Source: Thermoflexales bacterium
Lineage (GTDB): Bacteria > Chloroflexota > Anaerolineae > Fen-1058
Direction of reading: 5' to 3'
Assembly: GCA_016931085.1 (NCBI GenBank)
Contig: JAFGFO010000293.1
Coordinates: forward strand, 1-64,000
Length of the DNA stretch: 64,000 nt
The notes under the pieces: generated by a model
What the model was told of the DNA's origin: nothing
Databases searched by the model: none
Seen by the model: the letters and a program-made list of their open reading frames with translations, nothing else
Program-made: the position numbers and the translations under genes
Shown here: one piece after another, positions 1 through 64,000 of the stretch
Layout of the letters: each line of letters begins with the position of its first letter
Position numbering within the stretch: the stretch's first letter is position 1

Positions 1-441
1 GGCGTGCGCCTGGACCAGCGCGGTCTGCGCGCTGCTAATAGCGGCCGTGGCAGCCATCACGTGCTCTGGCACGGGTGTGGCTTGCGCTTGCAACTGCCCC
101 AGCCGGGCCTGGGCGCTTTCCAGCTCCAGCTTGGCTCCCGCCGCAGCGCGCTGCAGCTCGGTGTCGTCGAGTGCGGCCAACACCTGCCCGGACTTTACCA
201 GCTCGCCCAGCTCGGCCTCGACTGACTCGACCCTGCCTCCCACGCTAAAGCCCAACTGCACTTGTTGGGCGGGCTGCAGCACGCCGTTAGCTGTAATATT
301 GCCGGCGGCAGGTTGCGCGTACGATTCAGTCCCGGCCGCCCGGGTCGGCGTAGGCTTTGGGGCGATGGGGTTTGCAGTGCACGCTGCCAGGCTCATAACC
401 ATTATCCCTAATGCCAGCCAAATAGCTCTCTGCTTTGTCAT
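1..441 (-). CDS. HlyD/MacA-type periplasmic adaptor lipoprotein, N-terminal part (truncated by window edge)
   Basis: The frame is open from an ATG at 441 (minus strand) to the window edge, giving 147 residues of a longer protein. The first 20 residues are a lipoprotein signal (MTKQRAIW..., hydrophobic core, lipobox LAAC), so the mature N-terminus is probably a lipidated Cys21. A low-complexity Pro/Thr/Ala linker follows. Next comes a biotinyl-lipoyl-like segment (GVLQPAQQVQLGFSVGGRV, then GELVKSGQVLAALDD), and then the start of a coiled-coil hairpin rich in Glu/Gln/Ala. This is the usual adaptor order. A purine-rich AGAGGGG lies just upstream of the ATG. It sits 34 nt downstream of the FtsX permease gene in the same direction, so it is very likely the adaptor partner of that ABC exporter. 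The C-terminal barrel and membrane-proximal domains lie outside the window. Confidence 0.85.
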   Translation of the reverse strand, partial: MTKQRAIWLALGIMVMSLAACTANPIAPKPTPTRAAGTESYAQPAAGNITANGVLQPAQQVQLGFSVGGRVESVEAELGELVKSGQVLAALDDTELQRAAAGAKLELESAQARLGQLQAQATPVPEHVMAATAAISSAQTALVQAHA

Positions 442-475
442 ATATCCCCTCTTTCTCTATCTGATATCTCTATCT

Positions 476-2845
476 CTATCTGCCTTCAATGATAGCCACC
501 GAGTCGAGGCGGGCGAGCATCCGCGCAACGGTGCCAACGTTGGCGGCGAACACTGCCACGGGCACCGGCAGCGTGTACAACCAGGGTGTGGGGTTGAACA
601 CGTTGAATCTCAAGCCGAGCGGGGCGTACCAGCCATATTGCATCCCAAACAGGCTGATGGCACACACGACGATGGTCACCAGCCAGGCCGCGCTGGTGGT
701 CAAGAGGGCCTCGCGCATAATACGTCCCACCAGTTGCAGACGGCTGAAGCCCAACGCCTTCAACACACCGAACTCGACCTGCCGCTGGGCGACAAAGATG
801 GCGTTGAGGCCGGCCAGTGCCAGGGCCGCCACCATGGCGATGATGGTTTCCACTAGCGAGAGGGAAAACAACAGCATGCCCAGTTGTTTTTGAAACAAGG
901 CTGTTTGGTTGCCGTAGGTGAACACGAGATGCCTCTCCCCGGCGATTTGGCTTTCCAGCCAGGCGTCGAGCTCCGCCTTTTGCCCGGCTTTGGGCACGAC
1001 GACGAGCGAGAGGTCAGTCCTCCAAGAGTCCGGATATTCCTCCGCAAACTCTAGTGACATGAAGGATAGCCAAATGTCGTTGGCTGAATCCTCAGGTGGG
1101 GCCAGGATGCCCGCAACCACCAGATCGGAGGGCAGCGTGGGCGCATTGAGGTGGACGGGATGGTCGCGGTCGCCAATCACATCGCCCACCTGGATGTGCC
1201 GGTTTTGGGCGGCGGTCCAGGGAACGACGATGTCGTTGGTGTGGGGGCGCGGCAGATGGCCTTCCGCCAGTTTCAGACCGTAAAGTTCTACTAGGTAGGC
1301 CATATCCTCAGCCGTGATGCCGTAGGCTTCGAGGGGATAGGAGATGCCTGTCGGAGGAATAAAGATTCCCAAGGGCGAAAAGACGGTGACGGGCATAGTG
1401 CGCTCCACCGCCGGGTGTGCACGGATTTGCGCAATCACTGTCGTCTCCAGTGCTAGACTTTTCGGAGAGACCAGGCTTAGCTGTCTCAGGTGAGTCAGTA
1501 ACGGTTGCCTCGCGTCGTTAAAGGCCTCGGCGGCGAATATGAATATCGTTGTGCTCACAACCATCAGCGCCATGGCGCCGATCAGCACCGCGGCCTGGCC
1601 CTTATGCCGCTGGTAGAAGGTCGTCGAGGCTAGCGGGTGGGGCAGGCTTCCGACCTGATCGCGCAGCGTGCCCTTGGAGTGCTTCTCTTCCAGGCTCAAC
1701 TCTCCCCGCTCGACGATTGCCACGGCGTCCAGGCTGCCCAGGGCGCGGCTGGCGGTGAATAGCGTAAAACCGATCACCGCCAGCGGGATGGGCGCCACAA
1801 ACGGGAGCGCCGTCAATTGAAAAGGATTGTAGGCGAACCCTCTAGGTGTGTAGACGGTGGCGTTCAGGAGCGCCATGGTCCCCCACGCCAGCAGGATGCC
1901 AAGCACACTGCCGGTCGTTGCCAGGCCGGCCGTCTCCAGCGTCAGTCGGCGCGCCAACCACGCTTTGCTGTGGCCGACGGTGTGTAGCGTGCCGAACTCG
2001 GGCAAGCGCCGCAGAAAAGCAAGTCGGTTGATGGCGCCGATGACCAGTGTGATGGCGGCCGTCACCAGGAGCACCAGTGGAACGCCAATCTTGTGAAGCA
2101 TTGCTTGTGCCTGTGCCAGTTCCTCCTTCAGGAGCTGATGTGTGGCGATTTCGGTGCGGGAACTGCGGATGGTCTGCTGGAGAAAGTCATCTACCGCCGC
2201 TTCGCGGCCTGGTTGGGCTATGACTAACACGCCGTGACGGGCCAGGTCACGGTAGCGTTCGTGGCTGTCCAGGTATTCGTAAGACACGATCCCCAGCCGG
2301 ACATCGCCCTCGAGAATGCCCACCAGCTCCAGCGGGCTGGCGAGGTTAGCATAGCCTGTCTCGTTCTCAGTCCGCTTGAGCGTGTTACCGATTTCCAATT
2401 TGAGCGCTTGGGCCAGTTCCCGGGAAAGCGCCAAGCCATTGGTGTACGGCTGCGGCAGTTGGCCTTCGACGAGGCTGACGCCACTGCGAGCCAGCACGGT
2501 AGCCACGACTGCTTCCTGCAGGCCGATCAGGCGGAAGGGGGTGTCCACCCCTCCCGCGTTCGGCACGGCGATTTCCACGTTGTTTTGCGGCAGCACCGCC
2601 GCCACGTTTGGATGCACGCGGATCTGAGCCGTCACGGCCGGGTCGAGCGCTGTTCCCAGGTCTGGCTGCACCAGGCTGAATTTGCTCAAGTACCGGTTGA
2701 TGGTGTAGACGGGAGTTATATACGTTTCCAGCAACATGCCAAAGACCAGGTACAGGCCCGAGACCGCCAGGGCCAGCAAAGCGGTTAGTGTCAATGCCCG
2801 GCGCTTATGGCGAAGAGTGTAGGTGAATGGCGAGAGAGGATTCAC
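476..2845 (-). CDS. ABC transporter permease with two FtsX-type halves
   Basis: A 789-residue inner-membrane protein starting with GTG, whose GTGA overlaps the stop of the ATPase gene. It has one N-terminal membrane span, a large extracytoplasmic domain, three spans, then a second span, a second extracytoplasmic domain and three more spans. The two halves are an internal repeat: compare 'QIRVHPNVAAVLP' with 'QIRAHPAVERTMP', and 'LVEGQLPQPYTN' with 'LAEGHLPRPHTN'. FtsX/MacB-like permeases of double length occur in LolCDE/MacB-type exporters, where the domain moves lipids, lipoproteins, peptides or antibiotics mechanically across the envelope. The substrate cannot be told from sequence. The downstream adaptor lipoprotein and upstream ATPase complete the system. 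Translational coupling to the ATPase supports a single complex. Confidence 0.88.
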   Translation of the reverse strand: MNPLSPFTYTLRHKRRALTLTALLALAVSGLYLVFGMLLETYITPVYTINRYLSKFSLVQPDLGTALDPAVTAQIRVHPNVAAVLPQNNVEIAVPNAGGVDTPFRLIGLQEAVVATVLARSGVSLVEGQLPQPYTNGLALSRELAQALKLEIGNTLKRTENETGYANLASPLELVGILEGDVRLGIVSYEYLDSHERYRDLARHGVLVIAQPGREAAVDDFLQQTIRSSRTEIATHQLLKEELAQAQAMLHKIGVPLVLLVTAAITLVIGAINRLAFLRRLPEFGTLHTVGHSKAWLARRLTLETAGLATTGSVLGILLAWGTMALLNATVYTPRGFAYNPFQLTALPFVAPIPLAVIGFTLFTASRALGSLDAVAIVERGELSLEEKHSKGTLRDQVGSLPHPLASTTFYQRHKGQAAVLIGAMALMVVSTTIFIFAAEAFNDARQPLLTHLRQLSLVSPKSLALETTVIAQIRAHPAVERTMPVTVFSPLGIFIPPTGISYPLEAYGITAEDMAYLVELYGLKLAEGHLPRPHTNDIVVPWTAAQNRHIQVGDVIGDRDHPVHLNAPTLPSDLVVAGILAPPEDSANDIWLSFMSLEFAEEYPDSWRTDLSLVVVPKAGQKAELDAWLESQIAGERHLVFTYGNQTALFQKQLGMLLFSLSLVETIIAMVAALALAGLNAIFVAQRQVEFGVLKALGFSRLQLVGRIMREALLTTSAAWLVTIVVCAISLFGMQYGWYAPLGLRFNVFNPTPWLYTLPVPVAVFAANVGTVARMLARLDSVAIIEGR

Positions 2846-3534
2846 GCAGCCACCTCCTGTGCCTGGCGAGCCAGGCGATCTTCCATCTTGGTGATTTGCC
2901 CGTCACGGAGCCGGACGATCAGGTGAGCCTTGTCGAGGATTTCGGGGTTGTGCGTGACGACGATCAGGCTGCCTTGATCGCAGTAGCTGCGCAGCAATGC
3001 CATCACCTGCAGGCCGGTATGCCGGTCTAGCAGCCCGGTCGGCTCGTCGGCAAAGATGAAGCGGGGACGGTGCAGCATGGCGCGCGCCACGGCCACTCGC
3101 TGCCGCTCGCCGCCCGACAGCTCGTAAGGGAAGCGGTGCAGCTTGCTGCCCAGGCTCAGGTCAGCCAGCAGCGCCCTGGCCTGCTCGGCGTGGGCTCTGT
3201 CCTGCACCGGCGCGGCGACCATCACGTTCTCCAGCGCGGTGAGATAGTTGATCAAAAAGTGCTGCTGGAACACAAAGCCGAACTCGCTCCGGCGCAGCGC
3301 CACCCGCTCTCGTTCCGGCATCTTGCTGTAGGCGCGCCCGTCCAGGTAGACCTCGCCGTCCGTCGGCTTGCGCAGCCCGCTCAGCAGGTACAACAGCGAG
3401 CTTTTGCCGGAACCTGAAGGCCCCAGCAGGCCGATGAACTGGTGATCCTCGATCGTAATCGACACGTCGTGGACGGCGTTGAGCGTGCTCTCGCCGTCTT
3501 GATAACGCAGGATTAGCTTTTCCCCTTGTAGCAT
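2842..3534 (-). CDS. ABC transporter ATP-binding protein (LolD/MacB type)
   Basis: A 230-residue ATPase with all expected motifs: Walker A GPSGSGKSS near residue 38, a Q-loop in 'FGFVFQQHFLINYLTALENV', signature LSGGERQRVAVARAM, Walker B FIFADEPTGLLD and the H-loop VVTHNP. Length and the 'EPTGLLD' wording fit the MacB/LolD/FtsE group that works with FtsX-type permeases. It is translated from an ATG preceded by GGAG (in AAGGAGAAAGAA), 21 nt after the small membrane-protein gene, and overlaps the permease start by 4 nt. It should power the double-FtsX permease beside it. The substrate is unknown. Confidence 0.95.
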   Translation of the reverse strand: MLQGEKLILRYQDGESTLNAVHDVSITIEDHQFIGLLGPSGSGKSSLLYLLSGLRKPTDGEVYLDGRAYSKMPERERVALRRSEFGFVFQQHFLINYLTALENVMVAAPVQDRAHAEQARALLADLSLGSKLHRFPYELSGGERQRVAVARAMLHRPRFIFADEPTGLLDRHTGLQVMALLRSYCDQGSLIVVTHNPEILDKAHLIVRLRDGQITKMEDRLARQAQEVAA

Positions 3535-3555
3535 TTCTTTCTCCTTTTTTTCTTG

Positions 3556-3930
3556 CTACTTGCTTAGCAAAAGGTACGAGGTCACGGCGGTGGAGAGCGC
3601 CGTTAGCCACGGCAACAGCTTGTGCATTGTCGAGACAACTGCTGGCCAGGGCTTGTCGATGGTCACCAAGCCGCCAGAAATAATGGTGCCGATAAAGAAC
3701 AATCCGGTGACCACGCCGGCGGCGAGCTCGAGCGCGCTGAGCGCCGTCGTTTTGTTCATCTGGTAAATGGTTACGACGAAAAAAACGAACACGGCCAGCC
3801 CGATCAATTTATGGACATTCAAGAGGAGCACATGGTAGGGCTTTTCGGACCGGCCCAACCAGAAACCGGAAAGAAAAATAAAGCAGAAAGCCACTCCTGC
3901 GCCAAGAACTCGTGATTGAATCGTGCTCAT
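3556..3930 (-). CDS. Small four-span membrane protein of unknown function
   Basis: A 124-residue protein that is almost entirely membrane-embedded. Spans are at roughly residues 8-25, 36-55, 64-85 and 98-121. Two histidines sit at comparable places near the starts of spans two and four (LNVHKLIG and STMHKLLPW), which could in principle ligate a haem as in small cytochrome b-like proteins. There is no sequence motif strong enough to claim it. It is the first gene of the ABC-exporter operon, with AAGGAGAG just before the ATG. It might be a sensor or accessory subunit of the exporter. I do not recognise a named family with confidence. Confidence 0.7.
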   Translation of the reverse strand: MSTIQSRVLGAGVAFCFIFLSGFWLGRSEKPYHVLLLNVHKLIGLAVFVFFVVTIYQMNKTTALSALELAAGVVTGLFFIGTIISGGLVTIDKPWPAVVSTMHKLLPWLTALSTAVTSYLLLSK

Positions 3931-4031
3931 TCAACTCTCCTTTTTGTAATCTCTCTATCTCTATCTGACCTGATCATATCACTTTTTGGCCCGCTTTTCC
4001 ATAGGCGCGTGTCACGCTGCGGCAGTGAGAG

Positions 4032-4066
4032 TTGTCATGCATACCATGACACTGTCATGGTATAAT
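4032..4066. promoter_or_regulatory. Perfect 23-bp palindromic operator overlapping a -10 box, in a divergent intergenic region
   Basis: Arms ATACCATGACA (4041-4051) and TGTCATGGTAT (4053-4063) are exact reverse complements around one central C. The right arm runs into TATAAT (4061-4066), a consensus -10 box for the response-regulator gene. A further TTGTCATG half-site starts at 4032. No good -35 lies 16-18 bp upstream of the -10, which suggests control by a bound regulator. The site lies between the ABC-exporter operon and the response-regulator/kinase pair, so it could control both. A dimeric regulator, possibly the adjacent LuxR-type protein, is the simplest binder. The rest of 3931-4118 holds only a TCTCTATCTCTATC run near the exporter start, similar to one at 455-480. 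Confidence 0.7.
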
Positions 4067-4118
4067 AACTGTGTAACGAACATGGTCTCACTCGCAGATT
4101 TGTGATACAATAAAAGAC

Positions 4119-4751
4119 ATGATTCGCGTTGCCGTTGTAGACGATCATCCCCACGTTGCCATTGCTCTGCGTGCGATGTTGGGCGAGAGCCCCGATATTC
4201 AGTTGGTGGCCGAGGCACGGCGTGGAAGCGAGGCGGCGGCCTTGGTGCGCAGAACGCGCCCGGACGTGCTGCTGCTCGACATGTTCATCGAGCCCGAGTT
4301 CGATGCTCTTTCGGCCGTGCGCCATCTGCGGGCCGATTTCCCCGAGCTAAAAATCTGCCTGCTCAGCGCCTACCTCGAGCCGGCTCGGGTGCGTGATTTG
4401 CTGCAGGCTGGCGTGTATGGCTATATCCTCAAGGATGATGACTATGTCTCGCGGATCGGCACGATCATCCGCGACCTGGCGGACGGGGAGATTTATCTCA
4501 GCCCGCAGGCCTATGCGGCCTTGGCGCAGGCCACACGTGCTGAAGGGGAAAGAAAAGAGCAACTGCTTTCGGAGCGCGAGATCGAAATCCTGCGTTTGGC
4601 CAGGCGCGGCTTGCCCAATCCTCAAATCGCGCAAGCGCTCCACATCTCAGCCGGTACCGTGCGTAACCACCTCAGCGCCATTTATCGCAAGCTGGATGTC
4701 AACAGCCGCCACGAGGCGCTCCAACTGGCGGCCGAGCGCCAATTGATTTGA
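4119..4751 (+). CDS. NarL/FixJ-family DNA-binding response regulator
   Basis: 210 residues. The N-terminal receiver domain has the acidic pair D8/D9, phosphoacceptor D54 in 'VLLLDMF' and conserved K105 in 'GYILKDDD'. The C-terminal LuxR-type helix-turn-helix spans about 148-205 (LSEREIEILRLARRG, then NPQIAQALHISAGTVRNHL). It is followed 72 nt later by a HisKA_3 kinase, the usual partner of this class, and lies divergent from the ABC exporter. The likely job is phosphorylation-dependent transcription control, quite possibly of the exporter operon and of itself. The start ATG lies about 50 nt downstream of the palindrome-overlapped -10 box. The Shine-Dalgarno is weak. Confidence 0.95.
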   Translation: MIRVAVVDDHPHVAIALRAMLGESPDIQLVAEARRGSEAAALVRRTRPDVLLLDMFIEPEFDALSAVRHLRADFPELKICLLSAYLEPARVRDLLQAGVYGYILKDDDYVSRIGTIIRDLADGEIYLSPQAYAALAQATRAEGERKEQLLSEREIEILRLARRGLPNPQIAQALHISAGTVRNHLSAIYRKLDVNSRHEALQLAAERQLI

Positions 4752-4757
4752 AATATA

Positions 4758-4813
4758 AAACGTAATGCGTAAAACGTGAACCGCGAAGCGTGAAACGTAA
4801 AACGTGGAACGTA
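4758..4813. repeat. Heptamer array, eight units, between response regulator and kinase
   Basis: Eight consecutive 7-bp units of the AAACGTA / AAACGTG type, with point variants such as AACCGCG, AAGCGTG and GAACGTA and no loss of register. The array fills nearly all of the spacer between the two genes and ends just before the kinase Shine-Dalgarno. Confidence 0.9.
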
Positions 4814-4823
4814 AGAGGATATC

Positions 4824-6146
4824 GTGGACTATAACGGAATATTGGCCGGCTTGTTGCTGGGCTGGTTCAGCCTGGCCTTGGGGTTTTTGCTTTACCGCTG
4901 GGTGCGTGACTGGTGGCGTGCCTGGCGCTACGGTGTGCCAATTGATCACAGTCTGCTATTGGTGGAATACGGCCGCCGGATGACGAGTGCGCCGGACCGG
5001 CAGGCATTGGGCCAAGTGCTGATGTTTGATGTGCCACGCGCCTTGCAGGTGGAGCAAGCCGTGCTGCTGGTGCGGGAAGGACACGAGCTGACGCCAGATG
5101 GAATGAGCCGACTCATTACAACGCCATTTGCGATGGGCCAGCCCATCGCAAATGCGGCCGATTCGACGAGCACGCTCTGCCTGCCACTGAGCCACGCGGC
5201 TGTGCGCTGGGTGGCCTCGGCTGGAGAGGCGCAAAGGGCCGATCATGGCCGCTTGGGAGAATTGATCCGGCAGGGGCGCGACGAACTGAGCTGGACGAGG
5301 GTGTGGGTACCCTTGATGCGGGGAACCGAGCTGCGTGGGCTGTGGCTGCTTGGTGCGCGGCGCGACGAAAGGCTGTATGCGCCTCAAGACCTGCGTTGGT
5401 TGACGGCCCTCAGTCGTGAGGCCGCCGCTGTGTTGGAAACCTCACTGTATGCTGAGCAGGAACGCCAGGCTGCTTCCGAGATGCGAGCGCTCTACCACCA
5501 ATTAGTCGCCGCACGCGAGCTGGAGCGCGGCCGGCTGTCGCGCGAGCTGCACGATGGCCTGCTGCAAGACTTGTGTGCCGTGACCCGCGATTTAAAAGCC
5601 ATGGAAGCGCAGCAGGAAAGCGGCCAGGTGCTTGTTGCTGACCTGGCAGTGCGCTCTGGCGATAGTGTGCAAGCCTTGCGCGCGATTTGCCAGGATTTGC
5701 GCCCGCCTCTTTTGCAACATGACCTGCCCTCGGCTCTCAAGACTCTGGTGCAAGAACTGGACAAGCGTTCCCCCGCGCCCATTCACATCGAGATCACGGT
5801 TGAGGCTCTGCGCCTGGCCGATGACTTGGCGTTGGCCATCTTTCGCATCGCCCAGGAAGCGCTGAATAATGCCATCCGGCATGCCGACGCCTCCGAGATC
5901 GCCCTTCGCCTGACGCAGTACCCTGACCGGCTGCGTTTGAGTGTCAGCGATGACGGGCGAGGCATTCCGGGCGGCGTGGAAGCGGCTCGTTTTGTGGCCC
6001 AGGGGCACTTTGGATTGGCCGGCATGCGTGAGCGCGCGGCGATGATCGGTGGCAGCTTGGACGTGCAGACTGCCGTTGACTATGGCACGGTGGTAATCCT
6101 CGACCTGCCACTTGACATGTCGATGGGTCAAAAGGCCCAAAGATGA
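4824..6146 (+). CDS. HisKA_3-type sensor histidine kinase with GAF-like domain
   Basis: 440 residues from GTG at 4824, preceded by a clear GTAAGAGGAT. A single membrane span lies at about residues 4-24. A GAF-like sensory region follows (about 50-210, ending 'LRWLTALSREAAAVLETSLYAEQE'). The dimerisation/phosphoacceptor motif is 'RELHDGLLQDL', with His243. The HATPase domain has the N-box 'FRIAQEALNNAIRHADA', G1 'DDGRGIPGG' and G2 'GHFGLAGMRERA'. This domain order is typical of NarX/LiaS/DesK-like kinases that pair with NarL-type regulators, and the regulator is immediately upstream. The ligand is unknown. A perfect 30-bp inverted repeat sits inside the GAF-region coding sequence (5125-5154). 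Confidence 0.93.
   Translation: MDYNGILAGLLLGWFSLALGFLLYRWVRDWWRAWRYGVPIDHSLLLVEYGRRMTSAPDRQALGQVLMFDVPRALQVEQAVLLVREGHELTPDGMSRLITTPFAMGQPIANAADSTSTLCLPLSHAAVRWVASAGEAQRADHGRLGELIRQGRDELSWTRVWVPLMRGTELRGLWLLGARRDERLYAPQDLRWLTALSREAAAVLETSLYAEQERQAASEMRALYHQLVAARELERGRLSRELHDGLLQDLCAVTRDLKAMEAQQESGQVLVADLAVRSGDSVQALRAICQDLRPPLLQHDLPSALKTLVQELDKRSPAPIHIEITVEALRLADDLALAIFRIAQEALNNAIRHADASEIALRLTQYPDRLRLSVSDDGRGIPGGVEAARFVAQGHFGLAGMRERAAMIGGSLDVQTAVDYGTVVILDLPLDMSMGQKAQR
5125..5154. repeat. Perfect 30-bp inverted repeat inside kinase coding sequence
   Basis: CATTTGCGATGGGC (5125-5138) and GCCCATCGCAAATG (5141-5154) are exact reverse complements separated by CA. It encodes '(P)FAMGQPIANA' in a variable loop of the GAF region. 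It looks like an in-frame palindromic insertion. Confidence 0.85.
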
Positions 6147-6149
6147 TCT

Positions 6150-6218
6150 GCAGTTTTGGCCGAAGGCTAAAACTGCCTGCGCTTTGGCAAAGCCAAAGCG
6201 CCTAGTTCTTTTGAACTA
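6150..6218. repeat. Three consecutive hairpins downstream of the kinase gene
   Basis: Hairpin 1 (6150-6176): 12-bp stem GCAGTTTTGGCC / GGCTAAAACTGC with loop GAA and one G.U pair. Hairpin 2 (6179-6201): GCGCTTTGGC / GCCAAAGCGC, loop AAA. Hairpin 3 (6203-6218): TAGTTC / GAACTA, loop TTTT. They begin 4 nt after the kinase stop. They may end transcription or stabilise the 3' end; hairpin 3 has no trailing U-run. The remaining intergenic sequence up to 6355 holds a promoter and a composite repeat. Confidence 0.8.
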
Positions 6219-6250
6219 ACAGCAGTGTGGGCCATTGTCCATAAGGGTCA

Positions 6251-6280
6251 TAGACGCTGGGAGGAGGGGCAATATATAAT
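6251..6280 (+). promoter_or_regulatory. Candidate promoter of the HdrA/MvhD/two-component operon
   Basis: TATAAT at 6275-6280 with TAGACG at 6251-6256, an 18-bp spacer. It lies about 75 nt upstream of the HdrA1 start. The -10 is consensus and the -35 matches four of six positions. The leader between it and the gene consists mainly of a composite heptamer repeat. Confidence 0.45.
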
Positions 6281-6286
6281 GATAAC

Positions 6287-6344
6287 GTAAAGTGTGAAAC
6301 GTCCCTCGGTAGGCTCGGGATGATATAAAACGTAAAACGTGATC
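6287..6344. repeat. Heptamer array interrupted by a 24-bp element (intergenic)
   Basis: Units GTAAAGT, GTGAAAC, then GT followed by a 24-bp element (6303-6326, beginning CCCTCGGTAG and ending GGGATGATAT), then AAAAC, GTAAAAC. Removing the 24 bp restores a GTAAAAC heptamer exactly. The same arrangement recurs inside genes at 41017, 52809, 52847 and 55165. Confidence 0.85.
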
Positions 6345-6355
6345 TTGGGGGTATA

Positions 6356-9300
6356 ATGACAGGCTCGGAATCCCAAATGACGATCCTAACAGTGGAACAG
6401 GGTAAGACTCACAACTCGGAACCCAGAACTCAAAACTCTCTCGTCGGCTCTGTGATGGTCGTCGGCGGCGGCATTGCCGGCATCCAGGCCAGCCTGGATT
6501 TAGCCGATTCGGGCTTCAAGGTCTACCTGGTCGAGACCAAGTCGGCCATCGGTGGGCACATGGCTCAATTGGACAAGACCTTTCCCACCAACGACTGCGC
6601 CATGTGCACCATTAGCCCCAAGCTGGTGGATGTCGGCCGCCACCACAACATCGAATTGATGACCGACAGCGAGGTGGTCAAGCTCCAGGGCCAGGCGGGA
6701 GATTTTACGATCACCGTGCGCCACAAGCCGCGCTACATCGACGTCAGCAAGTGTACCGGCTGCGGCGAGTGTGCCGATGTTTGCCCGGTGATCATCCCTG
6801 GCCGCTTTGACGAGGGGCTGGTCGTTCAGCGCGCCGCGCACAAGCTTTACCCGCAGGCTGTCCCCAACGCTTACGCGATCGAAAAGCTCGGCATCGCCCC
6901 GTGCCGCGATGCCTGCCCGGCCGGCCAACGCGCCCAGGGCTATATCGCCCTCATCCGCGAAGGCCGCTACGACGATGCCATGCGCGTCATCAAGGAAGAT
7001 AACCCTTTCCCCGGCATCTGCGGCCGCATCTGCAACCACCGCTGCGAAGATGCCTGCAATCGGAATTTGGTCGACGAGCCGCTGTCTATTGCGTCCCTCA
7101 AGCGCTTTGTCACCGACAAGGTGTATGCCAAGCCCTACGAGCCGCCCGAGCCGGCCGAGCGCAGTTACCAGGAGCGGGTAGCGATCATCGGCGCAGGCCC
7201 GTGTGGCTTGACGGCCGCCAAGGATTTGTGCAAGCTGGGTTACGGCGTGACGATATTTGAGGCATTGCCGGTGGCCGGTGGTATGCTGCGCGTGGGCGTG
7301 CCCGAATATCGTTTGCCCACCTGGATTGTCGAGCGCGAGGTGCAAGAGATCGTGGACCTGGGTGTGGACCTGCGGCTCAACAGCCCGGTGGCCGATCTGG
7401 ACAAGTTGTTTGAGCAAGGCTTTAGCGCCGTCTTGATCGCCGTCGGCGCCCACGAGGGCCGCAAGCTGCCCATCCCGGGCGCGGACTTGCCTGAAGTGCT
7501 CATCAATACCCAGTTCCTGCGCGATGTTCGCCTGGCCGACGAGCACCCTGAAATCGAAAATCCAAAATCCAAAATCCAAAATCGCCACGTCCTGGTCTTG
7601 GGCGGCGGCAACGTCGCGGTGGACTGCGCGCGCACGGCCGTCCGCCTGGGCGCGGCCAAGGTCGACATGGCATGCCTGGAGAGCCGCGACAAGATGCCGG
7701 CGCACCGTTACGAGATCGAAGAGGCCGAAGAAGAAGGCGTTACGATGTACCCCAGCCACTCGTTCAAGCGGGTCGTTGATAATGGGGGACACGTGACAGG
7801 CGTAGAGGCGGTCAACGTGACGTTTATGGAGTTTGACAGCGAGGGCCGCTTGAACTTGAGCACTGAGGAAGGCAGCGAGCACGTGCTGCCGTGCGATGTG
7901 GTGATTTTCGCCATCGGCCAGCGAGCCGGCCTGGCTTTTATCCCTGAGAGCGCTGGTGTGGGCGTGACCGGGCGCGCGACGGTGGCGGTGAACCCCAATA
8001 CCTTTGCCGCCACGCGCCCGGGCGTGTTTGCCGCCGGCGACGCGACCAGCGGCACCGCCTTTGTGATCGAGGCGGTGGCGGCCGGGCACAAAGTCGCCGA
8101 GTCCATGCACAAATACCTGCGCGGCGAGGAGTTGGAACCCAAGCCCAAGCCGGAATTGCCGGTCGTTCAGTTGACCAAGGCTGAGGTTAACGAGCGCATC
8201 GCGCGCGGCGAGGCGCGTGTCACGCCGCGTGTGCGCATGCAGGCGCTGGGGGCCGCGCAGCGCGCACGCTCGTTTGACGAGGTCAACCTGGGCTACACTG
8301 ACGAGGAGGCGCAAGCCGAGGCCGCCCGCTGCCTGGCCTGCGGCGTGTGCTCCGAGTGCCTCAGTTGTTGGTACAAGTGCGGCGTGGGCGCGATTAACCA
8401 CGATATGGTCGAGCGCCTGGAGGATGTCCGGGCTGGCGCGGTGATCCTGGCGCCTGGCTATGAGGTCTATAATGCCAAGTTGTCGCAAGAATATGGCATG
8501 GGGCGTTATCCCAACGTGGTGACGGCGCTCCAGTTCGAGCGCTTGTTGTCAGCCTCCGGGCCAACGCTGGGGCACATCAAGCGCCTCTCGGACAACGCTT
8601 CCCCTAAAAAGATCGCTTTCTTGCAGTGCGTCGGCAGCCGTGACCAGAATCACGATTATTGTTCCTCAGTCTGCTGCATGTACGCGGCCAAAGAAGCCAT
8701 CATGGCCATCGAGCACGCCCGGGCCGAGGGCGAGGCTGAGCTGGAATGTCACGTGTTTTTCATGGATATGCGTTCCTTCAGCAAAGGCTACGAGGAATAT
8801 TACCGGCGCGCCGAAAAGAAATATGGCGTCAAGTACCACCGCACGCGCATCTCGGCCCTCAAGGAAAACCCGGCCAATGGGAACCTGATACTGCGTTATA
8901 TTGGGGAGGAGCAGTCCCTGCTTGAAGAAGAATTCGACCTGGTGGTGCTCTCGGTCGGCATGGAGATTTCAGAAGGCGTCAAGCAACTGGGCCGCAGCCT
9001 GGGCATCGAGCTGGACGAGTACGGCTTTTGCCACACGACTTTGTTCGATCCCCTGCAGTCCAGTCGCCCCGGCATCTACGTGGCTGGCCCCTTCCGCGAG
9101 CCAAAGGACATTCCCGAATCAGTGGTGGAGGCCAGCGGCGCGGCGGCAGCCGCTGAGGGCTTGCTGGCCTCGTCACGCGGCAAGCTGGCGCGAGAAATCG
9201 TTTACCCGCCGGAGCGTGACGTGGCGGGTGAAGAGCTGCGCATCGGCGTGTTCGTCTGCCACTGTGGCAGCAACATCGGCGGGTACCTGGACGTGCCGGG

Positions 9301-11077
9301 AGTGGCTGAGTACGCTCAGTCGCTGCCAGGCGTCGCCCACGCCGAGCACAACCTGTACACCTGTTCTCAAGATGCCATCAAGCACATCATTGAAACGGTG
9401 CAGGAGCAGCATCTCAATCGCGTGGTCGTTTCGTCGTGCACGCCCATCACCCACGAGCCGTTGTTTCAGGACGCCATTCGCCAGGCCGGACTCAATCCTT
9501 ATCTGTTCGAGATGGCCAACATCCGCAACCAGTGCTCGTGGGTTCACTCCAGTGACCGTGAGGGTGCAACGGTCAAGGCCAGGGATTTGGTGCGCATGGC
9601 TGTGGGGCGCGCGGCCGAACTGCTGCCGCTGCACACCAGCCAGGTGCCGGTGCAGCACGCGGCGCTGGTCGTCGGCGGCGGAGTGGCCGGCATGACGGCT
9701 GCACTCGCGCTGGCTGGCCAGGGCTTCCCGGTGCATCTGGTCGAACGCTCAGAGCGATTGGGTGGCAATTTATGGAATGTATACTTCCTGGCTGATACTG
9801 AGCACAGAGCGTCAGCCGACCCGCAATCCGCAACCCTTCGACTGCGCTCAGGGCAGGCCCAAAATCCAAAATCCAATGATCCTCAGGCCTATTTGCACGA
9901 GTTGATTGATAAGGTCGGTTCACATCCACTGATCAGCGTTTACCTCGAGACCGAGCTGGTCGAAACGGGCGGCTTTCAGGGCAATTTTGAGAGCCAGTTG
10001 CGGCGCACGGGGGGGTGTGGGGAGCCAATCACGACCATCCGGCATGGTGCGACGATCGTCGCCACCGGCGGGCGCGAGTATCGCGGCCCAGAGTACGGGC
10101 TGGGCCAAGACCCGCGCGTGATGACGCAACTGGATTTCGAGGCGCTGCTGGCTGGTGTTTCAGATACGCAATACGCAATACGCAATACGCAATCTGTCAT
10201 CATGATCCAATGTATCGGCCCGGCCGAAAAGTATTGTGCGCGCACCTGCTGCACCATCGCGCTCAAGAACGCGCTCAAGCTCAAGGAACTGAATCCTGGC
10301 GCTCAGGTGGTGATCCTGTACAAAGACATGCGCACCTACGGTTTTAAGGAACGCTTGTACACTGAGGCGAGGCGGCAGGGGGTGTTGTTTGTCCGTTACG
10401 ACGACGAGCACAAGCCGGAAGTAGCGGGCTTGCAACCTGAAACCTCTAACCTGCCACCTCTAACCATTAAAGTGTGGGAGCCATCTTTGAGGCAGGAATT
10501 GACGCTTGTTGCTGACTTGCTGGTGCTCGCCAGTCCCATCGTGCCGGCCGAGGGTGCTCGCGAGTTGGGCAAGGTGCTCAAGGTGTCGGCTGACCAGGAT
10601 GGCTTTTTCTTGGAAGCGCACGTCAAGCTGCGCCCGGTGGACTTTAGCAGCGACGGGATTTTTATGGCCGGCCTGGCGCACTATCCTAAATTCCTGGATG
10701 AGAGTATAATACAAGCACAGGCGGCCGCCGCGCGGGCAGCCATCATTCTCTCCAAAGATTTCGTCACCAGCAGCGCGCGCGTGGCCGTCATCGATCCGGC
10801 CAAGTGTGTGGGCTGCCTGACGTGCGTTCGCATTTGCCCATACGCTGTGCCCAAGGTCAAGCTGGATTTTTCAGGCGTGGGGGGTATCACGGGTGCCGCG
10901 TTTGTCGAGCCGGCGGCCTGCCACGGCTGTGGCTCGTGTGTGGCCGAATGCCCGGCCAAGGCCATTCAACTGATGCACTATACCGACGTGCAGATGTTGG
11001 CCAAGGTAGACGCGTTGTTCGCATGCTCGCCCCAGCCGGCTCTCGTGCCGGTGGAAGCGATACACGACCAACGATGA
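6356..11077 (+). CDS. Giant HdrA-GltD-HdrA flavo-iron-sulfur fusion, copy 1
   Basis: 1573 residues, about twice the length of ordinary HdrA. In order: HdrA FAD site (VVGGGIAGIQASLDLADSG, then GGHMAQLDKTFPTNDCAMC) at about 30-90; 4Fe-4S ferredoxin motif CTGCGECADVCPV near 133; a GltD/NfnB-like insert with N-terminal cluster Cys (CRDACPAGQ, CGRICNHRCEDAC) at 180-250 and a second dinucleotide fold (IIGAGPCGLTAA) to about 640; CLACGVCSECLSC near 660; the rest of the first HdrA; then a second HdrA-like unit (VCHCGSNIGGYLDVP near 967, VVGGGVAGMTAALAL near 1105); and two C-terminal ferredoxin motifs (CVGCLTCVRICPY, CHGCGSCVAECPAKA). HdrA proteins pass and may bifurcate electrons via FAD; the GltD part suggests NAD(P)H exchange. 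No HdrBC or hydrogenase is nearby. The MvhD partner follows. Start: ATG after GGGGG. Five short tandem arrays lie inside. Confidence 0.9.
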   Translation: MTGSESQMTILTVEQGKTHNSEPRTQNSLVGSVMVVGGGIAGIQASLDLADSGFKVYLVETKSAIGGHMAQLDKTFPTNDCAMCTISPKLVDVGRHHNIELMTDSEVVKLQGQAGDFTITVRHKPRYIDVSKCTGCGECADVCPVIIPGRFDEGLVVQRAAHKLYPQAVPNAYAIEKLGIAPCRDACPAGQRAQGYIALIREGRYDDAMRVIKEDNPFPGICGRICNHRCEDACNRNLVDEPLSIASLKRFVTDKVYAKPYEPPEPAERSYQERVAIIGAGPCGLTAAKDLCKLGYGVTIFEALPVAGGMLRVGVPEYRLPTWIVEREVQEIVDLGVDLRLNSPVADLDKLFEQGFSAVLIAVGAHEGRKLPIPGADLPEVLINTQFLRDVRLADEHPEIENPKSKIQNRHVLVLGGGNVAVDCARTAVRLGAAKVDMACLESRDKMPAHRYEIEEAEEEGVTMYPSHSFKRVVDNGGHVTGVEAVNVTFMEFDSEGRLNLSTEEGSEHVLPCDVVIFAIGQRAGLAFIPESAGVGVTGRATVAVNPNTFAATRPGVFAAGDATSGTAFVIEAVAAGHKVAESMHKYLRGEELEPKPKPELPVVQLTKAEVNERIARGEARVTPRVRMQALGAAQRARSFDEVNLGYTDEEAQAEAARCLACGVCSECLSCWYKCGVGAINHDMVERLEDVRAGAVILAPGYEVYNAKLSQEYGMGRYPNVVTALQFERLLSASGPTLGHIKRLSDNASPKKIAFLQCVGSRDQNHDYCSSVCCMYAAKEAIMAIEHARAEGEAELECHVFFMDMRSFSKGYEEYYRRAEKKYGVKYHRTRISALKENPANGNLILRYIGEEQSLLEEEFDLVVLSVGMEISEGVKQLGRSLGIELDEYGFCHTTLFDPLQSSRPGIYVAGPFREPKDIPESVVEASGAAAAAEGLLASSRGKLAREIVYPPERDVAGEELRIGVFVCHCGSNIGGYLDVPGVAEYAQSLPGVAHAEHNLYTCSQDAIKHIIETVQEQHLNRVVVSSCTPITHEPLFQDAIRQAGLNPYLFEMANIRNQCSWVHSSDREGATVKARDLVRMAVGRAAELLPLHTSQVPVQHAALVVGGGVAGMTAALALAGQGFPVHLVERSERLGGNLWNVYFLADTEHRASADPQSATLRLRSGQAQNPKSNDPQAYLHELIDKVGSHPLISVYLETELVETGGFQGNFESQLRRTGGCGEPITTIRHGATIVATGGREYRGPEYGLGQDPRVMTQLDFEALLAGVSDTQYAIRNTQSVIMIQCIGPAEKYCARTCCTIALKNALKLKELNPGAQVVILYKDMRTYGFKERLYTEARRQGVLFVRYDDEHKPEVAGLQPETSNLPPLTIKVWEPSLRQELTLVADLLVLASPIVPAEGARELGKVLKVSADQDGFFLEAHVKLRPVDFSSDGIFMAGLAHYPKFLDESIIQAQAAAARAAIILSKDFVTSSARVAVIDPAKCVGCLTCVRICPYAVPKVKLDFSGVGGITGAAFVEPAACHGCGSCVAECPAKAIQLMHYTDVQMLAKVDALFACSPQPALVPVEAIHDQR
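6407..6441. repeat. Heptamer array inside HdrA1, N-terminus
   Basis: Five 7-bp units: ACTCACA, ACTCGGA, ACCCAGA, ACTCAAA and ACTCTCT. It encodes 'HNSEPRTQNSL' just before the FAD fold. HdrA2 has a five-unit array of related but different sequence at the same place (15155-15189). Confidence 0.9.
7551..7585. repeat. Heptamer array inside HdrA1, absent from HdrA2
   Basis: Five units, AAATCGA, AAATCCA (three times) and AAATCGC. It encodes 'EIENPKSKIQNRH' in a surface loop just before the third dinucleotide-fold strand (VLVLGGGNVAVDCA). HdrA2 has no array here and is nine residues shorter. Confidence 0.9.
9814..9879. repeat. Heptamer array split by a 24-bp palindrome-like element, inside HdrA1
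   Basis: CCGCAAT and CCGCAAC, then a 24-bp element (9835-9858, containing CCTTCGACTGCGCTCAGGG), then CCAAAAT twice. The element reads 'LRLRSGQAQ', a peptide signature of dispersed palindromic repeats known from other bacterial genomes. HdrA2 has a simple array at this place (18530-18564). Confidence 0.85.
10164..10194. repeat. Heptamer array inside HdrA1
   Basis: ATACGCA repeated four times, encoding 'DTQYAIRNTQS' in a loop. HdrA2 has a CCTGAAA/ACCTTAA-type array in the same loop (18863-18893). Confidence 0.9.
10431..10465. repeat. Heptamer array inside HdrA1
   Basis: Five units, TGCAACC, TGAAACC, TCTAACC, TGCCACC and TCTAACC. It encodes 'LQPETSNLPPLT'. HdrA2 carries a longer array at the same loop (19109-19186). 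Confidence 0.88.
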
Positions 11078-11214
11078 AAATTTTTTGCCGAAGGCACGCA
11101 GAGATGCACAGAGCTTGGCAGACACGAAGCGCACAGAGCTTTTCTCTGTGTGTCTCTGTGTCTCCTCCGTGTAGCTCTGTGTAAAAGAGCTATTTTCGAG
11201 GGAGTTGTTGCAAC
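11078..11214. repeat. Intergenic repeat region between HdrA1 and mvhD1
   Basis: 137 bp without a gene, built from variants of CACAGAG / CTCTGTG (for example CACAGAG 11131-11137 and CTCTGTG 11143-11149, loop CTTTT). It can fold into imperfect hairpins and resembles the low-complexity intergenic repeats at 30379-30498 and 56881-56942. It ends at GAGGGAGTTGTTGCAAC just before the mvhD1 ATG. Confidence 0.6.
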
Positions 11215-11655
11215 ATGGCCACAGAGTTTGACGCGCAGATCATCGCCTTTTGCTGCCATTATTGCGCCTACGCCGCGGCCGACCTGGCCGGCTCCATGCG
11301 CCTGGAATATCCAACCGCCATCAAGATCATCGAGCTGCCGTGCAGCGGCAAGCTCGACGTGGGACACGTGCTGCGCGCGTTTGAAGACGGCGCCGACGGC
11401 GTAATGGTGGCCGGCTGACTGGAGGGCGAGTGCCATTACCTGGAAGGTAATCTCAATGCCCGGCGGCGAGTCGAATACATCCGCAAGCTGCTCAAGGATA
11501 TTGGTCTAGAGGAGCAGCGCATCCAGATGGTCAACCTGTCGGCGGCCATGGGCGGGCAATTTGCTTTTTACGCTGCTGACATGGCGGCCGAAATTAAACG
11601 CTTGGGGCCTAATCCGCTGCGCGTTGGGCGCAAGCCAGAAACTAGAGAATCGTAG
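11215..11655 (+). CDS. mvhD: MvhD-like iron-sulfur subunit, selenoprotein (in-frame TGA at codon 68), copy 1
   Basis: The frame runs ATG 11215 to TAG 11653-11655 with one internal TGA at 11416-11418, giving 146 residues, the usual length for MvhD (methyl-viologen-reducing hydrogenase delta subunit). N-terminal motifs CCHYCAYAAADLAG and PCSGKLD and C-terminal GECHYLEGN, ARRRVEYIRKLL are on opposite sides of the TGA. Family members have Cys there (GC-x-x-GDCHY), so the residue is read as selenocysteine: VAG-U-LEGECHY. Archaeal VhuD has Sec in this family. A hairpin follows at the distance expected for a bacterial SECIS. MvhD carries electrons through a 2Fe-2S cluster to HdrA, here the fusion just upstream. 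A pseudogene is unlikely because the second copy has TGA at the same codon. No selA/B/C/D is in the window. Confidence 0.88.
11416..11460 (+). promoter_or_regulatory. Selenocysteine codon and candidate bacterial SECIS, mvhD1
   Basis: TGA at 11416-11418, then 16 nt, then stem ATTACC (11435-11440) / GGTAAT (11446-11451) with loop TGGAA. Lower stems GAG (11428-11430) / CTC (11452-11454) and GGC (11425-11427) / GCC (11458-11460) extend it across a 4-nt bulge and an AAT bulge. In mvhD2 the GAG/CTC pair becomes GAG/TTC, which still pairs. Confidence 0.7.
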
Positions 11656-11663
11656 GAGGAGCC

Positions 11664-12062
11664 ATGGACGAAAAGCAAGCCTATATATTGGTCGTGGACG
11701 ACGACCCCGATATTTTAGACGGCATCCTGGCCGTGCTGGCCAGCCAGCCGTACCGTGTCTTGACGGCCAGGGATGGACGGCGCTGCTTGGAGATGGTCCA
11801 GCTCGAAGCGCCCGATTTGCTCATCCTGGACTTGCTCATGCCTCGCATGGACGGTTTTGCCGTCATTCGCGAGCTGCGCGAGAACCCTCAGTACCCCGAT
11901 TTCCCCATCATGGTCCTGACGACAGTGGTGGAAGATGCCAGCCGCCGGCGCTACGAGCTGGAAACAGGCATGGGTATGGATGTGCAGGATTATATCCAGA
12001 AACCCGTCTTGCCTGGCGAGCTGCTGCGCCGCATCGGACAGCTCCTGGCGCCTTCCACGTAG
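11664..12062 (+). CDS. Stand-alone CheY-like receiver protein
   Basis: 132 residues, receiver domain only: acidic residues D12-D14, phosphoacceptor D56 in 'DLLILDLLMPRMDG', and K113 in 'YIQKPVLPGELL'. There is no output domain, so it probably acts through protein contact or as a phosphorelay intermediate. GAGGAG precedes the ATG, 8 nt after the mvhD1 stop, so it is co-transcribed with the redox genes. The following two histidine kinases are its likely partners. The 105 bp between its stop and the next gene's GTG holds no other gene. Confidence 0.93.
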   Translation: MDEKQAYILVVDDDPDILDGILAVLASQPYRVLTARDGRRCLEMVQLEAPDLLILDLLMPRMDGFAVIRELRENPQYPDFPIMVLTTVVEDASRRRYELETGMGMDVQDYIQKPVLPGELLRRIGQLLAPST

Positions 12063-12167
12063 AACACACGAGTGCCCTCTGGGCGGCATGCTTTTCACCA
12101 AAACCGAGAATCTCGTGTTGGTGGCCGTAGGCTTAACCTTAGCCTTAACCTTATTTTCGGAGGTTTT

Positions 12168-13544
12168 GTGGAGACGATCACGCCAGAAGCAGTCGAGTTG
12201 TCACGCCAATTGCGCCAGCACCTCGTCTTGCGTTGGTGGGCCATTATGGGCATCTTGGCCGCCGTGGCGGTGGCTCGCCTGGCCTTCACTATCGGTGTGG
12301 CGTGGGGGCCCGTGCTGGCTGTGACGGCGATTATCGCTGGATACAACCTGGCGTTTGCATGGTGGGCGCGCCGCCTGGAACGTCTCTCCCAGTACGCCCG
12401 CGAGTTCGCCAGCGTGCAGATCGTCGCCGACTTGCTGGCCTTGACTGCGCTGCTGCACTTTACCGGTGGGATCGAGAACCCTTTTTTCTTGTTTTATTTT
12501 ATCCATATCGGCTTGGGCAGCGTGCTGCTGCCGGCGCGTGATATCTACCGTGTAACGGCTTTAGCGATTGGGATGTTTGCCGGCCTGGCCGTGGGCGAGT
12601 ATGCAGCCTGGCTGCCGCACTTTCACCTCGCCGGGTTTTTGCCAGCCGGCGTCGAGTTGAGCCGCCACCTGGCCTACGTGGCGGCCGGCTTGGGGGCCTT
12701 CGCCATCACCTTGAGCCTGGTGGCCGTGGCGGCCACGCGAGTCACGGCGGAGCTGCACCGGCGGCGCGCCGAACAAGCCGCCGCCCGCCAACACGAGTTG
12801 GAACAGGCACGCAACCGGCTGGCTGAATTGGATCGCATGCGCACGTTCTTCCTGGCGTTGGCATCGCACGATCTCAAGACGCCTCTGGCTGTGGCCATCA
12901 ACTATATATACGCTATCCTTGGTGGTTACGCCGGCCAAGTCGCCCCCAACCAGCAGCGCTGGCTGGAGCGATCCGTGGCGCGTTTGCAGGAATTGGTCCA
13001 GTTGATCGATGATTTTCTCGACGTGTCGCAACTGGATGAGGCGCGTATCCATCAAGAGATGCAGCCGGTTGACCTGGTCGAAATCATGCGCCTGGCCGTG
13101 GATCACGTCAGCAGCCGAGCCAGGGATAAAGACATACGTTTGTGCGTCAGTGTGCCGGACGGCCCGCTGCTGATACAGGGTTCACCCAAGCGCTTGCGCT
13201 GCATGGTGAGCAATCTGTTGGATAACGGCATCAAGTTTACTCCGGACGGCGGGCAGGTAGAGCTGGTTTTGATGGCAGAGTCTGATGGCGTGCGGATCGA
13301 AGTCTCGGATACAGGTGTGGGGATCCCGGCGCAGCATCTGCCGCACGTTTTTGAAGATTATTTCCGCGTCCGGCGTGACGAGTTCGTGCCGGGCGCCGGC
13401 CTGGGCCTTTGCACGGCGCGGCGCATCGTCGAGGCACACGGCGGCCAAATTTGGGCTCAAAGCCCTTACTGTGCAGAGCATAGCGGCAGCAAGTTCGTGT
13501 GCCGCTTGAGCCGGATTGAGAAACAGGACGCGAGCGATGAATGA
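12168..13544 (+). CDS. Membrane sensor histidine kinase
   Basis: 458 residues from GTG at 12168, chosen because GGAGG lies 5 nt upstream; an earlier in-frame start at 12072 has no such site and adds unlikely sequence. The N-terminal half has about five or six membrane spans (residues ~22-185) with 'FTGGIENPFFLFYFIHIG', a pattern often seen in membrane-embedded sensor domains. A short coiled coil follows. The phosphoacceptor box is 'LASHDLKTPLAV' with His234. The HATPase has the N-box 'MVSNLLDNGIKFTPDGG', G1 'SDTGVGIP' and G2 'GAGLGLCTARRIVEAHGG'. It overlaps the next kinase by 8 nt. The sensed cue is unknown; the linkage to HdrA/MvhD suggests redox or membrane energisation, as inference. Confidence 0.92.
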   Translation: METITPEAVELSRQLRQHLVLRWWAIMGILAAVAVARLAFTIGVAWGPVLAVTAIIAGYNLAFAWWARRLERLSQYAREFASVQIVADLLALTALLHFTGGIENPFFLFYFIHIGLGSVLLPARDIYRVTALAIGMFAGLAVGEYAAWLPHFHLAGFLPAGVELSRHLAYVAAGLGAFAITLSLVAVAATRVTAELHRRRAEQAAARQHELEQARNRLAELDRMRTFFLALASHDLKTPLAVAINYIYAILGGYAGQVAPNQQRWLERSVARLQELVQLIDDFLDVSQLDEARIHQEMQPVDLVEIMRLAVDHVSSRARDKDIRLCVSVPDGPLLIQGSPKRLRCMVSNLLDNGIKFTPDGGQVELVLMAESDGVRIEVSDTGVGIPAQHLPHVFEDYFRVRRDEFVPGAGLGLCTARRIVEAHGGQIWAQSPYCAEHSGSKFVCRLSRIEKQDASDE

Positions 13545-14742
13545 CCAGATGGACGTTCTCGAGCACTTGCAGATGAGCGAGCTCTTCGGCGAGCTGGAAG
13601 CGAGCGAGTTGGCCGGCCTGGTCCCCCTATTTCAGTGTGAATCTTGGGCCGAGAACCAGGTGCTGTTTGCCGAGGGAGAGCTGGCGGAGAAACTGATGAT
13701 CGTCGTCACGGGCAAATTGGCCTTGGACAAGAAAATCCAGTTGGGGCGAAGCGGCCAACGCGAGCGCATGGCTACCATCGGTTACGTGGAAGACGGCGAG
13801 ACGGCTGGTTGGTCAAGCCTGGCCATGCCATACATTTACACCACCACAGCCGTGGCCCTGGAACCCTCGTGTGCCTTGGTCGCCGATGGCGTGCGACTGC
13901 GCGAGTACTTGCGGGCCAATCCGCTGGTAGGCTTCAAGGTGATGGGCGTGGTGGCCAGGGTGGCCGGCTCGCGTTACAAAGATGCCATGAGTACGCTGGT
14001 CTATTTCCTGTCCATCGTCTCGCACGAGCTGCGAGCGCCGTTAGCCGCGGTCGAAAACTATTTGCACGTGATGCTGGAAGGCTTTGCCGGCGAGATTAGC
14101 GACAAGCAGCGGCGCATGCTCGGGCGGAGCATCTCGCGCGTCCACGATCTGCGCGCTTTGATCGGCGATCTCGTGGACCTGGCGCGCATGCGCCCGGAAC
14201 AAATCCAGGCCGATTTTGAATGGCTGGACCCGTCCGAGGTCGGCGCCGAATCCATCGAAGATGTGCGGCTGGCAGCGGCCGAAAAGGAGATCAAGATCAA
14301 GGTCGATCGCCCACCCGAGTTTTTCAAGGTCGTGGGCGCGCGGCGGCGCCTGCGCCAGGTCTTTACCAATCTGCTGTCCAATGCAATCAAATTTTCACCG
14401 GAAGGCAGTTCGGTCACCTTCCGTGCTTATTATACGCCCAGGCTTGTGGTGTTTGAGATAGACGACGAGGGCATCGGGATTTCACCTCAAGACCAGGCGC
14501 ATATCTTTGACGAGTTTTTCAGGGCGGATAACGTGAGCCAAGTGGCCGGTTTAGGCTTGGGCTTGTCCATTGCCAAAAAGATTGTTGAGGCCCACCGTGG
14601 CCAAATCGTTGTCCAGAGCCCTTATAGCCCGGACAAGCCGGGCACGCGCTTTACCGTGTCTATGCCGCGCGATTTGCAAACGCCTGACGAAAAACGTAGC
14701 GGCGGCATCCCCATGCCGCCGCCAGGTGGAGGTACAGTGTGA
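13537..14742 (+). CDS. Soluble histidine kinase with N-terminal cyclic-nucleotide-binding-like domain
   Basis: 401 residues from ATG 13537, with AGGA upstream and an 8-nt overlap with the preceding kinase. Residues ~5-140 resemble a CAP effector domain: 'LEHLQMSELFGELEASELAGLVPLF' start, then 'GELAEKLMIVVTGKLAL', then 'GYVEDGETAGWSSLAM'. The phosphate-binding cassette is not canonical, so it may bind another ligand or none. The phosphoacceptor box is 'SIVSHELRAPLAAVENYL' with His163. The HATPase has the N-box 'VFTNLLSNAIKFSPEG', G1 'DDEGIGIS' and G2 'GLGLGLSIAKKIVEAHRG'. No membrane span is evident. A kinase with this effector domain beside a membrane kinase and two lone receivers suggests a branched phosphorelay. 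Confidence 0.88.
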   Translation: MNDQMDVLEHLQMSELFGELEASELAGLVPLFQCESWAENQVLFAEGELAEKLMIVVTGKLALDKKIQLGRSGQRERMATIGYVEDGETAGWSSLAMPYIYTTTAVALEPSCALVADGVRLREYLRANPLVGFKVMGVVARVAGSRYKDAMSTLVYFLSIVSHELRAPLAAVENYLHVMLEGFAGEISDKQRRMLGRSISRVHDLRALIGDLVDLARMRPEQIQADFEWLDPSEVGAESIEDVRLAAAEKEIKIKVDRPPEFFKVVGARRRLRQVFTNLLSNAIKFSPEGSSVTFRAYYTPRLVVFEIDDEGIGISPQDQAHIFDEFFRADNVSQVAGLGLGLSIAKKIVEAHRGQIVVQSPYSPDKPGTRFTVSMPRDLQTPDEKRSGGIPMPPPGGGTV

Positions 14743-15119
14743 CCCGCCAGGCGCGCATTCTGCTGATTGACGACGACCGCGACTTTGTCGAAGCGACCGT
14801 CGCGGTGTTGGCGAGCGTTTACCGGGTGGACGTGGCCTACGATGGCGCAAACGGTTTGCGGCAGGCTCGCCAGACCCGGCCTGACTTGATCATTCTAGAC
14901 GTGATCATGCCAGGCCAGGACGGTTTCCAGGTATGCCGCCAGATCGAGGCTGACCCATCCCTGGCGGGCGTGCCGGTGATTTTGTTGACCAGCCTGCCGA
15001 ATGGCGTGAACCTGCCGGCCGCGCCGGATGAAGGCCCCTGCGCGGCCGCTTACCTGGAAAAGCCGCTGCGCCCGGCCGAATTGCTGCGTCAGGTGAGCCG
15101 TGCGCTTGGAGGTGCGTAA
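14739..15119 (+). CDS. Stand-alone receiver protein, second
   Basis: 126 residues from GTG 14739, in a GTGA overlap with the preceding kinase and after GGTGGAGG. Receiver motifs: D11-D13, phosphoacceptor D54 in 'DLIILDVIMPGQDG', and K108 in 'YLEKPLRPAELL'. There is no output domain. The stop TAA overlaps the ATG of HdrA2 (TAATG), so it is translationally coupled both to the kinase and to the redox protein. It could modulate the kinase or contact the redox complex directly. Confidence 0.93.
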   Translation: MTRQARILLIDDDRDFVEATVAVLASVYRVDVAYDGANGLRQARQTRPDLIILDVIMPGQDGFQVCRQIEADPSLAGVPVILLTSLPNGVNLPAAPDEGPCAAAYLEKPLRPAELLRQVSRALGGA

Positions 15120-18100
15120 TGGTAGAAGGTACTGTGCTGCCAGGCCAGCAGTCCAAAACCCAAGACTCGCAACCCAAAACTCAAAACTCTCCTATTGGCG
15201 CCGTGATGGTCGTGGGCGGCGGCGTGGCCGGCATACAGGCCTCGCTCGATTTGGCCGAGGCCGGTTTCAAGGTCTACCTGGTCGAAGCCGGCTCGGCCAT
15301 CGGCGGGCACATGGCTCAACTGGACAAGACTTTTCCCACCAACGACTGCGCCATGTGCATCCTCAGTCCCAAGCTGGTCGATACGGCGCGCCACCTGAAC
15401 ATCGACATGCTGTTGGATGCCGAGGTAGACGCGATCGAAGGCGAGGCCGGCAACTTTAGCGTGACAGTCCGCCGCAAGCCGCGTTACATCGACATCAGTA
15501 AGTGCACCGGCTGCGGCGAATGTGCTGCCGTGTGCCCGGTGCTCGTCCCCAGCCGTTTCGACGAAGGCTTAGCTTCGCAGCGCGCCGCCTATAAATTGTA
15601 TCCCCAGGCTGCCCCCACGGCCTATGCGATTGAAAAGAAAGGTATTGCCCCCTGCCGCGATGCTTGCCCTACCGGCCAGCGCGTCCAGGGCTATATCGCC
15701 CTCATCCGCGAGGGTCGCTACGAGGATGCCCTGCGTGTCATCAAAGAAGATAATCCCTTCCCCGGCATTTGTGGCCGCATTTGCAATCATCGCTGTGAAG
15801 GCGCCTGCAATCGCGGCCTGGTCGACCAGCCGCTTGATATTCGCGCCCTCAAGCGCTTTGTCACGGACAAGGTCTATACGCAGCCGCGCCCTCCCGTGGC
15901 GCCTATCCCACCCACGCGTGACGAGCGCGTGGCCATCATCGGCGCTGGCCCGTGCGGGCTGACGGCGGCGCGCGACCTGGTGCATTTGGGCTATCCCGTC
16001 ACCGTCTTTGAGACGCTGCCGGTGGCCGGCGGCATGCTGCGCGTGGGCGTGCCGGAGTATCGCTTGCCCACGGCTATTATTGAGCGTGAAGTCGCCGACA
16101 TTGTCGATCTCGGCATTGACTTGCGGCTCAACAGTCCGGTGACACATCTCGACGAGCTGTTCGAGCAGGGCTATCAGGCTGTGCTGATTGCAGTCGGCGC
16201 GCATGAAGGCATTCGCTTGCCTATCCCCGGTGCAGACTTGGAGGGTGTGCTGATCAACACGACTTTTTTGCGTGACGTGCGCTTGGGCCACCCGTTGGAG
16301 CTGGGCCGGCGTGTGATCGTGATCGGCGCCGGCGACGTGGCCATGGACTGCGCCCGCACGGCTGTCCGGCTGGGCAAGGAGGTACACGTTCACTACCGCC
16401 GCTCGCGCACCGAGGCCAGCGCTGACCCGCTTGAAATCCAGTATGCCGAGGAAGAGGGGGTCGAGTTTCACTTTTTGTCAAATCCGGTCGAGATCGTCGG
16501 CGATGAGCAGGGCCGCGTCGTGGGGATGCGCTGCGTGCGGATGGAATTGGGCGAAGCAGATCAGGACGGTCGCCGCCGGCCGGTGCCGGTGCCGGGCTCA
16601 GAACACGTCGTGCCGTGCGATAACGTGATCTTTTCCGTTGGGCAGCGCGCCGGCCTGGCTTTTATACCGGCCAGCGCCGGGGTAAAAACAACCCGCGAGG
16701 TGACCATCGACGTGAACGCTGCCATGGTCACCGGGCGACCGGGCGTGTTCGCGGCCGGCGACAGCGTCAGCGGCACGGCGTTCGTGATCGAGGCGGTTGA
16801 ATCGGGCCACGTAGCCGCCGCGAGCATTCACCAGTATCTGCAGGGCGAGGAACCCAGGCCGCGCCGCCGGCCTGAATTGCCTGTCGTCCGGATGTCCAAA
16901 CCAGAGGTGGACGAGCGCGTTTTGAAAGGCGAGATCCATATCCAACCCCGTGTGCGCGTGCCGGCCATCGACCCAAGCTTGCGCAAGCGCATGTTCAGCG
17001 AAGTGAGCCTGGGTTTCACTGACCAAGAGGCCCAGGCTGAGGCGGCGCGCTGCCTGGCCTGCGGCGTGTGCTCGGAGTGCTTGAGCTGCTACTATGTCTG
17101 CAAGCTGGACGCAGTGGATCACGACATGATAGAGCGATTCGATCACGTTCAGGTGGGCGCGGTCATCCTGGCGCCCGGCTACCAGCTCTACGATGCCCGC
17201 CTGTCGCAAGAGTATGGCCTGGGCCGTTACCCCAATGTGGTTATGTCACTCCAGTTCGAGCGCTTGCTCTCGGCCTCCGGGCCGACGCTGGGGCACGTCA
17301 AGCGCCCCTCGGACGGCGCTGCTCCTAAAAAGATCGCCTTCTTGCAGTGCGTGGGCAGCCGTGACCAGCAGCACAATTACTGCTCGTCGGTGTGCTGTAT
17401 GGTTGCGGCCAAGGAAGCCATCATGGCCAAGGAGCACGACTCCCAACTTGACGCGCACATCTTTTTCATGGACATGCGCGCTTTTAGCAAGGGTTACGAG
17501 GAATACTACCAGCGGGCTCAAAAGAAATACGGTGTTCAGTACCACCGCACGCGCATCTCGGCCCTCAAGGAAAACCCGGCCAATGGGAACCTAATACTGC
17601 GCTATATCGAGTCCCCCAACTCACAACCCACAACTCAAAACCCGGAACTCGTCGAAACCGAATTCGACCTGGTCGTGCTGTCCGTTGGCATGGAGATCTC
17701 GGAGGGCGTCAAGCAATTGGGCCACAAGCTGGGCATCGAGTTGGACGAATATGGCTTTTGCCACACGGCGTTGTTCGATCCCCTGCAATCCAGCCGCCCC
17801 GGGATCTATGTGGCCGGTCCCTTCCACGAACCCAAAGACATCCCTGAAACGGTCGTCGAAGCCAGCGGTGCAGCCGGGGCGGCTGGGGCCTTGCTAGCCG
17901 CGGCGCGTGGCCAACTGGCGCGCCATGCCGAGTATCCACCCGAGCGCACCATAGTTGGCCAGGAGGCGCGTGTGGGTGTGTTCGTCTGTCACTGCGGCAG
18001 CAATATCGGCGGCTACCTGGACGTGCCGGCTGTCACCGAATACGCTCGCCATCTGCCGAATGTCGTTCACGCCGAAAACAATCTGTATACTTGCTCGCAG

Positions 18101-19762
18101 GATTCGATCCGGCGCATCGTCCAGGCCATCCAGGAAAACAACCTTAACCGCGTGGTGGTGGCAGCTTGCACCCCCCACACGCACGAGCCGCTTTTCCAGG
18201 ACAGCTTGCGTGCGGCTGGTCTGAACCCAGGCTTGTTCGAGATGGCCAACATTCGCAACCAGTGCTCGTGGGTCCACCCGGACGATTGGGAGGGCGCTAC
18301 GCACAAGGCGCGTGACCTGGTGCGGGCGGCCGTAGCGCGAGCGGCCTGCCTGGGGCCACTGCACAGATCGATCGTGCCGGTCCAGAAGGCGGCCTTAGTC
18401 GTCGGCGGCGGGGTGGCCGGCATGACAGTCACCCTGGCGCTGGCAGATCAGGGCTTTCCAGTACACCTGGTCGAACGCTCGGTGCGATTGGGCGGCAACT
18501 TGTGGAACGTACACTTCCTGGCTGACTTGACTCGGAACTCGGAGCTCGGAACTCGAAACTCCGACCCCCATTCCTACTTGCGCGACTTGATCGACAAGGT
18601 CCAGGCGCACCCGCTGGTCACGGTGTATCTCGAAACCGAGCTGCTCGAGACGGGTGGCTTCCAGGGCAATTTTGAGAGCCGCTTGCGGGATAATCAGGCG
18701 GGTGGGGGGCAAATCACGACGATCCAGCACGGCGTGACAATCGTGGCCACCGGCGGGCGCGAGTATCGCGGCGGCGAGTACGGCCTGGGCCAAGACCCGC
18801 GCGTGATGACACAATTGGACTTTGAGGCGTCGCTTTGGCACATGGAGCGCGGAATATCGGATCCTGAAACTCTTAAACCTGAAACCTTAAACCGCATTGT
18901 GATGATCCAATGCATTGGCCCGGCCGAAAAGTATTGCGCGCGCACCTGCTGCACCACGGCGCTCAAGAACGCCCTCAAGCTCAAAGAGCTAGAGCCTGAC
19001 GCGCAGATAGTCATCTTGTACAAAGACCTGCGTGCCTATGGCTTCAAGGAACAGTTGTACACCGAGGCGAGACGGCGGGGGGTGTTGTTTGTCCGCTATG
19101 ACGCGGTAGGTTTAAGGTTGAAAGGTTTAAGGTCTCAAGTTGGGGACTCACAACCTGAAAGCTCAAACCTGCAACCTCTAACCCTTAAAGTGTGGGACCC
19201 TTCACTGGGGCAGGACTTGACGCTGGAGGCCGACTGGCTGGTGCTCTCGAACCCCATCGTGCCGGCCGAAGGCGCGTATGAGCTGGCGCAGGTGCTCAAG
19301 GTGCCGCTCGACCTCGACGGTTGGTTCCTGGAAGCGCACGTCAAGCTGCGCCCGGTGGACTTTGCCTCTGATGGAATCTTTATGGCCGGATTGGCCCATT
19401 ACCCCAAGCTCGTCGACGAGGTGATCGCCCAGGCGCAGGCCGCCGCCGCGCGGGCGGCTACGATTTTGAGCAAAGAGTACCTGGCGGCCGGCGGCGTGGT
19501 GGCCGTGGTGGATGCAGACAAGTGCGTGGGCTGCCTGACGTGCTTGCGGGTCTGCCCGTATCACGTGCCGCAGGTACGAGCGGACCTGGCTGGCGTGGGT
19601 GGCTTGATCGGCGCGGCCTACATCGAGCCGGCGGCCTGTCACGGCTGTGGCAGTTGCGCGGCCGAATGCCCGGCCAAGGCCATCGTGTTGGCTAATTACT
19701 CCGATGCACAGCTCGAGGCAGCCGTGGAGAACTTGTTCGAGAGCGTGGAGATGCCCTTATGA
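15119..19762 (+). CDS. Giant HdrA-GltD-HdrA flavo-iron-sulfur fusion, copy 2
   Basis: 1547 residues, same architecture as copy 1 and clearly its paralog. HdrA FAD site (VVGGGVAGIQASLDLAEAG, then GGHMAQLDKTFPTNDCAMC); CTGCGECAAVCPV near 130; GltD-like insert with CRDACPTGQ, CGRICNHRCEGAC and IIGAGPCGLTAARDL near 272; a third nucleotide-binding strand VIVIGAGDVAMDCARTAV; CLACGVCSECLSCYYVC near 645; CHCGSNIGGYLDVP near 957; second HdrA fold VVGGGVAGMTVTLAL near 1094; C-terminal ferredoxin motifs CVGCLTCLRVCPY and CHGCGSCAAECPAKA. The ATG overlaps the previous stop, after GGAGG, and the ATGA at its end overlaps mvhD2. It probably forms a complex with mvhD2. A 55-bp stretch is identical to copy 1 (17538-17592 and 8832-8886). 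Five short tandem arrays lie inside. Confidence 0.9.
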   Translation: MVEGTVLPGQQSKTQDSQPKTQNSPIGAVMVVGGGVAGIQASLDLAEAGFKVYLVEAGSAIGGHMAQLDKTFPTNDCAMCILSPKLVDTARHLNIDMLLDAEVDAIEGEAGNFSVTVRRKPRYIDISKCTGCGECAAVCPVLVPSRFDEGLASQRAAYKLYPQAAPTAYAIEKKGIAPCRDACPTGQRVQGYIALIREGRYEDALRVIKEDNPFPGICGRICNHRCEGACNRGLVDQPLDIRALKRFVTDKVYTQPRPPVAPIPPTRDERVAIIGAGPCGLTAARDLVHLGYPVTVFETLPVAGGMLRVGVPEYRLPTAIIEREVADIVDLGIDLRLNSPVTHLDELFEQGYQAVLIAVGAHEGIRLPIPGADLEGVLINTTFLRDVRLGHPLELGRRVIVIGAGDVAMDCARTAVRLGKEVHVHYRRSRTEASADPLEIQYAEEEGVEFHFLSNPVEIVGDEQGRVVGMRCVRMELGEADQDGRRRPVPVPGSEHVVPCDNVIFSVGQRAGLAFIPASAGVKTTREVTIDVNAAMVTGRPGVFAAGDSVSGTAFVIEAVESGHVAAASIHQYLQGEEPRPRRRPELPVVRMSKPEVDERVLKGEIHIQPRVRVPAIDPSLRKRMFSEVSLGFTDQEAQAEAARCLACGVCSECLSCYYVCKLDAVDHDMIERFDHVQVGAVILAPGYQLYDARLSQEYGLGRYPNVVMSLQFERLLSASGPTLGHVKRPSDGAAPKKIAFLQCVGSRDQQHNYCSSVCCMVAAKEAIMAKEHDSQLDAHIFFMDMRAFSKGYEEYYQRAQKKYGVQYHRTRISALKENPANGNLILRYIESPNSQPTTQNPELVETEFDLVVLSVGMEISEGVKQLGHKLGIELDEYGFCHTALFDPLQSSRPGIYVAGPFHEPKDIPETVVEASGAAGAAGALLAAARGQLARHAEYPPERTIVGQEARVGVFVCHCGSNIGGYLDVPAVTEYARHLPNVVHAENNLYTCSQDSIRRIVQAIQENNLNRVVVAACTPHTHEPLFQDSLRAAGLNPGLFEMANIRNQCSWVHPDDWEGATHKARDLVRAAVARAACLGPLHRSIVPVQKAALVVGGGVAGMTVTLALADQGFPVHLVERSVRLGGNLWNVHFLADLTRNSELGTRNSDPHSYLRDLIDKVQAHPLVTVYLETELLETGGFQGNFESRLRDNQAGGGQITTIQHGVTIVATGGREYRGGEYGLGQDPRVMTQLDFEASLWHMERGISDPETLKPETLNRIVMIQCIGPAEKYCARTCCTTALKNALKLKELEPDAQIVILYKDLRAYGFKEQLYTEARRRGVLFVRYDAVGLRLKGLRSQVGDSQPESSNLQPLTLKVWDPSLGQDLTLEADWLVLSNPIVPAEGAYELAQVLKVPLDLDGWFLEAHVKLRPVDFASDGIFMAGLAHYPKLVDEVIAQAQAAAARAATILSKEYLAAGGVVAVVDADKCVGCLTCLRVCPYHVPQVRADLAGVGGLIGAAYIEPAACHGCGSCAAECPAKAIVLANYSDAQLEAAVENLFESVEMPL
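15155..15189. repeat. Heptamer array inside HdrA2, N-terminus
   Basis: Five units: AAAACCC, AAGACTC, GCAACCC and AAAACTC twice. It encodes 'SKTQDSQPKTQNS', at the same place as the array in HdrA1 (6407-6441). Confidence 0.9.
17618..17652. repeat. Heptamer array inside HdrA2, absent from HdrA1
   Basis: Five units: AACTCAC, AACCCAC, AACTCAA, AACCCGG and AACTCGT. It encodes 'PNSQPTTQNPEL' in the loop between 'LILRYI' and 'EFDLVVLS'. HdrA1 is eight residues shorter there and has no array. Confidence 0.9.
18530..18564. repeat. Heptamer array inside HdrA2
   Basis: Five units of the ACTCGGA type: ACTCGGA twice, GCTCGGA, ACTCGAA and ACTCCGA. It encodes 'TRNSELGTRNSDP', at the same loop as the composite array of HdrA1 at 9814-9879. 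Confidence 0.9.
18863..18893. repeat. Heptamer-like array inside HdrA2
   Basis: CCTGAAA, CTCTTAA, ACCTGAA and ACCTTAA. It encodes 'DPETLKPETLNR', at the same loop as the ATACGCA array in HdrA1. Confidence 0.8.
19109..19186. repeat. Long degenerate heptamer array inside HdrA2
   Basis: About eleven units that change from GGTTTAA/GGTTGAA types to AACCTGA/AACCTCT types, roughly complementary to one another, with one 8-bp slip. It encodes 'GLRLKGLRSQVGDSQPESSN', followed by 'LQPLT'. HdrA1 has five units at the same loop. Confidence 0.8.
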
Positions 19763-20178
19763 CGGACGAATTTGAACCCCAGATTACGATCTTTGCTTGC
19801 CACTATTGCGCTTATGGCGCGGCTGACTTGGCTGGCTCTATGCGCCTGTCGTACCCGGACAGCACGCGCATCGTCAGGCTGCCGTGCAGCGGCAAGCTGG
19901 ATGCGATCCTGGTGCTGGATGCTTTCGAGCATGGCGCCGACGGCGTGATAGTGGCCGGCTGACTGGAAGGCGAGTGTCATTACCTGGAAGGTAATTTCAA
20001 CGCCCGGCGCAGGGTCGAGTACGTCCAAAAATTGCTGGATCAAATCGGCCTGGGCGGGCAGCGCGCTCAGATGTTCAACGTGTCGTCGGCGCAGGGAGCG
20101 CAATTTGCCCGCTACTGCGCCGAGTTTGTAGACAAGATTCGCTCGCTGGGACTCAGCCCGCTGCGGCGGGCTGAGTAG
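19759..20178 (+). CDS. mvhD: MvhD-like iron-sulfur subunit, selenoprotein (in-frame TGA at codon 68), copy 2
   Basis: ATG 19759 lies in an ATGA overlap with HdrA2. The frame continues through TGA 19960-19962 to TAG 20176-20178, giving 139 residues. Motifs: ACHYCAYGAADLAG, PCSGKLD, then GADGVIVAG-U-LEGECHYLEGN, ARRRVEYVQKLLDQIGL. The TGA is at codon 68, exactly as in copy 1, and the family has Cys there. The candidate SECIS hairpin is conserved. The role should match copy 1: a 2Fe-2S electron carrier docking on its own HdrA fusion. Differences cluster outside the Cys motifs, so both copies appear functional. Calling the gene at the TGA would give a 67-residue fragment lacking the GECHY half of the cluster site. 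Confidence 0.88.
19960..20004 (+). promoter_or_regulatory. Selenocysteine codon and candidate bacterial SECIS, mvhD2
   Basis: TGA 19960-19962, 16-nt spacer, stem ATTACC (19979-19984) / GGTAAT (19990-19995), loop TGGAA. Lower pairs are GAG/TTC (19972-19974 / 19996-19998) and GGC/GCC (19969-19971 / 20002-20004). Same geometry as mvhD1. Confidence 0.7.
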
Positions 20179-20194
20179 ACGAAGATGGCTGTCG

Positions 20195-20221
20195 TAGGGG
20201 CAGGCCTTGCCTCGCGCCTAC
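20195..20221. repeat. Imperfect palindrome at the convergent end of mvhD2 and the secreted-protein gene
   Basis: GTAGGGGCAGGC and GCCTCGCGCCTAC form an imperfect hairpin. The minus-strand stop codon of the next gene lies inside it. It resembles the perfect GTAGGGGCGGGTTT palindrome at 27661 and could act as a bidirectional terminator. Confidence 0.5.
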
Positions 20222-22257
20222 CATTCCTCACCAAGAGCGAAGAGGATGCGCCATTCGGAAATAGCCGCATCGTGAAGCTCGAACCTGGAACTATCTTCGA
20301 AATAGGCGTGCAGCCGCTCGACGAATGGCTGCAGAGCATCGTGGGCGGCCAGTTGGGTCGGCCTTGCACCCGTCTGAAATACCACTGGACTCGATGCGGC
20401 CGTCATGTCTCGTCCCCCCTCGCTCCAGGCTGATAGTGCCACGGCCACGTACCTGCTTTCAGTGATCAGGCCACTCACCTGGACGACGTGGAGTGTCGTC
20501 AGTGTTGTGACAGGCAAGGTTCTGGAGACATAGTCGGAGCTAGAGCCACTGCCACTCCGGCTGGCTGCGATGATCGGTAGGTAAAGGCGGGTCGTTGGAG
20601 TAAAGCCTAATGTAGGTGTGAGCGGCCCGATATAGTCGTACAGCACTTGCCCATAAGCGGGTTGAGATGATTGCCAGATGATGTAGGCGGAGCTTTCAAG
20701 TGACAGAACGATGGGGCCGGTGATCTCGTGACTGGGAGAGGGGAGCTTGCCATCCGGGACGATCAGCTCGTTCGTTTGAATGCGTGTCAGATACGCCGAG
20801 CTTTGTTCACACAGACCATCCACTAAGGTACACGACAGGATCGCCACGTCGTACACAGACATCGATCGCAGCTTGTACAGCTTGGTCGAATGTTCTGTGC
20901 GCGTCGTGGTGTCGATATCGGTTTTCATCTCCAAGTTTTGTGTATGGTTGACGATGGGTGGCAATGTCGCTGTGACTGGACCGACGTAGTGGTAAAGTAT
21001 CTGCGAGTAAGCCGGACCGGCCGTTTGCCATTGGAGTGTGGCCGCGTTGAAAACGGCTGTGCTCCTCACGTCGCTGATCCGTCCGTCCGGCGCTGGCAAC
21101 GCGCCGGTCGGAACCAGCAGCTCGGAGGTCTGGATACGCATCAAATAGACCGAGGTCTGGCATTGGTTGCCCATCCACCGTCGTGAGAGCAGGGCGATAT
21201 CGTACACGGCTCCTATCGACAAATCGCGCAGCGTGACCGAGTGTGAGGTGCTCAAGTTGGCATTGATGCTCGTCCGGCCCTCGAATTGGGACGTATCGGT
21301 GGCGAGTGGCGGCAACGAGGTCGAACTTGCCGGCCCAACGTAGTGATACAAGAGTTGAGAAAGCGCTAAATGGCTCGTGTTCCACTTGAGGACGGCTGTG
21401 CCTAGTAACGTGCCGCTCGTCACATCCGTGATGCCGCCATCTGGCGCTGGCAGGGCGCCCGATGGCGCCAACAGGCCGTTCGGAGTGGGCGACTGGACGA
21501 GGGACAGCTTGTCCCAGTAAGCCGATTGGGACCCGCCCCCTTCTGGCGCAGCATAGGTCCACACGCTGACGGTGGAGGACAGCGCTTCGACAGTCACGCT
21601 GATGCCGGCCCAGGTGTAAGCGGCGTGGTCGAACTCGGGCGACCAGATAATGCCGGATGGGAGTTGGGAGGCGTCCGCTATGCCAGGGTTCGGGCATTTT
21701 GACTGGCCGTCGGGTGGGCAGTTCTTGGGAAGGCTGTCGCCATCTGGGGGAATATAAGGCGGCAGCACTTGCCCGGTCGGGTCGATGCCGATCTTGGGGC
21801 GGTAGTACTCGGTATCGTTGCGGTTGTACCCCTCGAAAGTGTAGTACATGCATGGCGTCACGGACACCGGTTGGTAAACGCCGGCGGTGAAAGACGCTGC
21901 CATCAGGATATAGCCTTGAGAATGGTTGCCCCCAGGTTCAACATTCTCGCAAAGCCCCTCAGGTTGAGGGTAACACACGTTGTGGTGAGGACCCCCGCCG
22001 TCGATGAACTCGGGAATACGATAGGGGGCTGCCACAAACCATTCGTACCACATCCCGCCTACATAGTGATTGGTGGGACGCCAGTAGAATGAATAATTGG
22101 GATTGTCAAAATCGCCGTTGATAAGCAAATTGGCCGAGTCTTGGCCGGCTGCTTCTTCCGAAGCGTCCTGGGCGATTGTCTTGCCTTCAAGGTCGAACTG
22201 GACGAGTGCTACGAGCGCCAGCAAAATACCCAAGCTAATAGACAGTTTTTTCGGCAT
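20218..22257 (-). CDS. Secreted protein with three fibronectin-like repeats
   Basis: 679 residues with a Sec signal peptide (KKLSISLGILLALVALV). Residues ~45-250 form a carbohydrate-binding-like or discoidin-like region (NLLINGDFDNPNYSFYW, then PEGGGSQSAYWDKLSLVQSP). Three repeats of about 110 residues follow, beginning 'LLAPSGALPAPDGGITDV', 'LLVPTGALPAPDGRISDV' and 'LIVPDGKLPSPSHEITGP', each with 'xxxYxQxLYHYVGP'. The third contains 'RLYLPIIAASRSGSGSS', an internal form of the Chloroflexota tail motif. GAGGAAGG precedes the ATG. It converges on mvhD2. Function is unknown; a surface or matrix protein is the best description. Confidence 0.8.
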   Translation of the reverse strand: MPKKLSISLGILLALVALVQFDLEGKTIAQDASEEAAGQDSANLLINGDFDNPNYSFYWRPTNHYVGGMWYEWFVAAPYRIPEFIDGGGPHHNVCYPQPEGLCENVEPGGNHSQGYILMAASFTAGVYQPVSVTPCMYYTFEGYNRNDTEYYRPKIGIDPTGQVLPPYIPPDGDSLPKNCPPDGQSKCPNPGIADASQLPSGIIWSPEFDHAAYTWAGISVTVEALSSTVSVWTYAAPEGGGSQSAYWDKLSLVQSPTPNGLLAPSGALPAPDGGITDVTSGTLLGTAVLKWNTSHLALSQLLYHYVGPASSTSLPPLATDTSQFEGRTSINANLSTSHSVTLRDLSIGAVYDIALLSRRWMGNQCQTSVYLMRIQTSELLVPTGALPAPDGRISDVRSTAVFNAATLQWQTAGPAYSQILYHYVGPVTATLPPIVNHTQNLEMKTDIDTTTRTEHSTKLYKLRSMSVYDVAILSCTLVDGLCEQSSAYLTRIQTNELIVPDGKLPSPSHEITGPIVLSLESSAYIIWQSSQPAYGQVLYDYIGPLTPTLGFTPTTRLYLPIIAASRSGSGSSSDYVSRTLPVTTLTTLHVVQVSGLITESRYVAVALSAWSEGGRDMTAASSPVVFQTGARPTQLAAHDALQPFVERLHAYFEDSSRFELHDAAISEWRILFALGEEW

Positions 22258-22311
22258 ATAACCTTCCTCTCGTGTGTGTGAAGACTATGCAGGTGCTTAT
22301 GTCATGTCGCA

Positions 22312-24537
22312 TTATTTGTCCCCAGTATCCCATACAAGCACCGCATTGTCCGGCCAAGGTTCGCCTTGCTCGGAGATGGCGGCCAGGCGCAGCCCATCCT
22401 CAGGTCGATACAAGCCTACTTTGATTTGCACGGCGTCGAGCGAGTGTGTCGCTGGCAAGACGAGTACGTGCTCATCGAGCACGCGGTCGCCGCTTTGCCA
22501 GAGTGAGACGGGGAAGCTGCCGCCCATCGGCGGCCCATCGCCTGTGGCCACCAGCGCGCCCCCCAAGTCGTAGGCGTGCACAAAGATGGTTGCGTTGGTA
22601 GGCAGCGGCTTGAGGCTCTGCCACAGCAGGCTTACGTGGATGCCGTCCGCTTGTTCGCTCACCTGGGCGTGGCTCAGGGCGATACTTTGGTCGAACGTGG
22701 CCGGCCGGACCAGGCGCGCGTCTTTGGGCAAGGTAGGAAGAGACGTGCCGGCCACGCGCCGGGTACCGAGCGTGAGCGTATCCCCGGCTGGCTGACCATC
22801 CAGGCTGAGCGGCAGTCGAGTCCCGTCCTGGGCGTGGTATACGATGGCCTGGACCCGCCAGGCTTGTGTGAAGCCCGTGTCGGCTGGCAGGGGCAGCCGG
22901 TAGCGATCCACACTCACCGGCCCGAGCGGCCAGGCCGATGTGGGCAGATTGCCGCCGCCGGGCCAGGTGTTAAAGTTGAGCAAGGTGCGCGTGTCACCGG
23001 GGGCAAGAGCCGCCAGTTGCAGCGCCAGGGTATAGTCGGCTGCTATGGGCTGAAGCGCGCGCCAGTACAAGGTGATATCCAGGTAACTGCCTGGGCCTAA
23101 CGATTCGGACTCGAGATCGTATCCCAGCAAGCCGATGGCTGGCCCGAATTGCGCCTGAAGGGCGTGCTGCGGTTTAATGCGAGTGGCATCCACGAGTGGG
23201 GGTGGGGCAAACAGGGGACGTACCCACACCAGCAGAGCCAGCAGCCCCACACACGCCGCCGCCAGGGCGCCGCCATAGCCCAGGCGCGGCCAACGCCAGG
23301 CTAGACCGTAGGCCAGCAGTGTGGACGCAGCTCCCACGGCGCTGAACAAGAGCCGCCCGCCGGGGGCAGGTGTGGTCATGTTCCAGCGCAGCCAGCCGAT
23401 CAATACAAATCCAAGCCAAGCTGCCAGGTAGACAGCTCGTAGGCGGGTAGGGCGGTCTTCACGCCGCAGCCCCCAGGCCACACCGACAAAGCCAAGCCCG
23501 ACGACTAATGCCCAGGCCGCGTAGTATGGCGAACTGTCGAAAAACGCGCACGGAAATTGTCCCCAATAGGAGCGAAAGACCAGGCCAAGCTCGGACAGCA
23601 GCAGGCCTGGGGCGATTGCTCCCCGCCGCCCGACAATGTCCAGCATCGGCGCCAGGCCCGTCGGATCGCCGTACAACTGCCAGTTGCGCAGGTACCACCA
23701 GCCGGCGACGAGCAGCATTATGCCTCCCGCGACTGCTGCGTTTTTGACGGTTGACAGTTGAATTTTGAAAATTGAAAATTGAAAATTGAAAATTGATATA
23801 GCGGCCAACGGCACCAGCAGTAGCCCAGTCAGTTTGGAAATCGCTGCCAGCCCGATCAAGCCTCCCAACAGCAACGCCCGGCGTGAGCTGAGCCCTTCCT
23901 GGACCACGAGGAGGATCACATAGACTGCCCAGGTGATGACGGGTGTGGCGACGTTGTCATTATTGACGCTGCTGGCGACGATGAGGAATTGGGGATTGAA
24001 GGCGGTCAACGCCGTCGCCAGCTCCGGAACGCCGCGCCGGTGCGGAAAAGCCCGCCGTGCAATAGCGTATACGCCGGCTACTGTGAAGGCTTGTAGCACT
24101 ATCGACAGTGCGCGCAGCAGGTGCAGCGCCAACAGCGTATCGCGCCACGGAAATGCTTCGCCCAGCGGTTCGTGGCGCAGCACGGCCTTGTTCGAGCGCA
24201 CCGCCTCCGTGCCGCAGGTGACATACGGGTTAGCAACCAGGTAGGCTTGCACATCGTGGGTTGAAATGCGAGACAGGCGCAGCAGGGGACCGGCCAACAG
24301 GTAGTAAAGCGATGGTTGGCTGGCTTCCTGGCGCACGTGGTAATCTTCCAGGCCGGCCTGAGCCTGTACGGGCAGCCTGCCCCTTTCGGCCACGTAGCGC
24401 ACCACGCCAAAATGCTCGACCTCGTCCAGCCCTTCGAAGGGCGGGATAATCACGCTGTAGGCCAGGGCCAGCGCCATGTATGTGGCGATAATGAGTCCTG
24501 CGGCGCGCAGCTTGTTCGTCGATGACCTCGTTGCCAT
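22312..24537 (-). CDS. GT-C-type membrane glycosyltransferase, DUF2142-like
   Basis: 741 residues from ATG 24537 (an upstream start at 24585 has no signal). About ten membrane spans fill residues 10-455. The first extracytoplasmic loop has 'PPFEGLDEVEHFGVVRYV', the acidic motif position of GT-C enzymes and characteristic of DUF2142. The C-terminal ~280 residues are an extracytoplasmic beta-rich region with two copies of the domain shared by most GT-C proteins here ('FVHAYDLGGALVATGDGPP', then 'VQIKVGLYRPEDGLRLAA'). The likely role is transfer of sugar from a polyprenyl-phosphate donor outside the membrane. A heptamer array (23744-23799) codes 'FNFQFSIFKIQLSTVK' before a membrane span. The promoter predicts a leaderless message starting at the ATG. 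Confidence 0.78.
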   Translation of the reverse strand: MATRSSTNKLRAAGLIIATYMALALAYSVIIPPFEGLDEVEHFGVVRYVAERGRLPVQAQAGLEDYHVRQEASQPSLYYLLAGPLLRLSRISTHDVQAYLVANPYVTCGTEAVRSNKAVLRHEPLGEAFPWRDTLLALHLLRALSIVLQAFTVAGVYAIARRAFPHRRGVPELATALTAFNPQFLIVASSVNNDNVATPVITWAVYVILLVVQEGLSSRRALLLGGLIGLAAISKLTGLLLVPLAAISIFNFQFSIFKIQLSTVKNAAVAGGIMLLVAGWWYLRNWQLYGDPTGLAPMLDIVGRRGAIAPGLLLSELGLVFRSYWGQFPCAFFDSSPYYAAWALVVGLGFVGVAWGLRREDRPTRLRAVYLAAWLGFVLIGWLRWNMTTPAPGGRLLFSAVGAASTLLAYGLAWRWPRLGYGGALAAACVGLLALLVWVRPLFAPPPLVDATRIKPQHALQAQFGPAIGLLGYDLESESLGPGSYLDITLYWRALQPIAADYTLALQLAALAPGDTRTLLNFNTWPGGGNLPTSAWPLGPVSVDRYRLPLPADTGFTQAWRVQAIVYHAQDGTRLPLSLDGQPAGDTLTLGTRRVAGTSLPTLPKDARLVRPATFDQSIALSHAQVSEQADGIHVSLLWQSLKPLPTNATIFVHAYDLGGALVATGDGPPMGGSFPVSLWQSGDRVLDEHVLVLPATHSLDAVQIKVGLYRPEDGLRLAAISEQGEPWPDNAVLVWDTGDK
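23744..23799. repeat. Heptamer array, eight units, inside GT-C gene
   Basis: TTGACGG, TTGACAG, TTGAATT, TTGAAAA four times and TTGATAT, in strict register. It is read on the minus strand, where no stop codon arises. Confidence 0.9.
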
Positions 24538-24543
24538 AAAGTG

Positions 24544-24593
24544 ATTGTACCTGATTCGGCGTATTTGACAAATCGAATGAATCATTGTACAGT
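24544..24593. promoter_or_regulatory. Overlapping divergent promoters
   Basis: Plus strand: TTGACA (24565-24570), 17 bp, TACAGT (24588-24593), driving the DUF4956/CotH operon at 24622. Minus strand: TTGTCA (24571-24566), 16 bp, TACAAT (24549-24544), only 6 nt before the GT-C ATG at 24537, predicting leaderless transcription. The two -35 boxes overlap, so the promoters should compete. Confidence 0.65.
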
Positions 24594-24621
24594 CTCGCTG
24601 TGATAAGTGGGAGGATAGGTT

Positions 24622-25296
24622 ATGATTGAATGGCAGACAATGATTGCAACATCGTCTTTCGCGTCCATGGTGATCAATCTGGCGCTGGCAGCCGTGTTAT
24701 CGATGGCGCTGGCGTGGCATTACGAACGCTTTGGCATGGCGTTGTCAAACCGGGCCCGCTTCGCCTATTTGCTGCCGCTGCTGGCGATGACGACGACGCT
24801 CGTCATTTCCATGATCAAGTCGTCTTTGGCGCTGTCTTTGGGATTGGTGGGGGCCTTGTCTATCGTGCGCTTTCGCGCCGCGATCAAAGAGCCTGAGGAA
24901 TTGATTTACCTTTTCATCGCCATCGCGATCGGGCTGGGGGCCGGCGCCGACCAACGCCTGCCCACGATCGCCGGCTCGCTGTTGATCCTCGGCTTTATGC
25001 TCATGCGCAGCGCGCTTGCCCGCAAGCCGCAGCGCAGCAACCTGTACCTGACGATCCAGGCCGGGCATGACGGCGAGCCTTCAGCCATGCTCGATCAGAT
25101 TAACGCCGTGCTGCTGGAGCACGTGCCGGTGGCGGATTTGCGCCGCCTCGACAGCCACGATCACACGCTGCACTCAACCTATTACGTCGATTGCCCCGAT
25201 GCACTTACGCTGGCACGTTTGCTGGATGGCCTCAAGAAAGCTGCCCCGGGCTGTGAAGTTAGCTTTATCCAGCAGGAAATTGCATTGGGGGCTTGA
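24622..25296 (+). CDS. DUF4956 membrane protein
   Basis: 224 residues from ATG 24622 after GGGAGGAT. Four membrane spans lie in the first ~130 residues (FASMVINLALAAVLSMALAW; FAYLLPLLAMTTTLVISMI; ALSLGLVGALSIVRFRAAI; LIYLFIAIAIGLGAGA), with the signature 'GALSIVRFRAAIKEPEELIYLF'. The C-terminus is a cytosolic ferredoxin-fold-like domain. DUF4956 proteins are commonly encoded beside VTC-domain and CotH proteins, and exactly those follow. The role is not established; the association suggests an envelope polymer or phosphorylation function. Confidence 0.88.
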   Translation: MIEWQTMIATSSFASMVINLALAAVLSMALAWHYERFGMALSNRARFAYLLPLLAMTTTLVISMIKSSLALSLGLVGALSIVRFRAAIKEPEELIYLFIAIAIGLGAGADQRLPTIAGSLLILGFMLMRSALARKPQRSNLYLTIQAGHDGEPSAMLDQINAVLLEHVPVADLRRLDSHDHTLHSTYYVDCPDALTLARLLDGLKKAAPGCEVSFIQQEIALGA

Positions 25297-25300
25297 GCCT

Positions 25301-26941
25301 GTGAAAATCAGCCGGCAGGATTCCCATCTTCCGGATGGCGGACGGTTTGCTTATCGCCGCGCGTTTTCCATGCGCCGCGAGCTTCTCGCGCCCCTATCGC
25401 TCTTGCTGGTGTTGGGCCTGCTTGCTGCCGGCTATGGCTTGGGCTGGCACGTTCCGCTGGCGCGCTATTTGCGCTCCCAAGTGCTGTCGATCTGGTCGCG
25501 TTCCAGTCTGCCCACGTTATACCTGGACGTGGCTTTCCAGGACGCCCAACGACTCCAGGCGCAGCGTCAGCACGCGCTGGCGACGGGGGCATATATCCCT
25601 GCGCCTGGCGAGGCCATCAGTGCCACAGCTCGCCTGGCCGATCAGCTCGTCCCGATCCAAATCGACTTGCTGGGAGGGATTGTCGAGCCGGGCCAGGCTG
25701 GCGGCTGGAAGATCAAGCTTGCTACGCTGAATGGGCGCGCTCTGTTGGGGTGGCGACACCTGGGACTGTCCCCGTGGTCGATGGCGGCCTGGGGGCTTGG
25801 CGCCAACCTGGAGCTTGAGGGGGGGGCAGGCTTGTCTGTCCAGCCCGTCTGGCTCGTGCTCAACGGCGACGCGCTGGGCCTGTATGGTGCCTGGCCCGCG
25901 TCTGTCGCCGAGTTGATCGCCCAGCGTGACTGCCCCGATCAACTTTCCGAAAGCGCTTTAGACTGCGTCCGGCCGGGCAGCGTCGCTTATTTTGATTATA
26001 CGCTTTACTGGCAGGAATGGCAGCGTCAGCGTGGAGAGGGACTGTCGCCCACGTTGGTGGATTTGTCGAATTGCCAGGCGGCTGTGGCGAGAACCTGGGA
26101 TGGCTCACCTGGCGCGAGCGAGGCTGTGTCTCTTTTGAGCGATTTGCAGGGCGGCAGCCGCGCCCCATCGGACGTGTTGGACGTGGAGCGCGTGGCTACC
26201 TGGCTGGCACTGGCCACGCTCTGGCAGGGCAACCCGCCCGGCGATTGGACGGGCCTGGCCTTTTATTTGGATCCCGCCACGGCGCGCCTGGAGCCGATTG
26301 TGAGGGGCGAGCAGCTTTCGGCCGCAAGCTCTGGCGAGCTGGAATGGCCGGCTTGCTTTGACGATCCGCTCATCCAGGCTGCCTACGTGCGGGCGTTGGA
26401 GAGAATCAGCCGCCCGGACTATTTACAGTGGCTGCGAGCGGAATTGGGACAGCCTTTTGAGCTGGTGCAGGGATTAGGAGGTGAGCCGGAACTTGGCTGG
26501 GACGAGTTGGCGGCGCGCCAGGAGCGCATCGCGCGCTGGCTGCGCCCATCCCAGGCTGTGTGGGCGAGCTGGGCCGCGCCGCAGGTGCCTGCCCCTGACG
26601 CGGTCGTGCGGGTCAGCCTGGCCAACTTGCAGCGCGTGCCGGTGCATGTGCTGGGCTTTGATCTCGGCCAAAGCACGTTCTTGCCGTTGGACCCGGCCTG
26701 GGTGGAAGATGGCCAAGATGTGTTGGTTGAGGGTGATCTGGGGGCCGAGCCGGCCGGCGGCATTCTCTTGCGCGCGGCAGACGGCCGGCGGCAGCGCTTT
26801 GTGAGCCTGGCCTTGCCGTATACGCGTGTCTTTTCCGCCGCCCGTGCGCCGGGCGAGTCCCTGGATATTCGCGTGCTCACCCAATTGTCGGGACAGGCGC
26901 GGCGGCAAAGCGCCCCCGTGCGGCTCAGCCTGAAACCTTGA
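25301..26941 (+). CDS. Degenerate CotH-like exported protein
   Basis: 546 residues from GTG 25301, just after the DUF4956 stop; the open frame extends further upstream only inside DUF4956 in another frame. An N-terminal anchor or signal lies at ~24-48 (LLAPLSLLLVLGLLAAGYGLGW). The rest aligns by eye to the C-terminal half of the CotH protein at 27724: 'VATWLALATLWQG...', 'ARLEPIVRGEQL', then 'DDPLIQAAYVRALERISRPDYL' against 'NDPSLQAAYVEAALDVTSPDYL'. The N-terminal CotH kinase signature (KLKGDW...) is not recognisable, so it may be a non-catalytic paralog. It lies between DUF4956 and VTC and is probably co-transcribed with both. Confidence 0.68.
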   Translation: MKISRQDSHLPDGGRFAYRRAFSMRRELLAPLSLLLVLGLLAAGYGLGWHVPLARYLRSQVLSIWSRSSLPTLYLDVAFQDAQRLQAQRQHALATGAYIPAPGEAISATARLADQLVPIQIDLLGGIVEPGQAGGWKIKLATLNGRALLGWRHLGLSPWSMAAWGLGANLELEGGAGLSVQPVWLVLNGDALGLYGAWPASVAELIAQRDCPDQLSESALDCVRPGSVAYFDYTLYWQEWQRQRGEGLSPTLVDLSNCQAAVARTWDGSPGASEAVSLLSDLQGGSRAPSDVLDVERVATWLALATLWQGNPPGDWTGLAFYLDPATARLEPIVRGEQLSAASSGELEWPACFDDPLIQAAYVRALERISRPDYLQWLRAELGQPFELVQGLGGEPELGWDELAARQERIARWLRPSQAVWASWAAPQVPAPDAVVRVSLANLQRVPVHVLGFDLGQSTFLPLDPAWVEDGQDVLVEGDLGAEPAGGILLRAADGRRQRFVSLALPYTRVFSAARAPGESLDIRVLTQLSGQARRQSAPVRLSLKP

Positions 26942-26963
26942 CGCCTTAAACCTGAAACGATTT

Positions 26964-27653
26964 ATGCAAGACTTTCAAGCTCGCTACGAAATCAAGTTGG
27001 TGTGCCCGTCCGACTGGCTGCCCCAGGTGGAAAGCGCGGTGCGCCTGCACCCCGAGGGCTTTCGGACGGCTTTCCCGCCCCGGCGCGTCAACAACATTTA
27101 CCTGGATTCCTGGGACGCCGGCAGCGTGACGAGCAATCTCAGCGGGGTGGGCGAGCGCGCCAAGCTGCGCTGGCGCTGGTATGGGCCGGCCCTCAGCGCG
27201 AGCGCCGGTCAGCTCGAGTTGAAGCGCAAGCGCGGGCTGGTGGGCTGGAAGGAGGTGTGCGTCGTAGCTGAAGCGCTCGATCTGGCACGCCCCTGGCCGC
27301 ACGTGTTGGACGTGCTGCGCCAGCAGGCCGACGAGCGTTTTCAGGTGTGGTTGAGCCAGGTCAGCAGCCCGGCGATCGTCAACCACTATGAGCGCAGCTA
27401 TTACGTTTCCTGGGACGGCCAGCTCCGCCTGACGCTTGATACGCGGCAGATCGTCTACGACCAGCGCTTTTCTCGTTATCCGAATTTGCGCTACCGCGCG
27501 CCTCTGATGGATACACTGATCGTCGAGTTAAAGGCGGGCGCGCGCCTGGCCAATCGATTGTCGGCGGCGCTCGGCGCCTTGCCCTTCCGCCCGGAGCGCA
27601 ACTCCAAGTACATCAACGGCTTTATGGCCACATCCGACTTTTTGAGAGGATGA
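26964..27653 (+). CDS. VTC-domain protein (polyphosphate-polymerase-like)
   Basis: 229 residues, almost exactly one VTC domain. Tunnel-fold motifs in order: 'RYEIKLV' at the start, 'RRVNNIYLDS' (~47-56), 'RAKLRWRWYG', 'LELKRKRGLVGWKE', 'HYERSYYVS', 'LRLTLD', 'DTLIVELKAG' and the final 'ERNSKYINGF'. The basic residues and Glu needed by this triphosphate-tunnel-like fold are present. In yeast Vtc4 the domain makes polyphosphate; bacterial homologs next to CotH and DUF4956 are uncharacterised. It starts 22 nt after the preceding gene and contains no membrane span. Confidence 0.88.
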   Translation: MQDFQARYEIKLVCPSDWLPQVESAVRLHPEGFRTAFPPRRVNNIYLDSWDAGSVTSNLSGVGERAKLRWRWYGPALSASAGQLELKRKRGLVGWKEVCVVAEALDLARPWPHVLDVLRQQADERFQVWLSQVSSPAIVNHYERSYYVSWDGQLRLTLDTRQIVYDQRFSRYPNLRYRAPLMDTLIVELKAGARLANRLSAALGALPFRPERNSKYINGFMATSDFLRG

Positions 27654-27660
27654 CGCAAGG

Positions 27661-27689
27661 GTAGGGGCGGGTTTGAAACCCGCCCCTAC
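27661..27689. repeat. Perfect 29-bp palindrome (REP-like)
   Basis: GTAGGGGCGGGTTT and AAACCCGCCCCTAC around a central G, directly after the VTC gene. Palindromes of this wording are common dispersed repeats. It may act as a terminator or mRNA stabiliser before the CotH gene. Confidence 0.85.
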
Positions 27690-27723
27690 GGGCGTTTCCG
27701 TCGTCGGTGTAGAGTTTGTGGGT

Positions 27724-30378
27724 ATGAGAACTAGAAACAGTCTTGATCAGAGCGAGGGGCAAGATCACACGCCGGGCAAGCCGGGTGGCGTGCCGGCCGT
27801 TTTGCCTTGGGCACGCTGGGCGGCGCGTGCCGGCCTGCTCAGCCTGGTTTTCTTGGGAGGTATGCTGTTCAAGCAGGCCGGCCCGGCACAGCCTTGTCTC
27901 GCGCCGGGTAAGCATTCCTGGCTGGCCTCAGCAACGCCCGCTCCCGCTGCCGCGCCGTTGCCCGCGCCCACTCCCGCGCCTGCTCTGAGCCGGCAGTTGC
28001 CCACGCTCGATATCACGATCCCTCTCCCGTATTACGAGCAAATCGCCGCCGTGCGCGAGCACGCCCTCAAGCTGGGCATCCTCCTGGCCAAAGATAACGT
28101 ACAAGTGCCGGCCACGCTGCGCTACGAGGGTGTTGATATGCCCGTCGAGATCAGCCTCAAGGGTGACTGGACCGACCACCTGCGCGGCGACAAGTGGTCG
28201 TTTCGCATCAGGATGGATAACAACTATCGCCTGTTTGGCTTGGCGGTCTTTTCGATCCACAACCCGCCCGTTCGCAATTACGCTAACGAATGGGGCTATA
28301 TGGCTAACCTGCGGCGGGATGACGTGCTGGGCTTGCGTTACCAGTTCGTGAACCTGGTCTTGAATGGTCAACCCAAGGGCATGTACGCGCTTGAAGAAGG
28401 CTTTAGCAAAGAGCTGTTCGAAGCGCAGGGCCGGCGTGAAGGCTTGATCATGCGCTACAACGAAGACCTGATGTGGACCTACCGCGCGTTGTACGCGAAG
28501 CGCTACGTGCCGCGCGGCATCGAGGCTTTTTACATGCTCGACGAGTACCAGGCTGGCAAGATCGCCTCCTGGCCCGGCCTGGCCGCCCAACGCCAGGTGG
28601 CCGAGGGAATGCTGCGTGGCGTCTGGACGGGCCAACTGCCCGCCTCGGAGGCCTTTGACGTCGAGCTAATGGGGCGCTTTCTGGCTCTGACCAACTTGTG
28701 GGGCGGGCGGCATGGCTTGTACTGGCACAACTTGCGCTATTATTACAACCCACTCTCGATGCGCATCGAACCGATCGGCTTCAACGCCAATGCGCTCCAC
28801 GAGGGTAACAGTGAGATTGATTGGCCTCCCGAGGTGTTTTATAACGACCCCTCGCTCCAGGCGGCCTACGTCGAGGCAGCGCTCGATGTGACCTCCCCCG
28901 ACTATTTGCGGCAACTGGAGGCTGATTTAGGAGCCGAGTTTGCCGCGCTGAACGAGATCCTGGAGCCTGAATTTGGCGAGCTGCCCTTGCCGTGGGACAA
29001 ACTGCGGGAGCGCGCCCAAGAAATCCGCCAGCGACTCCAGCCTTACCAGGCGGTGTATGCTTACTTGCCGTCAAGCCTGACTGGTACTGTGGAGGTGGGC
29101 AACGTGCTGGATTGGCCAGTGCAGCTCGTGGGCCTGGAGAGTGGCGATCAGTTTGTCTCCCTGGAGCGTGGCTGGGTGGCCGATGAGTCACGGCCGCTGC
29201 TGGCGCCTGGCGTTGACGAATTGGCACTGCTGCCCCTGTCGGCAGACGCGCGGGACGTGGCGTATGCCCGCATCGCTGTCCCCCAGGCTGTCTTGTCGCT
29301 GACGGCCTCCACGCCGCTCACGGTGGTGACTCGCCTTCTGGGCGCAGCAGATGCCGACATGCAGCGCCAGCCCGCCTGGCTGCGTTACCCGCTGCCATTA
29401 GAGCACAGCCCGCGCGCCTCCGTCAGCCTGGAGCAAGCCTTGGCCCAGCACGCTTTCCTGGAACGCGGGCAAGAGGCAGATTGGCTGCTGGTGGCACCTG
29501 GCGAGTGGACGGTGGTGGGCGACCTGGTCCTGCCAGCCGGCTATGGCCTCTACATGGGGCCGGGCACGACGCTGCGCTTTGGCGAGGGCGCTATCCTGTC
29601 GCTTGATCGTGGGCCGCTGCTGCTTGAAGGCCGCTCAGATGCACCTGTCTTGTTGACGGCAGCCGAGGGCGCGGAAACGTGGGGAGGTATAGCCGTTGTG
29701 GAGGCGGGGGTGCCCTCCGCGCTGCGCCACGTCACGATCGAAAAGACGGGCGGCCTGCATCGTCCTGGTTGGGGCACTACAGCCGGTGTGACGTTCTACA
29801 AGAGTCCGGCGCGCCTGGCTTACTGCTACTTGTTGTACAACCAGACCGAGGACGCGATCAACTTTGTGCACAGCCCGTTCGAGCTCCTGGACAGCGAGCT
29901 GGCTTTTACTTCCTATGACGCGCTCGATTCGGATTTTTCGACCGGCCTGGTGGAAAGGTGCGCGTTCCACGACACGGGCAACGATGGCCTGGACATAAGC
30001 GGTACTCGCCTGACCGTCCGCGATATGACGGCGACGGATATAGGCGACAAGGCCATTTCGGTGGGCGAAAACAGCCAGGCTGACGTCGATGGCTTGACGG
30101 CAACGCGCGTCTATATGGGCGTGGGGGCCAAGGACGGCTCGCAGCTCACGCTGCGGAATGCCGCCATTTCACAGGCGTTGATCACCGGCCTGGCTGCCTA
30201 TACCAAGAAGCCCGAGTATGGACCGGCGACGATCACTGCTTCGGCCGTTCGTTTTGACGAGGTCGCGCGCCAGACGCTGGTTCAGACCGGCAACTGGATC
30301 GACCTGGACGGAACGCGCGTCTGGGGTGTTGCAGTCGACGTGGAAAAGCTGTACTTGCCGTTCACGAAGGAACGATGA
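27724..30378 (+). CDS. CotH kinase-like protein with C-terminal right-handed beta-helix
   Basis: 884 residues from ATG 27724. An in-frame TTG at 27673 lies inside the palindrome and is rejected. A signal/anchor is at ~38-55, then a Pro/Ala/Thr linker. The CotH domain (~105-430) has 'VEISLKGDWTDHLRGDKWSFRIRM', cut by eye into the usual 'K(G)...WS(F)R' motif, then 'FVNLVLNGQPKGMYALEE'. The latter matches the spore-coat kinase CotH pattern for nucleotide binding. Residues ~600-860 are a parallel beta-helix ('WGGIAVVEAGVPSALRHVTI', 'LLDSELAFTSYDALDSDFS'), typical of carbohydrate-binding or lyase folds. The end 'EKLYLPFTKER' resembles the Chloroflexota terminal motif. It is probably an extracytoplasmic protein kinase-like enzyme on the cell surface. 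Confidence 0.82.
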   Translation: MRTRNSLDQSEGQDHTPGKPGGVPAVLPWARWAARAGLLSLVFLGGMLFKQAGPAQPCLAPGKHSWLASATPAPAAAPLPAPTPAPALSRQLPTLDITIPLPYYEQIAAVREHALKLGILLAKDNVQVPATLRYEGVDMPVEISLKGDWTDHLRGDKWSFRIRMDNNYRLFGLAVFSIHNPPVRNYANEWGYMANLRRDDVLGLRYQFVNLVLNGQPKGMYALEEGFSKELFEAQGRREGLIMRYNEDLMWTYRALYAKRYVPRGIEAFYMLDEYQAGKIASWPGLAAQRQVAEGMLRGVWTGQLPASEAFDVELMGRFLALTNLWGGRHGLYWHNLRYYYNPLSMRIEPIGFNANALHEGNSEIDWPPEVFYNDPSLQAAYVEAALDVTSPDYLRQLEADLGAEFAALNEILEPEFGELPLPWDKLRERAQEIRQRLQPYQAVYAYLPSSLTGTVEVGNVLDWPVQLVGLESGDQFVSLERGWVADESRPLLAPGVDELALLPLSADARDVAYARIAVPQAVLSLTASTPLTVVTRLLGAADADMQRQPAWLRYPLPLEHSPRASVSLEQALAQHAFLERGQEADWLLVAPGEWTVVGDLVLPAGYGLYMGPGTTLRFGEGAILSLDRGPLLLEGRSDAPVLLTAAEGAETWGGIAVVEAGVPSALRHVTIEKTGGLHRPGWGTTAGVTFYKSPARLAYCYLLYNQTEDAINFVHSPFELLDSELAFTSYDALDSDFSTGLVERCAFHDTGNDGLDISGTRLTVRDMTATDIGDKAISVGENSQADVDGLTATRVYMGVGAKDGSQLTLRNAAISQALITGLAAYTKKPEYGPATITASAVRFDEVARQTLVQTGNWIDLDGTRVWGVAVDVEKLYLPFTKER

Positions 30379-30504
30379 TGCGCTATTTCGAAAATGAATC
30401 ACGAATGACACGAATAGACGAATTTCACGAATATCTTTTGAAATTTAGCCTAATTCGTGTCATCCGTCCCGGAGTCCAATTAGCCCCAAAGGGGATTCGT
30501 GATT
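30379..30504. repeat. Nested inverted repeats with CACGAAT units, intergenic
   Basis: Inner pair ATGACACGAAT (30405-30415) / ATTCGTGTCAT (30453-30463) and outer pair AATCACGAAT (30397-30406) / ATTCGTGATT (30495-30504) are exact. The outer right arm covers the GTG start of the next gene, so folding could hide its start. Confidence 0.75.
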
Positions 30505-32631
30505 AAAAGATCGTCGTGGGCAGAGAGCGTGGCTCAATTACCTTTGCTCGTTTGCCTGATCGCTGTGCTGGCTCTACTGGTGGCGCGCGGCGACGTGCCC
30601 GGCGAGTCGGCCTATCCTGCTTTTCAGTCTGCACGATTGCTGGCCAACGCCAGCTATTATGACGAGCCAGCTCAGTATGGCGCCGGTGTGAGCTGCGCCG
30701 CTTCGCTGTTGTTCCTCGCGCCGCTGGCCGGCTGGCATCGCATGGGTGGCGATATCCCACAGGCCGGGCTGCTCTTGAGCGTGGCGGGCTGGTTAGTGTC
30801 GATCGTGGCCGTGTATGGGCTAGGGTTGCGTTTCAATCGGCCCGTGATGGCCGTCTTTGCAGCGGCGGCATTGGCGGTGGAGCCAGCCCTGTTTGGATTG
30901 GCCGGGCGCGACGTGCTGTTCGTGATGGGTTGGCTGTGGGGTGGGCTGGCCCTGGTGGCCGGCGGGGTGCGGGCGACCACTTCCCCTCCCCTGGTGGGAG
31001 GGGGAAAATCCTCCCACCCGCATGCGGGGGGGATTAGAGGGGGGGCCTATTTAGGCCTCGCCGCCCTGGTGGCCCTGGCAGCGTGCACCTATGACCAGTT
31101 GAACCTGGCCTGGGGGGGATGCTCCACTATGGCAGATTATGTGCCTGCTTTGGCGCCTGGCCTGGCGCTGCTGGCTGGCTGGAACCTGGACTGGGCTGCC
31201 TCGCGCCTCAAGCGGCTGCCGCTGCCGCCCGCCGAACGGCGCGCGCTGATTCTGATCCTGGTGCTGCTGGCGCTGTTGGGGCTTGTGTATGGCCGAGGCG
31301 CTGCCAGCCTGCTGGATTTCACGCCGCACACCGCCGAGCGTGTGGCGCTGTGGTCGCAGGTCGGGCTGTGGCTGCGCCAAAACGCACCAGCAGGGACGAC
31401 AGTGTGGAGCGATCAGAAAGCGTTGGTGGGCTATTTCTCCGGCTGGAGCACGTGGCGCGTTGTGAGCAAGCCTGACGGTGTGAGGGGGCGTGTGTTAGAT
31501 GTTACCTACCTGCCAGAGTATTGCGTTACGTCGAGTGGACTGACTTGGGCGGATTGGGTGGAGCGGCCATGGTTCCAGGCGCATTATCGGCGTGTTTACA
31601 CCGCCTCGAATTCTTACGACAGCATGGCCCCACTCGTCGTCTGGCGTTATCGCCCCGACCCGTTCGAGGCAGGCTGCGATTGGGAAGCGGACGCCGTGTG
31701 GGGACAGCTTGCAGGTGAGCAGATTGAGATGGAGGGTTATTGCCTCGATTCGTCCCGCATCATTCCCGGCCAGGCACAACATTTGATGCTGGTTTGGAGC
31801 GCTCCTGGGGCCGTGACACGCACGCTGGGTGTGAGGCTGCGCCTCTACGCCGAGGAGACGCAGCAAATGTGGGCCGAGGTGGTCAATGACCGCCCGGCCG
31901 GCGCACGGACTAGCTTTTGGCGGTCGGGCGATTATCTGTTCGACCGCTATACGCTCGACATGCCCCCCGACATCCCGCCCGGCGCCTACCGGCTGGAGGC
32001 GCAGGTGTACATGGACGAGCTCGAGCATGTTTTGCCTGTGATGCGAGACGGCTCAATCTTTGAGTCGCTTACGCTTGCATACCTGGAGGTGCAGCCGTGG
32101 GTCAGCACCCAAGCACTGCAAGCGGATTATCCAATCACGGCCACATTTGACGATGGGATCGAGCTGGTGGGCTACAGCTTGAGGCCGGCGCTTCTCATGC
32201 GGGGGGATTGGGGATCGCTTAGCCGGCAGGCAGGGACAGGGCTCCCCCTGCGAGGGGATGATGCCGCTTTCAGCCTTGAGCGCGATGCCCAGGAGGATGT
32301 GCTGCGGGTGCGCTTGTATTGGCACGCGCAGGCTGCACCGGCCGGGTTCTATCACATCTTTGTGCACCTGCTGTCGCCCGACGGGCGCCTCCTCGCCCAG
32401 CACGACGGCGTTCCTGTGTACGGCACTCGCCCCACTTCCGACTGGCAGGCCGGGCAATACATCTTGGACGAGCACCTGGTCCCGCTCGGCCCGGATGTGC
32501 CGCCGGGCCGCTACACGCTGCGCATTGGCCTGTACCGGCCAGACAGCGGCCAACGCCTGGCTGTCCGCAACCATGCCGGCACAGAGTTACCCGATCGCAG
32601 CTTGTTCCTGGCCGAGGTGGAACTGGAATGA
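30499..32631 (+). CDS. GT-C-like membrane protein with extracytoplasmic beta domains
   Basis: 710 residues from GTG 30499 after AAAGGGGATT. Spans at ~12-30, 65-85, 95-115, 120-160, 178-200, 215-235 and 250-272 make this shorter in the membrane part than its GT-C relatives. The acidic first-loop motif is weak ('GESAYPAFQSARLLANASYYDEP'). The soluble C-terminus has two domains like those of the other GT-C proteins: 'LMLVWSAPGAVTRTLGVRLRLY', then 'FVHLLSPDGRLLAQHDGVP...', then 'GRYTLRIGLYRPDSGQRLAV'. An inserted low-complexity peptide 'SPPLVGGGKSSHPHAGG' comes from a palindromic repeat. It overlaps the next CotH gene (ATGA). It might glycosylate or anchor the CotH proteins; this is inference. 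Confidence 0.65.
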   Translation: MIKRSSWAESVAQLPLLVCLIAVLALLVARGDVPGESAYPAFQSARLLANASYYDEPAQYGAGVSCAASLLFLAPLAGWHRMGGDIPQAGLLLSVAGWLVSIVAVYGLGLRFNRPVMAVFAAAALAVEPALFGLAGRDVLFVMGWLWGGLALVAGGVRATTSPPLVGGGKSSHPHAGGIRGGAYLGLAALVALAACTYDQLNLAWGGCSTMADYVPALAPGLALLAGWNLDWAASRLKRLPLPPAERRALILILVLLALLGLVYGRGAASLLDFTPHTAERVALWSQVGLWLRQNAPAGTTVWSDQKALVGYFSGWSTWRVVSKPDGVRGRVLDVTYLPEYCVTSSGLTWADWVERPWFQAHYRRVYTASNSYDSMAPLVVWRYRPDPFEAGCDWEADAVWGQLAGEQIEMEGYCLDSSRIIPGQAQHLMLVWSAPGAVTRTLGVRLRLYAEETQQMWAEVVNDRPAGARTSFWRSGDYLFDRYTLDMPPDIPPGAYRLEAQVYMDELEHVLPVMRDGSIFESLTLAYLEVQPWVSTQALQADYPITATFDDGIELVGYSLRPALLMRGDWGSLSRQAGTGLPLRGDDAAFSLERDAQEDVLRVRLYWHAQAAPAGFYHIFVHLLSPDGRLLAQHDGVPVYGTRPTSDWQAGQYILDEHLVPLGPDVPPGRYTLRIGLYRPDSGQRLAVRNHAGTELPDRSLFLAEVELE
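30979..31047. repeat. In-frame palindromic insertion in GT-C-like gene
   Basis: CCCCTCCC / GGGAGGGG arms (around 30983-31003) followed by a G-rich tail. It encodes a Gly/Pro-rich peptide (SPPLVGGGKSSHPHAGG) unlike the hydrophobic sequence on both sides. Confidence 0.65.
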
Positions 32632-35231
32632 GCGTAACTGCACGGCGTGTCATGTACGTGATCTGGGGCCTTGCCCTGGCAGCCCTGGTGGCCCTATCTG
32701 TTCGCCTGGGCGAAACGACCCTGACGCCGGCCTTGCAAACGCGCCTGGAGCGCCGCTCAGCCAAGGCAAACATCGCCCGCGACGCCCTGGCGCAGAGGGA
32801 AGCATCGCGCACGTTGGCTTTTTCCCCACCTGGCGGCTATTACGACGAGGACATCAGGGTGGAAATGCGTCCCGGTACGCCGGCCGGCGTGCCGGGCGCC
32901 AAGGTGGTATTTACCACCGATGGCAGCGTCCCGACCTATACGGTGGGCACACTGTATCAACACCCGTTTCACCTGGGGGGCGATCAGCAGCCCAGTGTCG
33001 TCGTCTTGCGCGCGCGCGAGGTGTCTGAGGATGGGCAGTGGGGGCCGGTCGTCAGCGCCAGTTACGTCATGGGAGTGCCGGCGCGCTTGCCCGTGCTGTC
33101 GTTAATCATCGACCCGGCCGAGCTGGCTGACCTGGAAGCGCACGAGCTGGCGCGTGGGGCAGACTGGGAACGCTCGATCCATCTGAGCTATATCACTTCT
33201 GACCACCAGCTCGCTTTTGCCACACCGGCCGGACTGCGCATTCGCAGTGAAATCGAGGGCCTGCCCAAAAAGTCGTTCTGGCTGTATTTCCGCCAGGAGT
33301 ATGGCCAGGCCAGGCTGGATTATCCGCTGTTTGAGGGTGACGGGCATTCTTTCAAGCGCCTGGTGTTGGACGCGGGAAGTGTGCGCAGTGGCTTGGACAG
33401 ATCCTTGCGCTGGACGCTGCTCGAAAACCAGATCACGGCCGACTTGATGCAAGAGCTTGGGGGAGTGGCACCTCGCGGCCAGTTCGTGGTGCTGTTCTTG
33501 AACGGCCAGCCCTGGGGCGTTTATAACCTGCGCGAGCGGCCCGATCGCTTTTTTCTGCAGGACCATTACAACATCCAGGACGCCGACTTGATCGAGAACC
33601 GCCAGGCACAAGAGGGAGATGTGGCGCGTTGGGAGGCGCTGCTCGATTTTGTCGAGACCCATTCGCTGGCCGAGGCGGAGAATTTTGCCTTTGTCCAAAC
33701 CCAGGTTGACGTGCAGAATTTCACCGATTACGTCTTGCTGCACATGTACGTGGCCAGCGATGATTGGCCGCAGCACAACGCCGTGCGCGCCAGGCCGCGC
33801 GAGCCGGGCGGGCGCTGGTTTTGGATCGCCTGGGAAGCATCGCGCGGCTACGGCGCCACTGGCGACCTGGAGTTCAAAGCTGTGGACTGGGCCACCCGCT
33901 CTTACGCACTCGATCCCCACGAGGGGGGTACCTGGCTGCGCTCGACCTTGCTGCTGCGCAGATTGCTCGACAACGATGAGTACCGGGCCACTTTTGTGAG
34001 CCGGGCAGCCGACCTGCTCAACACGGTCTTGTCGGCCAGATCTGTAGACGCTCGCGTGACACTTGGCATGTCGGCGCTTTCAAGTGATGTCCGTTATGAA
34101 GAAAATCGCTGGCCAGGCCCGCTCGATTGGAGATCGAACGGGCTTGCCTTGCGGGCGTGGGTGCGCGCCAGGCCTGAGCGGATGCGCCAGGAGCTGATGG
34201 GCAAGTTCAACCTGACAGGCACGCTGACGCTCGAGTTCATGCCGCCCGCGACCGGGCAGGGTTACGTGGTCGTCAACGGTTGGCCACTGCGGGATTTGCC
34301 CTGGCAGGGCGTGTATTTTGCCGGCAGTCAGATTCGCGTCACAGCTGTCCCCACGCCCGGCTACGTCTTTGCTGGCTGGGACGCGCTAGATTTGCCCTCC
34401 ACGCCGGCCATCACGTTGACGGCCAGTGCCCCGCGCAGCTTGTCGCCGCGCTTTGCACCTGCCCCGGCCGGCGCACTGCTCCCCAACGACGCCATCTTGA
34501 ACGAGTTTTGGATCAACGACGACGGCACACCTTACGCCAGCTTGGAGGGACGGCCGCTCGAAGGGGACTGGGTCGAAATCCTGGTTGTGCAGGATGGATT
34601 GGATATGCGTGGCTGGCGCGTCACGGACAACGACACCAAGACGGCCACCGACGAAGGCTCGCTGATCTTGCCGTCCACTGCCGCCTTTGCCGCTCTGCCG
34701 CGCGGGACGGTGATCTTGCTCCTGGCTACTGACAACGAATCCAACGCGCTGAATTTCCCGCGAGATGACCTGGACGCCTCGGATGGGCGGCTGGTTTTGT
34801 ACGTGGGGAACGGGGCATTGGACGCGGCGACTGACCCCGGCTTTGGACTGGGGCGCTCGAACGATAACCTGGTCCTGCTGGCGCCGGGGCCGACGAGCTC
34901 GTTTGCGGACGACGTGGCGATTGACTTTGTGGCCGAGGGTGCGAACGTCACGCCGGCGGCTTTTGGCGCCCTGGTCGATGGCGTTGTTTTTGAGCACCCC
35001 TTTCGTGGCCTATCGGCCGACAATGGCTGCGTTTTCGGGCGGAACCGCTTACCCGGCCGCGCGCCCTTTGACAACGACGATGGGGACGACCCCCTGACCG
35101 GCGACGATCAGCCTGGCCTCGGCGGGTGGCTGCTCGACCTGCATCGCGCTTATGCCGGCGACGATGTCATGCCCGGCGCGCAAAATCTGCTCACGCCCGG
35201 CGGCTTGAACCCGGGGCAGGCAAGACCCTAA
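32628..35231 (+). CDS. CotH-family surface protein with chitobiase-C-like and lamin-tail-like domains
   Basis: 867 residues from ATG 32628 (ATGA overlap with the previous stop; the upstream open frame is ignored). Signal/anchor at ~8-28. Residues ~65-150 resemble the chitobiase/hexosaminidase C-terminal domain (FSPPGGYYDEDIRVEMRPG, VVFTTDGSVPTYTVGT). The CotH domain (~155-470) has 'LRIRSEIEGLPKKSFWLYF' and 'VVLFLNGQPWGVYNLRERPDRFF', then 'FTDYVLLHMYVASDDWPQHN'. It is followed by an InlB-repeat-like segment (PTPGYVFAGWDAL) and a lamin-tail-like domain from ~620 (ILNEFWINDDG..., DWVEIL, GWRVTDND). This mosaic is typical of exported adhesive or matrix proteins. Whether the kinase fold is active is unknown. 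Confidence 0.82.
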   Translation: MSVTARRVMYVIWGLALAALVALSVRLGETTLTPALQTRLERRSAKANIARDALAQREASRTLAFSPPGGYYDEDIRVEMRPGTPAGVPGAKVVFTTDGSVPTYTVGTLYQHPFHLGGDQQPSVVVLRAREVSEDGQWGPVVSASYVMGVPARLPVLSLIIDPAELADLEAHELARGADWERSIHLSYITSDHQLAFATPAGLRIRSEIEGLPKKSFWLYFRQEYGQARLDYPLFEGDGHSFKRLVLDAGSVRSGLDRSLRWTLLENQITADLMQELGGVAPRGQFVVLFLNGQPWGVYNLRERPDRFFLQDHYNIQDADLIENRQAQEGDVARWEALLDFVETHSLAEAENFAFVQTQVDVQNFTDYVLLHMYVASDDWPQHNAVRARPREPGGRWFWIAWEASRGYGATGDLEFKAVDWATRSYALDPHEGGTWLRSTLLLRRLLDNDEYRATFVSRAADLLNTVLSARSVDARVTLGMSALSSDVRYEENRWPGPLDWRSNGLALRAWVRARPERMRQELMGKFNLTGTLTLEFMPPATGQGYVVVNGWPLRDLPWQGVYFAGSQIRVTAVPTPGYVFAGWDALDLPSTPAITLTASAPRSLSPRFAPAPAGALLPNDAILNEFWINDDGTPYASLEGRPLEGDWVEILVVQDGLDMRGWRVTDNDTKTATDEGSLILPSTAAFAALPRGTVILLLATDNESNALNFPRDDLDASDGRLVLYVGNGALDAATDPGFGLGRSNDNLVLLAPGPTSSFADDVAIDFVAEGANVTPAAFGALVDGVVFEHPFRGLSADNGCVFGRNRLPGRAPFDNDDGDDPLTGDDQPGLGGWLLDLHRAYAGDDVMPGAQNLLTPGGLNPGQARP

Positions 35232-35256
35232 GGATTTTCCTAAACCCTTAGGGTCT
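35223..35256. terminator. Hairpin over the CotH stop codon
   Basis: AGACCCTAAGG (35223-35233) and CCTTAGGGTCT (35246-35256) pair perfectly over 11 bp with a 12-nt loop. The stop TAA lies in the left arm. No U-run follows, so REP-like function is also possible. Confidence 0.6.
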
Positions 35257-35295
35257 GTAGTAGACACATTTAACAACACGTGGAGGTTTTTGAGT

Positions 35296-37380
35296 ATGTC
35301 TAAAGGAATCATGGGGCGCGGACTGGGCCTGGGCGTATGTACAGCCGTTGTATTATTCTGCCTGGCTGTTTCGAATTCGTCCTTGCCTGCGGCGGCTGGC
35401 GATGTATCACCTGATGGACGCGGGCACACACCCGCGCTTGCGCATTACTATATCGGCAATGATCCGGCCAAATGGCGGCTTGGGTCGCCCATCTCGCTCC
35501 AGCTTGCGGGCGAGGCTCTGCAGCCCGGCAACGTCGCCTCTAGCTTGTTTTACGCCACCTACCTGGGCGGCTCCGCTAACGATGAGGGCTGGTCCATTGC
35601 AGCGGATGATGATGGAAACGTGTATATCACGGGTATTACGTGGTCGGCTGATTTCCCGGCGGCTCCTCAGGGTCAAAGGACGTATTCTGGGGATAAGGAT
35701 GTCTTTGTGGCCAAGTTTGACGCGGCCGGCAATCTGGTTTACACGACGGTGTTGGGTGGGGCGTCCGGCGAGGAGGGCAATGCGATCGCAGTGGATGGTA
35801 TGGGCAACGCTTACGTGGGAGGCGAAACCTTTTCGCCTGATTTCCCTGTGTTGAACGCCTGGCAGCCTGGGTTTGCCGGGTACGAGGATGCCTATGTTTT
35901 CAAATTGGACCCTGAAGGGAGGCTCGTTTACTCGACCTTTATTGGCGGCAGTGGAGCGGAGGAAATCGATGACATCGTGGCGGACTCGGTGGGAAATGTG
36001 TACGTTGCGGGGGAGGTTTACTCGGACGATTATCCACTGCTGACTCCTTGGCAATCTCAAGTGTATGGCCCAGACGATGAGGATGGCTTTATTTCCATTT
36101 TTGACGCGAATGGGGAGCTGATCTATTCCACCTACATTGGCGCGGAATCACGCGATCAAATCTTTGACATTGCCGTCGACGCTGCCGGGTATATCTATGG
36201 AAGCGGCATGACTTCTTCGCCCGGATTTCCTCTTGTCAACCCCATTCAAGCCCAGTTCGGTGGTGATTGGGATGATTGCATGGTCTTCAAATTTGATCCC
36301 TGGCATAACCGGGTGATCTATTCCACTTTCCTGGGCGGGAGTGGGCGAGACGAGTGCTGGGGAATAGAAGTAGATCGAGAGGGTTATGCCTATGTGACAG
36401 GTTTTACGGCTTCGCCCAACTTTCCGTTGGTCAAGTCTATTCAGTCTTCTCGCTTGGGTTATGCGGATGCCATTGTTGCCAAATTGAGCCCGGATGGCCG
36501 CTCGTTGGTGTTTTCAACTCTACTGGGGGGACAGGACGAGGATTACGGGGGAGATTTGGCCCTGGATAGTGGTGGAAATATCTACGTGGTGGGCCAGACC
36601 CAGTCGGCTGATTTCCCGTGCTCGGCTGCGCTTCAGCCAGGCTTTGGGGGGGTAATGGATGGCTTTGTGCTCGCTTTGAGCGGCGAGGGAGAGTTGCTGT
36701 ATTCGTCGTTCTTGGGTGGGGCTGGATTGGACAGGAACTGGGGCGTGGCACTCGATCAGGACTGGGTTGCACACGTTGTCGGCGTGACCGAGTCGAGCGA
36801 TATGCCCGTGGTAGGGGCTGTTCAGAGCTACCGCGCTGCTTGCAGGGACGTGTTCTATTCCAAGTTGGGCTTGATCCCCACACCTACGCCTACCCCCACA
36901 CCTACGCCTTCCCCCACGCCTACCCCCTCGCCGACGCCTACTCCCGTTGCTCAGAGCAGCATAGATTCAGGTGGAGGGATGTTCTGGTTGGCGTACCCCG
37001 GGCATGTGACTATGTTGACCGTGCCGCCAGGGGCGGTGGATTCCAGCACCGCGTTTACCCTTGTGTATGCTTCTTATAGCGACAGGCAGGGTGAGTTGGG
37101 TGGGATAGACCACTTTTTCACTTTGCAAGCTCGACGGGGAGCGGAGGAAATCAGCCGTTTCAATGTGCCGCTCGAATTCGTGCTAGGCTTTCCGAGGACT
37201 GCGGCGCTCATCAGTGACACTTGTACGCTCTATCGCCTCGATGACACCCATTGGGTGACCGAGGGCGTTACGCTCACCAAGAGATCCAGCGGCTACTTGG
37301 CCGGAGCCATCGATAGGACGGGAATTTTTGGCGTGCTGGGGCAAACCCATCGCGTTTACTTGCCCCTCATCTTGCGCTAA
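35296..37380 (+). CDS. Secreted seven-repeat SBBP beta-propeller protein with Chloroflexota-type tail
   Basis: 694 residues from ATG 35296 (GGAGG 9 nt upstream; an in-frame TTG at 35290 is too close). Signal peptide: GLGLGVCTAVVLFCLAVSNSS. Seven SBBP repeats follow, each with 'YSTxLGGSxxDExxxIAVDxxGNxYVxGxT' form (for example 'LVYSTFIGGSGAEE', 'NVYVAGEVYSDDYPLL'), probably one seven-bladed propeller. Then a Thr-Pro/Ser-Pro linker (~530-555) and a beta domain with 'LTVPPGAVDSSTAFTLVY' (ZU5-like wording), ending 'HRVYLPLILR'. The linker plus 'YLPL(I)xR' ending is common in exported Chloroflexota proteins and may be a sorting signal. It converges with the GT39 gene, sharing 4 nt. Confidence 0.85.
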   Translation: MSKGIMGRGLGLGVCTAVVLFCLAVSNSSLPAAAGDVSPDGRGHTPALAHYYIGNDPAKWRLGSPISLQLAGEALQPGNVASSLFYATYLGGSANDEGWSIAADDDGNVYITGITWSADFPAAPQGQRTYSGDKDVFVAKFDAAGNLVYTTVLGGASGEEGNAIAVDGMGNAYVGGETFSPDFPVLNAWQPGFAGYEDAYVFKLDPEGRLVYSTFIGGSGAEEIDDIVADSVGNVYVAGEVYSDDYPLLTPWQSQVYGPDDEDGFISIFDANGELIYSTYIGAESRDQIFDIAVDAAGYIYGSGMTSSPGFPLVNPIQAQFGGDWDDCMVFKFDPWHNRVIYSTFLGGSGRDECWGIEVDREGYAYVTGFTASPNFPLVKSIQSSRLGYADAIVAKLSPDGRSLVFSTLLGGQDEDYGGDLALDSGGNIYVVGQTQSADFPCSAALQPGFGGVMDGFVLALSGEGELLYSSFLGGAGLDRNWGVALDQDWVAHVVGVTESSDMPVVGAVQSYRAACRDVFYSKLGLIPTPTPTPTPTPSPTPTPSPTPTPVAQSSIDSGGGMFWLAYPGHVTMLTVPPGAVDSSTAFTLVYASYSDRQGELGGIDHFFTLQARRGAEEISRFNVPLEFVLGFPRTAALISDTCTLYRLDDTHWVTEGVTLTKRSSGYLAGAIDRTGIFGVLGQTHRVYLPLILR

Positions 37381-39815
37381 CGAGGGGCCAGCAGCACGCG
37401 ATCGCCGCTGGTGCGGCTGTCTTGCACAGCCCAGCGTTTCCCGTCATCTAGCCAATACACGCCGGTCTGCACCAGGTAAGTTCCCGGCGGTGTGTCCTGG
37501 GGCAGGGTCAAGCTATGCCGTTGGATGAACACGTCACCCGCCCGCCAGCTTTCAATAGGCACTCCTAGCCCATCGCCGACGGCTGCCGCCTGCCCCTCTG
37601 GCCCCAGCACGTGCGCCATCAGCGATAGCAGCCGGGACGGCACACGCTCCACCCGCCAGGTCGTTTCCAGGTACACCGTCTCGCCTGGCCTGAGCGTGGA
37701 TCGGTCTAGTGTATAGTTCAACAGCGTCAATCCCGCCTCGAAATTGAGCGGCAGATCGAGCGGCGCCGTGCTCAATGCTTGGGCCAGCGCCATGTCCGAT
37801 GGCGCAACGTATACGCGCTTGCCTTCACTTTGATAATTGATCATTGATAATTGACAATTTCCCTCATAGATACGGAACGGCGGCGTAAAGCCGGGGCGTT
37901 TTTGCTCGTAGCTCAAACACGCACCCTCTAACCAACGCGGGTTGCCCACGGGCGCGTCTCGCGCCGCATCCTGTGCCGCATCCTGCGGCAGCACCACCCA
38001 GCCGGGTGATTGCCCGCCACCAGGGTACAGCCAACTCTGCGAACAGTCGAAATACGCCAGCCGCAAATCGCTTCGCCCAAAGCCTTCAGCGATCTGCTCC
38101 GCTCCGAGCGGCGCAACAGGTGTGGTGCACTGCGCGAGCCAGGTGCGCGGCTGGCTGGCCTGAAGGTGATACACGAACATCACGTGCCCTATTTTGGCGG
38201 CTGGCTCGTGCTTGCGAAACCAATCGAACATCTCCGGGTCGGCCAGGGGGATGCCTTGCAGCGTGGTGGCGCTGATGACGTAATCGCCGGGCGGCGGGTT
38301 GAAGCGCGAGGGAAACACCGCCGGTGTGCCGCCTTGCATGGGCGTCAGAGGCTCATAGTCTACGCCGTACATGGCCGGGTCGATAAAGGTGAAGACCGAC
38401 AAGCGCACCGGCTTGACCCCCTCGGCTCGCTGGTAAGCCGCCAGCTCTTTGAGCGCCTGGCCCCAATCAGTGTTCGAGTCGGCCAGGTAGCGCCAGCCGC
38501 CGTCCGGCCCGCCGGCCAGCTCGTTGAAATAGGCCAGGTAGTGGGGGTAGGTGAGAAGTGTGCCGGCGGCGTACCAGAAGAGCAAGATGTAAAACGTGAG
38601 ACGTAAAACCTGAAACCTGAAACCTGAAACCTGAACCCTGAACCCCCAAATCTGCCCCCCGATAAACACAAACATAAATGGCAGCACCGGCAGCAGGTGG
38701 CGATAGCCGATGTCGATCGTGCTGATGACCGCATTGGCAAAATAGATCACCGGTATGGCCAGCAGCCAGGCATAATCCGTCCAGGAGATCGGCCGCCAGG
38801 CTATCATGCTGATTAGCGCGGCTGCTAACAGGATCAGGCTGGGCAAGGGGGTCTTGACGACAAAAGCCAGCGGAAAGTACCACCACCAGCCGTGTTGGCT
38901 GACCTGGCCGGCCAGAAAGGCGGTGTGTCCTTCCGCCACGTGTTGGCTGAAGGCTTGCAAGATGAGCCAGTGCGATGGAGCGGGGATGGGAAGCGCGCCG
39001 CCGGGCAGCGGCTTGAATTCAAAGCCGTAAACGGCCCAAACCACGCCGCCCGCCAGGACGTAAATCAGCGCCAGGCGCGCGGCCCACGACGCCATGATCC
39101 TGGATAGGGCTTTGCCTTCCCCTTTGCCCCAGTCGGCGCGCAGCAGCGTGACGCCGACTAGACCAGCCAGCATCGGCGCAAAAAACAGGCCAGAAACCTT
39201 GGCGGCGATCGAGCCTCCCAACGCAAGCCCACTGAGGGCGATCAAGCGGATTGAGGGGCGGCGCGTGGCGCGCCACGCGGCAAAAGTGGCTAGCAGCCCC
39301 AGGGCCAGCGCGCTGATGTCGGTGGTGTTCACGTGCGAGTTGGAGATGATGGCGGGGTCGAGGACGTACAAGAAAAGCGCCAGTCGCCCGGCGCGCGCGC
39401 CGAACAGGTCGCTTGCCCAGCGGTAGACCAGTGCGCTGAGCAGGAGGGATAAAAGCGCGATCGGCACGCGCGTGGCCAACTCGACCGCCTCGATTGGCCC
39501 CAGACGCTCGAGCAATTGCACGCTGAATTTGAACAAATCGCCTTTGTCCCAGCCGGGCACCTGGTGCGGGTCGGGGCGCTCCGGCTGCAGCAGCAGCGCC
39601 CAGGCCGCCCACTCGTTGATTAGGGGAGGGTGGATGTGGGCCGGCAGCAGGCGATAATCTCCCGACGCCAGGCTGGTGTAGCCCATAGCGATGTGCATTG
39701 GCTCGTCGGTGGTCAATGACATGCGCCTGGAGCTGAGAACGGCCTGGCCGAACAAGGCCAGGAGCAGGAGGACGGCTATCAAGGGCGCGAAGGACCTTTT
39801 GCCGCTTGTGCTCAT
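37377..39815 (-). CDS. GT39-like (GT-C) membrane glycosyltransferase 1
   Basis: 812 residues. First extracytoplasmic loop motif 'LTTDEPMHIAMGYTSLASGDYRL', then 'HPPLINEWAA', the acidic site expected for dolichyl/undecaprenyl-phosphate-sugar transferases. About eleven spans run to ~440, including 'DIGYRHLLPVLPFMFVFIGG' and 'TYPHYLAYFNELAGGPDGGW'. The soluble part (~460-810) holds 'SNTDWGQALKELAAYQ' and a C-terminal beta domain 'GTYLVQTGVYWLDDGKRWAV'. Arrays at 38589-38644 (coding 'GFRVQVSGFRFQVLRLTFY') and 37830-37857 are in frame. ATGA overlap with the upstream paralog indicates an operon. Substrate unknown. Confidence 0.85.
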   Translation of the reverse strand: MSTSGKRSFAPLIAVLLLLALFGQAVLSSRRMSLTTDEPMHIAMGYTSLASGDYRLLPAHIHPPLINEWAAWALLLQPERPDPHQVPGWDKGDLFKFSVQLLERLGPIEAVELATRVPIALLSLLLSALVYRWASDLFGARAGRLALFLYVLDPAIISNSHVNTTDISALALGLLATFAAWRATRRPSIRLIALSGLALGGSIAAKVSGLFFAPMLAGLVGVTLLRADWGKGEGKALSRIMASWAARLALIYVLAGGVVWAVYGFEFKPLPGGALPIPAPSHWLILQAFSQHVAEGHTAFLAGQVSQHGWWWYFPLAFVVKTPLPSLILLAAALISMIAWRPISWTDYAWLLAIPVIYFANAVISTIDIGYRHLLPVLPFMFVFIGGQIWGFRVQVSGFRFQVLRLTFYILLFWYAAGTLLTYPHYLAYFNELAGGPDGGWRYLADSNTDWGQALKELAAYQRAEGVKPVRLSVFTFIDPAMYGVDYEPLTPMQGGTPAVFPSRFNPPPGDYVISATTLQGIPLADPEMFDWFRKHEPAAKIGHVMFVYHLQASQPRTWLAQCTTPVAPLGAEQIAEGFGRSDLRLAYFDCSQSWLYPGGGQSPGWVVLPQDAAQDAARDAPVGNPRWLEGACLSYEQKRPGFTPPFRIYEGNCQLSMINYQSEGKRVYVAPSDMALAQALSTAPLDLPLNFEAGLTLLNYTLDRSTLRPGETVYLETTWRVERVPSRLLSLMAHVLGPEGQAAAVGDGLGVPIESWRAGDVFIQRHSLTLPQDTPPGTYLVQTGVYWLDDGKRWAVQDSRTSGDRVLLAPR
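37830..37857. repeat. Heptamer array inside GT39 gene 1
   Basis: TTGATAA, TTGATCA, TTGATAA and TTGACAA. Read on the minus strand it encodes 'NCQLSMINYQSE' in the extracytoplasmic part. Confidence 0.88.
38589..38644. repeat. Heptamer array inside GT39 gene 1
   Basis: Eight units: GTAAAAC and GTGAGAC types changing to CTGAAAC and CTGAACC. The coding result is 'FRVQVSGFRFQVLRLTF', immediately before a conserved membrane span. Confidence 0.92.
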
Positions 39816-42331
39816 GGATTTATATCCACCGCTGCCAGGCGCAGACTGTCCCCAATCGCCTGACCGGTCTGGGTGATCTCCAGTCGCTGTATATCTGCCA
39901 GGGTGTACAAGCCGGTCTGGACCCAGGCCGTGCCGGCCGGCGTGTCGGGTGGGAGTGTGAGCGTGTGGCGTTGCGCAAATACGTCACCGGGCTGCCACTG
40001 TTCGGAGGTGAATCCCAGCCCATCGCCAACGGCCACTGCCTGCCCCTCTGCTCCTACCAGGTGGGCCATGACGGAAAGCGGGCCGGGCGGCTGGCCTGTG
40101 ACGCGCCACAGCGTGACGAGTTCGATGGATTGGCCTGGCCGCGCGACTGTGCGGTCGAGCGCATAGCCCAGGAATTCAACCGTCCCACCCACGCTCGCGG
40201 AGAGCGAAACTGCACCAGTGAGCGTTGCCCTTGTTTCTCCACCGGGTGCCAAAAAGATGGCATGGGGAGGCCGCGCGAAGGATTGCTTTTGCGTAAAGAC
40301 CAGATCGGCTTGTTCGAGCCAACGCTGTGCAAAGGCCCCCTTGTCTTGGGTGACGCTGTAGGGCAATACTGTCCAGCCTTGAGGCGAATTGCCTGGGAAT
40401 ACCCACGTCTGCTGGCAATCAAAATATACCAGGCGGAGATCGTCCCGCCCAAAGCCCTGGGCCATGTCGGCCGGCTCCAGGGGTGGGGCGGGCGCCGCGC
40501 ACGAGGCCGCCCAGCCGGGTGGGGGGACGAGCGGCCGGACGTCGTACACGAATAGTGCATGCCCTATACGCGCCGTCGGGGTGCGGTGGCGAAAGTAGTC
40601 GTAGCTGTTGACGTCGGCCACCAGCAGGCCTTGCAGCGGCGAGGCGCTGATGACATATACGCCCGATGCGGGATTGAAGCGCGCTGGCAGCACAGGCGGT
40701 ACGCCTGTCATAGGGGCAATAGGCTCGTAGTCAATGCCATACGTGGCCGGGTCGTTAGACGAAAACTGGGCGAACTTGATGCGCTCGACGCCGTGCGAGT
40801 CCATATAGGCTTTTAACTCTTTCCAGCCTTGCCCCCAGTCCACGTTCGAATCCACCAGGTAACGGTAGCCGCCGGCTGGCCCGCCGGCCAGTTCGTTGAA
40901 ATAGGCCAGGTAGTGGGGGAAGGTGAGGAGCGTACCGGAGGCGTACCAGAGGAGTAGGGTGTAGAATGTGAAACGCGAAGCATGAATCGTGAAACGTGAA
41001 ACGTGAAACGTAAAACGTCCCTCGACAAGCTCGGGATGATATGAAACGTAAAACGTGAAGCTCGAAACTTGCGCTCCGATGAAGACGAACATGAACGGCA
41101 GCACCGGCAGCAAATGGCGGTAGCCGATGTTGAAGGGCTGGACCAGGGCGGCTGCCAGGTAGACCAACGGGAATGCCCATAGGCTGAACCCACCGAACAG
41201 GTGGCGTGCCATTTGCGCAGGTGCGTTTCGCCGGATATGGATGGCCCTGAGGATGAAAAGCACAGCAGATACACAGAGCAAGATAAGCGCGGGCAGTGGG
41301 GTTTTTAGGGCGAAGGCGAGCGGAAAGTAATACCACACCCCGCGTTCGTAGAGCTGCCCCATCAGGAAAGTGGGGCGCCCGCTCGACAAGTCGGCCTGCA
41401 CACGTTCAAAGGGGATGAGATGGCTGGCGGCCGGCACGGGCATGCTCCAACCCGGAGGCGTCTTGAGCTCGAACCCATAGACAGCCCACAGCGTCAGGCC
41501 TGCCAGCGTAAAGATGGCAGCCAGCAATACCCCCATTTGTCCCAGCGTTTGCCATAGAGCCCCAGTCCCTACTCCTCGATAGGGGGTCTTGGGAGGGAGT
41601 GAACAGGCGGCGCGCGTGCCGGCCAGGGCAACGAACAGTGGTAGCAAGATCAAGGCCGAAATCTTGGTGGCTTGCGCCAGACCTAATGTCACACCGGCCA
41701 TGACTATCGTAGCGCGGCCAGGCCGGCGCCAGGCGCGCCACAGGGCATACAGGGCAAAGAATATAAAGGCCGTCGCGCCCAGGTCGGTGGCGGCTAGGGG
41801 GCTGTGGGCCAGGATGTTAGGATCGAAGGCATACAGCGCCAGGGCGAGTAGCCCGGCCCGCACTCCCGCCAGTTCGGCCGCCCAGCGAAAGACCGCTGCA
41901 CCTAGCACGAGCGAGATCAACACGATGGAAACGCGCGAGGCAAAAACAAGTCGTTCGAACGGGCGGTAGGGCTGCAGCCAGCCTTTCATCACGCGCACCA
42001 ACTCGCCTTCTTCCCAGCCTGGCAGCCCGACCGGCGAGGGCAGGTCAGGCACCAGCAGCAGCGGCCAGGTGGCGATCAGCTTGGCCAGTGGCGGGTGTTC
42101 TTCGACCAGCCGGTAATCGCCCGTGCGCCAGATCGAGTAGCCACTGGTGATGTGTAGACCTTCGTCAATCGTCAATGAAGTGCGCACCGCCGCGCCAATG
42201 GCCTGGGCAAATAACACCCACAGCAGGATCACGGCTATCCACCTGGCACAATGGGTAGTCCGTGAAGCACCCGGCGCCTTGCTGGTACAAAAACGAGCCA
42301 TGGCTTGTAGCTGTTGCTGTCTGATCGTCAT
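39812..42331 (-). CDS. GT39-like (GT-C) membrane glycosyltransferase 2
   Basis: 839 residues, paralog of its neighbours. First-loop motif 'LTIDEGLHITSGYSIWRTGDYRL', where the usual Pro after Glu is Gly, followed by 'HPPLAKLIATWPLL'. Conserved late motifs are 'NIGYRHLLPVLPFMFVFIGA' and 'TFPHYLAYFNELAGGPAGGY', then 'SNVDWGQGWKELKAYM' and the C-terminal beta domain 'AWVQTGLYTLADIQRLEITQ'. A composite array (40961-41068) encodes '[20 protein letters not shown]' and more between two spans, making this loop longest in this paralog. It starts at ATG 42331 immediately after the stop of the next gene; a second Met (12) is possible. Confidence 0.85.
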   Translation of the reverse strand: MTIRQQQLQAMARFCTSKAPGASRTTHCARWIAVILLWVLFAQAIGAAVRTSLTIDEGLHITSGYSIWRTGDYRLVEEHPPLAKLIATWPLLLVPDLPSPVGLPGWEEGELVRVMKGWLQPYRPFERLVFASRVSIVLISLVLGAAVFRWAAELAGVRAGLLALALYAFDPNILAHSPLAATDLGATAFIFFALYALWRAWRRPGRATIVMAGVTLGLAQATKISALILLPLFVALAGTRAACSLPPKTPYRGVGTGALWQTLGQMGVLLAAIFTLAGLTLWAVYGFELKTPPGWSMPVPAASHLIPFERVQADLSSGRPTFLMGQLYERGVWYYFPLAFALKTPLPALILLCVSAVLFILRAIHIRRNAPAQMARHLFGGFSLWAFPLVYLAAALVQPFNIGYRHLLPVLPFMFVFIGAQVSSFTFYVSYHPELVEGRFTFHVSRFTIHASRFTFYTLLLWYASGTLLTFPHYLAYFNELAGGPAGGYRYLVDSNVDWGQGWKELKAYMDSHGVERIKFAQFSSNDPATYGIDYEPIAPMTGVPPVLPARFNPASGVYVISASPLQGLLVADVNSYDYFRHRTPTARIGHALFVYDVRPLVPPPGWAASCAAPAPPLEPADMAQGFGRDDLRLVYFDCQQTWVFPGNSPQGWTVLPYSVTQDKGAFAQRWLEQADLVFTQKQSFARPPHAIFLAPGGETRATLTGAVSLSASVGGTVEFLGYALDRTVARPGQSIELVTLWRVTGQPPGPLSVMAHLVGAEGQAVAVGDGLGFTSEQWQPGDVFAQRHTLTLPPDTPAGTAWVQTGLYTLADIQRLEITQTGQAIGDSLRLAAVDINP
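40961..41068. repeat. Heptamer array with 24-bp insertion, inside GT39 gene 2
   Basis: Eight GTGAAAC-type units, GT, a 24-bp element (41019-41042, CCCTCGACAA...GGGATGATAT), GAAAC, then three more units. Deleting the element restores GTGAAAC. The minus-strand translation is 'SYHPELVEGRFTF'. Confidence 0.92.
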
Positions 42332-43966
42332 TTACTTGGCCAAGACGTTAAAGGCCGGTGAGCCGTCGGGATGGTAGATCGTCAAGGTGGGTGTTACACC
42401 CTCCAGCATGTGGGGCCGGGCCACAAACAGCCCGTGCTCCAGCTCGGAATACAGCTTCTCGACGTCGCCGGCCTGGTACTTGCCCCATCGTTTCAGCTTG
42501 GCCGAAAGCTTGTGGCCATAATTGGCTTCGGCCTGGAAGCGCTGGGGATCGTAGCGTTGGAAGTACACTGCAAAGATATGCGGTTGGCTGATCCAATCGG
42601 TCAACACGATTGTGTCGTATTCGTCTTCGTGGATGGTGATATAGTCCACAGCTTGTTTGATGCCGTATTCGTAGGCAAGTGCGGATTGGATGGGATAGAT
42701 GACAAAGTAGTGGTGTAAGACGATGCCCGCATTGAGGGCGAGCAGACCGGCCAGCGCTCCCAGGCCGATCGTTCGCAGGCTAGGTTTGATGCGGTGGGTG
42801 TTTCCTAGGGCCATAAAGCCTTGTCCGGAAAGGATAGCAAAAGCCGGCACGCCCAGCATCCCACGCAACGAGTGGGCGCTGCCCATATCTTGCGTCGTGA
42901 GCGCGGCCGGCACGGCCCCCAACGCAAGCCAGGCCAGTAGCAGCAGCCCGGCGCGGCGAGTTGCCTGCCTCAAGACCATGGTCAGCGCGCCCAGCGGCAG
43001 CAGAATCGCTTCCACGAGATACAACTGGCCGAAACCGGCCGGGTGGAGTACCAGGTGCGCATCGCCGTGGAGGAACAGGTAATCCGGTGAGAAGTGGCCA
43101 AGCCATTGGCGCACGACCAGGCTAAACGACTGTAACAGGGGCTTGCCCGCCTCGAACACCGTGACGGCGTCCAGGCGATTTTGCGCGTAGGGGGTGTTGG
43201 TGTGAGCATAGAGCAGTGGCGCGGACACCACGGCCAGGACCGCGGTCGTGGCCAGGCTGAGATGTCTATGCTGCCAGAGCGTCCGGGCAAAGATCAATCC
43301 ACACACGGCTAACATCAACGGCGTGAATGCCTGGGTGGTGTTGTAAGTATAGAAGGATAGGCCAAAGGCCACACCGGCTCCGATCAACCAGCCCGCCTGG
43401 CGCTTTTTGTACCAACGCCAGCCGCACCACAGGCCCAGGACGATCGTAAAGATCGCCGTCGCCGCTTCCCGCCCGCTGCGTGAAAAATGCACGTGCCAAG
43501 GGGAGACGGCCAGCATCAAGGCAGCCAGCAGGCCGGCCTGCTTGTTGACCATGTCGCGCGCCAGGCAGTACGTGAGCAGAACGGTCAATATCCCCCACGT
43601 GGCGGCCGTGGCGCGGATGCTGAACGTGCTCAGGCCAAGCATGGCGACAAAGGGGATGGCCGTGTAGACGATGGCCGGCCGGCGATAGTCGTTAAACCCT
43701 CTGATGAGCACCGGCCAGGGGGTCCCCCATTCGTCGCGTCCGGTCTTGAGTAGCGAATAGGCCTCGTAGCCGTTGAGGGCTTCGTCGACGTTGAGGGCCG
43801 CCGGCACGCGCTCCAGGTCCGCAAAGCGCAACGCCGTCGCCAAGCACAAGATGGCGATGATCCCGCACCATTCCCTAATGGTGGGCCATTTCTTAATGGC
43901 ACGCCATTCGCGGTGATGCAAAGCGGCGTAGGCTTGGGAGAAGGGAACGTCGATTGATTTTGACAT
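42332..43966 (-). CDS. GT39-family (GT-C) membrane glycosyltransferase 3, short form
   Basis: 544 residues from ATG 43966; an upstream GTG at 43981 lacks support. It lacks the C-terminal beta domain of the others. First-loop motif 'ALNVDEALNGYEAYSLLKTGRDEWG' and 'SPWHVHFSRSGREAATAIF' fit the ArnT/PMT (GT39, GT83) group of lipid-linked-sugar transferases. About ten to eleven spans run to residue ~395; the last ~130 residues are soluble (DEYDTIVLTDWISQPHIFAVYF). A candidate promoter lies just upstream (43999-44026), so it may also start its own transcript. Two adjacent palindromes near the N-terminus encode 'EWRAIKKWPTIREW'. Confidence 0.85.
   Translation of the reverse strand: MSKSIDVPFSQAYAALHHREWRAIKKWPTIREWCGIIAILCLATALRFADLERVPAALNVDEALNGYEAYSLLKTGRDEWGTPWPVLIRGFNDYRRPAIVYTAIPFVAMLGLSTFSIRATAATWGILTVLLTYCLARDMVNKQAGLLAALMLAVSPWHVHFSRSGREAATAIFTIVLGLWCGWRWYKKRQAGWLIGAGVAFGLSFYTYNTTQAFTPLMLAVCGLIFARTLWQHRHLSLATTAVLAVVSAPLLYAHTNTPYAQNRLDAVTVFEAGKPLLQSFSLVVRQWLGHFSPDYLFLHGDAHLVLHPAGFGQLYLVEAILLPLGALTMVLRQATRRAGLLLLAWLALGAVPAALTTQDMGSAHSLRGMLGVPAFAILSGQGFMALGNTHRIKPSLRTIGLGALAGLLALNAGIVLHHYFVIYPIQSALAYEYGIKQAVDYITIHEDEYDTIVLTDWISQPHIFAVYFQRYDPQRFQAEANYGHKLSAKLKRWGKYQAGDVEKLYSELEHGLFVARPHMLEGVTPTLTIYHPDGSPAFNVLAK
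43866..43902. repeat. Two adjacent palindromes inside GT39 gene 3
   Basis: CACCATT/AATGGTG (43866-43883, loop CCCT) and an 18-bp element GCCATTTCTTAATGGCAC (43885-43902). The second element recurs exactly at 54839-54856 in another GT-C gene. Confidence 0.9.
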
Positions 43967-43998
43967 AAAGCAACCGTTCACGATTATAGTGCCGGCTT

Positions 43999-44026
43999 AT
44001 CATAGCATACATTTTGCAAACGTCAA
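43999..44026 (-). promoter_or_regulatory. Candidate internal promoter
   Basis: On the minus strand TTGACG (44026-44021), 16 bp, TATGAT (44004-43999), about 33 nt before the ATG at 43966. It overlaps the end of the upstream gene. Confidence 0.5.
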
Positions 44027-46527
44027 CGCTCGGATCTTTGGCGCACGACTGTCTCCGGCAGCAAAAGCCGGCCGGCATCGACAGCCATGTGGGGTGGGTA
44101 GCCTGTGATCGCCAAGCGTTCACCTGTATAGGCATCATAGACGCCAATAGCCAACTGGTATGTGCCTGGCGGGACGTTTTCCAGCCCAAGCGTCATTTCG
44201 TCAGAGACGATCTGCCCTTCTTGCCAGGTGCTGGTGGGAAAAGTCCAGTCTTGAGGCCTGGCATCCACCTGCGCCACGAGCGATTGGCTTTCTGCGCTTT
44301 GCAGGTGCACAAAGAATTTGTAATCCGTTTCTACGTGCCGCAGTGCCTGCCAGTCCAGGCTAAGATGAAGGGCAGCGTTGCTCAGCTCCAAAGTGTACCC
44401 TTGCAGGCGCAAGTCAGCGCCATACTCGGCATTGACCACCTGCTCGTAAATCGCCGGTGGCGAAAAGCCGGCCGGGGAGGCTGCGATCTGGATATCCGCC
44501 ACGTGCGCAGAAAGTAGGGGAGATTTATTTCTGTTCAGCGGCACCAGGCTGCCCCACAGAGAGTAGTCACCCGGCAAGAGCAGCGAGTCTAGCTGAAAAG
44601 TATATTGTGCTGTATGCCGCTTGCCCATTTGCCATGACACGATGAAGGCGCCGGGCACGATTTCGTAATAGCGACGGCGCCTGGGCTCACCTGTCGCGTC
44701 GACCAGGGCCAGTTCGAGCACGTATTCTTCCTGTGGCGAGTTGCCGACGATCCATTCTAGGGGAATTTCCAATGCCTGGCCCTGTAGAGCGGGGGCGGTT
44801 GGGGTGAGGAGCGGCCGGACCGCGATGCAGCCCTCGAGTAACTGAGCTGCCCCTGGGGAGGCGCGCAAGCTGGCGTGAGTGCTATACACGGCAATGTCTT
44901 GGTCCTCGTAATCAGGATCTGCCGTTCTGGTGTCAAGCCACGTATCGAGGGATTTTTGCTTCACGAGCTGCTTGTGCAAGATCACGTATGTAATACCGTT
45001 GTCGGCCATGGTCTGAAGAGCAAGGCCGGCCGGCGGAAGGGCGTCCTCGCCGCAATTTCTAAGGGAACGCAGGATCGGCGTTGTGTCGATCAAGGCGTAG
45101 GCCTCGGGTGAGGTGCGCGAGACGATCCCTTCTACCAAGGGCTTGCCGTGCATGATTTGATAGTACAAATAATACCTGGTGGGTTCTCGCCCCATGGGTA
45201 AATCCAGGACTGCGCCTTCTTCAGAGGAGGCTGCCAGACGGGAGTAATAGGGAGAGGCGGTGGCTGGCGTGGTCGGAAAGGGCAAGTAAAGATACTCGAA
45301 CAAAAGGAGGGCGGCCGTAGTTGCGGCTAGCGGCTTGCGCCAGCCCGGCCGCGCGCCGGCCAGCCAGTCGAGCGCGGCCGATAACCCCAGCCCGCTGCTT
45401 ACGGCCAGCCCCAGCCCGACCAGTAGATTAAAGCGGAAAGGATGGCGCAGGAGCCAGATAATTGGCGGCGACCAGGGCATCGTGATAGGCAGAACGTTCC
45501 CTCCGATTTGGACGGGTGCATCAATCGAGGCCAGCATGCTTAACGAGGCCAGCACTACCCAGAAGCGGCTGCGTTTCCAACATTTCAGGCCGCCCAGGAG
45601 GCTGAGGCCAATGACAACAAACCCCACGTAGACGGCCCGGATGCTTTTGAGGCGCGCGTGAACTGGAATCACGAGCTTTTTAAAGACAGGGTGTTGCTCA
45701 GCCGGCAGAAGAAAGGCAGTCAGGTCATTCCCTTTTCCTACTTCAAGCTCTACGCCGACGTAAGATTGTGAGATAGTCAGTTGTTCCCGGACGATGGGAT
45801 AGAGGAAAGGGGCCAGTGGCAGGCCGGTGAGTGCTGCCAGCAACGCCAGGTTTAACAACATTGTCTTGGAGTAGCGCCAGCGTTCGACCACGGCCAGGTA
45901 AAGGAGGTAGAGGGCGGACGCCAAAACAGTCAGGATCATCAGGTGCCAACTGGACAAGGCCGTCAGAACAAAGAACAAGGCAGCCGCTGCCGCGTTTCGC
46001 TTGTTGCCTTCCTCGACGAGTCGAATCAGGAAAAGAAAGTAAAATGGCATCCACTGAGTGCTTACCAGCACGGGGTGGACACTTTCTGCCATACGATAGG
46101 GATAGAAAGCAAATACCAGTCCGGCGAAAAAGGCGCTCCAGGCAGAGTGCGTCAACCGCCGCACGAGGCAAAACATAGCATAGCCGCTTATGGCGTGCGC
46201 CAGGAGGACGGTAGTGTTGTGGGCAGCCAAGTCGCCCAGCAAGGGCCGCATGAGCAAGGCCAGTGCAGTGTTCACGTGGCTGAAACTGTGAAAGGCCAGG
46301 CTCACGCCGTGAGGGTAGAACATAAAGTGGGTGTAGTACAAGCTCTGCCCCTCGAAAATGGCCTTCTCTGTCCACCATGTTGCCCACTGGTTAATCCATA
46401 CGTCGATGTTCTGGCCGATAAAATGACTGTTGAGGTATAACACCGTTGGCCAGGTCATGCCAACCGTGAGCGCCACATAGGCGGCGAGAATGATCAATTC
46501 TATTCCTGCATGACGTATCCGGCTCAT
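44023..46527 (-). CDS. Polytopic GT-C/YfhO-like membrane protein
   Basis: 834 residues. The first loop differs from GT39: 'MTWPTVLYLNSHFIGQNIDVWINQWATWW', then 'YYTHFMFYPHGVSLAFHSFS', a form seen in YfhO-like and related putative glycosyltransferases. About eleven spans run to ~440 with 'AFYPYRMAESVHPVLVSTQWMPFYFLFL'. The extracytoplasmic end contains two beta domains ('YELALVDATGEPRRRRYYEI'-like, then 'GTYQLAIGVYDAYTGERLAITG'). There is no heptamer array, in contrast to its neighbours. It is 13 nt from the upstream gene. Probably a lipid-linked-sugar transferase; the substrate is unknown. Confidence 0.72.
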   Translation of the reverse strand: MSRIRHAGIELIILAAYVALTVGMTWPTVLYLNSHFIGQNIDVWINQWATWWTEKAIFEGQSLYYTHFMFYPHGVSLAFHSFSHVNTALALLMRPLLGDLAAHNTTVLLAHAISGYAMFCLVRRLTHSAWSAFFAGLVFAFYPYRMAESVHPVLVSTQWMPFYFLFLIRLVEEGNKRNAAAAALFFVLTALSSWHLMILTVLASALYLLYLAVVERWRYSKTMLLNLALLAALTGLPLAPFLYPIVREQLTISQSYVGVELEVGKGNDLTAFLLPAEQHPVFKKLVIPVHARLKSIRAVYVGFVVIGLSLLGGLKCWKRSRFWVVLASLSMLASIDAPVQIGGNVLPITMPWSPPIIWLLRHPFRFNLLVGLGLAVSSGLGLSAALDWLAGARPGWRKPLAATTAALLLFEYLYLPFPTTPATASPYYSRLAASSEEGAVLDLPMGREPTRYYLYYQIMHGKPLVEGIVSRTSPEAYALIDTTPILRSLRNCGEDALPPAGLALQTMADNGITYVILHKQLVKQKSLDTWLDTRTADPDYEDQDIAVYSTHASLRASPGAAQLLEGCIAVRPLLTPTAPALQGQALEIPLEWIVGNSPQEEYVLELALVDATGEPRRRRYYEIVPGAFIVSWQMGKRHTAQYTFQLDSLLLPGDYSLWGSLVPLNRNKSPLLSAHVADIQIAASPAGFSPPAIYEQVVNAEYGADLRLQGYTLELSNAALHLSLDWQALRHVETDYKFFVHLQSAESQSLVAQVDARPQDWTFPTSTWQEGQIVSDEMTLGLENVPPGTYQLAIGVYDAYTGERLAITGYPPHMAVDAGRLLLPETVVRQRSER

Positions 46528-46539
46528 GGTGACACTTGG

Positions 46540-49086
46540 TCAATGATAGACTTTAATGGGGAACAGCAACAAGCGGTCGCCGACAACCCGGCCATCCGCC
46601 ATAACGGCCTGGCGCTCTAATGTATCGAGCCAGTATGCACCGGTCTGCAGCCGATACGAGCCTGGCGCTGTGTCTGGCGGGAGGCTCAGCTTGTGACGCT
46701 GCGCTATGAGGTCTCCAGGCTGCCAGAACTCGACTGGCACACCTAGCCCGTCGCCGACGGCTACTGGATGTCCAGCGGCATCGAGCAAGTGTGCCATCAG
46801 TGATAGCGGCCGGGCCGGGTTGGCCGTCACGCGCCATAAAGTCACCATCTCCAGCGACTCGCCGGGTCGTGCCTTGGACGCGCTCAAGGTGTACCCTTCC
46901 AAGATCAATGGTCCATCCAGCGTGACCGGTATAGTGACTCGCTGGCCATCACGTTCGGCTTGCGCCGGCGGCCAGTCCCCCGGCGCAGCCACTACGGTTT
47001 GGCCGCTCGTCGTCTCACTGATCACCTGGTCATTCGACCACCTGGCTACTTGATCGCTTGGCCACTGACTCAAATAGACGTTGAACGGCGGAACGCGGCC
47101 AGGGCGCGTTTGCCGGTAGACCAACTCTAGCCCCGCCGGTCCCCCGCGCGGCGACTGAGCATCCGGCGAAAGCACGTACCAGCCACTCCCTGGCGGCGCC
47201 AACCAGCTCTGGGTGCAGTCAAAATAGCTCGTACGCAATGTGCCTTGCGTTCTAAACCCGGCCGCGATTTCCGCCTCGTCCAGCGGCGCGACGGGCTGTG
47301 TGCACTGGGCTACCCAGGCCGGGCGCACGGCTGGATCGGGCACGTGGTACACAAACAGCGCATGCCCCAGCCTGGCCTCCGGGGCATGTTGGCGAAACCA
47401 ATCGAATTGTTCGCTGTCGGCCACAGCAACCCCCTGCAGCGTGGTGGCGCCGATGGCGTACCAGCCCGGCGGCGGGTTGAAGCGCGACGGCATCACCGGC
47501 GGTGCGCCGCGCATCGGCGCGAGCGCCTGGTAGTCGATCCCGTACCAGGCCGGATCGGTGTAGGTGAACTGGCTGATGTTCACCCGGTCTATGTTGTGTC
47601 GATCCATGTAGCTTTTCAATCCGATAAGCGTCTGCCCCCAGTCCAGGTTGGAGTCGACTAGATAGCGATAGCCGCCGTCCGGCCCGCCCGCCAGCTCGTT
47701 GAAATAGGCCAGGTAGTGGGGGAAGATGCGAATGGTGCCAATCACGTACCAAAGAAGTAAAACGTAAAACGTGACACGTGACACGTGAAACGTGACACGT
47801 GAAACCTGAGACCTGGCATTTGCGGCAAGTGAACCTGAAACCTGAAACTTGAGACCTGAAACCTGTACTCCCACCCACACAAACACGAACGGCAAGATGG
47901 GCAGCAAGAAGCGATAGCCGGTGTTGAACGAGCTGAGCAGCAGGCCTGCGCCGTACAAGACAGGAAACGCGCCCAAGACCAGCCACCGCTTTGCTGGTTG
48001 CGCCGGGTGTTTTGTACCTTGCATCTTGGCTTGTGTACGTAACAGGTGTTTGGTAATTAACGATTGACAATTAACCATTAACAATTGACAATTAACAATT
48101 AGCATCGATATCGGTGTTTTGAGCGCAAAAGCGATCGGGTAATAGCTCCACCAGCCGTGTTGGCTGATCTGACCCATCAGGAAGGCTGTCTGCCCGCCGG
48201 CCGCCTTGTTGCCGAAATCCGCCAGTTGCAGCCAATACGTCGCGGCCGGCAGCGGCAGCGGCCAGCCGGGGGGCGTCTGCAACTCAAAGCTGTACAGGCC
48301 CCACACGACCAGGCTGGCCAGCCCACCTAACCCAAGCAGGTAGCGGATGGCTTGTGCCGGGCGCCTGGCTTCGTGGACTGCCAGTATCAGGGCAAAGACG
48401 GCGGCCAAAAAAGCCCCCGAGGTCTTGGCGGCCATGGCCAAGCCCAAGCCTATCCCTGCCAGCAGGAACGACGAGCGGGTGGGGCGACCCAAAAAGCGCA
48501 TCAACCCGTACGAGGCGGCAAATATAAAAGCCGTCAAGCCCAGGTCGGTTGTGGCCAACGAGCCGTGGGCGAGCAGGTTGGGATCGAAGGCATACAGCCC
48601 CAACGCTGCCAGGCCGGCCGTGTGTTTCCCCCAATCCGCCGCCCAGCGGTACACGAACGCGGCCAGGAGCAGGCTCAGCCACATCACGGGCACGCGCCCG
48701 GCAAAGACGGTCGCTTGCACCGGACCCAACTGTGGGAACAAGCTGACGATAAAGCGCGATTGTTCGATCTCGTCCCAACCGGCCACCGATTGGATGGCTG
48801 GAGTGCCCGGTCTCAGCAAGATCGGCCAGGCGCTCAGTATGCACATCAAGGGTGGATGTTGTACGGCCGGCTGAAAGCGCAGGTCACCCGTGCGTAAATA
48901 AGCCAGGCCGGCCGTGATGTAGACTGGCTCGTCAGCCGTCAGGGACAGGCGCGGCGCGGCGGCCGCCATCTGCCCAAAGCAGATCAGCAGCAGTCCGACC
49001 GCCAGCCCCCATGCTCGCTGCCGTTTCGATTGGGTAGAGGCATTTTCATGTTTGGTGAAGCGCGAGCCGCTATTCTGATAGCTCAT
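46540..49086 (-). CDS. GT39-like (GT-C) membrane glycosyltransferase 4
   Basis: 848 residues. First-loop 'LTADEPVYITAGLAYLRTGDLRF', where the usual His is Tyr, then 'HPPLMCILSAWPIL'. It shares the layout of GT39 genes 1, 2, 5 and 6: 'GYRFLLPILPFVFVWVGV', 'IFPHYLAYFNELAGGPDGGY', 'SNLDWGQTLIGLKSYM' and the terminal 'GSYRLQTGAYWLDTLERQAV'. Two in-frame arrays occur: one at the shared loop (47757-47871) and one (48012-48102) coding '[20 protein letters not shown]' in another loop. The ATG overlaps the stop of the previous gene by 1 nt (TAATG). Confidence 0.85.
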   Translation of the reverse strand: MSYQNSGSRFTKHENASTQSKRQRAWGLAVGLLLICFGQMAAAAPRLSLTADEPVYITAGLAYLRTGDLRFQPAVQHPPLMCILSAWPILLRPGTPAIQSVAGWDEIEQSRFIVSLFPQLGPVQATVFAGRVPVMWLSLLLAAFVYRWAADWGKHTAGLAALGLYAFDPNLLAHGSLATTDLGLTAFIFAASYGLMRFLGRPTRSSFLLAGIGLGLAMAAKTSGAFLAAVFALILAVHEARRPAQAIRYLLGLGGLASLVVWGLYSFELQTPPGWPLPLPAATYWLQLADFGNKAAGGQTAFLMGQISQHGWWSYYPIAFALKTPISMLIVNCQLLMVNCQSLITKHLLRTQAKMQGTKHPAQPAKRWLVLGAFPVLYGAGLLLSSFNTGYRFLLPILPFVFVWVGVQVSGLKFQVSGSLAANARSQVSRVTFHVSRVTFYVLLLWYVIGTIRIFPHYLAYFNELAGGPDGGYRYLVDSNLDWGQTLIGLKSYMDRHNIDRVNISQFTYTDPAWYGIDYQALAPMRGAPPVMPSRFNPPPGWYAIGATTLQGVAVADSEQFDWFRQHAPEARLGHALFVYHVPDPAVRPAWVAQCTQPVAPLDEAEIAAGFRTQGTLRTSYFDCTQSWLAPPGSGWYVLSPDAQSPRGGPAGLELVYRQTRPGRVPPFNVYLSQWPSDQVARWSNDQVISETTSGQTVVAAPGDWPPAQAERDGQRVTIPVTLDGPLILEGYTLSASKARPGESLEMVTLWRVTANPARPLSLMAHLLDAAGHPVAVGDGLGVPVEFWQPGDLIAQRHKLSLPPDTAPGSYRLQTGAYWLDTLERQAVMADGRVVGDRLLLFPIKVYH
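47757..47871. repeat. Heptamer array with 22-bp interruption, inside GT39 gene 4
   Basis: GTAAAAC, GTGACAC and GTGAAAC units (eight including CTGAGAC), then an odd 22-bp stretch (47813-47834, with GCATTTGCGGCAAG), then CTGAAAC and TTGAGAC units. Confidence 0.88.
48012..48102. repeat. Two heptamer arrays inside GT39 gene 4
   Basis: TTGTACC, TTGCATC, TTGGCTT (48012-48032), and seven strict units of CAATTAA/CAATTGA type (48054-48102). Confidence 0.88.
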
Positions 49087-51596
49087 TATCTTATCTGGAT
49101 GGAGCTCAGCATCAGTCGATTACCCACTGCTTGGCCATCTTTCAAGACCAGGTGATGTTCCAGCGTATCCAAGCGGTACACGCCTGTTTGTACCTGGTAA
49201 ATCCCTGGCTCGAGGTCCCCGGACAGCTCGAAGCGGTGCATTTGCACAATGGTATCGCCAGCCTGCCACGTTTCGACCGGCACGCCTAGCCCATCGCCCA
49301 CGGCTACGACATGCCCATCGGCGGCCACCATGTGTGCCATAATGGAAATCGGCTGGCTTGGCACGCCGGTTACACGCCAGGCTGTGGCGAGCGCCAGCCG
49401 ATCCCCAGCTCTGGCGTTTGTTTGCCCTTCGACCAAGCGAAACCCTACAAAGGCCAATGGGCCGCTCATCGTAACCGGCACAGAAAGTGGCTGGTCCACT
49501 TCTGTATAGGCGGTCTCGACCAGGCCGGTGGGCAGCGCCGGTCGTGCGACGTGGATGATTTCAAAACGGGACTTGTTCCCGGCTGTGCGTGCGGCGAAGA
49601 CCACGCGCGTGTTGGGATACCAGCGGGTATAACCCAGGCTCGGCTTGACGTCGGCCAGGGTTAGTGCCGCGTCTTGAGCGTCCAGGCGAGCAAATTCCAG
49701 CTTTCGCTCGGGTGAACTCTCTACGTACCAACCGGGCGTATCGTTGGCCGGGTACCACCAGCTCTGCGAGCAGTCAAAGTAGACGCGCCGTAAATCGCCG
49801 CGTCCAAAGCCCTCGACGATCTCTTCCGTTTCGAGCGGCGCGGCGGGCGGAGTGCATTGGGCTACCCATTCGCCCGGCTCGGCTCGAGGCACATCGTAGA
49901 CAAACAAGGCGTGGCCTATACGCACTGTGGGTGTCATGGCGCGGAAAAAGGCGTAGGTATTGATGTCTGGTGTGTATACGCCCTGGAGTGATGTGGCGCC
50001 GATGGCATAGATGCCAGGGGCAGGGTTGAAGCGGGAGGGGAATTGGTCCGGCGCGGCGTGGGTAGGCGGCAGCGGCTCGTATTCCAGGCCGTACACCGCC
50101 GGGTCGAGAAATACCAGGGAACTCAGCTTGATTCGCTTCACGCCGTGCTGGTCCAGGTAGCTCTTGATCGCTGTGAACGATTGCCCCCAGTCGAGATTCG
50201 AATCGACCAGGAACCGGTAACCGTTGGCCGGGCCGCCGGCCAGCTCGTTGAAATAGGCCAGGTGGTGAGGGAAGGTGCCAAGCGTGTTGGCAGCGTACCA
50301 GAAGAGTAAAACGTAAAACGTGAAACGTAATACGTAATACGCAATACGCGATTTGCGATTTGAAATTTGAAATTTGAAATTTGAAATTTGCATCCCCGCG
50401 AACACAAACACGAACGGCAGCACGGGCAGCAAGTGGCGGTAGCCGAGATTGACGGTGCTCAACATAGCCGCCGCAAAGTAGGTGATGGGAAAAGCGAGCA
50501 AGACGAGCGTTGACTTGCCAAGTTCTCCCAACTTGTCCAGCGATTTGATTCTCCATAGCTCGATGGCGGCTGTAGCAAGAAGCAAGACGGAAATCCATGC
50601 CAGTATCAAAGTGGGCAGCGGCGTTTTGAGTGCAAAGGCGATTGGGAAATAGTACCACCAGCCCATCTGCGAGTTGTGTCCCCACAGAAAAGTGCTGTGC
50701 CCGGCGGATTGGTGTGCGAATAAACGCGCCAAGGGGATCAGGTGACTGGCGGCTGGAAGGGGGATTGGGAGGGTGGGCAACTGCCGCAGCTCGAAGCCAT
50801 AGATGGCCCACACGACGAGTGATGCGATCGCGGCGATTGCCACGAACGCGGCGATCGCCTGCCCCAGCCTACCCCAGGCCCCCTGCCAGCGATTGGGCTG
50901 CCGCCGCGCCGAGGCCACGCAGATGACGACCCCCATGACCGGCACGGCGATCAGCGCTGACATCTTGCTCGCCAACGCGGCGCCCAACGCGACAGCCGTG
51001 AGCGCCAGTCTCGCACGCGATGGCCGTCGAAGCCATCGCCACAAGCCGTACCACGTTACAAAGAGAAACAGCGTCACGCCGATGTCCGTCGTCGCCAACT
51101 GGCCGTGGGCCACGATGTTGGGATCGAGCGCGCACAACCCCAGTGCGATGAGCCCGGCGTTTGGCCCTGAACGTTTCCAATCGGAGGCCCAACGATACAC
51201 GAAGGCTGCCAATACCAACGTCAGCCACATCACCGGCACACGTGAAGCGAACGCTATACGGGCCGGGGCGGGATAATGGCCTAGCAATTGGCGCATCACC
51301 ATGATCAGGTCGGCTCTGTCCCAGGCATCCTGGGCCGAGCGTGGATCGCCCATGTCTGGCAGGAACAACAGCGGCCAACTGGCAATCGCTTTGATGAGCA
51401 GGGGGTGCTCTTCTACGAGCCGCGCGTCACCGGTTTTGAGGTACGAGTAGCCGCTGACGATGTGCAAGGGCTCGTCTGTGGTTAGAGAGCTCAGGCTTGA
51501 CTCGAGTGCTGTTTGAGCGAACAAGAGCCACAATAGAACGATGGCAACAGGCCATTGCCAGTTCAATTGTAAAGGGACGTTGCGCTGCTCTTTCAT
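49086..51596 (-). CDS. GT39-like (GT-C) membrane glycosyltransferase 5
   Basis: 836 residues from ATG 51596 (MKEQRNVPLQ); the open frame reaches a TTG at 51635 without a ribosome site. First-loop 'LTTDEPLHIVSGYSYLKTGDARL', then 'HPLLIKAIASWPLL'. Shared motifs: 'NLGYRHLLPVLPFVFVFAG', 'TFPHHLAYFNELAGGPANGY', 'SNLDWGQSFTAIKSYL' and the terminal 'GIYQVQTGVYRLDTLEHHLV'. A twelve-unit array at the shared loop encodes 'ISNFKFQISNRKSRIAYYVL'. It is very close in layout to genes 4 and 6, so tandem duplication is likely. Confidence 0.85.
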   Translation of the reverse strand: MKEQRNVPLQLNWQWPVAIVLLWLLFAQTALESSLSSLTTDEPLHIVSGYSYLKTGDARLVEEHPLLIKAIASWPLLFLPDMGDPRSAQDAWDRADLIMVMRQLLGHYPAPARIAFASRVPVMWLTLVLAAFVYRWASDWKRSGPNAGLIALGLCALDPNIVAHGQLATTDIGVTLFLFVTWYGLWRWLRRPSRARLALTAVALGAALASKMSALIAVPVMGVVICVASARRQPNRWQGAWGRLGQAIAAFVAIAAIASLVVWAIYGFELRQLPTLPIPLPAASHLIPLARLFAHQSAGHSTFLWGHNSQMGWWYYFPIAFALKTPLPTLILAWISVLLLATAAIELWRIKSLDKLGELGKSTLVLLAFPITYFAAAMLSTVNLGYRHLLPVLPFVFVFAGMQISNFKFQISNRKSRIAYYVLRFTFYVLLFWYAANTLGTFPHHLAYFNELAGGPANGYRFLVDSNLDWGQSFTAIKSYLDQHGVKRIKLSSLVFLDPAVYGLEYEPLPPTHAAPDQFPSRFNPAPGIYAIGATSLQGVYTPDINTYAFFRAMTPTVRIGHALFVYDVPRAEPGEWVAQCTPPAAPLETEEIVEGFGRGDLRRVYFDCSQSWWYPANDTPGWYVESSPERKLEFARLDAQDAALTLADVKPSLGYTRWYPNTRVVFAARTAGNKSRFEIIHVARPALPTGLVETAYTEVDQPLSVPVTMSGPLAFVGFRLVEGQTNARAGDRLALATAWRVTGVPSQPISIMAHMVAADGHVVAVGDGLGVPVETWQAGDTIVQMHRFELSGDLEPGIYQVQTGVYRLDTLEHHLVLKDGQAVGNRLMLSSIQIR
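50306..50389. repeat. Twelve-unit heptamer array with stepwise unit change, inside GT39 gene 5
   Basis: In unbroken register the units go from GTAAAAC through GTGAAAC, GTAATAC, GCAATAC and GCGATTT to GAAATTT. Most neighbours differ by no more than about three bases while the ends share little. Confidence 0.95.
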
Positions 51597-51643
51597 TTTG
51601 TCCGCCAGGATACCACGAACTTGTGGAACGGTCAATGTACAGA

Positions 51644-54124
51644 CTACTCGACGACGTGTAACGTGGCGACAGGCACCCGACCGTCGGCAATGGGTTGGTT
51701 ATCCAGGCTGGCCGGCTCGCGTTGGCCGGAAACGATTGAGTATAGTCCCAGGTGAATCGTGTACTCGCCGGCTGGCGTGTGGGGTGGAATCTCGAAAGTA
51801 TGCACCTGGGCGATAATATCACCCACTTGCCATGTCTCGGCCGGCACAGCCAGGCCGTCACCGGTAGCAACCAGGTTATCGGGCTTGCCCAGGTGGGCCA
51901 GAATCGAGAGCAAGGGCTGGCCGGCGTCTTCCACGCGCCAATAAGTGACCATGCGTGCTTTTTGCCCAGCTTGTACCGTGCTGGAATCGAGCATGTACCC
52001 CAACAGGCTGGCCGGCCCAGCCCGCGCTGCGCCTGGGGGGCGGCTCAACATGGCCAGGCGCGCTTTGAGCGCTTGAAGTGAGTCCAGGCGATGTACGCTG
52101 TAAGCTTCTTGTTCGCCTCTGTAGCCCCTTTCGCGAAAGACCTCGGCCGTCTCGAGCAGGAAAGGCGCTGCTTGGGATGCTCGCCCATCGCGCGAAGGTA
52201 CGACGTACCAGCCGGGCGAGGCACCTCCACCTGGATAAATCCATCCATGCTGGCAGTCATAAAACACCTTGCGCAGGTCGCCGCGCCCAAAAGCCTGCTC
52301 TACGTCCTCGCCGTCCATCGGCCCGTCTACGGTGTGGCATACGGCTACCCATTTTTCCAACTGGGGGCGTTCTTCTACCCGGTAGACGAACAGCGTGTGA
52401 CCGACGCGCGCCACGGGTTGTTGGCGGCGGAATGTGTCGAAGGTATCCGGATCATCCAGCCGCAGCCCTTGCAAGTTGGAGGCGCCAATCACGTACACGC
52501 CGGGTGCGGGTTGGATGCGGTGAAAGTCGTACTCGGTTGGTGCCTGGTAGGGGCCAGGTAAGGGACGGGACTGAATGCCATAGTACTCAGGCAGACTGCC
52601 GGCAAAGATCGCCAGGTAAGGCTCGCGGATGTCGTTGGCGTCGAGGTAACGTTTCAGCCGCTTGACATCCTGTCCCCAGTCTAGGTTTGAGTCTACCAGG
52701 GCGCGGTACCCGCCATCCGGCCCTCCCACCAGCTCGTTAAAATAGGCCAGATGGTAGGGGTAGATGAGAATTGCACCGATCGAGAGCCAGGCGAGTAAGG
52801 CGTAAAACGTCCCTCGGCAAGCTCGGGATGACATAAAACGTAAAACGTCCCTCGGCAAGCTCGGGATGATATAAAACGTAAAACTTGAAACTTGAAACCT
52901 GAAAGCTCTTACTTGCCCTGCGCCGATCATGACCACGAACGGCACGATTGGCAGGATGTGGCGGTAGCCGACGTTGATCGAGGCACGCAGGCTGGCCAGG
53001 AAATACAGGGCCGGCAAAAGAATCCAAACGGGCGCGATGCTTGGCGTATGGTCCCTAGTCTCCGGTCTCCAATTCTTGGTCCCCAGCCCTCGCTTGCCGC
53101 TTTCTAATATCCAATATCCTATACCCCACGCTAGCAAGATTAGCGTAGGCAGTGGGGTCTTGAGCACGAGCGCGACGATGAAATAATACCACCAACCGCG
53201 CGGCGAGATTTGCCCCAACAGGAAGGAGAGATGCCCGGCTTCGTTGTGGTCATCTACGGCCAATAACCCGCGCCAGAAAGACGGAATCAAGCTCCAGTCG
53301 AGCGACAGCGACAGACGGGTGGACTCGATTTTCAGCGGCCCGGTTTCAAAGCGGTAGACGAGGCTGAGCACGAGGGCAGCGGATATAGCCATAATGACTA
53401 GCGCCCCAAGCACGGATGGCCATGCCCTTCGGCGTTCCCACGCCCCTTTGCTCCAGGCCAGCCAGCCGGCAGCCAGGACGATGATCGGTAGGAGGATGAT
53501 GGCTGAGAATTTGGATGCCAGCGCCAGCCCTAGGCTTGCGCCAACGGCCAGGGCGCGCTGCCAGTCGGGCTTGGCCATCCAGCGATCGAGTGCGTAGGCC
53601 GCCAGCAGGATAAAAACAGTGACGACCATATCTGTGGTGATCAGCACACCGTGCGCCAGCAAATTGGGGTCGAATGTGCATAAGCATAACGCGCCTAACG
53701 CCGGCCACTTGCCCAGGCGTCGGTTCGCCCATCGAAACAGCACGGCGCACATGCACAGCGCCAACATCAACACGGGCAGACGCGCCAGGAAAACGATGCG
53801 CTCGGCCGGGCGGTTCTCGTCCCAGAGCAGATGCCGGGCCACGCTCATGCGATCTGTCTCGGCCCAGCCGGGCAAATCGGCCGGCGAGGGTAGGCCTGGC
53901 TCTAGTTGTAGAAACAGACCGCTCAGCGCGTGAATCAAGGGTGGATGGCCGCGCTGCAGGCGAAAATCGCCGGTGCGCCAGTAGGCCTGAGCACGGGCGA
54001 TGTGAGCTGGCTCGTCGACGACGGGTGATTGCTCGGACAGGTTGCCGGCCGCTTGCAACCAAAAAGCCAGCAGGAGCAGCACAACCAGTGTGCTATGAAG
54101 CAATGGCGGGGGCGCTCGCTTCAT
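51644..54124 (-). CDS. GT39-like (GT-C) membrane glycosyltransferase 6
   Basis: 826 residues. First-loop 'PVVDEPAHIARAQAYWRTGDFRL', then 'HPPLIHALSGLFL'. Late motifs: 'NVGYRHILPIVPFVVMIGAG', 'IYPYHLAYFNELVGGPDGGY', 'SNLDWGQDVKRLKRYL' and the terminal 'GEYTIHLGLYSIVSGQREPA'. At the shared loop a composite array with two 24-bp elements (52802-52905) makes an unusual peptide 'IIPSLPRDVLRFMSSRACRG'. A second array (53048-53122) lies in an upstream loop. ATGA overlap with the following DUF2142-like gene's stop. Role as for the other GT39-like genes. Confidence 0.85.
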   Translation of the reverse strand: MKRAPPPLLHSTLVVLLLLAFWLQAAGNLSEQSPVVDEPAHIARAQAYWRTGDFRLQRGHPPLIHALSGLFLQLEPGLPSPADLPGWAETDRMSVARHLLWDENRPAERIVFLARLPVLMLALCMCAVLFRWANRRLGKWPALGALCLCTFDPNLLAHGVLITTDMVVTVFILLAAYALDRWMAKPDWQRALAVGASLGLALASKFSAIILLPIIVLAAGWLAWSKGAWERRRAWPSVLGALVIMAISAALVLSLVYRFETGPLKIESTRLSLSLDWSLIPSFWRGLLAVDDHNEAGHLSFLLGQISPRGWWYYFIVALVLKTPLPTLILLAWGIGYWILESGKRGLGTKNWRPETRDHTPSIAPVWILLPALYFLASLRASINVGYRHILPIVPFVVMIGAGQVRAFRFQVSSFTFYIIPSLPRDVLRFMSSRACRGTFYALLAWLSIGAILIYPYHLAYFNELVGGPDGGYRALVDSNLDWGQDVKRLKRYLDANDIREPYLAIFAGSLPEYYGIQSRPLPGPYQAPTEYDFHRIQPAPGVYVIGASNLQGLRLDDPDTFDTFRRQQPVARVGHTLFVYRVEERPQLEKWVAVCHTVDGPMDGEDVEQAFGRGDLRKVFYDCQHGWIYPGGGASPGWYVVPSRDGRASQAAPFLLETAEVFRERGYRGEQEAYSVHRLDSLQALKARLAMLSRPPGAARAGPASLLGYMLDSSTVQAGQKARMVTYWRVEDAGQPLLSILAHLGKPDNLVATGDGLAVPAETWQVGDIIAQVHTFEIPPHTPAGEYTIHLGLYSIVSGQREPASLDNQPIADGRVPVATLHVVE
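52802..52905. repeat. Heptamer array with two 24-bp elements, inside GT39 gene 6
   Basis: GTAAAAC units carry the 24-bp element (CCCTCGGCAA...) twice (52811-52834, 52849-52872), each time between GT and AAAAC, then TTGAAAC and CTGAAAG units. Confidence 0.92.
53048..53122. repeat. Degenerate heptamer arrays inside GT39 gene 6
   Basis: GTCCCTA, GTCTCCG, GTCTCCA, ATTCTTG and GTCCCCA units, then TAATATC, CAATATC and CTATACC. They encode 'YWILESGKRGLGTKNWRPET' on the minus strand. Confidence 0.75.
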
Positions 54125-56037
54125 GGCGTGACTACCTCAAGCACAGCCAACTCGGCCACGTCGCCGCTGAACCAGGCGTTCGTCCCCTCCACAGCCAGGA
54201 GTGGCGTGATCTCGTCACCCACGCCAAGTTGTAGCGATACCTCTGTCCCGCTTGGGAGGGTGCTGTCAGCGCGGACCGTGTGCTCGTCGACTACGATTTG
54301 GCCGGGCAGCCACAGCGTGGTGGGATAAAGGCTGCTGCCCAGTGTAAAGTGAGCCTGGCCGCCGGATTGCCCGTCTGTTGTTAGCAGGCGGATGAGCAAG
54401 CGGTGGTCTTGATTGAGTAGTGCGTGTGCGCGCCAGTACGTGCTCACTCGTATGGCTGCCCCGGGTGTGAGCTGCTGCGGCGTAAGGCGATACCCTACGA
54501 GTTCTAGGCTCTCTCCGAAGCGAGTTGATGCGGGCGTTGCATCGGCCGGCAGGGATGAAACGAGCGGGTATGCAAAGGCCGGCCGCACGAACGTAAAGGG
54601 GGCGGCCAGGGACAGTGCGCACAGGCCCACTACCAGGCCGTAAGCTGGCCAAGTCGTGCGCTTTGTCGACAGCCCGGCCGCCAGCAGCAAGCTGATCGCT
54701 GCGATAGCCGGGAAAAGCAGCCGCCCCTGCGCGGCGGGCGTGGTCTGCATATAGCGGACGACGCCGGCGATGATGATGCCTAGCCAGGCCAGGAGGAGCA
54801 GAAAATTGTGATTTGCGATTTGCGACATGCCATTTCTTAATGGCACACGATTTGCTATTTGCGATTTGCCGTTTGACATGCATCGCCCCAGGGCAATCAC
54901 TGTAATGGCACTCAAGATTACCCACAGCCACGGCACAGCCTGGCCGTAAGTGAACTCGATCCAATAGGTGCGAAAGAGGGCCGGGATTTCGGGTACCAGT
55001 TGCCACACCGCTGGCGTGGGCTGGCGCACGCCGATGTCAGACAGCCACACTTGCCAGGCCAGTGGGTCGCCGTACAGCGCGATGTTGCGAACGTACCACC
55101 AACCGGCGACGAGGAAGGCGGTGGAGAAGGTCAAAAGGGCGAGATAGAACGTGAAACGTAAAACGTCCCTCGACAGGTTCCCCCTTCCCTCTGGTCGGGG
55201 ACTGCGCGGGATGATATGAAACGTGGAATGTGCTGGACTGTGCCACCAGATGACAAGAAACACCAGCCCGACAAAGGGGATAAGCGCGACCGCGCTGAGC
55301 TTGGACAGCAGCCCCAAGCCCAACATCACCCCTAGCACCACTGCCCATCTCCCTTGTTTTTTTCGTTCGCCGACTTTCTCGCTTGAGCACGGATCATTAA
55401 CAATTAATAATTGACAATTAACAATTAACAATTTTAGGCCCGCCCACACCGTCCACGTGGCCGTGGCAGCCATCAGACTGTCGTTGTTGACCGAGTTGCT
55501 GAGCAGGACGAATTGGGGGGTAAAAGCGGCGATGCCAGCGGCGGCAGTAGCCAGTGCCGGCCGCTCGGGCGCCACCTGGCGGGCGATGGCATACACCCCC
55601 AGCACTGTCAGCAAGCCAAAGGCCAATGACACCAGCCTGGCTATGTGGATGGCCAGTACCGCCCCCTGGTAGGGCCAGCTTTCGAGCCGGGTGTGGATGA
55701 AAACGTTGGGCCTGTCGCTGGTCGAGCCTGGCGTGATGGAGGGGTGAGAGGCGTTGAAACGCATAAAGCCGGGAAAGTCGCCGCGGTCGAAAGGGGCAAC
55801 AGCCAATGCCGCTATAGCGTAGTACAGCGGCGGCTGGCCTGCCTCGCGCAAGAACACGGGCTTTTCGCCGCTGAAATGAGGTAGCCCTTGGCCACTGGCA
55901 AGGTGATTGGCGAAGGCAAAATGCCATATCTCGTCCGGAGGCTCGAACAACGGAATCGTCACGTTGTAGACTAGCCCGATCAGGACAAAGATGGCCAAAA
56001 GGGCCACTATCGGCAAGGGTGATGGCGATTTCTTCAC
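54121..56037 (-). CDS. GT-C-type membrane glycosyltransferase, DUF2142-like, second copy
   Basis: 638 residues from GTG 56037 (GTGA overlap with the GT2 stop). First-loop '[25 protein letters not shown]' closely resembles the gene at 22312. About ten spans run to ~475, then one beta domain ('[20 protein letters not shown]', '[20 protein letters not shown]'). Three repeat insertions are present: 55398-55432 coding '[13 protein letters not shown]'; a nested composite at 55144-55229; and 54818-54884 coding '[20 protein letters not shown]'. It lies between GT39 gene 6 and the dolichol-phosphate-mannose-synthase-like GT2, which could supply its lipid-linked donor. Confidence 0.8.
54818..54884. repeat. 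Heptamer array with 18-bp palindrome, inside GT-C gene
   Basis: GTGATTT, GCGATTT and GCGACAT, then the 18-bp element GCCATTTCTTAATGGCAC (54839-54856), then ACGATTT, GCTATTT, GCGATTT and GCCGTTT. Same element as at 43885. Confidence 0.92.
55144..55229. repeat. Heptamer array with a 24-bp element that itself carries a 27-bp net insertion
   Basis: GTGAAAC and GTAAAAC, then GT, then element ends CCCTCGACA (55167-55175) and GGGATGATAT (55208-55217) separated by foreign G/C-rich sequence, then GAAAC. Total 51 bp instead of 24, so the frame is kept. Confidence 0.85.
55398..55432. repeat. Heptamer array inside GT-C gene
   Basis: TAACAAT, TAATAAT, TGACAAT and TAACAAT twice, in strict register. Confidence 0.9.
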
Positions 56038-56846
56038 TCCCTACTTCTTTCTTCCTTCTTCAATATCCCCTCCGCGTGATACGGACTGATCACCTCGCGC
56101 AGCGGCTGGCGGAACTCGTTACAGCCGGCCAGCCCCCACCGGTTGAGTGTGTAACGCGCCACCACCCACAAAGTAGCCAGCCCGTAGGTTACACTGCGCC
56201 TGAAATTGACCGACGAGGCCTCTTTGAAATAGCGGGTGGGCACGCCGATCTCGTCGATGCGAAAACCGAACGCGACGGCCTGGGCAATGACCTGGGTGTC
56301 GAATACAAAATCGTCGCTGTTGAGCAGAAAGGGAATGGTTTCCAGCACCTGGCGTTTGTAGGCGCGAAAGCCAGTGTGGGCTTCGGACAGGTGCAGCCCC
56401 AGGGCTAGATTCTCGACCGTGGTGAGAAAGCGGTTAGCGATGTATTTCCAGATGGGCATGCCGCCAGCCAGGGTATCTCCTTTGAGGAAGCGGCTGCCCA
56501 TGACCATGTCTGCTTTGCCTTCGATGATGGGAGTGATCAGCTCCGGCACCAGGCGTGAGTCGTATTGATAGTCCGGGTGCAGCATCACGATAATATCGGC
56601 GTCCGCCTTGAGCGCTTCGAGATAGCACGTCTTTTGATTGCCGCCATAGCCCTTGTTCTGAACGTGGATAACCACCTCGATGCCGAGCCGCCGCGCCACC
56701 TCCACGGTCTCGTCCTTGCTCACGTCGTCGACCAATATGATCTGGCTCACCACGTCTTGGGGCAAGTCGCGATAAGTGCGTTCCAATGTCTTGGCCGCGT
56801 TATAGGCCGGCATTACGACGATGACTTTTTTCGGAATAGAACACAT
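56034..56846 (-). CDS. GT2 polyprenyl-phosphate sugar synthase (dolichol-phosphate-mannose-synthase-like)
   Basis: 270 residues. GT-A fold with '[18 protein letters not shown]', '[16 protein letters not shown]', '[16 protein letters not shown]', the donor/metal motif '[14 protein letters not shown]' (a His-Pro-Asp in place of the more usual DxD), and '[11 protein letters not shown]'. There is no C-terminal membrane span. The likely reaction is transfer of a sugar from a nucleotide-sugar to polyprenyl phosphate at the cytoplasmic face, making the donor used by GT-C enzymes. It directly precedes that block in the operon, and a polyprenyl synthetase gene lies 2 kb upstream. ATG follows AAGGAACG. 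Confidence 0.88.
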
Positions 56847-56880
56847 TAACTACGTTCCTCACCAAGGACAAAAATTTTTT

Positions 56881-56942
56881 ACCACAAAGGGCACGAAGAG
56901 CACAAGGGATTTCTTCTTAGTGTCCTTCGTGTCCTTTGTGGT
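56881..56942. repeat. Long imperfect hairpin between GT4 and GT2 genes
   Basis: Arms 56881-56904 (ACCACAAAGGGCACGAAG...) and 56919-56942 (...CTTCGTGTCCTTTGTGGT) are 24 nt with only three non-Watson-Crick positions, two of them G.U. It lies 1 nt past the GT4 stop and could attenuate or stabilise the transcript. No gene is in 56847-56942. Confidence 0.8.
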
Positions 56943-58115
56943 TTATTTTCGAAACAGGCTCCTTTGGTAGACCTCGACCGTGCGTGCGGCGATGGCGTCC
57001 CAGGTGAATTGCCGGGCAAGCTCTGCTGCGCCGCTTTCCAACCGGGCGCGTAGGGTAGGGGAGTCTAGCACTTGTGCCAGCCCGGCTGCCAGCGCTGTAG
57101 GGTCTCCAGGCGGAAGGAGCAGTACATTTTCGCCCTCGCGCAGTTCTGGCGATGGAGTATGTGACCGTGTGGTGACGATCGCGCGCCCGTGCGCCAAGGC
57201 CGCCATCAGCGTCCCGTGCCGCAGGCTGGCTCCTTCCAGATAGGGCAGGGCCACGACGTCGCACGCGTAGAACGCTGCGCTCACTTCTTGAGGCATTATA
57301 TACCTGGTGAAGGCCATCCGCTCGTCCACGCCAAGCGCTTGCGCCAGTAATTCAAGCTGTATAGCGTAGGCGGCATTGGTATCGGCGTCGCTCGAGCCTG
57401 TCTTACCGCCGATGAACAGCGCTTTTGCCGGCCGGCCTTGCTTGATCAGCTCCGCCAATGCCTGGACCAGGATTTCACCTCCCTTGAGCGGATGTAAGAA
57501 GCCAAAATAACCGATCACTTCCTCGCCTGGCTTGACGCCCCATCGCGCTCGCCATTCGTCGCGCTCGTAACCCGCCGGCAGCACGGGTGCGATGTTGCTC
57601 CCAATCGGGATCCGCTCCAAACTTGAAACTTGAAACTTGAAACTTGAAACTTGATGCTCGTCCTCATAGTTGGTGACAATCACGCCGTCGCTCTGGCGGG
57701 CCAACTCCCACACGACCCACCTGCGCAGTGAGCCAGCCTTGGGGAAAAGATAGGGCACGTTCAGGTCGTGAAAGGTGGTGACGAGTGGCGGTAAGCCAAG
57801 CCAACGCCGCGCGATAGGCAGGAAGTTGATCGCCGGATGCATATGATAGACGGCGGCCTGGTATTGCACGTTCAGCACATCCAGGCCGAGTTCCTTTGTC
57901 ACCTTTCGGATGGCCTGCCAACACCCCCATCCCCAATTGTTGATGCAGCGGTGAACTTGATTTGATTTCTGACTTCTGACTTCTGACTTCTGACTCGTCG
58001 TGATCACGTGTGCTTCGTGCCCCAGCAGCGTCAAGGCCTGCGCCAACTCCTGCGTAAAGTCGCCTACCCCGCCTTGCATAGGGGGATATTCACCCGTGAT
58101 CAGTCCAATTCTCAT
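56943..58115 (-). CDS. GT4-family glycosyltransferase
   Basis: 390 residues. N-terminal 'MRIGLITGEYPPMQGGVGDFTQELAQAL' is the acceptor-side Rossmann start of GT4 enzymes. The C-terminal donor half has 'VIGYFGFLHPLKGGEILVQAL', 'VVALPYLEGASLRHGTLMAAL' and 'NVLLLPPGDPTALAAGL', the EX7E-type region being slightly altered. It is cytosolic, using a nucleotide-sugar donor. Two heptamer arrays are in frame: 57622-57656 (coding 'HQVSSFKFQVSSLE') and 57967-57994 (coding 'SQKSEVRSQKSN'), both in loops. Overlaps the next GT2 gene by ATGA. Confidence 0.9.
   Translation of the reverse strand: MRIGLITGEYPPMQGGVGDFTQELAQALTLLGHEAHVITTSQKSEVRSQKSNQVHRCINNWGWGCWQAIRKVTKELGLDVLNVQYQAAVYHMHPAINFLPIARRWLGLPPLVTTFHDLNVPYLFPKAGSLRRWVVWELARQSDGVIVTNYEDEHQVSSFKFQVSSLERIPIGSNIAPVLPAGYERDEWRARWGVKPGEEVIGYFGFLHPLKGGEILVQALAELIKQGRPAKALFIGGKTGSSDADTNAAYAIQLELLAQALGVDERMAFTRYIMPQEVSAAFYACDVVALPYLEGASLRHGTLMAALAHGRAIVTTRSHTPSPELREGENVLLLPPGDPTALAAGLAQVLDSPTLRARLESGAAELARQFTWDAIAARTVEVYQRSLFRK
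57622..57656. repeat. Heptamer array inside GT4 gene
   Basis: CTTGAAA four times and CTTGATG, in a loop just before the conserved 'IPIGSNIAPV'. Confidence 0.92.
57967..57994. repeat. Heptamer array inside GT4 gene
   Basis: TTCTGAC repeated four times without a change. Confidence 0.95.
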
Positions 58116-59068
58116 CGCCAGTCCAATCCTGAACGCAGCAGGTTCAAATAAGCCCTTACTCGCTCTCGGCGCAGCTCACGCTTGTGCCCGATTGCCCATT
58201 TGGCGGCTTCTAACCCAACTTGCCAGGCGTACAGTGCCAATAAGTAGATGCGCAGCACGCCGGCTGCCAGCTTCCCGTGATGTTTGCGAAAGTAGCGCAC
58301 CTTGCTGGTCTGAAAGTACACGTGTCGTTGTGGCGCGACTTGTTCGCTGCTTTTGCCTTCGTGATGGATCACTCGCGCTTCGGGTAAGTAGACGATTTGC
58401 CAGCCGGCATCTTTGATGCGTTTGCACCAATCCAATTCCTCAGAGTACATAAAAAAGCCTTCGTCGAGCACCCCTACTTGTTCGACAACCTCCCGGCGCA
58501 CCAACAATGCAGCGCCCATTAACCAATCGACCTCGGCCGCCTGGTCATCCGGCAAGTCAAGCGCGTAATAGGCCTTGAGCAGGCCGGGTGGAGCCAGCGA
58601 CTGAAGCCAGGTGCTTTCAAACAGTGCCGTGCACAGGCTGGGAAAACGCCGCCGCGAGGATTGAATCGACCCGTCAGGGTAGATCAATTGTGGTCCCAAG
58701 GCGCCGATTTGAGGATGTGCGTCTGCGTACGTCACTAGCGTGGCCAGGGCATCGTCTAGCACTTGTGTGTCTGGATTGAGCAGCATCACGTAACGTCCGC
58801 GTGCTATGGCCAATCCATCGTTGTTGCCGCCGGTGAAGCCTCGATTTGTGCCATTGGCGACCAGCCGGACCTGCGGGAACTCGCTGCGCACCATTTCGGC
58901 GCTGCCATCGCTCGAAGCGTTGTCGACGACAATGACCTCCAACTTGAAACTTGAAACTTGAAACTTGAAAATTGACTGAACGCATCGCCGCAGCAGATCG
59001 CGCACGTTCCAACTGACAATGACGACCGAGAGCTCGATCGACACATCGACAGGCGAATCGACCATCAC
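58112..59068 (-). CDS. GT2 glycosyltransferase (rhamnosyltransferase-like)
   Basis: 318 residues. GT-A motifs: 'LSVVIVSWNVRDLLRRCVQSI', 'VIVVDNASSDGSAEMV', 'NRGFTGGNNDGLAIARG', the DxD-type 'YVMLLNPDTQVLDDAL', and the acceptor motif 'FFMYSEELDWCKRIKDAGW'. This wording is usual for WbbL/RfbN-type rhamnosyltransferases. A heptamer array (58943-58977) replaces the variable loop before the second beta strand, giving 'FKFQVSSFKLEV'. It overlaps the polyprenyl synthetase gene (ATGA). Likely adds one sugar to a lipid-linked or peptidic glycan in the cytosol. Confidence 0.9.
   Translation of the reverse strand: MMVDSPVDVSIELSVVIVSWNVRDLLRRCVQSIFKFQVSSFKLEVIVVDNASSDGSAEMVRSEFPQVRLVANGTNRGFTGGNNDGLAIARGRYVMLLNPDTQVLDDALATLVTYADAHPQIGALGPQLIYPDGSIQSSRRRFPSLCTALFESTWLQSLAPPGLLKAYYALDLPDDQAAEVDWLMGAALLVRREVVEQVGVLDEGFFMYSEELDWCKRIKDAGWQIVYLPEARVIHHEGKSSEQVAPQRHVYFQTSKVRYFRKHHGKLAAGVLRIYLLALYAWQVGLEAAKWAIGHKRELRRERVRAYLNLLRSGLDWR
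58943..58977. repeat. Heptamer array inside GT2 gene
   Basis: CTTGAAA four times, then ATTGACT. It forms part of the loop joining 'RCVQSI' and 'VIVVDNASSDGS'. Confidence 0.92.
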
Positions 59069-60039
59069 AATTGGCGCTGAATGGCGAATTGGGCCAGGTC
59101 GTGCAGCGTCTGGCGGGCGGGGCGGTCCGGCAAGGCCTTGAGCTTTTCCTGGCTGTGTTTGACAAAGTCGCCGGCCTTGACCAATGATAAGCGGATAGCG
59201 TTAGATTGCCGGATGGCTTCTACGGCTTGTGCAATGGCTTGTGGGCTGCGCTGCTGCTCAGCCTGATTGAGCAAGTCGCCGACTGGATTATCGTGTGGCT
59301 GCTGCTCAAGGTAGTACAACACGGGCAGCGTCACCAGGCCTTGGGCCAGGTCGCTGCCCACCGGCTTGCCGAGCGTGGTCTTGTCACTTTCAAAGTCCAG
59401 CACGTCGTCCACAATCTGAAAGGCGATGCCCAGGTTGTGACCATAATCGTGCAGGGCCTGTACTTCGTTCTCGGCAGCGCCCGCCAGCACGCCGCTCGCC
59501 TCGGCAGTGCAGCTAAAAAGGGCGGCTGTTTTAGCTTCGATGCGTTCGTAGTAATCTTGCCATGTATACACAGGCTGATTTTTCCTGAAATGCTGCCTCA
59601 GCTCACCGCTGCATATCGTCATCAGCGTTCGGGCGAAAATATCTAGCACGTGCGCATTGTCTGTCTGGGCAGCCAGTTCTGCCGCGCGCGCGAACAGATA
59701 ATCGCCGGTGAGGATGGTGGCTGCTGGCGTCCATTGAGCGTTGAGCGTTGGAGCGCCGCGCCGCAAAAATGCGTTGTCAACGACGTCGTCGTGAACTAGC
59801 GTGGCCGTGTGCAGCATTTCTACCGCGGCTGCCAACGCAATGATCTTTTCAGAGTTGTCTGTGTACAAGCGGTTGGCCAGTATGGCCAGGGCGGGTCGAA
59901 TGCGCTTGCCGCCGCTGGACAACAGGTGCTGGGTCGCCGCTGTCAAGAGATCGTATTCTCGTGGTGGGGGCTGGCGCAGCCGGGCCTCGACGAGCGCCAG
60001 GTCCTGGCGAATAGGCTCTAAAATTTGACTGATATCCAC
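59065..60039 (-). CDS. Polyprenyl (isoprenoid) diphosphate synthase
   Basis: 324 residues from GTG 60039 after GGAGATAGGGA. It has 'SSGGKRIRPALAILA', the first aspartate-rich motif in variant form (LVHDDVVDNAFLRRG), 'GDYLFARAAELAA' and the second motif 'FQIVDDVLDFESD'. It condenses isopentenyl diphosphate onto an allylic diphosphate. Small residues upstream of the first motif hint at a long-chain (C40-C50) product, such as a quinone tail or carrier lipid. Its position upstream of GT2, GT4 and GT-C genes fits carrier supply, though menaquinone synthesis is equally possible. TatD follows upstream with a 34-bp gap. Confidence 0.93.
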   Translation of the reverse strand: MDISQILEPIRQDLALVEARLRQPPPREYDLLTAATQHLLSSGGKRIRPALAILANRLYTDNSEKIIALAAAVEMLHTATLVHDDVVDNAFLRRGAPTLNAQWTPAATILTGDYLFARAAELAAQTDNAHVLDIFARTLMTICSGELRQHFRKNQPVYTWQDYYERIEAKTAALFSCTAEASGVLAGAAENEVQALHDYGHNLGIAFQIVDDVLDFESDKTTLGKPVGSDLAQGLVTLPVLYYLEQQPHDNPVGDLLNQAEQQRSPQAIAQAVEAIRQSNAIRLSLVKAGDFVKHSQEKLKALPDRPARQTLHDLAQFAIQRQL

Positions 60040-60073
60040 TCCCTATCTCCGAGACCTCACCTTAAAATTCAGG

Positions 60074-60874
60074 TCATCTGCGTTCATCCAAATTCAACCC
60101 AAACAGTCTATCCGCATGACGTGTCGTTTGCTCGATCACTTGCTCGACCGAGATCGCGCGCGCTTCGGCGATCGCCTCGGCCACGTAGCGCACGTAAGCT
60201 GGCTCGTTGCGCTTGCCGCGCCGGGATTGGGGGGCCAGGTACGGCGCGTCGGTTTCGATCAGCAGGGATTCCAACGGAATGGCTCGCACAACCGCGCGCG
60301 TTTTTTCGGCGTTAGGGTACGTGACCGGCCCGCTGATGCCCAGTCGAAAGCCCATCGCCGTGATGTGTTCCGCCAGGGCCGTGTCGCCGCTAAATGAATG
60401 CAGCACGCCTGGGCGAGTTCGTAGTTCGGGATTACACAATCCCCCATGCCAGTCGCGCAGCATGGCCAGCACGTCAGCGTGGGCCTCGCGGTCGTGAACG
60501 ATGACCGGCAGCCCGAGTTCAGCCGCCAGATCGAGCTGGGTCTGAAACGCCTGCCGCTGCACCTCGCGCGGCGACAAATCACGATAATAGTCCAGGCCGA
60601 TTTCGCCAATGGCCACCACTTTAGCTTGGCTGGCCAGGGCGCGCAACTTGATCAGCGTGGACTGATCCATCGTCTTGGCCTCGTGGGGGTGGACCCCCAC
60701 CGCGGCGACAAGCTCCTGGTACTCTTGGGCCAGGCTCGCCGCTGCCCGGCTCGACGCCAGGTCTACGCCAGGTACGACGATCGCTCGCACGCAGGCAAGC
60801 CTGGCGCGTTCCATAACCTGTTCGCGATCCTGTTGGAACTGCGGCGCATCCAGGTGGCAGTGGCTGTCAACCAT
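60074..60874 (-). CDS. tatD: TatD-family metal-dependent hydrolase
   Basis: 266 residues, the normal length. Metal-binding and catalytic motifs: 'MVDSHCHLDAP' at the N-terminus, 'GVHPHEAK', 'AIGEIGLDYYRD', 'VIVHDREAHAD', 'GVLHSFSG' and 'LIETDAPYLAP'. TatD proteins are cytosolic Mg-dependent 3'-5' exonucleases and related deoxyribonucleases of the amidohydrolase superfamily, often found as a house-keeping gene in such operons. ATG 60874 lies 8 nt inside the end of the upstream mutase gene, so translation is coupled. Confidence 0.95.
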   Translation of the reverse strand: MVDSHCHLDAPQFQQDREQVMERARLACVRAIVVPGVDLASSRAAASLAQEYQELVAAVGVHPHEAKTMDQSTLIKLRALASQAKVVAIGEIGLDYYRDLSPREVQRQAFQTQLDLAAELGLPVIVHDREAHADVLAMLRDWHGGLCNPELRTRPGVLHSFSGDTALAEHITAMGFRLGISGPVTYPNAEKTRAVVRAIPLESLLIETDAPYLAPQSRRGKRNEPAYVRYVAEAIAEARAISVEQVIEQTTRHADRLFGLNLDERR

Positions 60875-63479
60875 TTTGGGACAGGGCGTTGATCCAACGA
60901 TTTGCCATCCGCTTGTTTCGACCTTCCAGGTAGCGAGGAGCCTCCGTCACTTTTTCCAGCTTGCGCACGATGCTCTCGAGTGACCATTTATGCTCGTCCG
61001 CTGTAGCCTTGACGGCGTCGATCAACTGGGACGACAGCTTGGTTGTCGTCAGTATGTCCACCAAGCGCCATTCTGTAGCGGCTTGCTTGATTTCTCTCGC
61101 AATCAGCTCGTCAAGTTTGTCTAGTACGGTCTGCATCAACAAGTGGGCCGTCTCTGGGTCACTGCTTTCTACATAGATGCGATTGATGGGTTCGGTGCCA
61201 GATGATCGCACGCGCACAAAATGACGCTCGTCACCTTGGGCGTCCCGCAGTTGCATCTCGGCGATGTCGTACCTGACCCCCCCGGCATAGATGACTGCTA
61301 GCCCCGCCAGGCTGTTATCAGCCTGGCCCTCGGCAGAGCTGTCGAGATAATAGTTGATCAGGTCTTCTTTGGCCTCCAGGACAGCGTCGACATCGGTACG
61401 CCCTCTGTTCGAGCTTTCGACCTGGGTCTCTTGCCCGCCGTAGGATGCCCAGCAGCAGTCCATGTTGCACAAGTCTTGCCATATCTCGCTGATCGAGTTG
61501 AGCTTGTTGTCAGCACGGCTCCCGTAGTAGGCCAGCATGTCCATGACCAACAAATTGGCCCACACGCCATCTTTGTCGGTCACGTGGCCGCGCGTAGTCA
61601 AGCCCGAGCTTTCTTCGCCGCCGATCAAGATGGTATCACGCCACGTGGCGGGCAGATCTTTGTCTTTTATGCCATGGTAGGCCCGGTCCGTCCTGCGTTG
61701 TTCTTCAATGTACTTGATCCCAACCGGCACCATGAAGGTGTTTTTGAATACCCGGTCTTCTCGCTTGCCCACACGGCGGTGGTAAAAGGGGTGGTCGATG
61801 TAGGCTGGGATGACGTTCTCGTCTGGTCGGTTCCTCTCGTTGCCGGCGATTTGATCTGCCAGCGGCTCGATCAGGGGCGAGCCGGTTTGGGTAGCGATAA
61901 CGCGCCCGGTCAGTCCACGATCAACGCCCAGGTAGTGAATTAATATAGGCAGGATCTGGTTCGGGCGCAGATAGATGCCCCCCCGATCCACGATGCCAAA
62001 GCGATCGGCGTCAGTGTCCATGCCAAGGCCTAGGACGGCACCGCTTTCCTTGACTCGATCTTTTAAAGCCCCAATGAACGGCTCTTCGGGATTGGCATAA
62101 TCCAGTCCGGGCAAGGTGGGGTCGGTTTCGGCGTGGATGACCGTGTACCTGACACCGATTTCTCCTAGCAGGCGAGTGAGGTACCCGCGAGCTGAGCCGT
62201 GCATTTCGTCGATGACAACCGTCTTTTGGGAGAAAAAATCGCGGATTCGATCCGTGTCGAGGGGGATGCGTTGGTTGCCGTTGCCGCTGTTGAGAATCCA
62301 GCGGGTGTAGAGGTCGATCGGGTCGAATCCTTGCAGCCGCCCGGCGCTGTTTGCCTCGTCGAGGTCGGCGGTGGGAACGGGCCGGTCGAGCATCTGGATC
62401 TCGTTGACCCGGGCGGCAATAAAGTCGGTCACATTTGTTGGCGCAGGGTAGCCCAGGCGCGGGTTGAATTTGATGCCTTGCCACTCGGGCGGATTGTGGC
62501 TGGCCGTGCAGTTGATCAGGCCCGCCACCTCCCCTGCCTCGCTGCCGCTGCCTGGGTTGAGGTAATCGGTCATGTAGAACACCAGGGCCGGCGTCGGCGT
62601 GTCGCGATTGGCCAACTTGACACTAAAGCCATTCGCCAGGCAGACCGCGGCGGTCCACTCGGCTACCTTCCTGGCGTTCAGCCGGCTGTCGTAGCCGATG
62701 ATGATACACTTGCCACTCAAGTCCTCGGCGCCGACATAGGCAGGCACGTCTTGGTTTTTGAGAAAATCGCAGACGGCCTGCACGACTTGCTGGGCCCTGG
62801 CCTGGGTAAAGTCGCGTTCCCAGCGTCCCCTGACGCCAGAGGTGCCAAAACGGAGATACTTGCGATCATAGATCTCTCGCAAGAGTCCGGCTTGCTTGCC
62901 GTCGCCCACTAGGTACGGGTCGTCCGTGCGTACCGTAAACCCGTACAGCCGCTCGGCAATGTTGCCGATCTGGATGACGCGGAAAGGCATAAAGCGATCT
63001 GGATCGAGATCGGGATTCATGCTGTCTAGCAGGGGGTAAATCTCCGCTTCAAAATCGTTTCGTAGCGGATCGAATGCAGGCTGCGCCAGGTAGGTCTTGG
63101 CCACACGGATGGCCGTCTTGCGCAACTCGCCCATCGTTTCCATCATTTTTACCCGCTGCTCTTCCTGGCTTTTAGAAGCTGGCCTGGCTTGCTCGTGGCG
63201 ATATTGGCCGGCTTCCGCCATGACGGTCAGCAGGATGCTGAATAGCTGGGCCGACTCGGACTTGGCTGTCTGGCCCCGGCGCACGATGGACTCGATCGCA
63301 TCTAAAAAGTGCTGCATAGCTTGCGCCACGTTTGCCCACTGATCTTGGTCAGGGATCTGGGCCCGGCTGAGAATCTGCTCGAGCGTGACAAAGTGCGCGC
63401 TCGTCTGTGATAAATCGAACGGTGTTTTTTGAATCCAGGTCTCGACCTGGGCAAGCGCTTGGTCGACGTCGTTACTCAT
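60867..63479 (-). CDS. Long phosphohexomutase (phosphoglucomutase/phosphomannomutase superfamily)
   Basis: 870 residues, far longer than the ~450-550 typical of the family; residues ~1-215 are an extra helical N-terminal region and the last ~70 residues a C-terminal tail. Mutase motifs: 'RFGTSGVRGRW' (~223), the active-site serine loop 'NCTASHNPPEWQGIKF', the metal loop 'GLGMDTDADRFGI', the sugar-binding loop 'LIGGEESSGLT' and the phosphate loop 'RVRSSGTEPINRIYVE'. It interconverts hexose 1- and 6-phosphates, providing nucleotide-sugar precursors. AAGGAGA precedes the ATG. It lies between TatD and a second, ordinary mutase, so two substrates are probably served. Confidence 0.9.
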   Translation of the reverse strand: MSNDVDQALAQVETWIQKTPFDLSQTSAHFVTLEQILSRAQIPDQDQWANVAQAMQHFLDAIESIVRRGQTAKSESAQLFSILLTVMAEAGQYRHEQARPASKSQEEQRVKMMETMGELRKTAIRVAKTYLAQPAFDPLRNDFEAEIYPLLDSMNPDLDPDRFMPFRVIQIGNIAERLYGFTVRTDDPYLVGDGKQAGLLREIYDRKYLRFGTSGVRGRWERDFTQARAQQVVQAVCDFLKNQDVPAYVGAEDLSGKCIIIGYDSRLNARKVAEWTAAVCLANGFSVKLANRDTPTPALVFYMTDYLNPGSGSEAGEVAGLINCTASHNPPEWQGIKFNPRLGYPAPTNVTDFIAARVNEIQMLDRPVPTADLDEANSAGRLQGFDPIDLYTRWILNSGNGNQRIPLDTDRIRDFFSQKTVVIDEMHGSARGYLTRLLGEIGVRYTVIHAETDPTLPGLDYANPEEPFIGALKDRVKESGAVLGLGMDTDADRFGIVDRGGIYLRPNQILPILIHYLGVDRGLTGRVIATQTGSPLIEPLADQIAGNERNRPDENVIPAYIDHPFYHRRVGKREDRVFKNTFMVPVGIKYIEEQRRTDRAYHGIKDKDLPATWRDTILIGGEESSGLTTRGHVTDKDGVWANLLVMDMLAYYGSRADNKLNSISEIWQDLCNMDCCWASYGGQETQVESSNRGRTDVDAVLEAKEDLINYYLDSSAEGQADNSLAGLAVIYAGGVRYDIAEMQLRDAQGDERHFVRVRSSGTEPINRIYVESSDPETAHLLMQTVLDKLDELIAREIKQAATEWRLVDILTTTKLSSQLIDAVKATADEHKWSLESIVRKLEKVTEAPRYLEGRNKRMANRWINALSQNG

Positions 63480-63500
63480 GCTATTTTCTCCTTGATTGAG

Positions 63501-64000
63501 TTACAGCTGGCCTCCTCGGCTGCAATTCAAAATCTCGATCGTGCCGTTCGGGGATTGGGCTGCTTCTTGGACGGCCCGGCAAATCGTCCGGGCTTTATCC
63601 GCCAGCTCGGCTTCCGAGTGGCGCGCGTCCGCCTCGATCATGACGCGAAAGAGCGGCTCGGTGCCCGAGTAGCGCAGCTCTTTTTTTAGCAGGCCGGGCA
63701 TGCTTTCCAGTGATGTTTCCAGTGTTGCCAGCTCGCGGATACTTTTGAGATCTGGTTTGCTGGCGACGTAAGCCGAAGCGATGACTTGGGGTGCTTTTTT
63801 GACGCAGCCGGCCAGTTCGGCTAGTGTGGTTGCCCCCGACTCGATATAGACGCGGATGAGATAGAGTGCCGTGCGGATGCCGTCGCCGGTAGTGTGCTGC
63901 CCATCATATATCAGGATGTGCCCGGCTTGCTCGCCCCCCAACGCCACAGCTTGAGGGTCAACGCCGGGACGGGTCAATTCGAGCAGTTTTTCCATCACGT
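63501..64000 (-). CDS. Phosphoglucosamine/phosphomannomutase (GlmM-like), C-terminal part cut by window edge
   Basis: 166 residues of the C-terminal half of an ordinary mutase; the gene runs off the right edge. Motifs: 'LGGEQAGHILIYDGQHTTGDGIRTALYL', here broken as sugar loop 'GGEQAGHI' and 'TTGDGI', and the phosphate-binding 'LRYSGTEPLFRVMIEA'. 'GGEQAGH...TTGDG' is most like GlmM, which makes glucosamine 1-phosphate for peptidoglycan, but AlgC/ManB-type activity cannot be excluded from this part alone. The stop is 20 nt before the next mutase gene. Confidence 0.88.
   Translation of the reverse strand, partial: VMEKLLELTRPGVDPQAVALGGEQAGHILIYDGQHTTGDGIRTALYLIRVYIESGATTLAELAGCVKKAPQVIASAYVASKPDLKSIRELATLETSLESMPGLLKKELRYSGTEPLFRVMIEADARHSEAELADKARTICRAVQEAAQSPNGTIEILNCSRGGQL

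Follow-up and report, generated by a model that had tools for sequence, protein, structure and literature searches.

Heptanucleotide tandem arrays of many unit sequences at recurrent sites within genes of Chloroflexota

Introduction

The window analysed here, a 64-kb stretch of DNA whose contig has its best matches in Chloroflexota/Anaerolineae, carries tandem arrays that share a period of seven nucleotides while their units differ, and raises the question of what process could hold a length constant as sequence changes. The original prediction was that at least 26 such arrays are present, mostly in frame within genes, and that a mechanism measuring length had produced them. Their likeness to STRR, the particular heptamer families of heterocystous cyanobacterial genomes, is fair as to period; judged by the Chloroflexota/Anaerolineae matches and the many units, rather than by STRR unit sequences, the arrays are not members of those families.

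Among long SSRs of 5-11 nt in prokaryotes, an excess of heptanucleotides was described by Mrazek and colleagues 2007 (as reported in PMC4679880 and PMC4692102), and units of a multiple of three are reported in the same accounts to be likeliest in coding regions. The reason for the bacterial heptamer preference is unsettled; the cause suggested in print is the length of DNA contacting the polymerase, approximately 7 nt (PMC4679880, PMC4692102).

Results

Arrays were scored by lag matches (+1/-1.5) with cut-offs of at least 9 (loose) and at least 12 (strict). At the loose cut-off the window held 27 segments at lag 7, in line with the number predicted, compared with nine at lag 6, eight at lag 12, four at lag 9 and one to three at each of the remaining lags from 4 to 13; at the strict cut-off lag 7 retained 16 and lag 12 two, and lags 4-6, 8-11 and 13 were empty. 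No period-7 array scoring 12 or more appeared in ten first-order Markov sequences as long as the window. Runs of at least 18 consecutive matches, sought at lags 2-30, occurred eight times at lag 7, three times at lag 14 and at no other lag. In having head-to-tail 7-nt units beyond chance expectation the window arrays match heptanucleotide SSRs, and a handful of those scoring 9-12 may be due to chance, judging by the counts at neighbouring lags. Perfect arrays of at least four units lie at 10164-10193, 23765-23796, 50358-50390 and 57619-57654, while the majority are imperfect. All units named in the original prediction were found, and 13 canonical units were represented among the 16 strong arrays (score at least 12). 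The predicted location in genes was also recovered, as 26 of the 27 segments (15 of the 16 strong arrays) fall within ORFs and the sole exception, at 4761-4812, lies between two genes (Table 1).

Table 1. Heptamer arrays of the window, with the genes and recurrent sites in which they lie
Position	Strand	Gene	Array	Basis
4761..4812	+	intergenic	GTAAAAC/GTGAAAC, 7.4 units	lag-7 score
6407..6438	+	6356-11077, flavin/iron-sulphur	weak (score 10), codons 18-28	
7551..7583	+	6356-11077	AAATCCA, residues 399-410	
9859..9876	+	6356-11077	short, CCAAAAT, residues 1168-1174	
10164..10193	+	6356-11077	perfect, ATACGCA, residues 1270-1280	
15171..15189	+	15119-19762, paralogue of 6356-11077	weak (score 9.5), AACTCAA, codons 18-24; position matches 6407-6438	
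17617..17641	+	15119-19762	site at query residue 852	
18530..18561	+	15119-19762	ACTCGGA; site corresponds to 9859-9876	
18872..18893	+	15119-19762	CTTAAAC/CTGAAAC; site of 10164-10193, other units	
23744..23796	-	22312-24585, PMT_2-type membrane	TTGAAAA	
37830..37859	-	37377-39815	TTGATAA	
38594..38645	-	37377-39815	AAACCTG; site common to five paralogues	
40951..41018	-	39812-42331	GTGAAAC; five-paralogue site	
47757..47867	-	46540-49086	two adjacent arrays (GTGACAC/GTGAAAC; AACCTGA); five-paralogue site	
48056..48104	-	46540-49086	AATTAAC	
50306..50390	-	49086-51635	12 units; five-paralogue site	
52872..52907	-	51644-54124	AAACTTG/AAACCTG; five-paralogue site	
54806..54875	-	54121-56037	two TTGCGAT-type arrays flanking hairpin GCCATTTCTTAATGGC	
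55396..55433	-	54121-56037	AATTAAC; has TAA-to-CAA copy like 48056	
57619..57654	-	56943-58115, GT4	perfect, AAACTTG, residues 154-166 (site 2)	
57963..57995	-	56943-58115, GT4	TGACTTC, residues 41-51 (site 1)	
58941..58975	-	58112-59068, GT2	AACTTGA, residues 32-43	

Paralogues and orthologues bear arrays at matching positions, with units that differ. In the flavin/iron-sulphur family the protein end that carries 6407..6438 also has arrays in loci L013, L017 and L027, the site of 7551..7583 is common to L014, L016 and L017 with differing units, and that of 10164..10193 accounts for 12 of the 43 array rows, more than any other site of the family. At one in-frame site of the G084 family three species each have a unit type of their own, and in three further species no array is apparent by eye. 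Unit sequence can also change within an array: the unit of 50306..50390 passes, with its phase kept, from GTAAAAC to GCAATAC, then to GCGATTT and lastly to GAAATTT, and in 48056..48104 the copies due to give an in-frame TAA have CAA instead. Stop triplets, counted in any frame, are avoided on the sense strand: of the 26 arrays in window genes, 6 contain one in sense and 21 in antisense, and over the loci of a wider set of 208 the corresponding numbers are 19 and 57 of 81 arrays.

The genome-wide autocorrelation check was run on samples of relatives in place of the window's whole genome, and the genus of G011 is represented by one genome only. The excess is not confined to the window: when a single stretch per genome was sampled from 59 relatives, period 7 accounted for 47 arrays and periods 6, 8 and 9 for seven each. 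Period 7 dominates both in long ORFs of Chloroflexota loci (61 arrays, against 9, 15 and 9 of periods 6, 8 and 9) and outside ORFs (36, against 2, 7 and 9). Since it far exceeds the frame-neutral periods 6 and 9 within long ORFs, selection for frame is unable to create the peak. The predicted width of unit variety holds here too: the 136 arrays of the 208 whose locus carried a genome label comprise 91 distinct canonical units. The description of the period as strict has to be relaxed, given the 15 period-8 arrays in long ORFs and the period-8 arrays that relatives carry at the same protein sites. In the flanks of one gene in 16 G119-family genomes (150 nt upstream and 330 nt downstream), four (L247, L248, L249 and L260) had period-7 arrays scoring at least 10, with different units in each, and L250 had a period-8 array only. 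Phages yielded no near match to window positions 47700-48200.

Close relatives were compared at the GT4 gene using the best 30 loci out of 211 genomes with a GT4 match. L280 is longer than L281 by exactly 21 nt at site 2, with near-identical flanks, and L278 is longer than L276 by 21 nt at site 1; both pairs are approximately 85-87% identical. These differences are unpolarised, such that gain and loss are undistinguished. L267 and L268 are of equal length at site 2, with 21 differences in 42 nt, and 17 of the differences are accounted for by three positions of the seven-nt unit. Net-zero conversion would give this pattern, as would the loss of one array and the insertion of a different one in its place. 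Other length differences are not multiples of seven residues (four at site 1 of L271/L287, two in L270/L276 and one in L284/L289), and a 14-residue difference at site 2 of L271/L287 is not a heptamer stretch.

Similarity between units drops smoothly with distance (lag 7 > 14 > 21 > 28 > 35 > 42), and does so alike in ORFs (n=30, length at least 42) and outside them (n=29), which offers no evidence that copying within genes proceeds by 21 nt at a time. Because these arrays were picked by lag 7, their lag-7 identity is inflated, and detection by lag 21 is only a partial remedy; arrays in ORFs detected by lag 21 alone had identities of.832,.825 and.837 at lags 7, 14 and 21, and 17 of 21 were heptamer-related. 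Growth showed no polarity along the gene (19 positive, 16 negative and 9 ties; n=44). Hairpin formation by the arrays themselves was discarded for the window, where none of the 16 arrays had an inverted arm scoring at least 12; in the 59-genome sample such arms accompanied 10 of 48 arrays (8 of 240 random stretches), and in most of another set of relatives 9 of 30 arrays (2 of 150), mostly outside ORFs. None of the polymerase or repair genes examined accounts for which genomes are array-rich, a label that, like array-poor, is our own and is based on short stretches. Missing mismatch repair was rejected on finding MutS_I in all 18 array-poor genomes and in 12 of the 16 array-rich ones (p=0.039, from four misses), and a Y-family polymerase on finding IMS in 12 of the 16 rich and 11 of the 18 poor genomes.

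Discussion

We consider it probable that the arrays arise by local copying of the slippage type with a step of approximately 7 nt, less often 8, followed by selection for frame, lack of stops and tolerance. The displaced or re-annealed step would be about one 7-nt unit and sometimes 8, its length perhaps set by polymerase contact, and the arrays surviving in genes would be those in frame, lacking an in-frame stop and placed where the protein tolerates them. Array sites may generally be surface loops, as suggested by an AF2 model of the GT4 protein alone in which site 1 is a low-confidence loop and site 2 mostly coil. A transient misalignment by one unit could spread unit variants along an array with net length unchanged, and such spreading would allow in-frame turnover of units. 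Ordinary replication slippage favouring approximately 7 nt, as put forward by Mrazek and others (reported in PMC4679880 and PMC4692102), is compatible with these results. The period tallies, the recurrence of sites, the two 21-nt differences and the avoidance of stops favour the slippage account; the loop differences that are not multiples of seven residues, and the failure of the polymerase and repair genes to mark array-rich genomes, weigh against it. As to a mechanism that measures length, the step length does hold as sequence changes; measurement itself is an interpretation, and no dedicated insertion machine was identified.

New arrays would on this slippage account be born locally and not transferred from elsewhere in the genome. 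Dispersal, in which a small mobile palindromic element or ectopic templated repair carries units to new sites where they are then extended, appears unlikely by comparison. Its trace would be genome-specific unit 'dialects', and pairs of arrays do share a unit more often within genomes (21 of 485) than between them (54 of 8,678), an excess that purely local birth does not predict. Composites of the form AAACGT - CCCTCGRCAAGCTCGGGATGA - AAACGT heptamers are present at 41019, 52811, 52849 and, with two mismatches in CCCTCGRCAAGCTCGGGATGA, 6303, and a second hairpin, GCCATTTCTTAATGGC, sits between two arrays at 54829; we count the flanking of REP-like window copies by AAACGT heptamers against slippage. 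The number of distinct units nevertheless argues against dispersal, and close pairs differ at the site itself only, with no element ends seen. By array score, only two of the three REP-like window copies located in this comparison have an array no more than 25 nt away, and of eight matches of two REP-like cores outside the window, two being second copies of one place, one was near an array. The window arrays are not themselves discrete palindromes of the REP or small dispersed element kind, and the REP-like core that adjoins some arrays is separate.

Retention of arrays as contingency loci, with genes switched off and on by unit gain and loss, is improbable. The mechanism is known from neuO of E. 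coli K1, described as having an AAGACTC repeat of 3 to 53 copies that is on, giving translation at full length, when the copies number a multiple of three (PMC13001214). The window likewise has in-frame heptamer arrays within coding sequence, including near-perfect arrays of about five units early in glycosyltransferase genes (58941-58975 and 57963-57995) and that at 57619-57654; neuO, however, is a single contingency gene acting as a switch, whereas the window arrays occupy several kinds of gene and internal sites, and many are short and degenerate. It is more doubtful still that selection acts on a heptapeptide repeat and that the DNA period is secondary, even though 86 of 120 GT4 homologues have, close to site 2, a run of 12 residues that fits the translation of some heptamer, and the loop there is 15 or 16 residues long in 78 of 92 proteins matched by the search expression. 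A 7-residue repeat requires a DNA period of 21 nt only, yet the period is 7 nt in ORFs, as DNA identity, and outside genes too, and the peptides vary widely among homologues. We attach next to no weight to an assembly or sequencing artefact: many source sequences are metagenome assemblies, but the pattern is repeated in independent assemblies and large contigs (G084 C1, 3.99 Mb; G249 C1, 5.4 Mb), and the arrays occupy open frames and recurrent sites.

Compared with prokaryotic SSRs as published, seven is again the commonest unit length; the differences are that period 7 exceeds periods 6 and 9 even within long ORFs and that sites recur with new units. The cyanobacterium Calothrix, described as having heptanucleotide repeats of three units (PMC4692102), resembles the window in its tandem heptamer arrays with several units per genome, but not in the number of units or the in-gene position of strong arrays within a single 64-kb stretch. 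Within the same phylum, the 22 satellites of Chloroflexus aurantiacus are also dispersed heptamer arrays and are thought by their authors to have been transposed (PMC6749651); they are described as one heptamer, (GATAGRA)n, in contrast to the many units and in-gene sites here. The TAACTGA repeats of Beggiatoaceae and some cyanobacteria are similarly dispersed, in two to six copies and particularly upstream of start codons, and form a one-unit system in which related heptamers are reported to be seldom repeated (PMC4679880). What is new here is the dominance of period 7 within genes and the turnover of units at fixed sites.

Conclusions

That arrays of differing unit recur at fixed places in Chloroflexota proteins makes the old heptamer question testable within genes. 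Where a gene has many recurrent array sites, its orthologous pairs, constrained in frame, allow step length, net-zero unit conversion and the gain or loss of whole units to be read off directly. Our results suggest that heptad-like peptides in Chloroflexota proteins (of the QISNLKS, RMANGEW and FQVSGFR types) can be traces of DNA repeats, not protein motifs. More tentatively, Anaerolineae may possess, or suffer from, a copying process whose step is fixed at approximately 7 nt and which rewrites units in phase while array length stays constant, giving loops wholly new in-frame heptapeptides between close species. If true, this process would generate diversity in the loops of conserved proteins while being blind to sequence and bound to length.

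Heptamer arrays in the window and their host genes

Tandem Repeats Finder returned many arrays of 7-bp period in the window. When each match at a given lag was scored +1 and each mismatch -1.5, 27 lag-7 arrays scored at least 9 and 16 scored at least 12, no array in the window reached 12 at lags 4-6 or 8-11, and the longest perfect runs were confined to lags 7 and 14. These counts bear out the 7-bp array family of the original prediction, and also its claim that most arrays lie within genes, as 26 of the 27 are inside ORFs. Mean GC was 0.34 in the 16 strong arrays versus 0.605 in the whole window. An 18-bp imperfect tandem repeat, CCCCACACCTACGCCTAC, is also present within an ORF.

Seven window proteins were compared with Pfam; three matched PMT/PMT_2, and the rest are a flavin/iron-sulphur protein, GT4, GT2 and a histidine kinase. 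The best matches of the flavin/iron-sulphur protein (1573 residues) are Anaerolineae and other Chloroflexota MAGs, while the six named organisms among 120 listed relatives of the GT4 protein are all Anaerolineae or Chloroflexota. The contig encoding this GT4 protein is given a length of 64,930 nt. A run of membrane genes includes five paralogues (35-45% identical), of which the one tested matched PMT/PMT_2.

Locations of arrays, repeats and host genes (L, loci from relatives; G, relatives' genomes)
Feature	Source	Position	Detail
Flavin/iron-sulphur gene	window	6356-11077	
Six array places	6356-11077 family	query residues about 3-28, 395-410, 852, 1145-1174, 1263-1281, 1356-1371	
Membrane-gene run	window	37377-54124	
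GT4 gene	window	56943-58115 (-)	
GT4 site 1 array	window	57963-57995	residues 41-51
GT4 site 2 array	window	57619-57654	residues 154-166
G084-family gene arrays	one per orthologue		GTCGGCT/GTCTGTG; GTCACTC/GTAACTC; ATTCCTA/ATTCGTA
Stepwise array	window	50306-50390	
Arrays with CAA copies	window	48056-48104, 55396-55433	
Period-8 array	L109	2685-2834	
REP-like core CCCTCGRCAAGCTCGGGATGA	window	6303-6323 (2 mismatches), 41019-41039, 52811-52831, 52849-52869	
Hairpin GCCATTTCTTAATGGC	window	43885-43900, 54829-54844	
Arrays with reverse-complement arm, outside long ORFs	L180	1635-1684, 10438-10517, 15027-15114	
Arrays with reverse-complement arm, outside long ORFs	L197	4374-4462	
18-bp imperfect repeat CCCCACACCTACGCCTAC	window	36876-36945	within ORF 35290-37380

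AAACGT heptamers adjoin, by eye, every copy of the REP-like core, three of whose four copies are within genes. Both copies of the hairpin are within genes and the second is flanked by two heptamer arrays. In L180 and L197 the reverse-complement arm implies a hairpin stem made of heptamers.

Recurrent sites with changing units

Arrays recur at the same places in related proteins. In the flavin/iron-sulphur family they occur in 13 of 28 aligned proteins (two from the window). As we read the table, six places account for 40 of the 43 array rows; these are mostly low-occupancy columns, and the units, of 7 or 8 bp, vary. The five PMT-type window paralogues share one array site. Period-8 arrays were seen in L109 and in L004, L011, L013 and L017, the latter four at protein sites bearing period-7 arrays in other species.

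For GT4, we counted 12-residue windows fitting some stop-free heptamer translation at 8 or more of 12 residues: 915 of 46,314 in 120 proteins versus 58 of 46,314 once shuffled. Such windows occurred near residues 33-60, around site 1, in 63 of the 120 proteins and near residues 145-170, around site 2, in 86, with 23 windows elsewhere. At the DNA level, for the window and the best 30 of the 211 genomes that matched GT4, 6 of 31 scored at least 9 at lag 7 at each site versus 8 of 748 same-gene control windows (Fisher p=6e-6 per site, for related proteins whose counts are not independent events); at lag 8 the sites gave 1/31 and 0/31. In an AF2 model (mean pLDDT 89.4, 62 sequences), residues 41-51 form a low-confidence loop joining two strands and residues 154-165 a helix end and coil preceding a strand.

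Close pairs differ at these sites. L280, which carries an AATTGAG array at site 2, differs there from L281 (85-87% identical) by exactly 21 nt, and a 21-nt difference separates L276 from L278 (86%) at site 1; some other GT4 pairs differ in length by a residue count not divisible by seven. L267 and L268 (84-91%) are equal in length at site 2, with 21 of 42 nt changed, three unit positions accounting for 17 of these changes, and 43 and 52 differences in the 300-column flanks. In the G084-family gene, three of six aligned orthologues (a seventh, partial match was left out) have arrays at one place, where none was seen by eye in the other three.

Spread and origin of the period

The excess extends beyond the window, as the original prediction anticipated. 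In every fifth genome of the set (59 stretches of up to 20 kb from contig 1, with contig 2 used for G124), 47 period-7 arrays were found in 13 stretches, versus seven each for periods 6, 8 and 9 (14, 13 and 15 for 12, 18 and 21). Non-Chloroflexota (56 loci, 922 kb) gave 17, with 4, 3 and 6 for periods 6, 8 and 9. Together these counts indicate a general period-7 bias, raised in part of this class. Of the 298 genomes in the class, 65 contain a three-unit AAACNTG pattern. Reversed as a control, the pattern is still a heptamer array and was counted in 15 genomes, as we read the rows. Density is uneven among sampled stretches: those of G007 (60 kb), G227 (40 kb), G124 (9 kb) and G068 (6 kb) held no period-7 arrays, although AAACNTG is frequent in the genomes of G124 and G068. 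A MutS_I match was missing from 4 of 16 genomes that we labelled array-rich and 0 of 18 array-poor, labels resting on short stretches; absence from the four (G164, G254, G013 and G011) is uncertain as genome completeness is not given.

Selection on proteins probably acts on the arrays. Among 208 distinct arrays (81 in long ORFs, 67 outside, 60 ambiguous), stop triplets occur on the sense strand in 19 of the 81 versus 57 antisense, and in 6 versus 21 of 26 in-gene window arrays; arrays in ORFs thus avoid sense-strand stops. Two window arrays have CAA in the copies whose phase would give TAA, once per 21 nt. Such selection cannot produce the period-7 peak, because period 7 loses the frame that 6 and 9 keep. 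In Chloroflexota loci, some picked for array-rich genomes and with identical arrays counted once, periods 7, 8, 6 and 9 numbered 61, 15, 9 and 9 in long ORFs (969 kb; 14 each for 12 and 18), 36, 7, 2 and 9 in stretches without long ORFs (276 kb), and 36, 13, 2 and 3 in ambiguous stretches (188 kb). We infer that the peak reflects a mutational preference.

In the parts consulted of a prokaryotic genome survey (PMC4060949), repeats of longer oligomers are described as generally normal and sometimes weakly over-represented, and seven of the eight columns in Table 3 (unit lengths 1-7) give the top score to 7-mers of at least three copies. Among the titles and abstracts searched, which took in a minority of subscription papers, none treated Chloroflexota heptamer arrays at recurrent in-gene sites with unit turnover, a silence that is weak evidence of novelty.

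Similarity between units declines evenly with distance inside ORFs and outside, and in one window array the unit changes stepwise with phase held, which we read as copying by one-unit slippage. The seven-nucleotide step agrees with the polymerase-contact idea of Mrazek 2007, as reported in the portions seen of PMC4679880 and PMC4692102. One-unit slippage is probably the source of the arrays, and transient misalignment would be a likely route by which unit variants spread without loss of frame.
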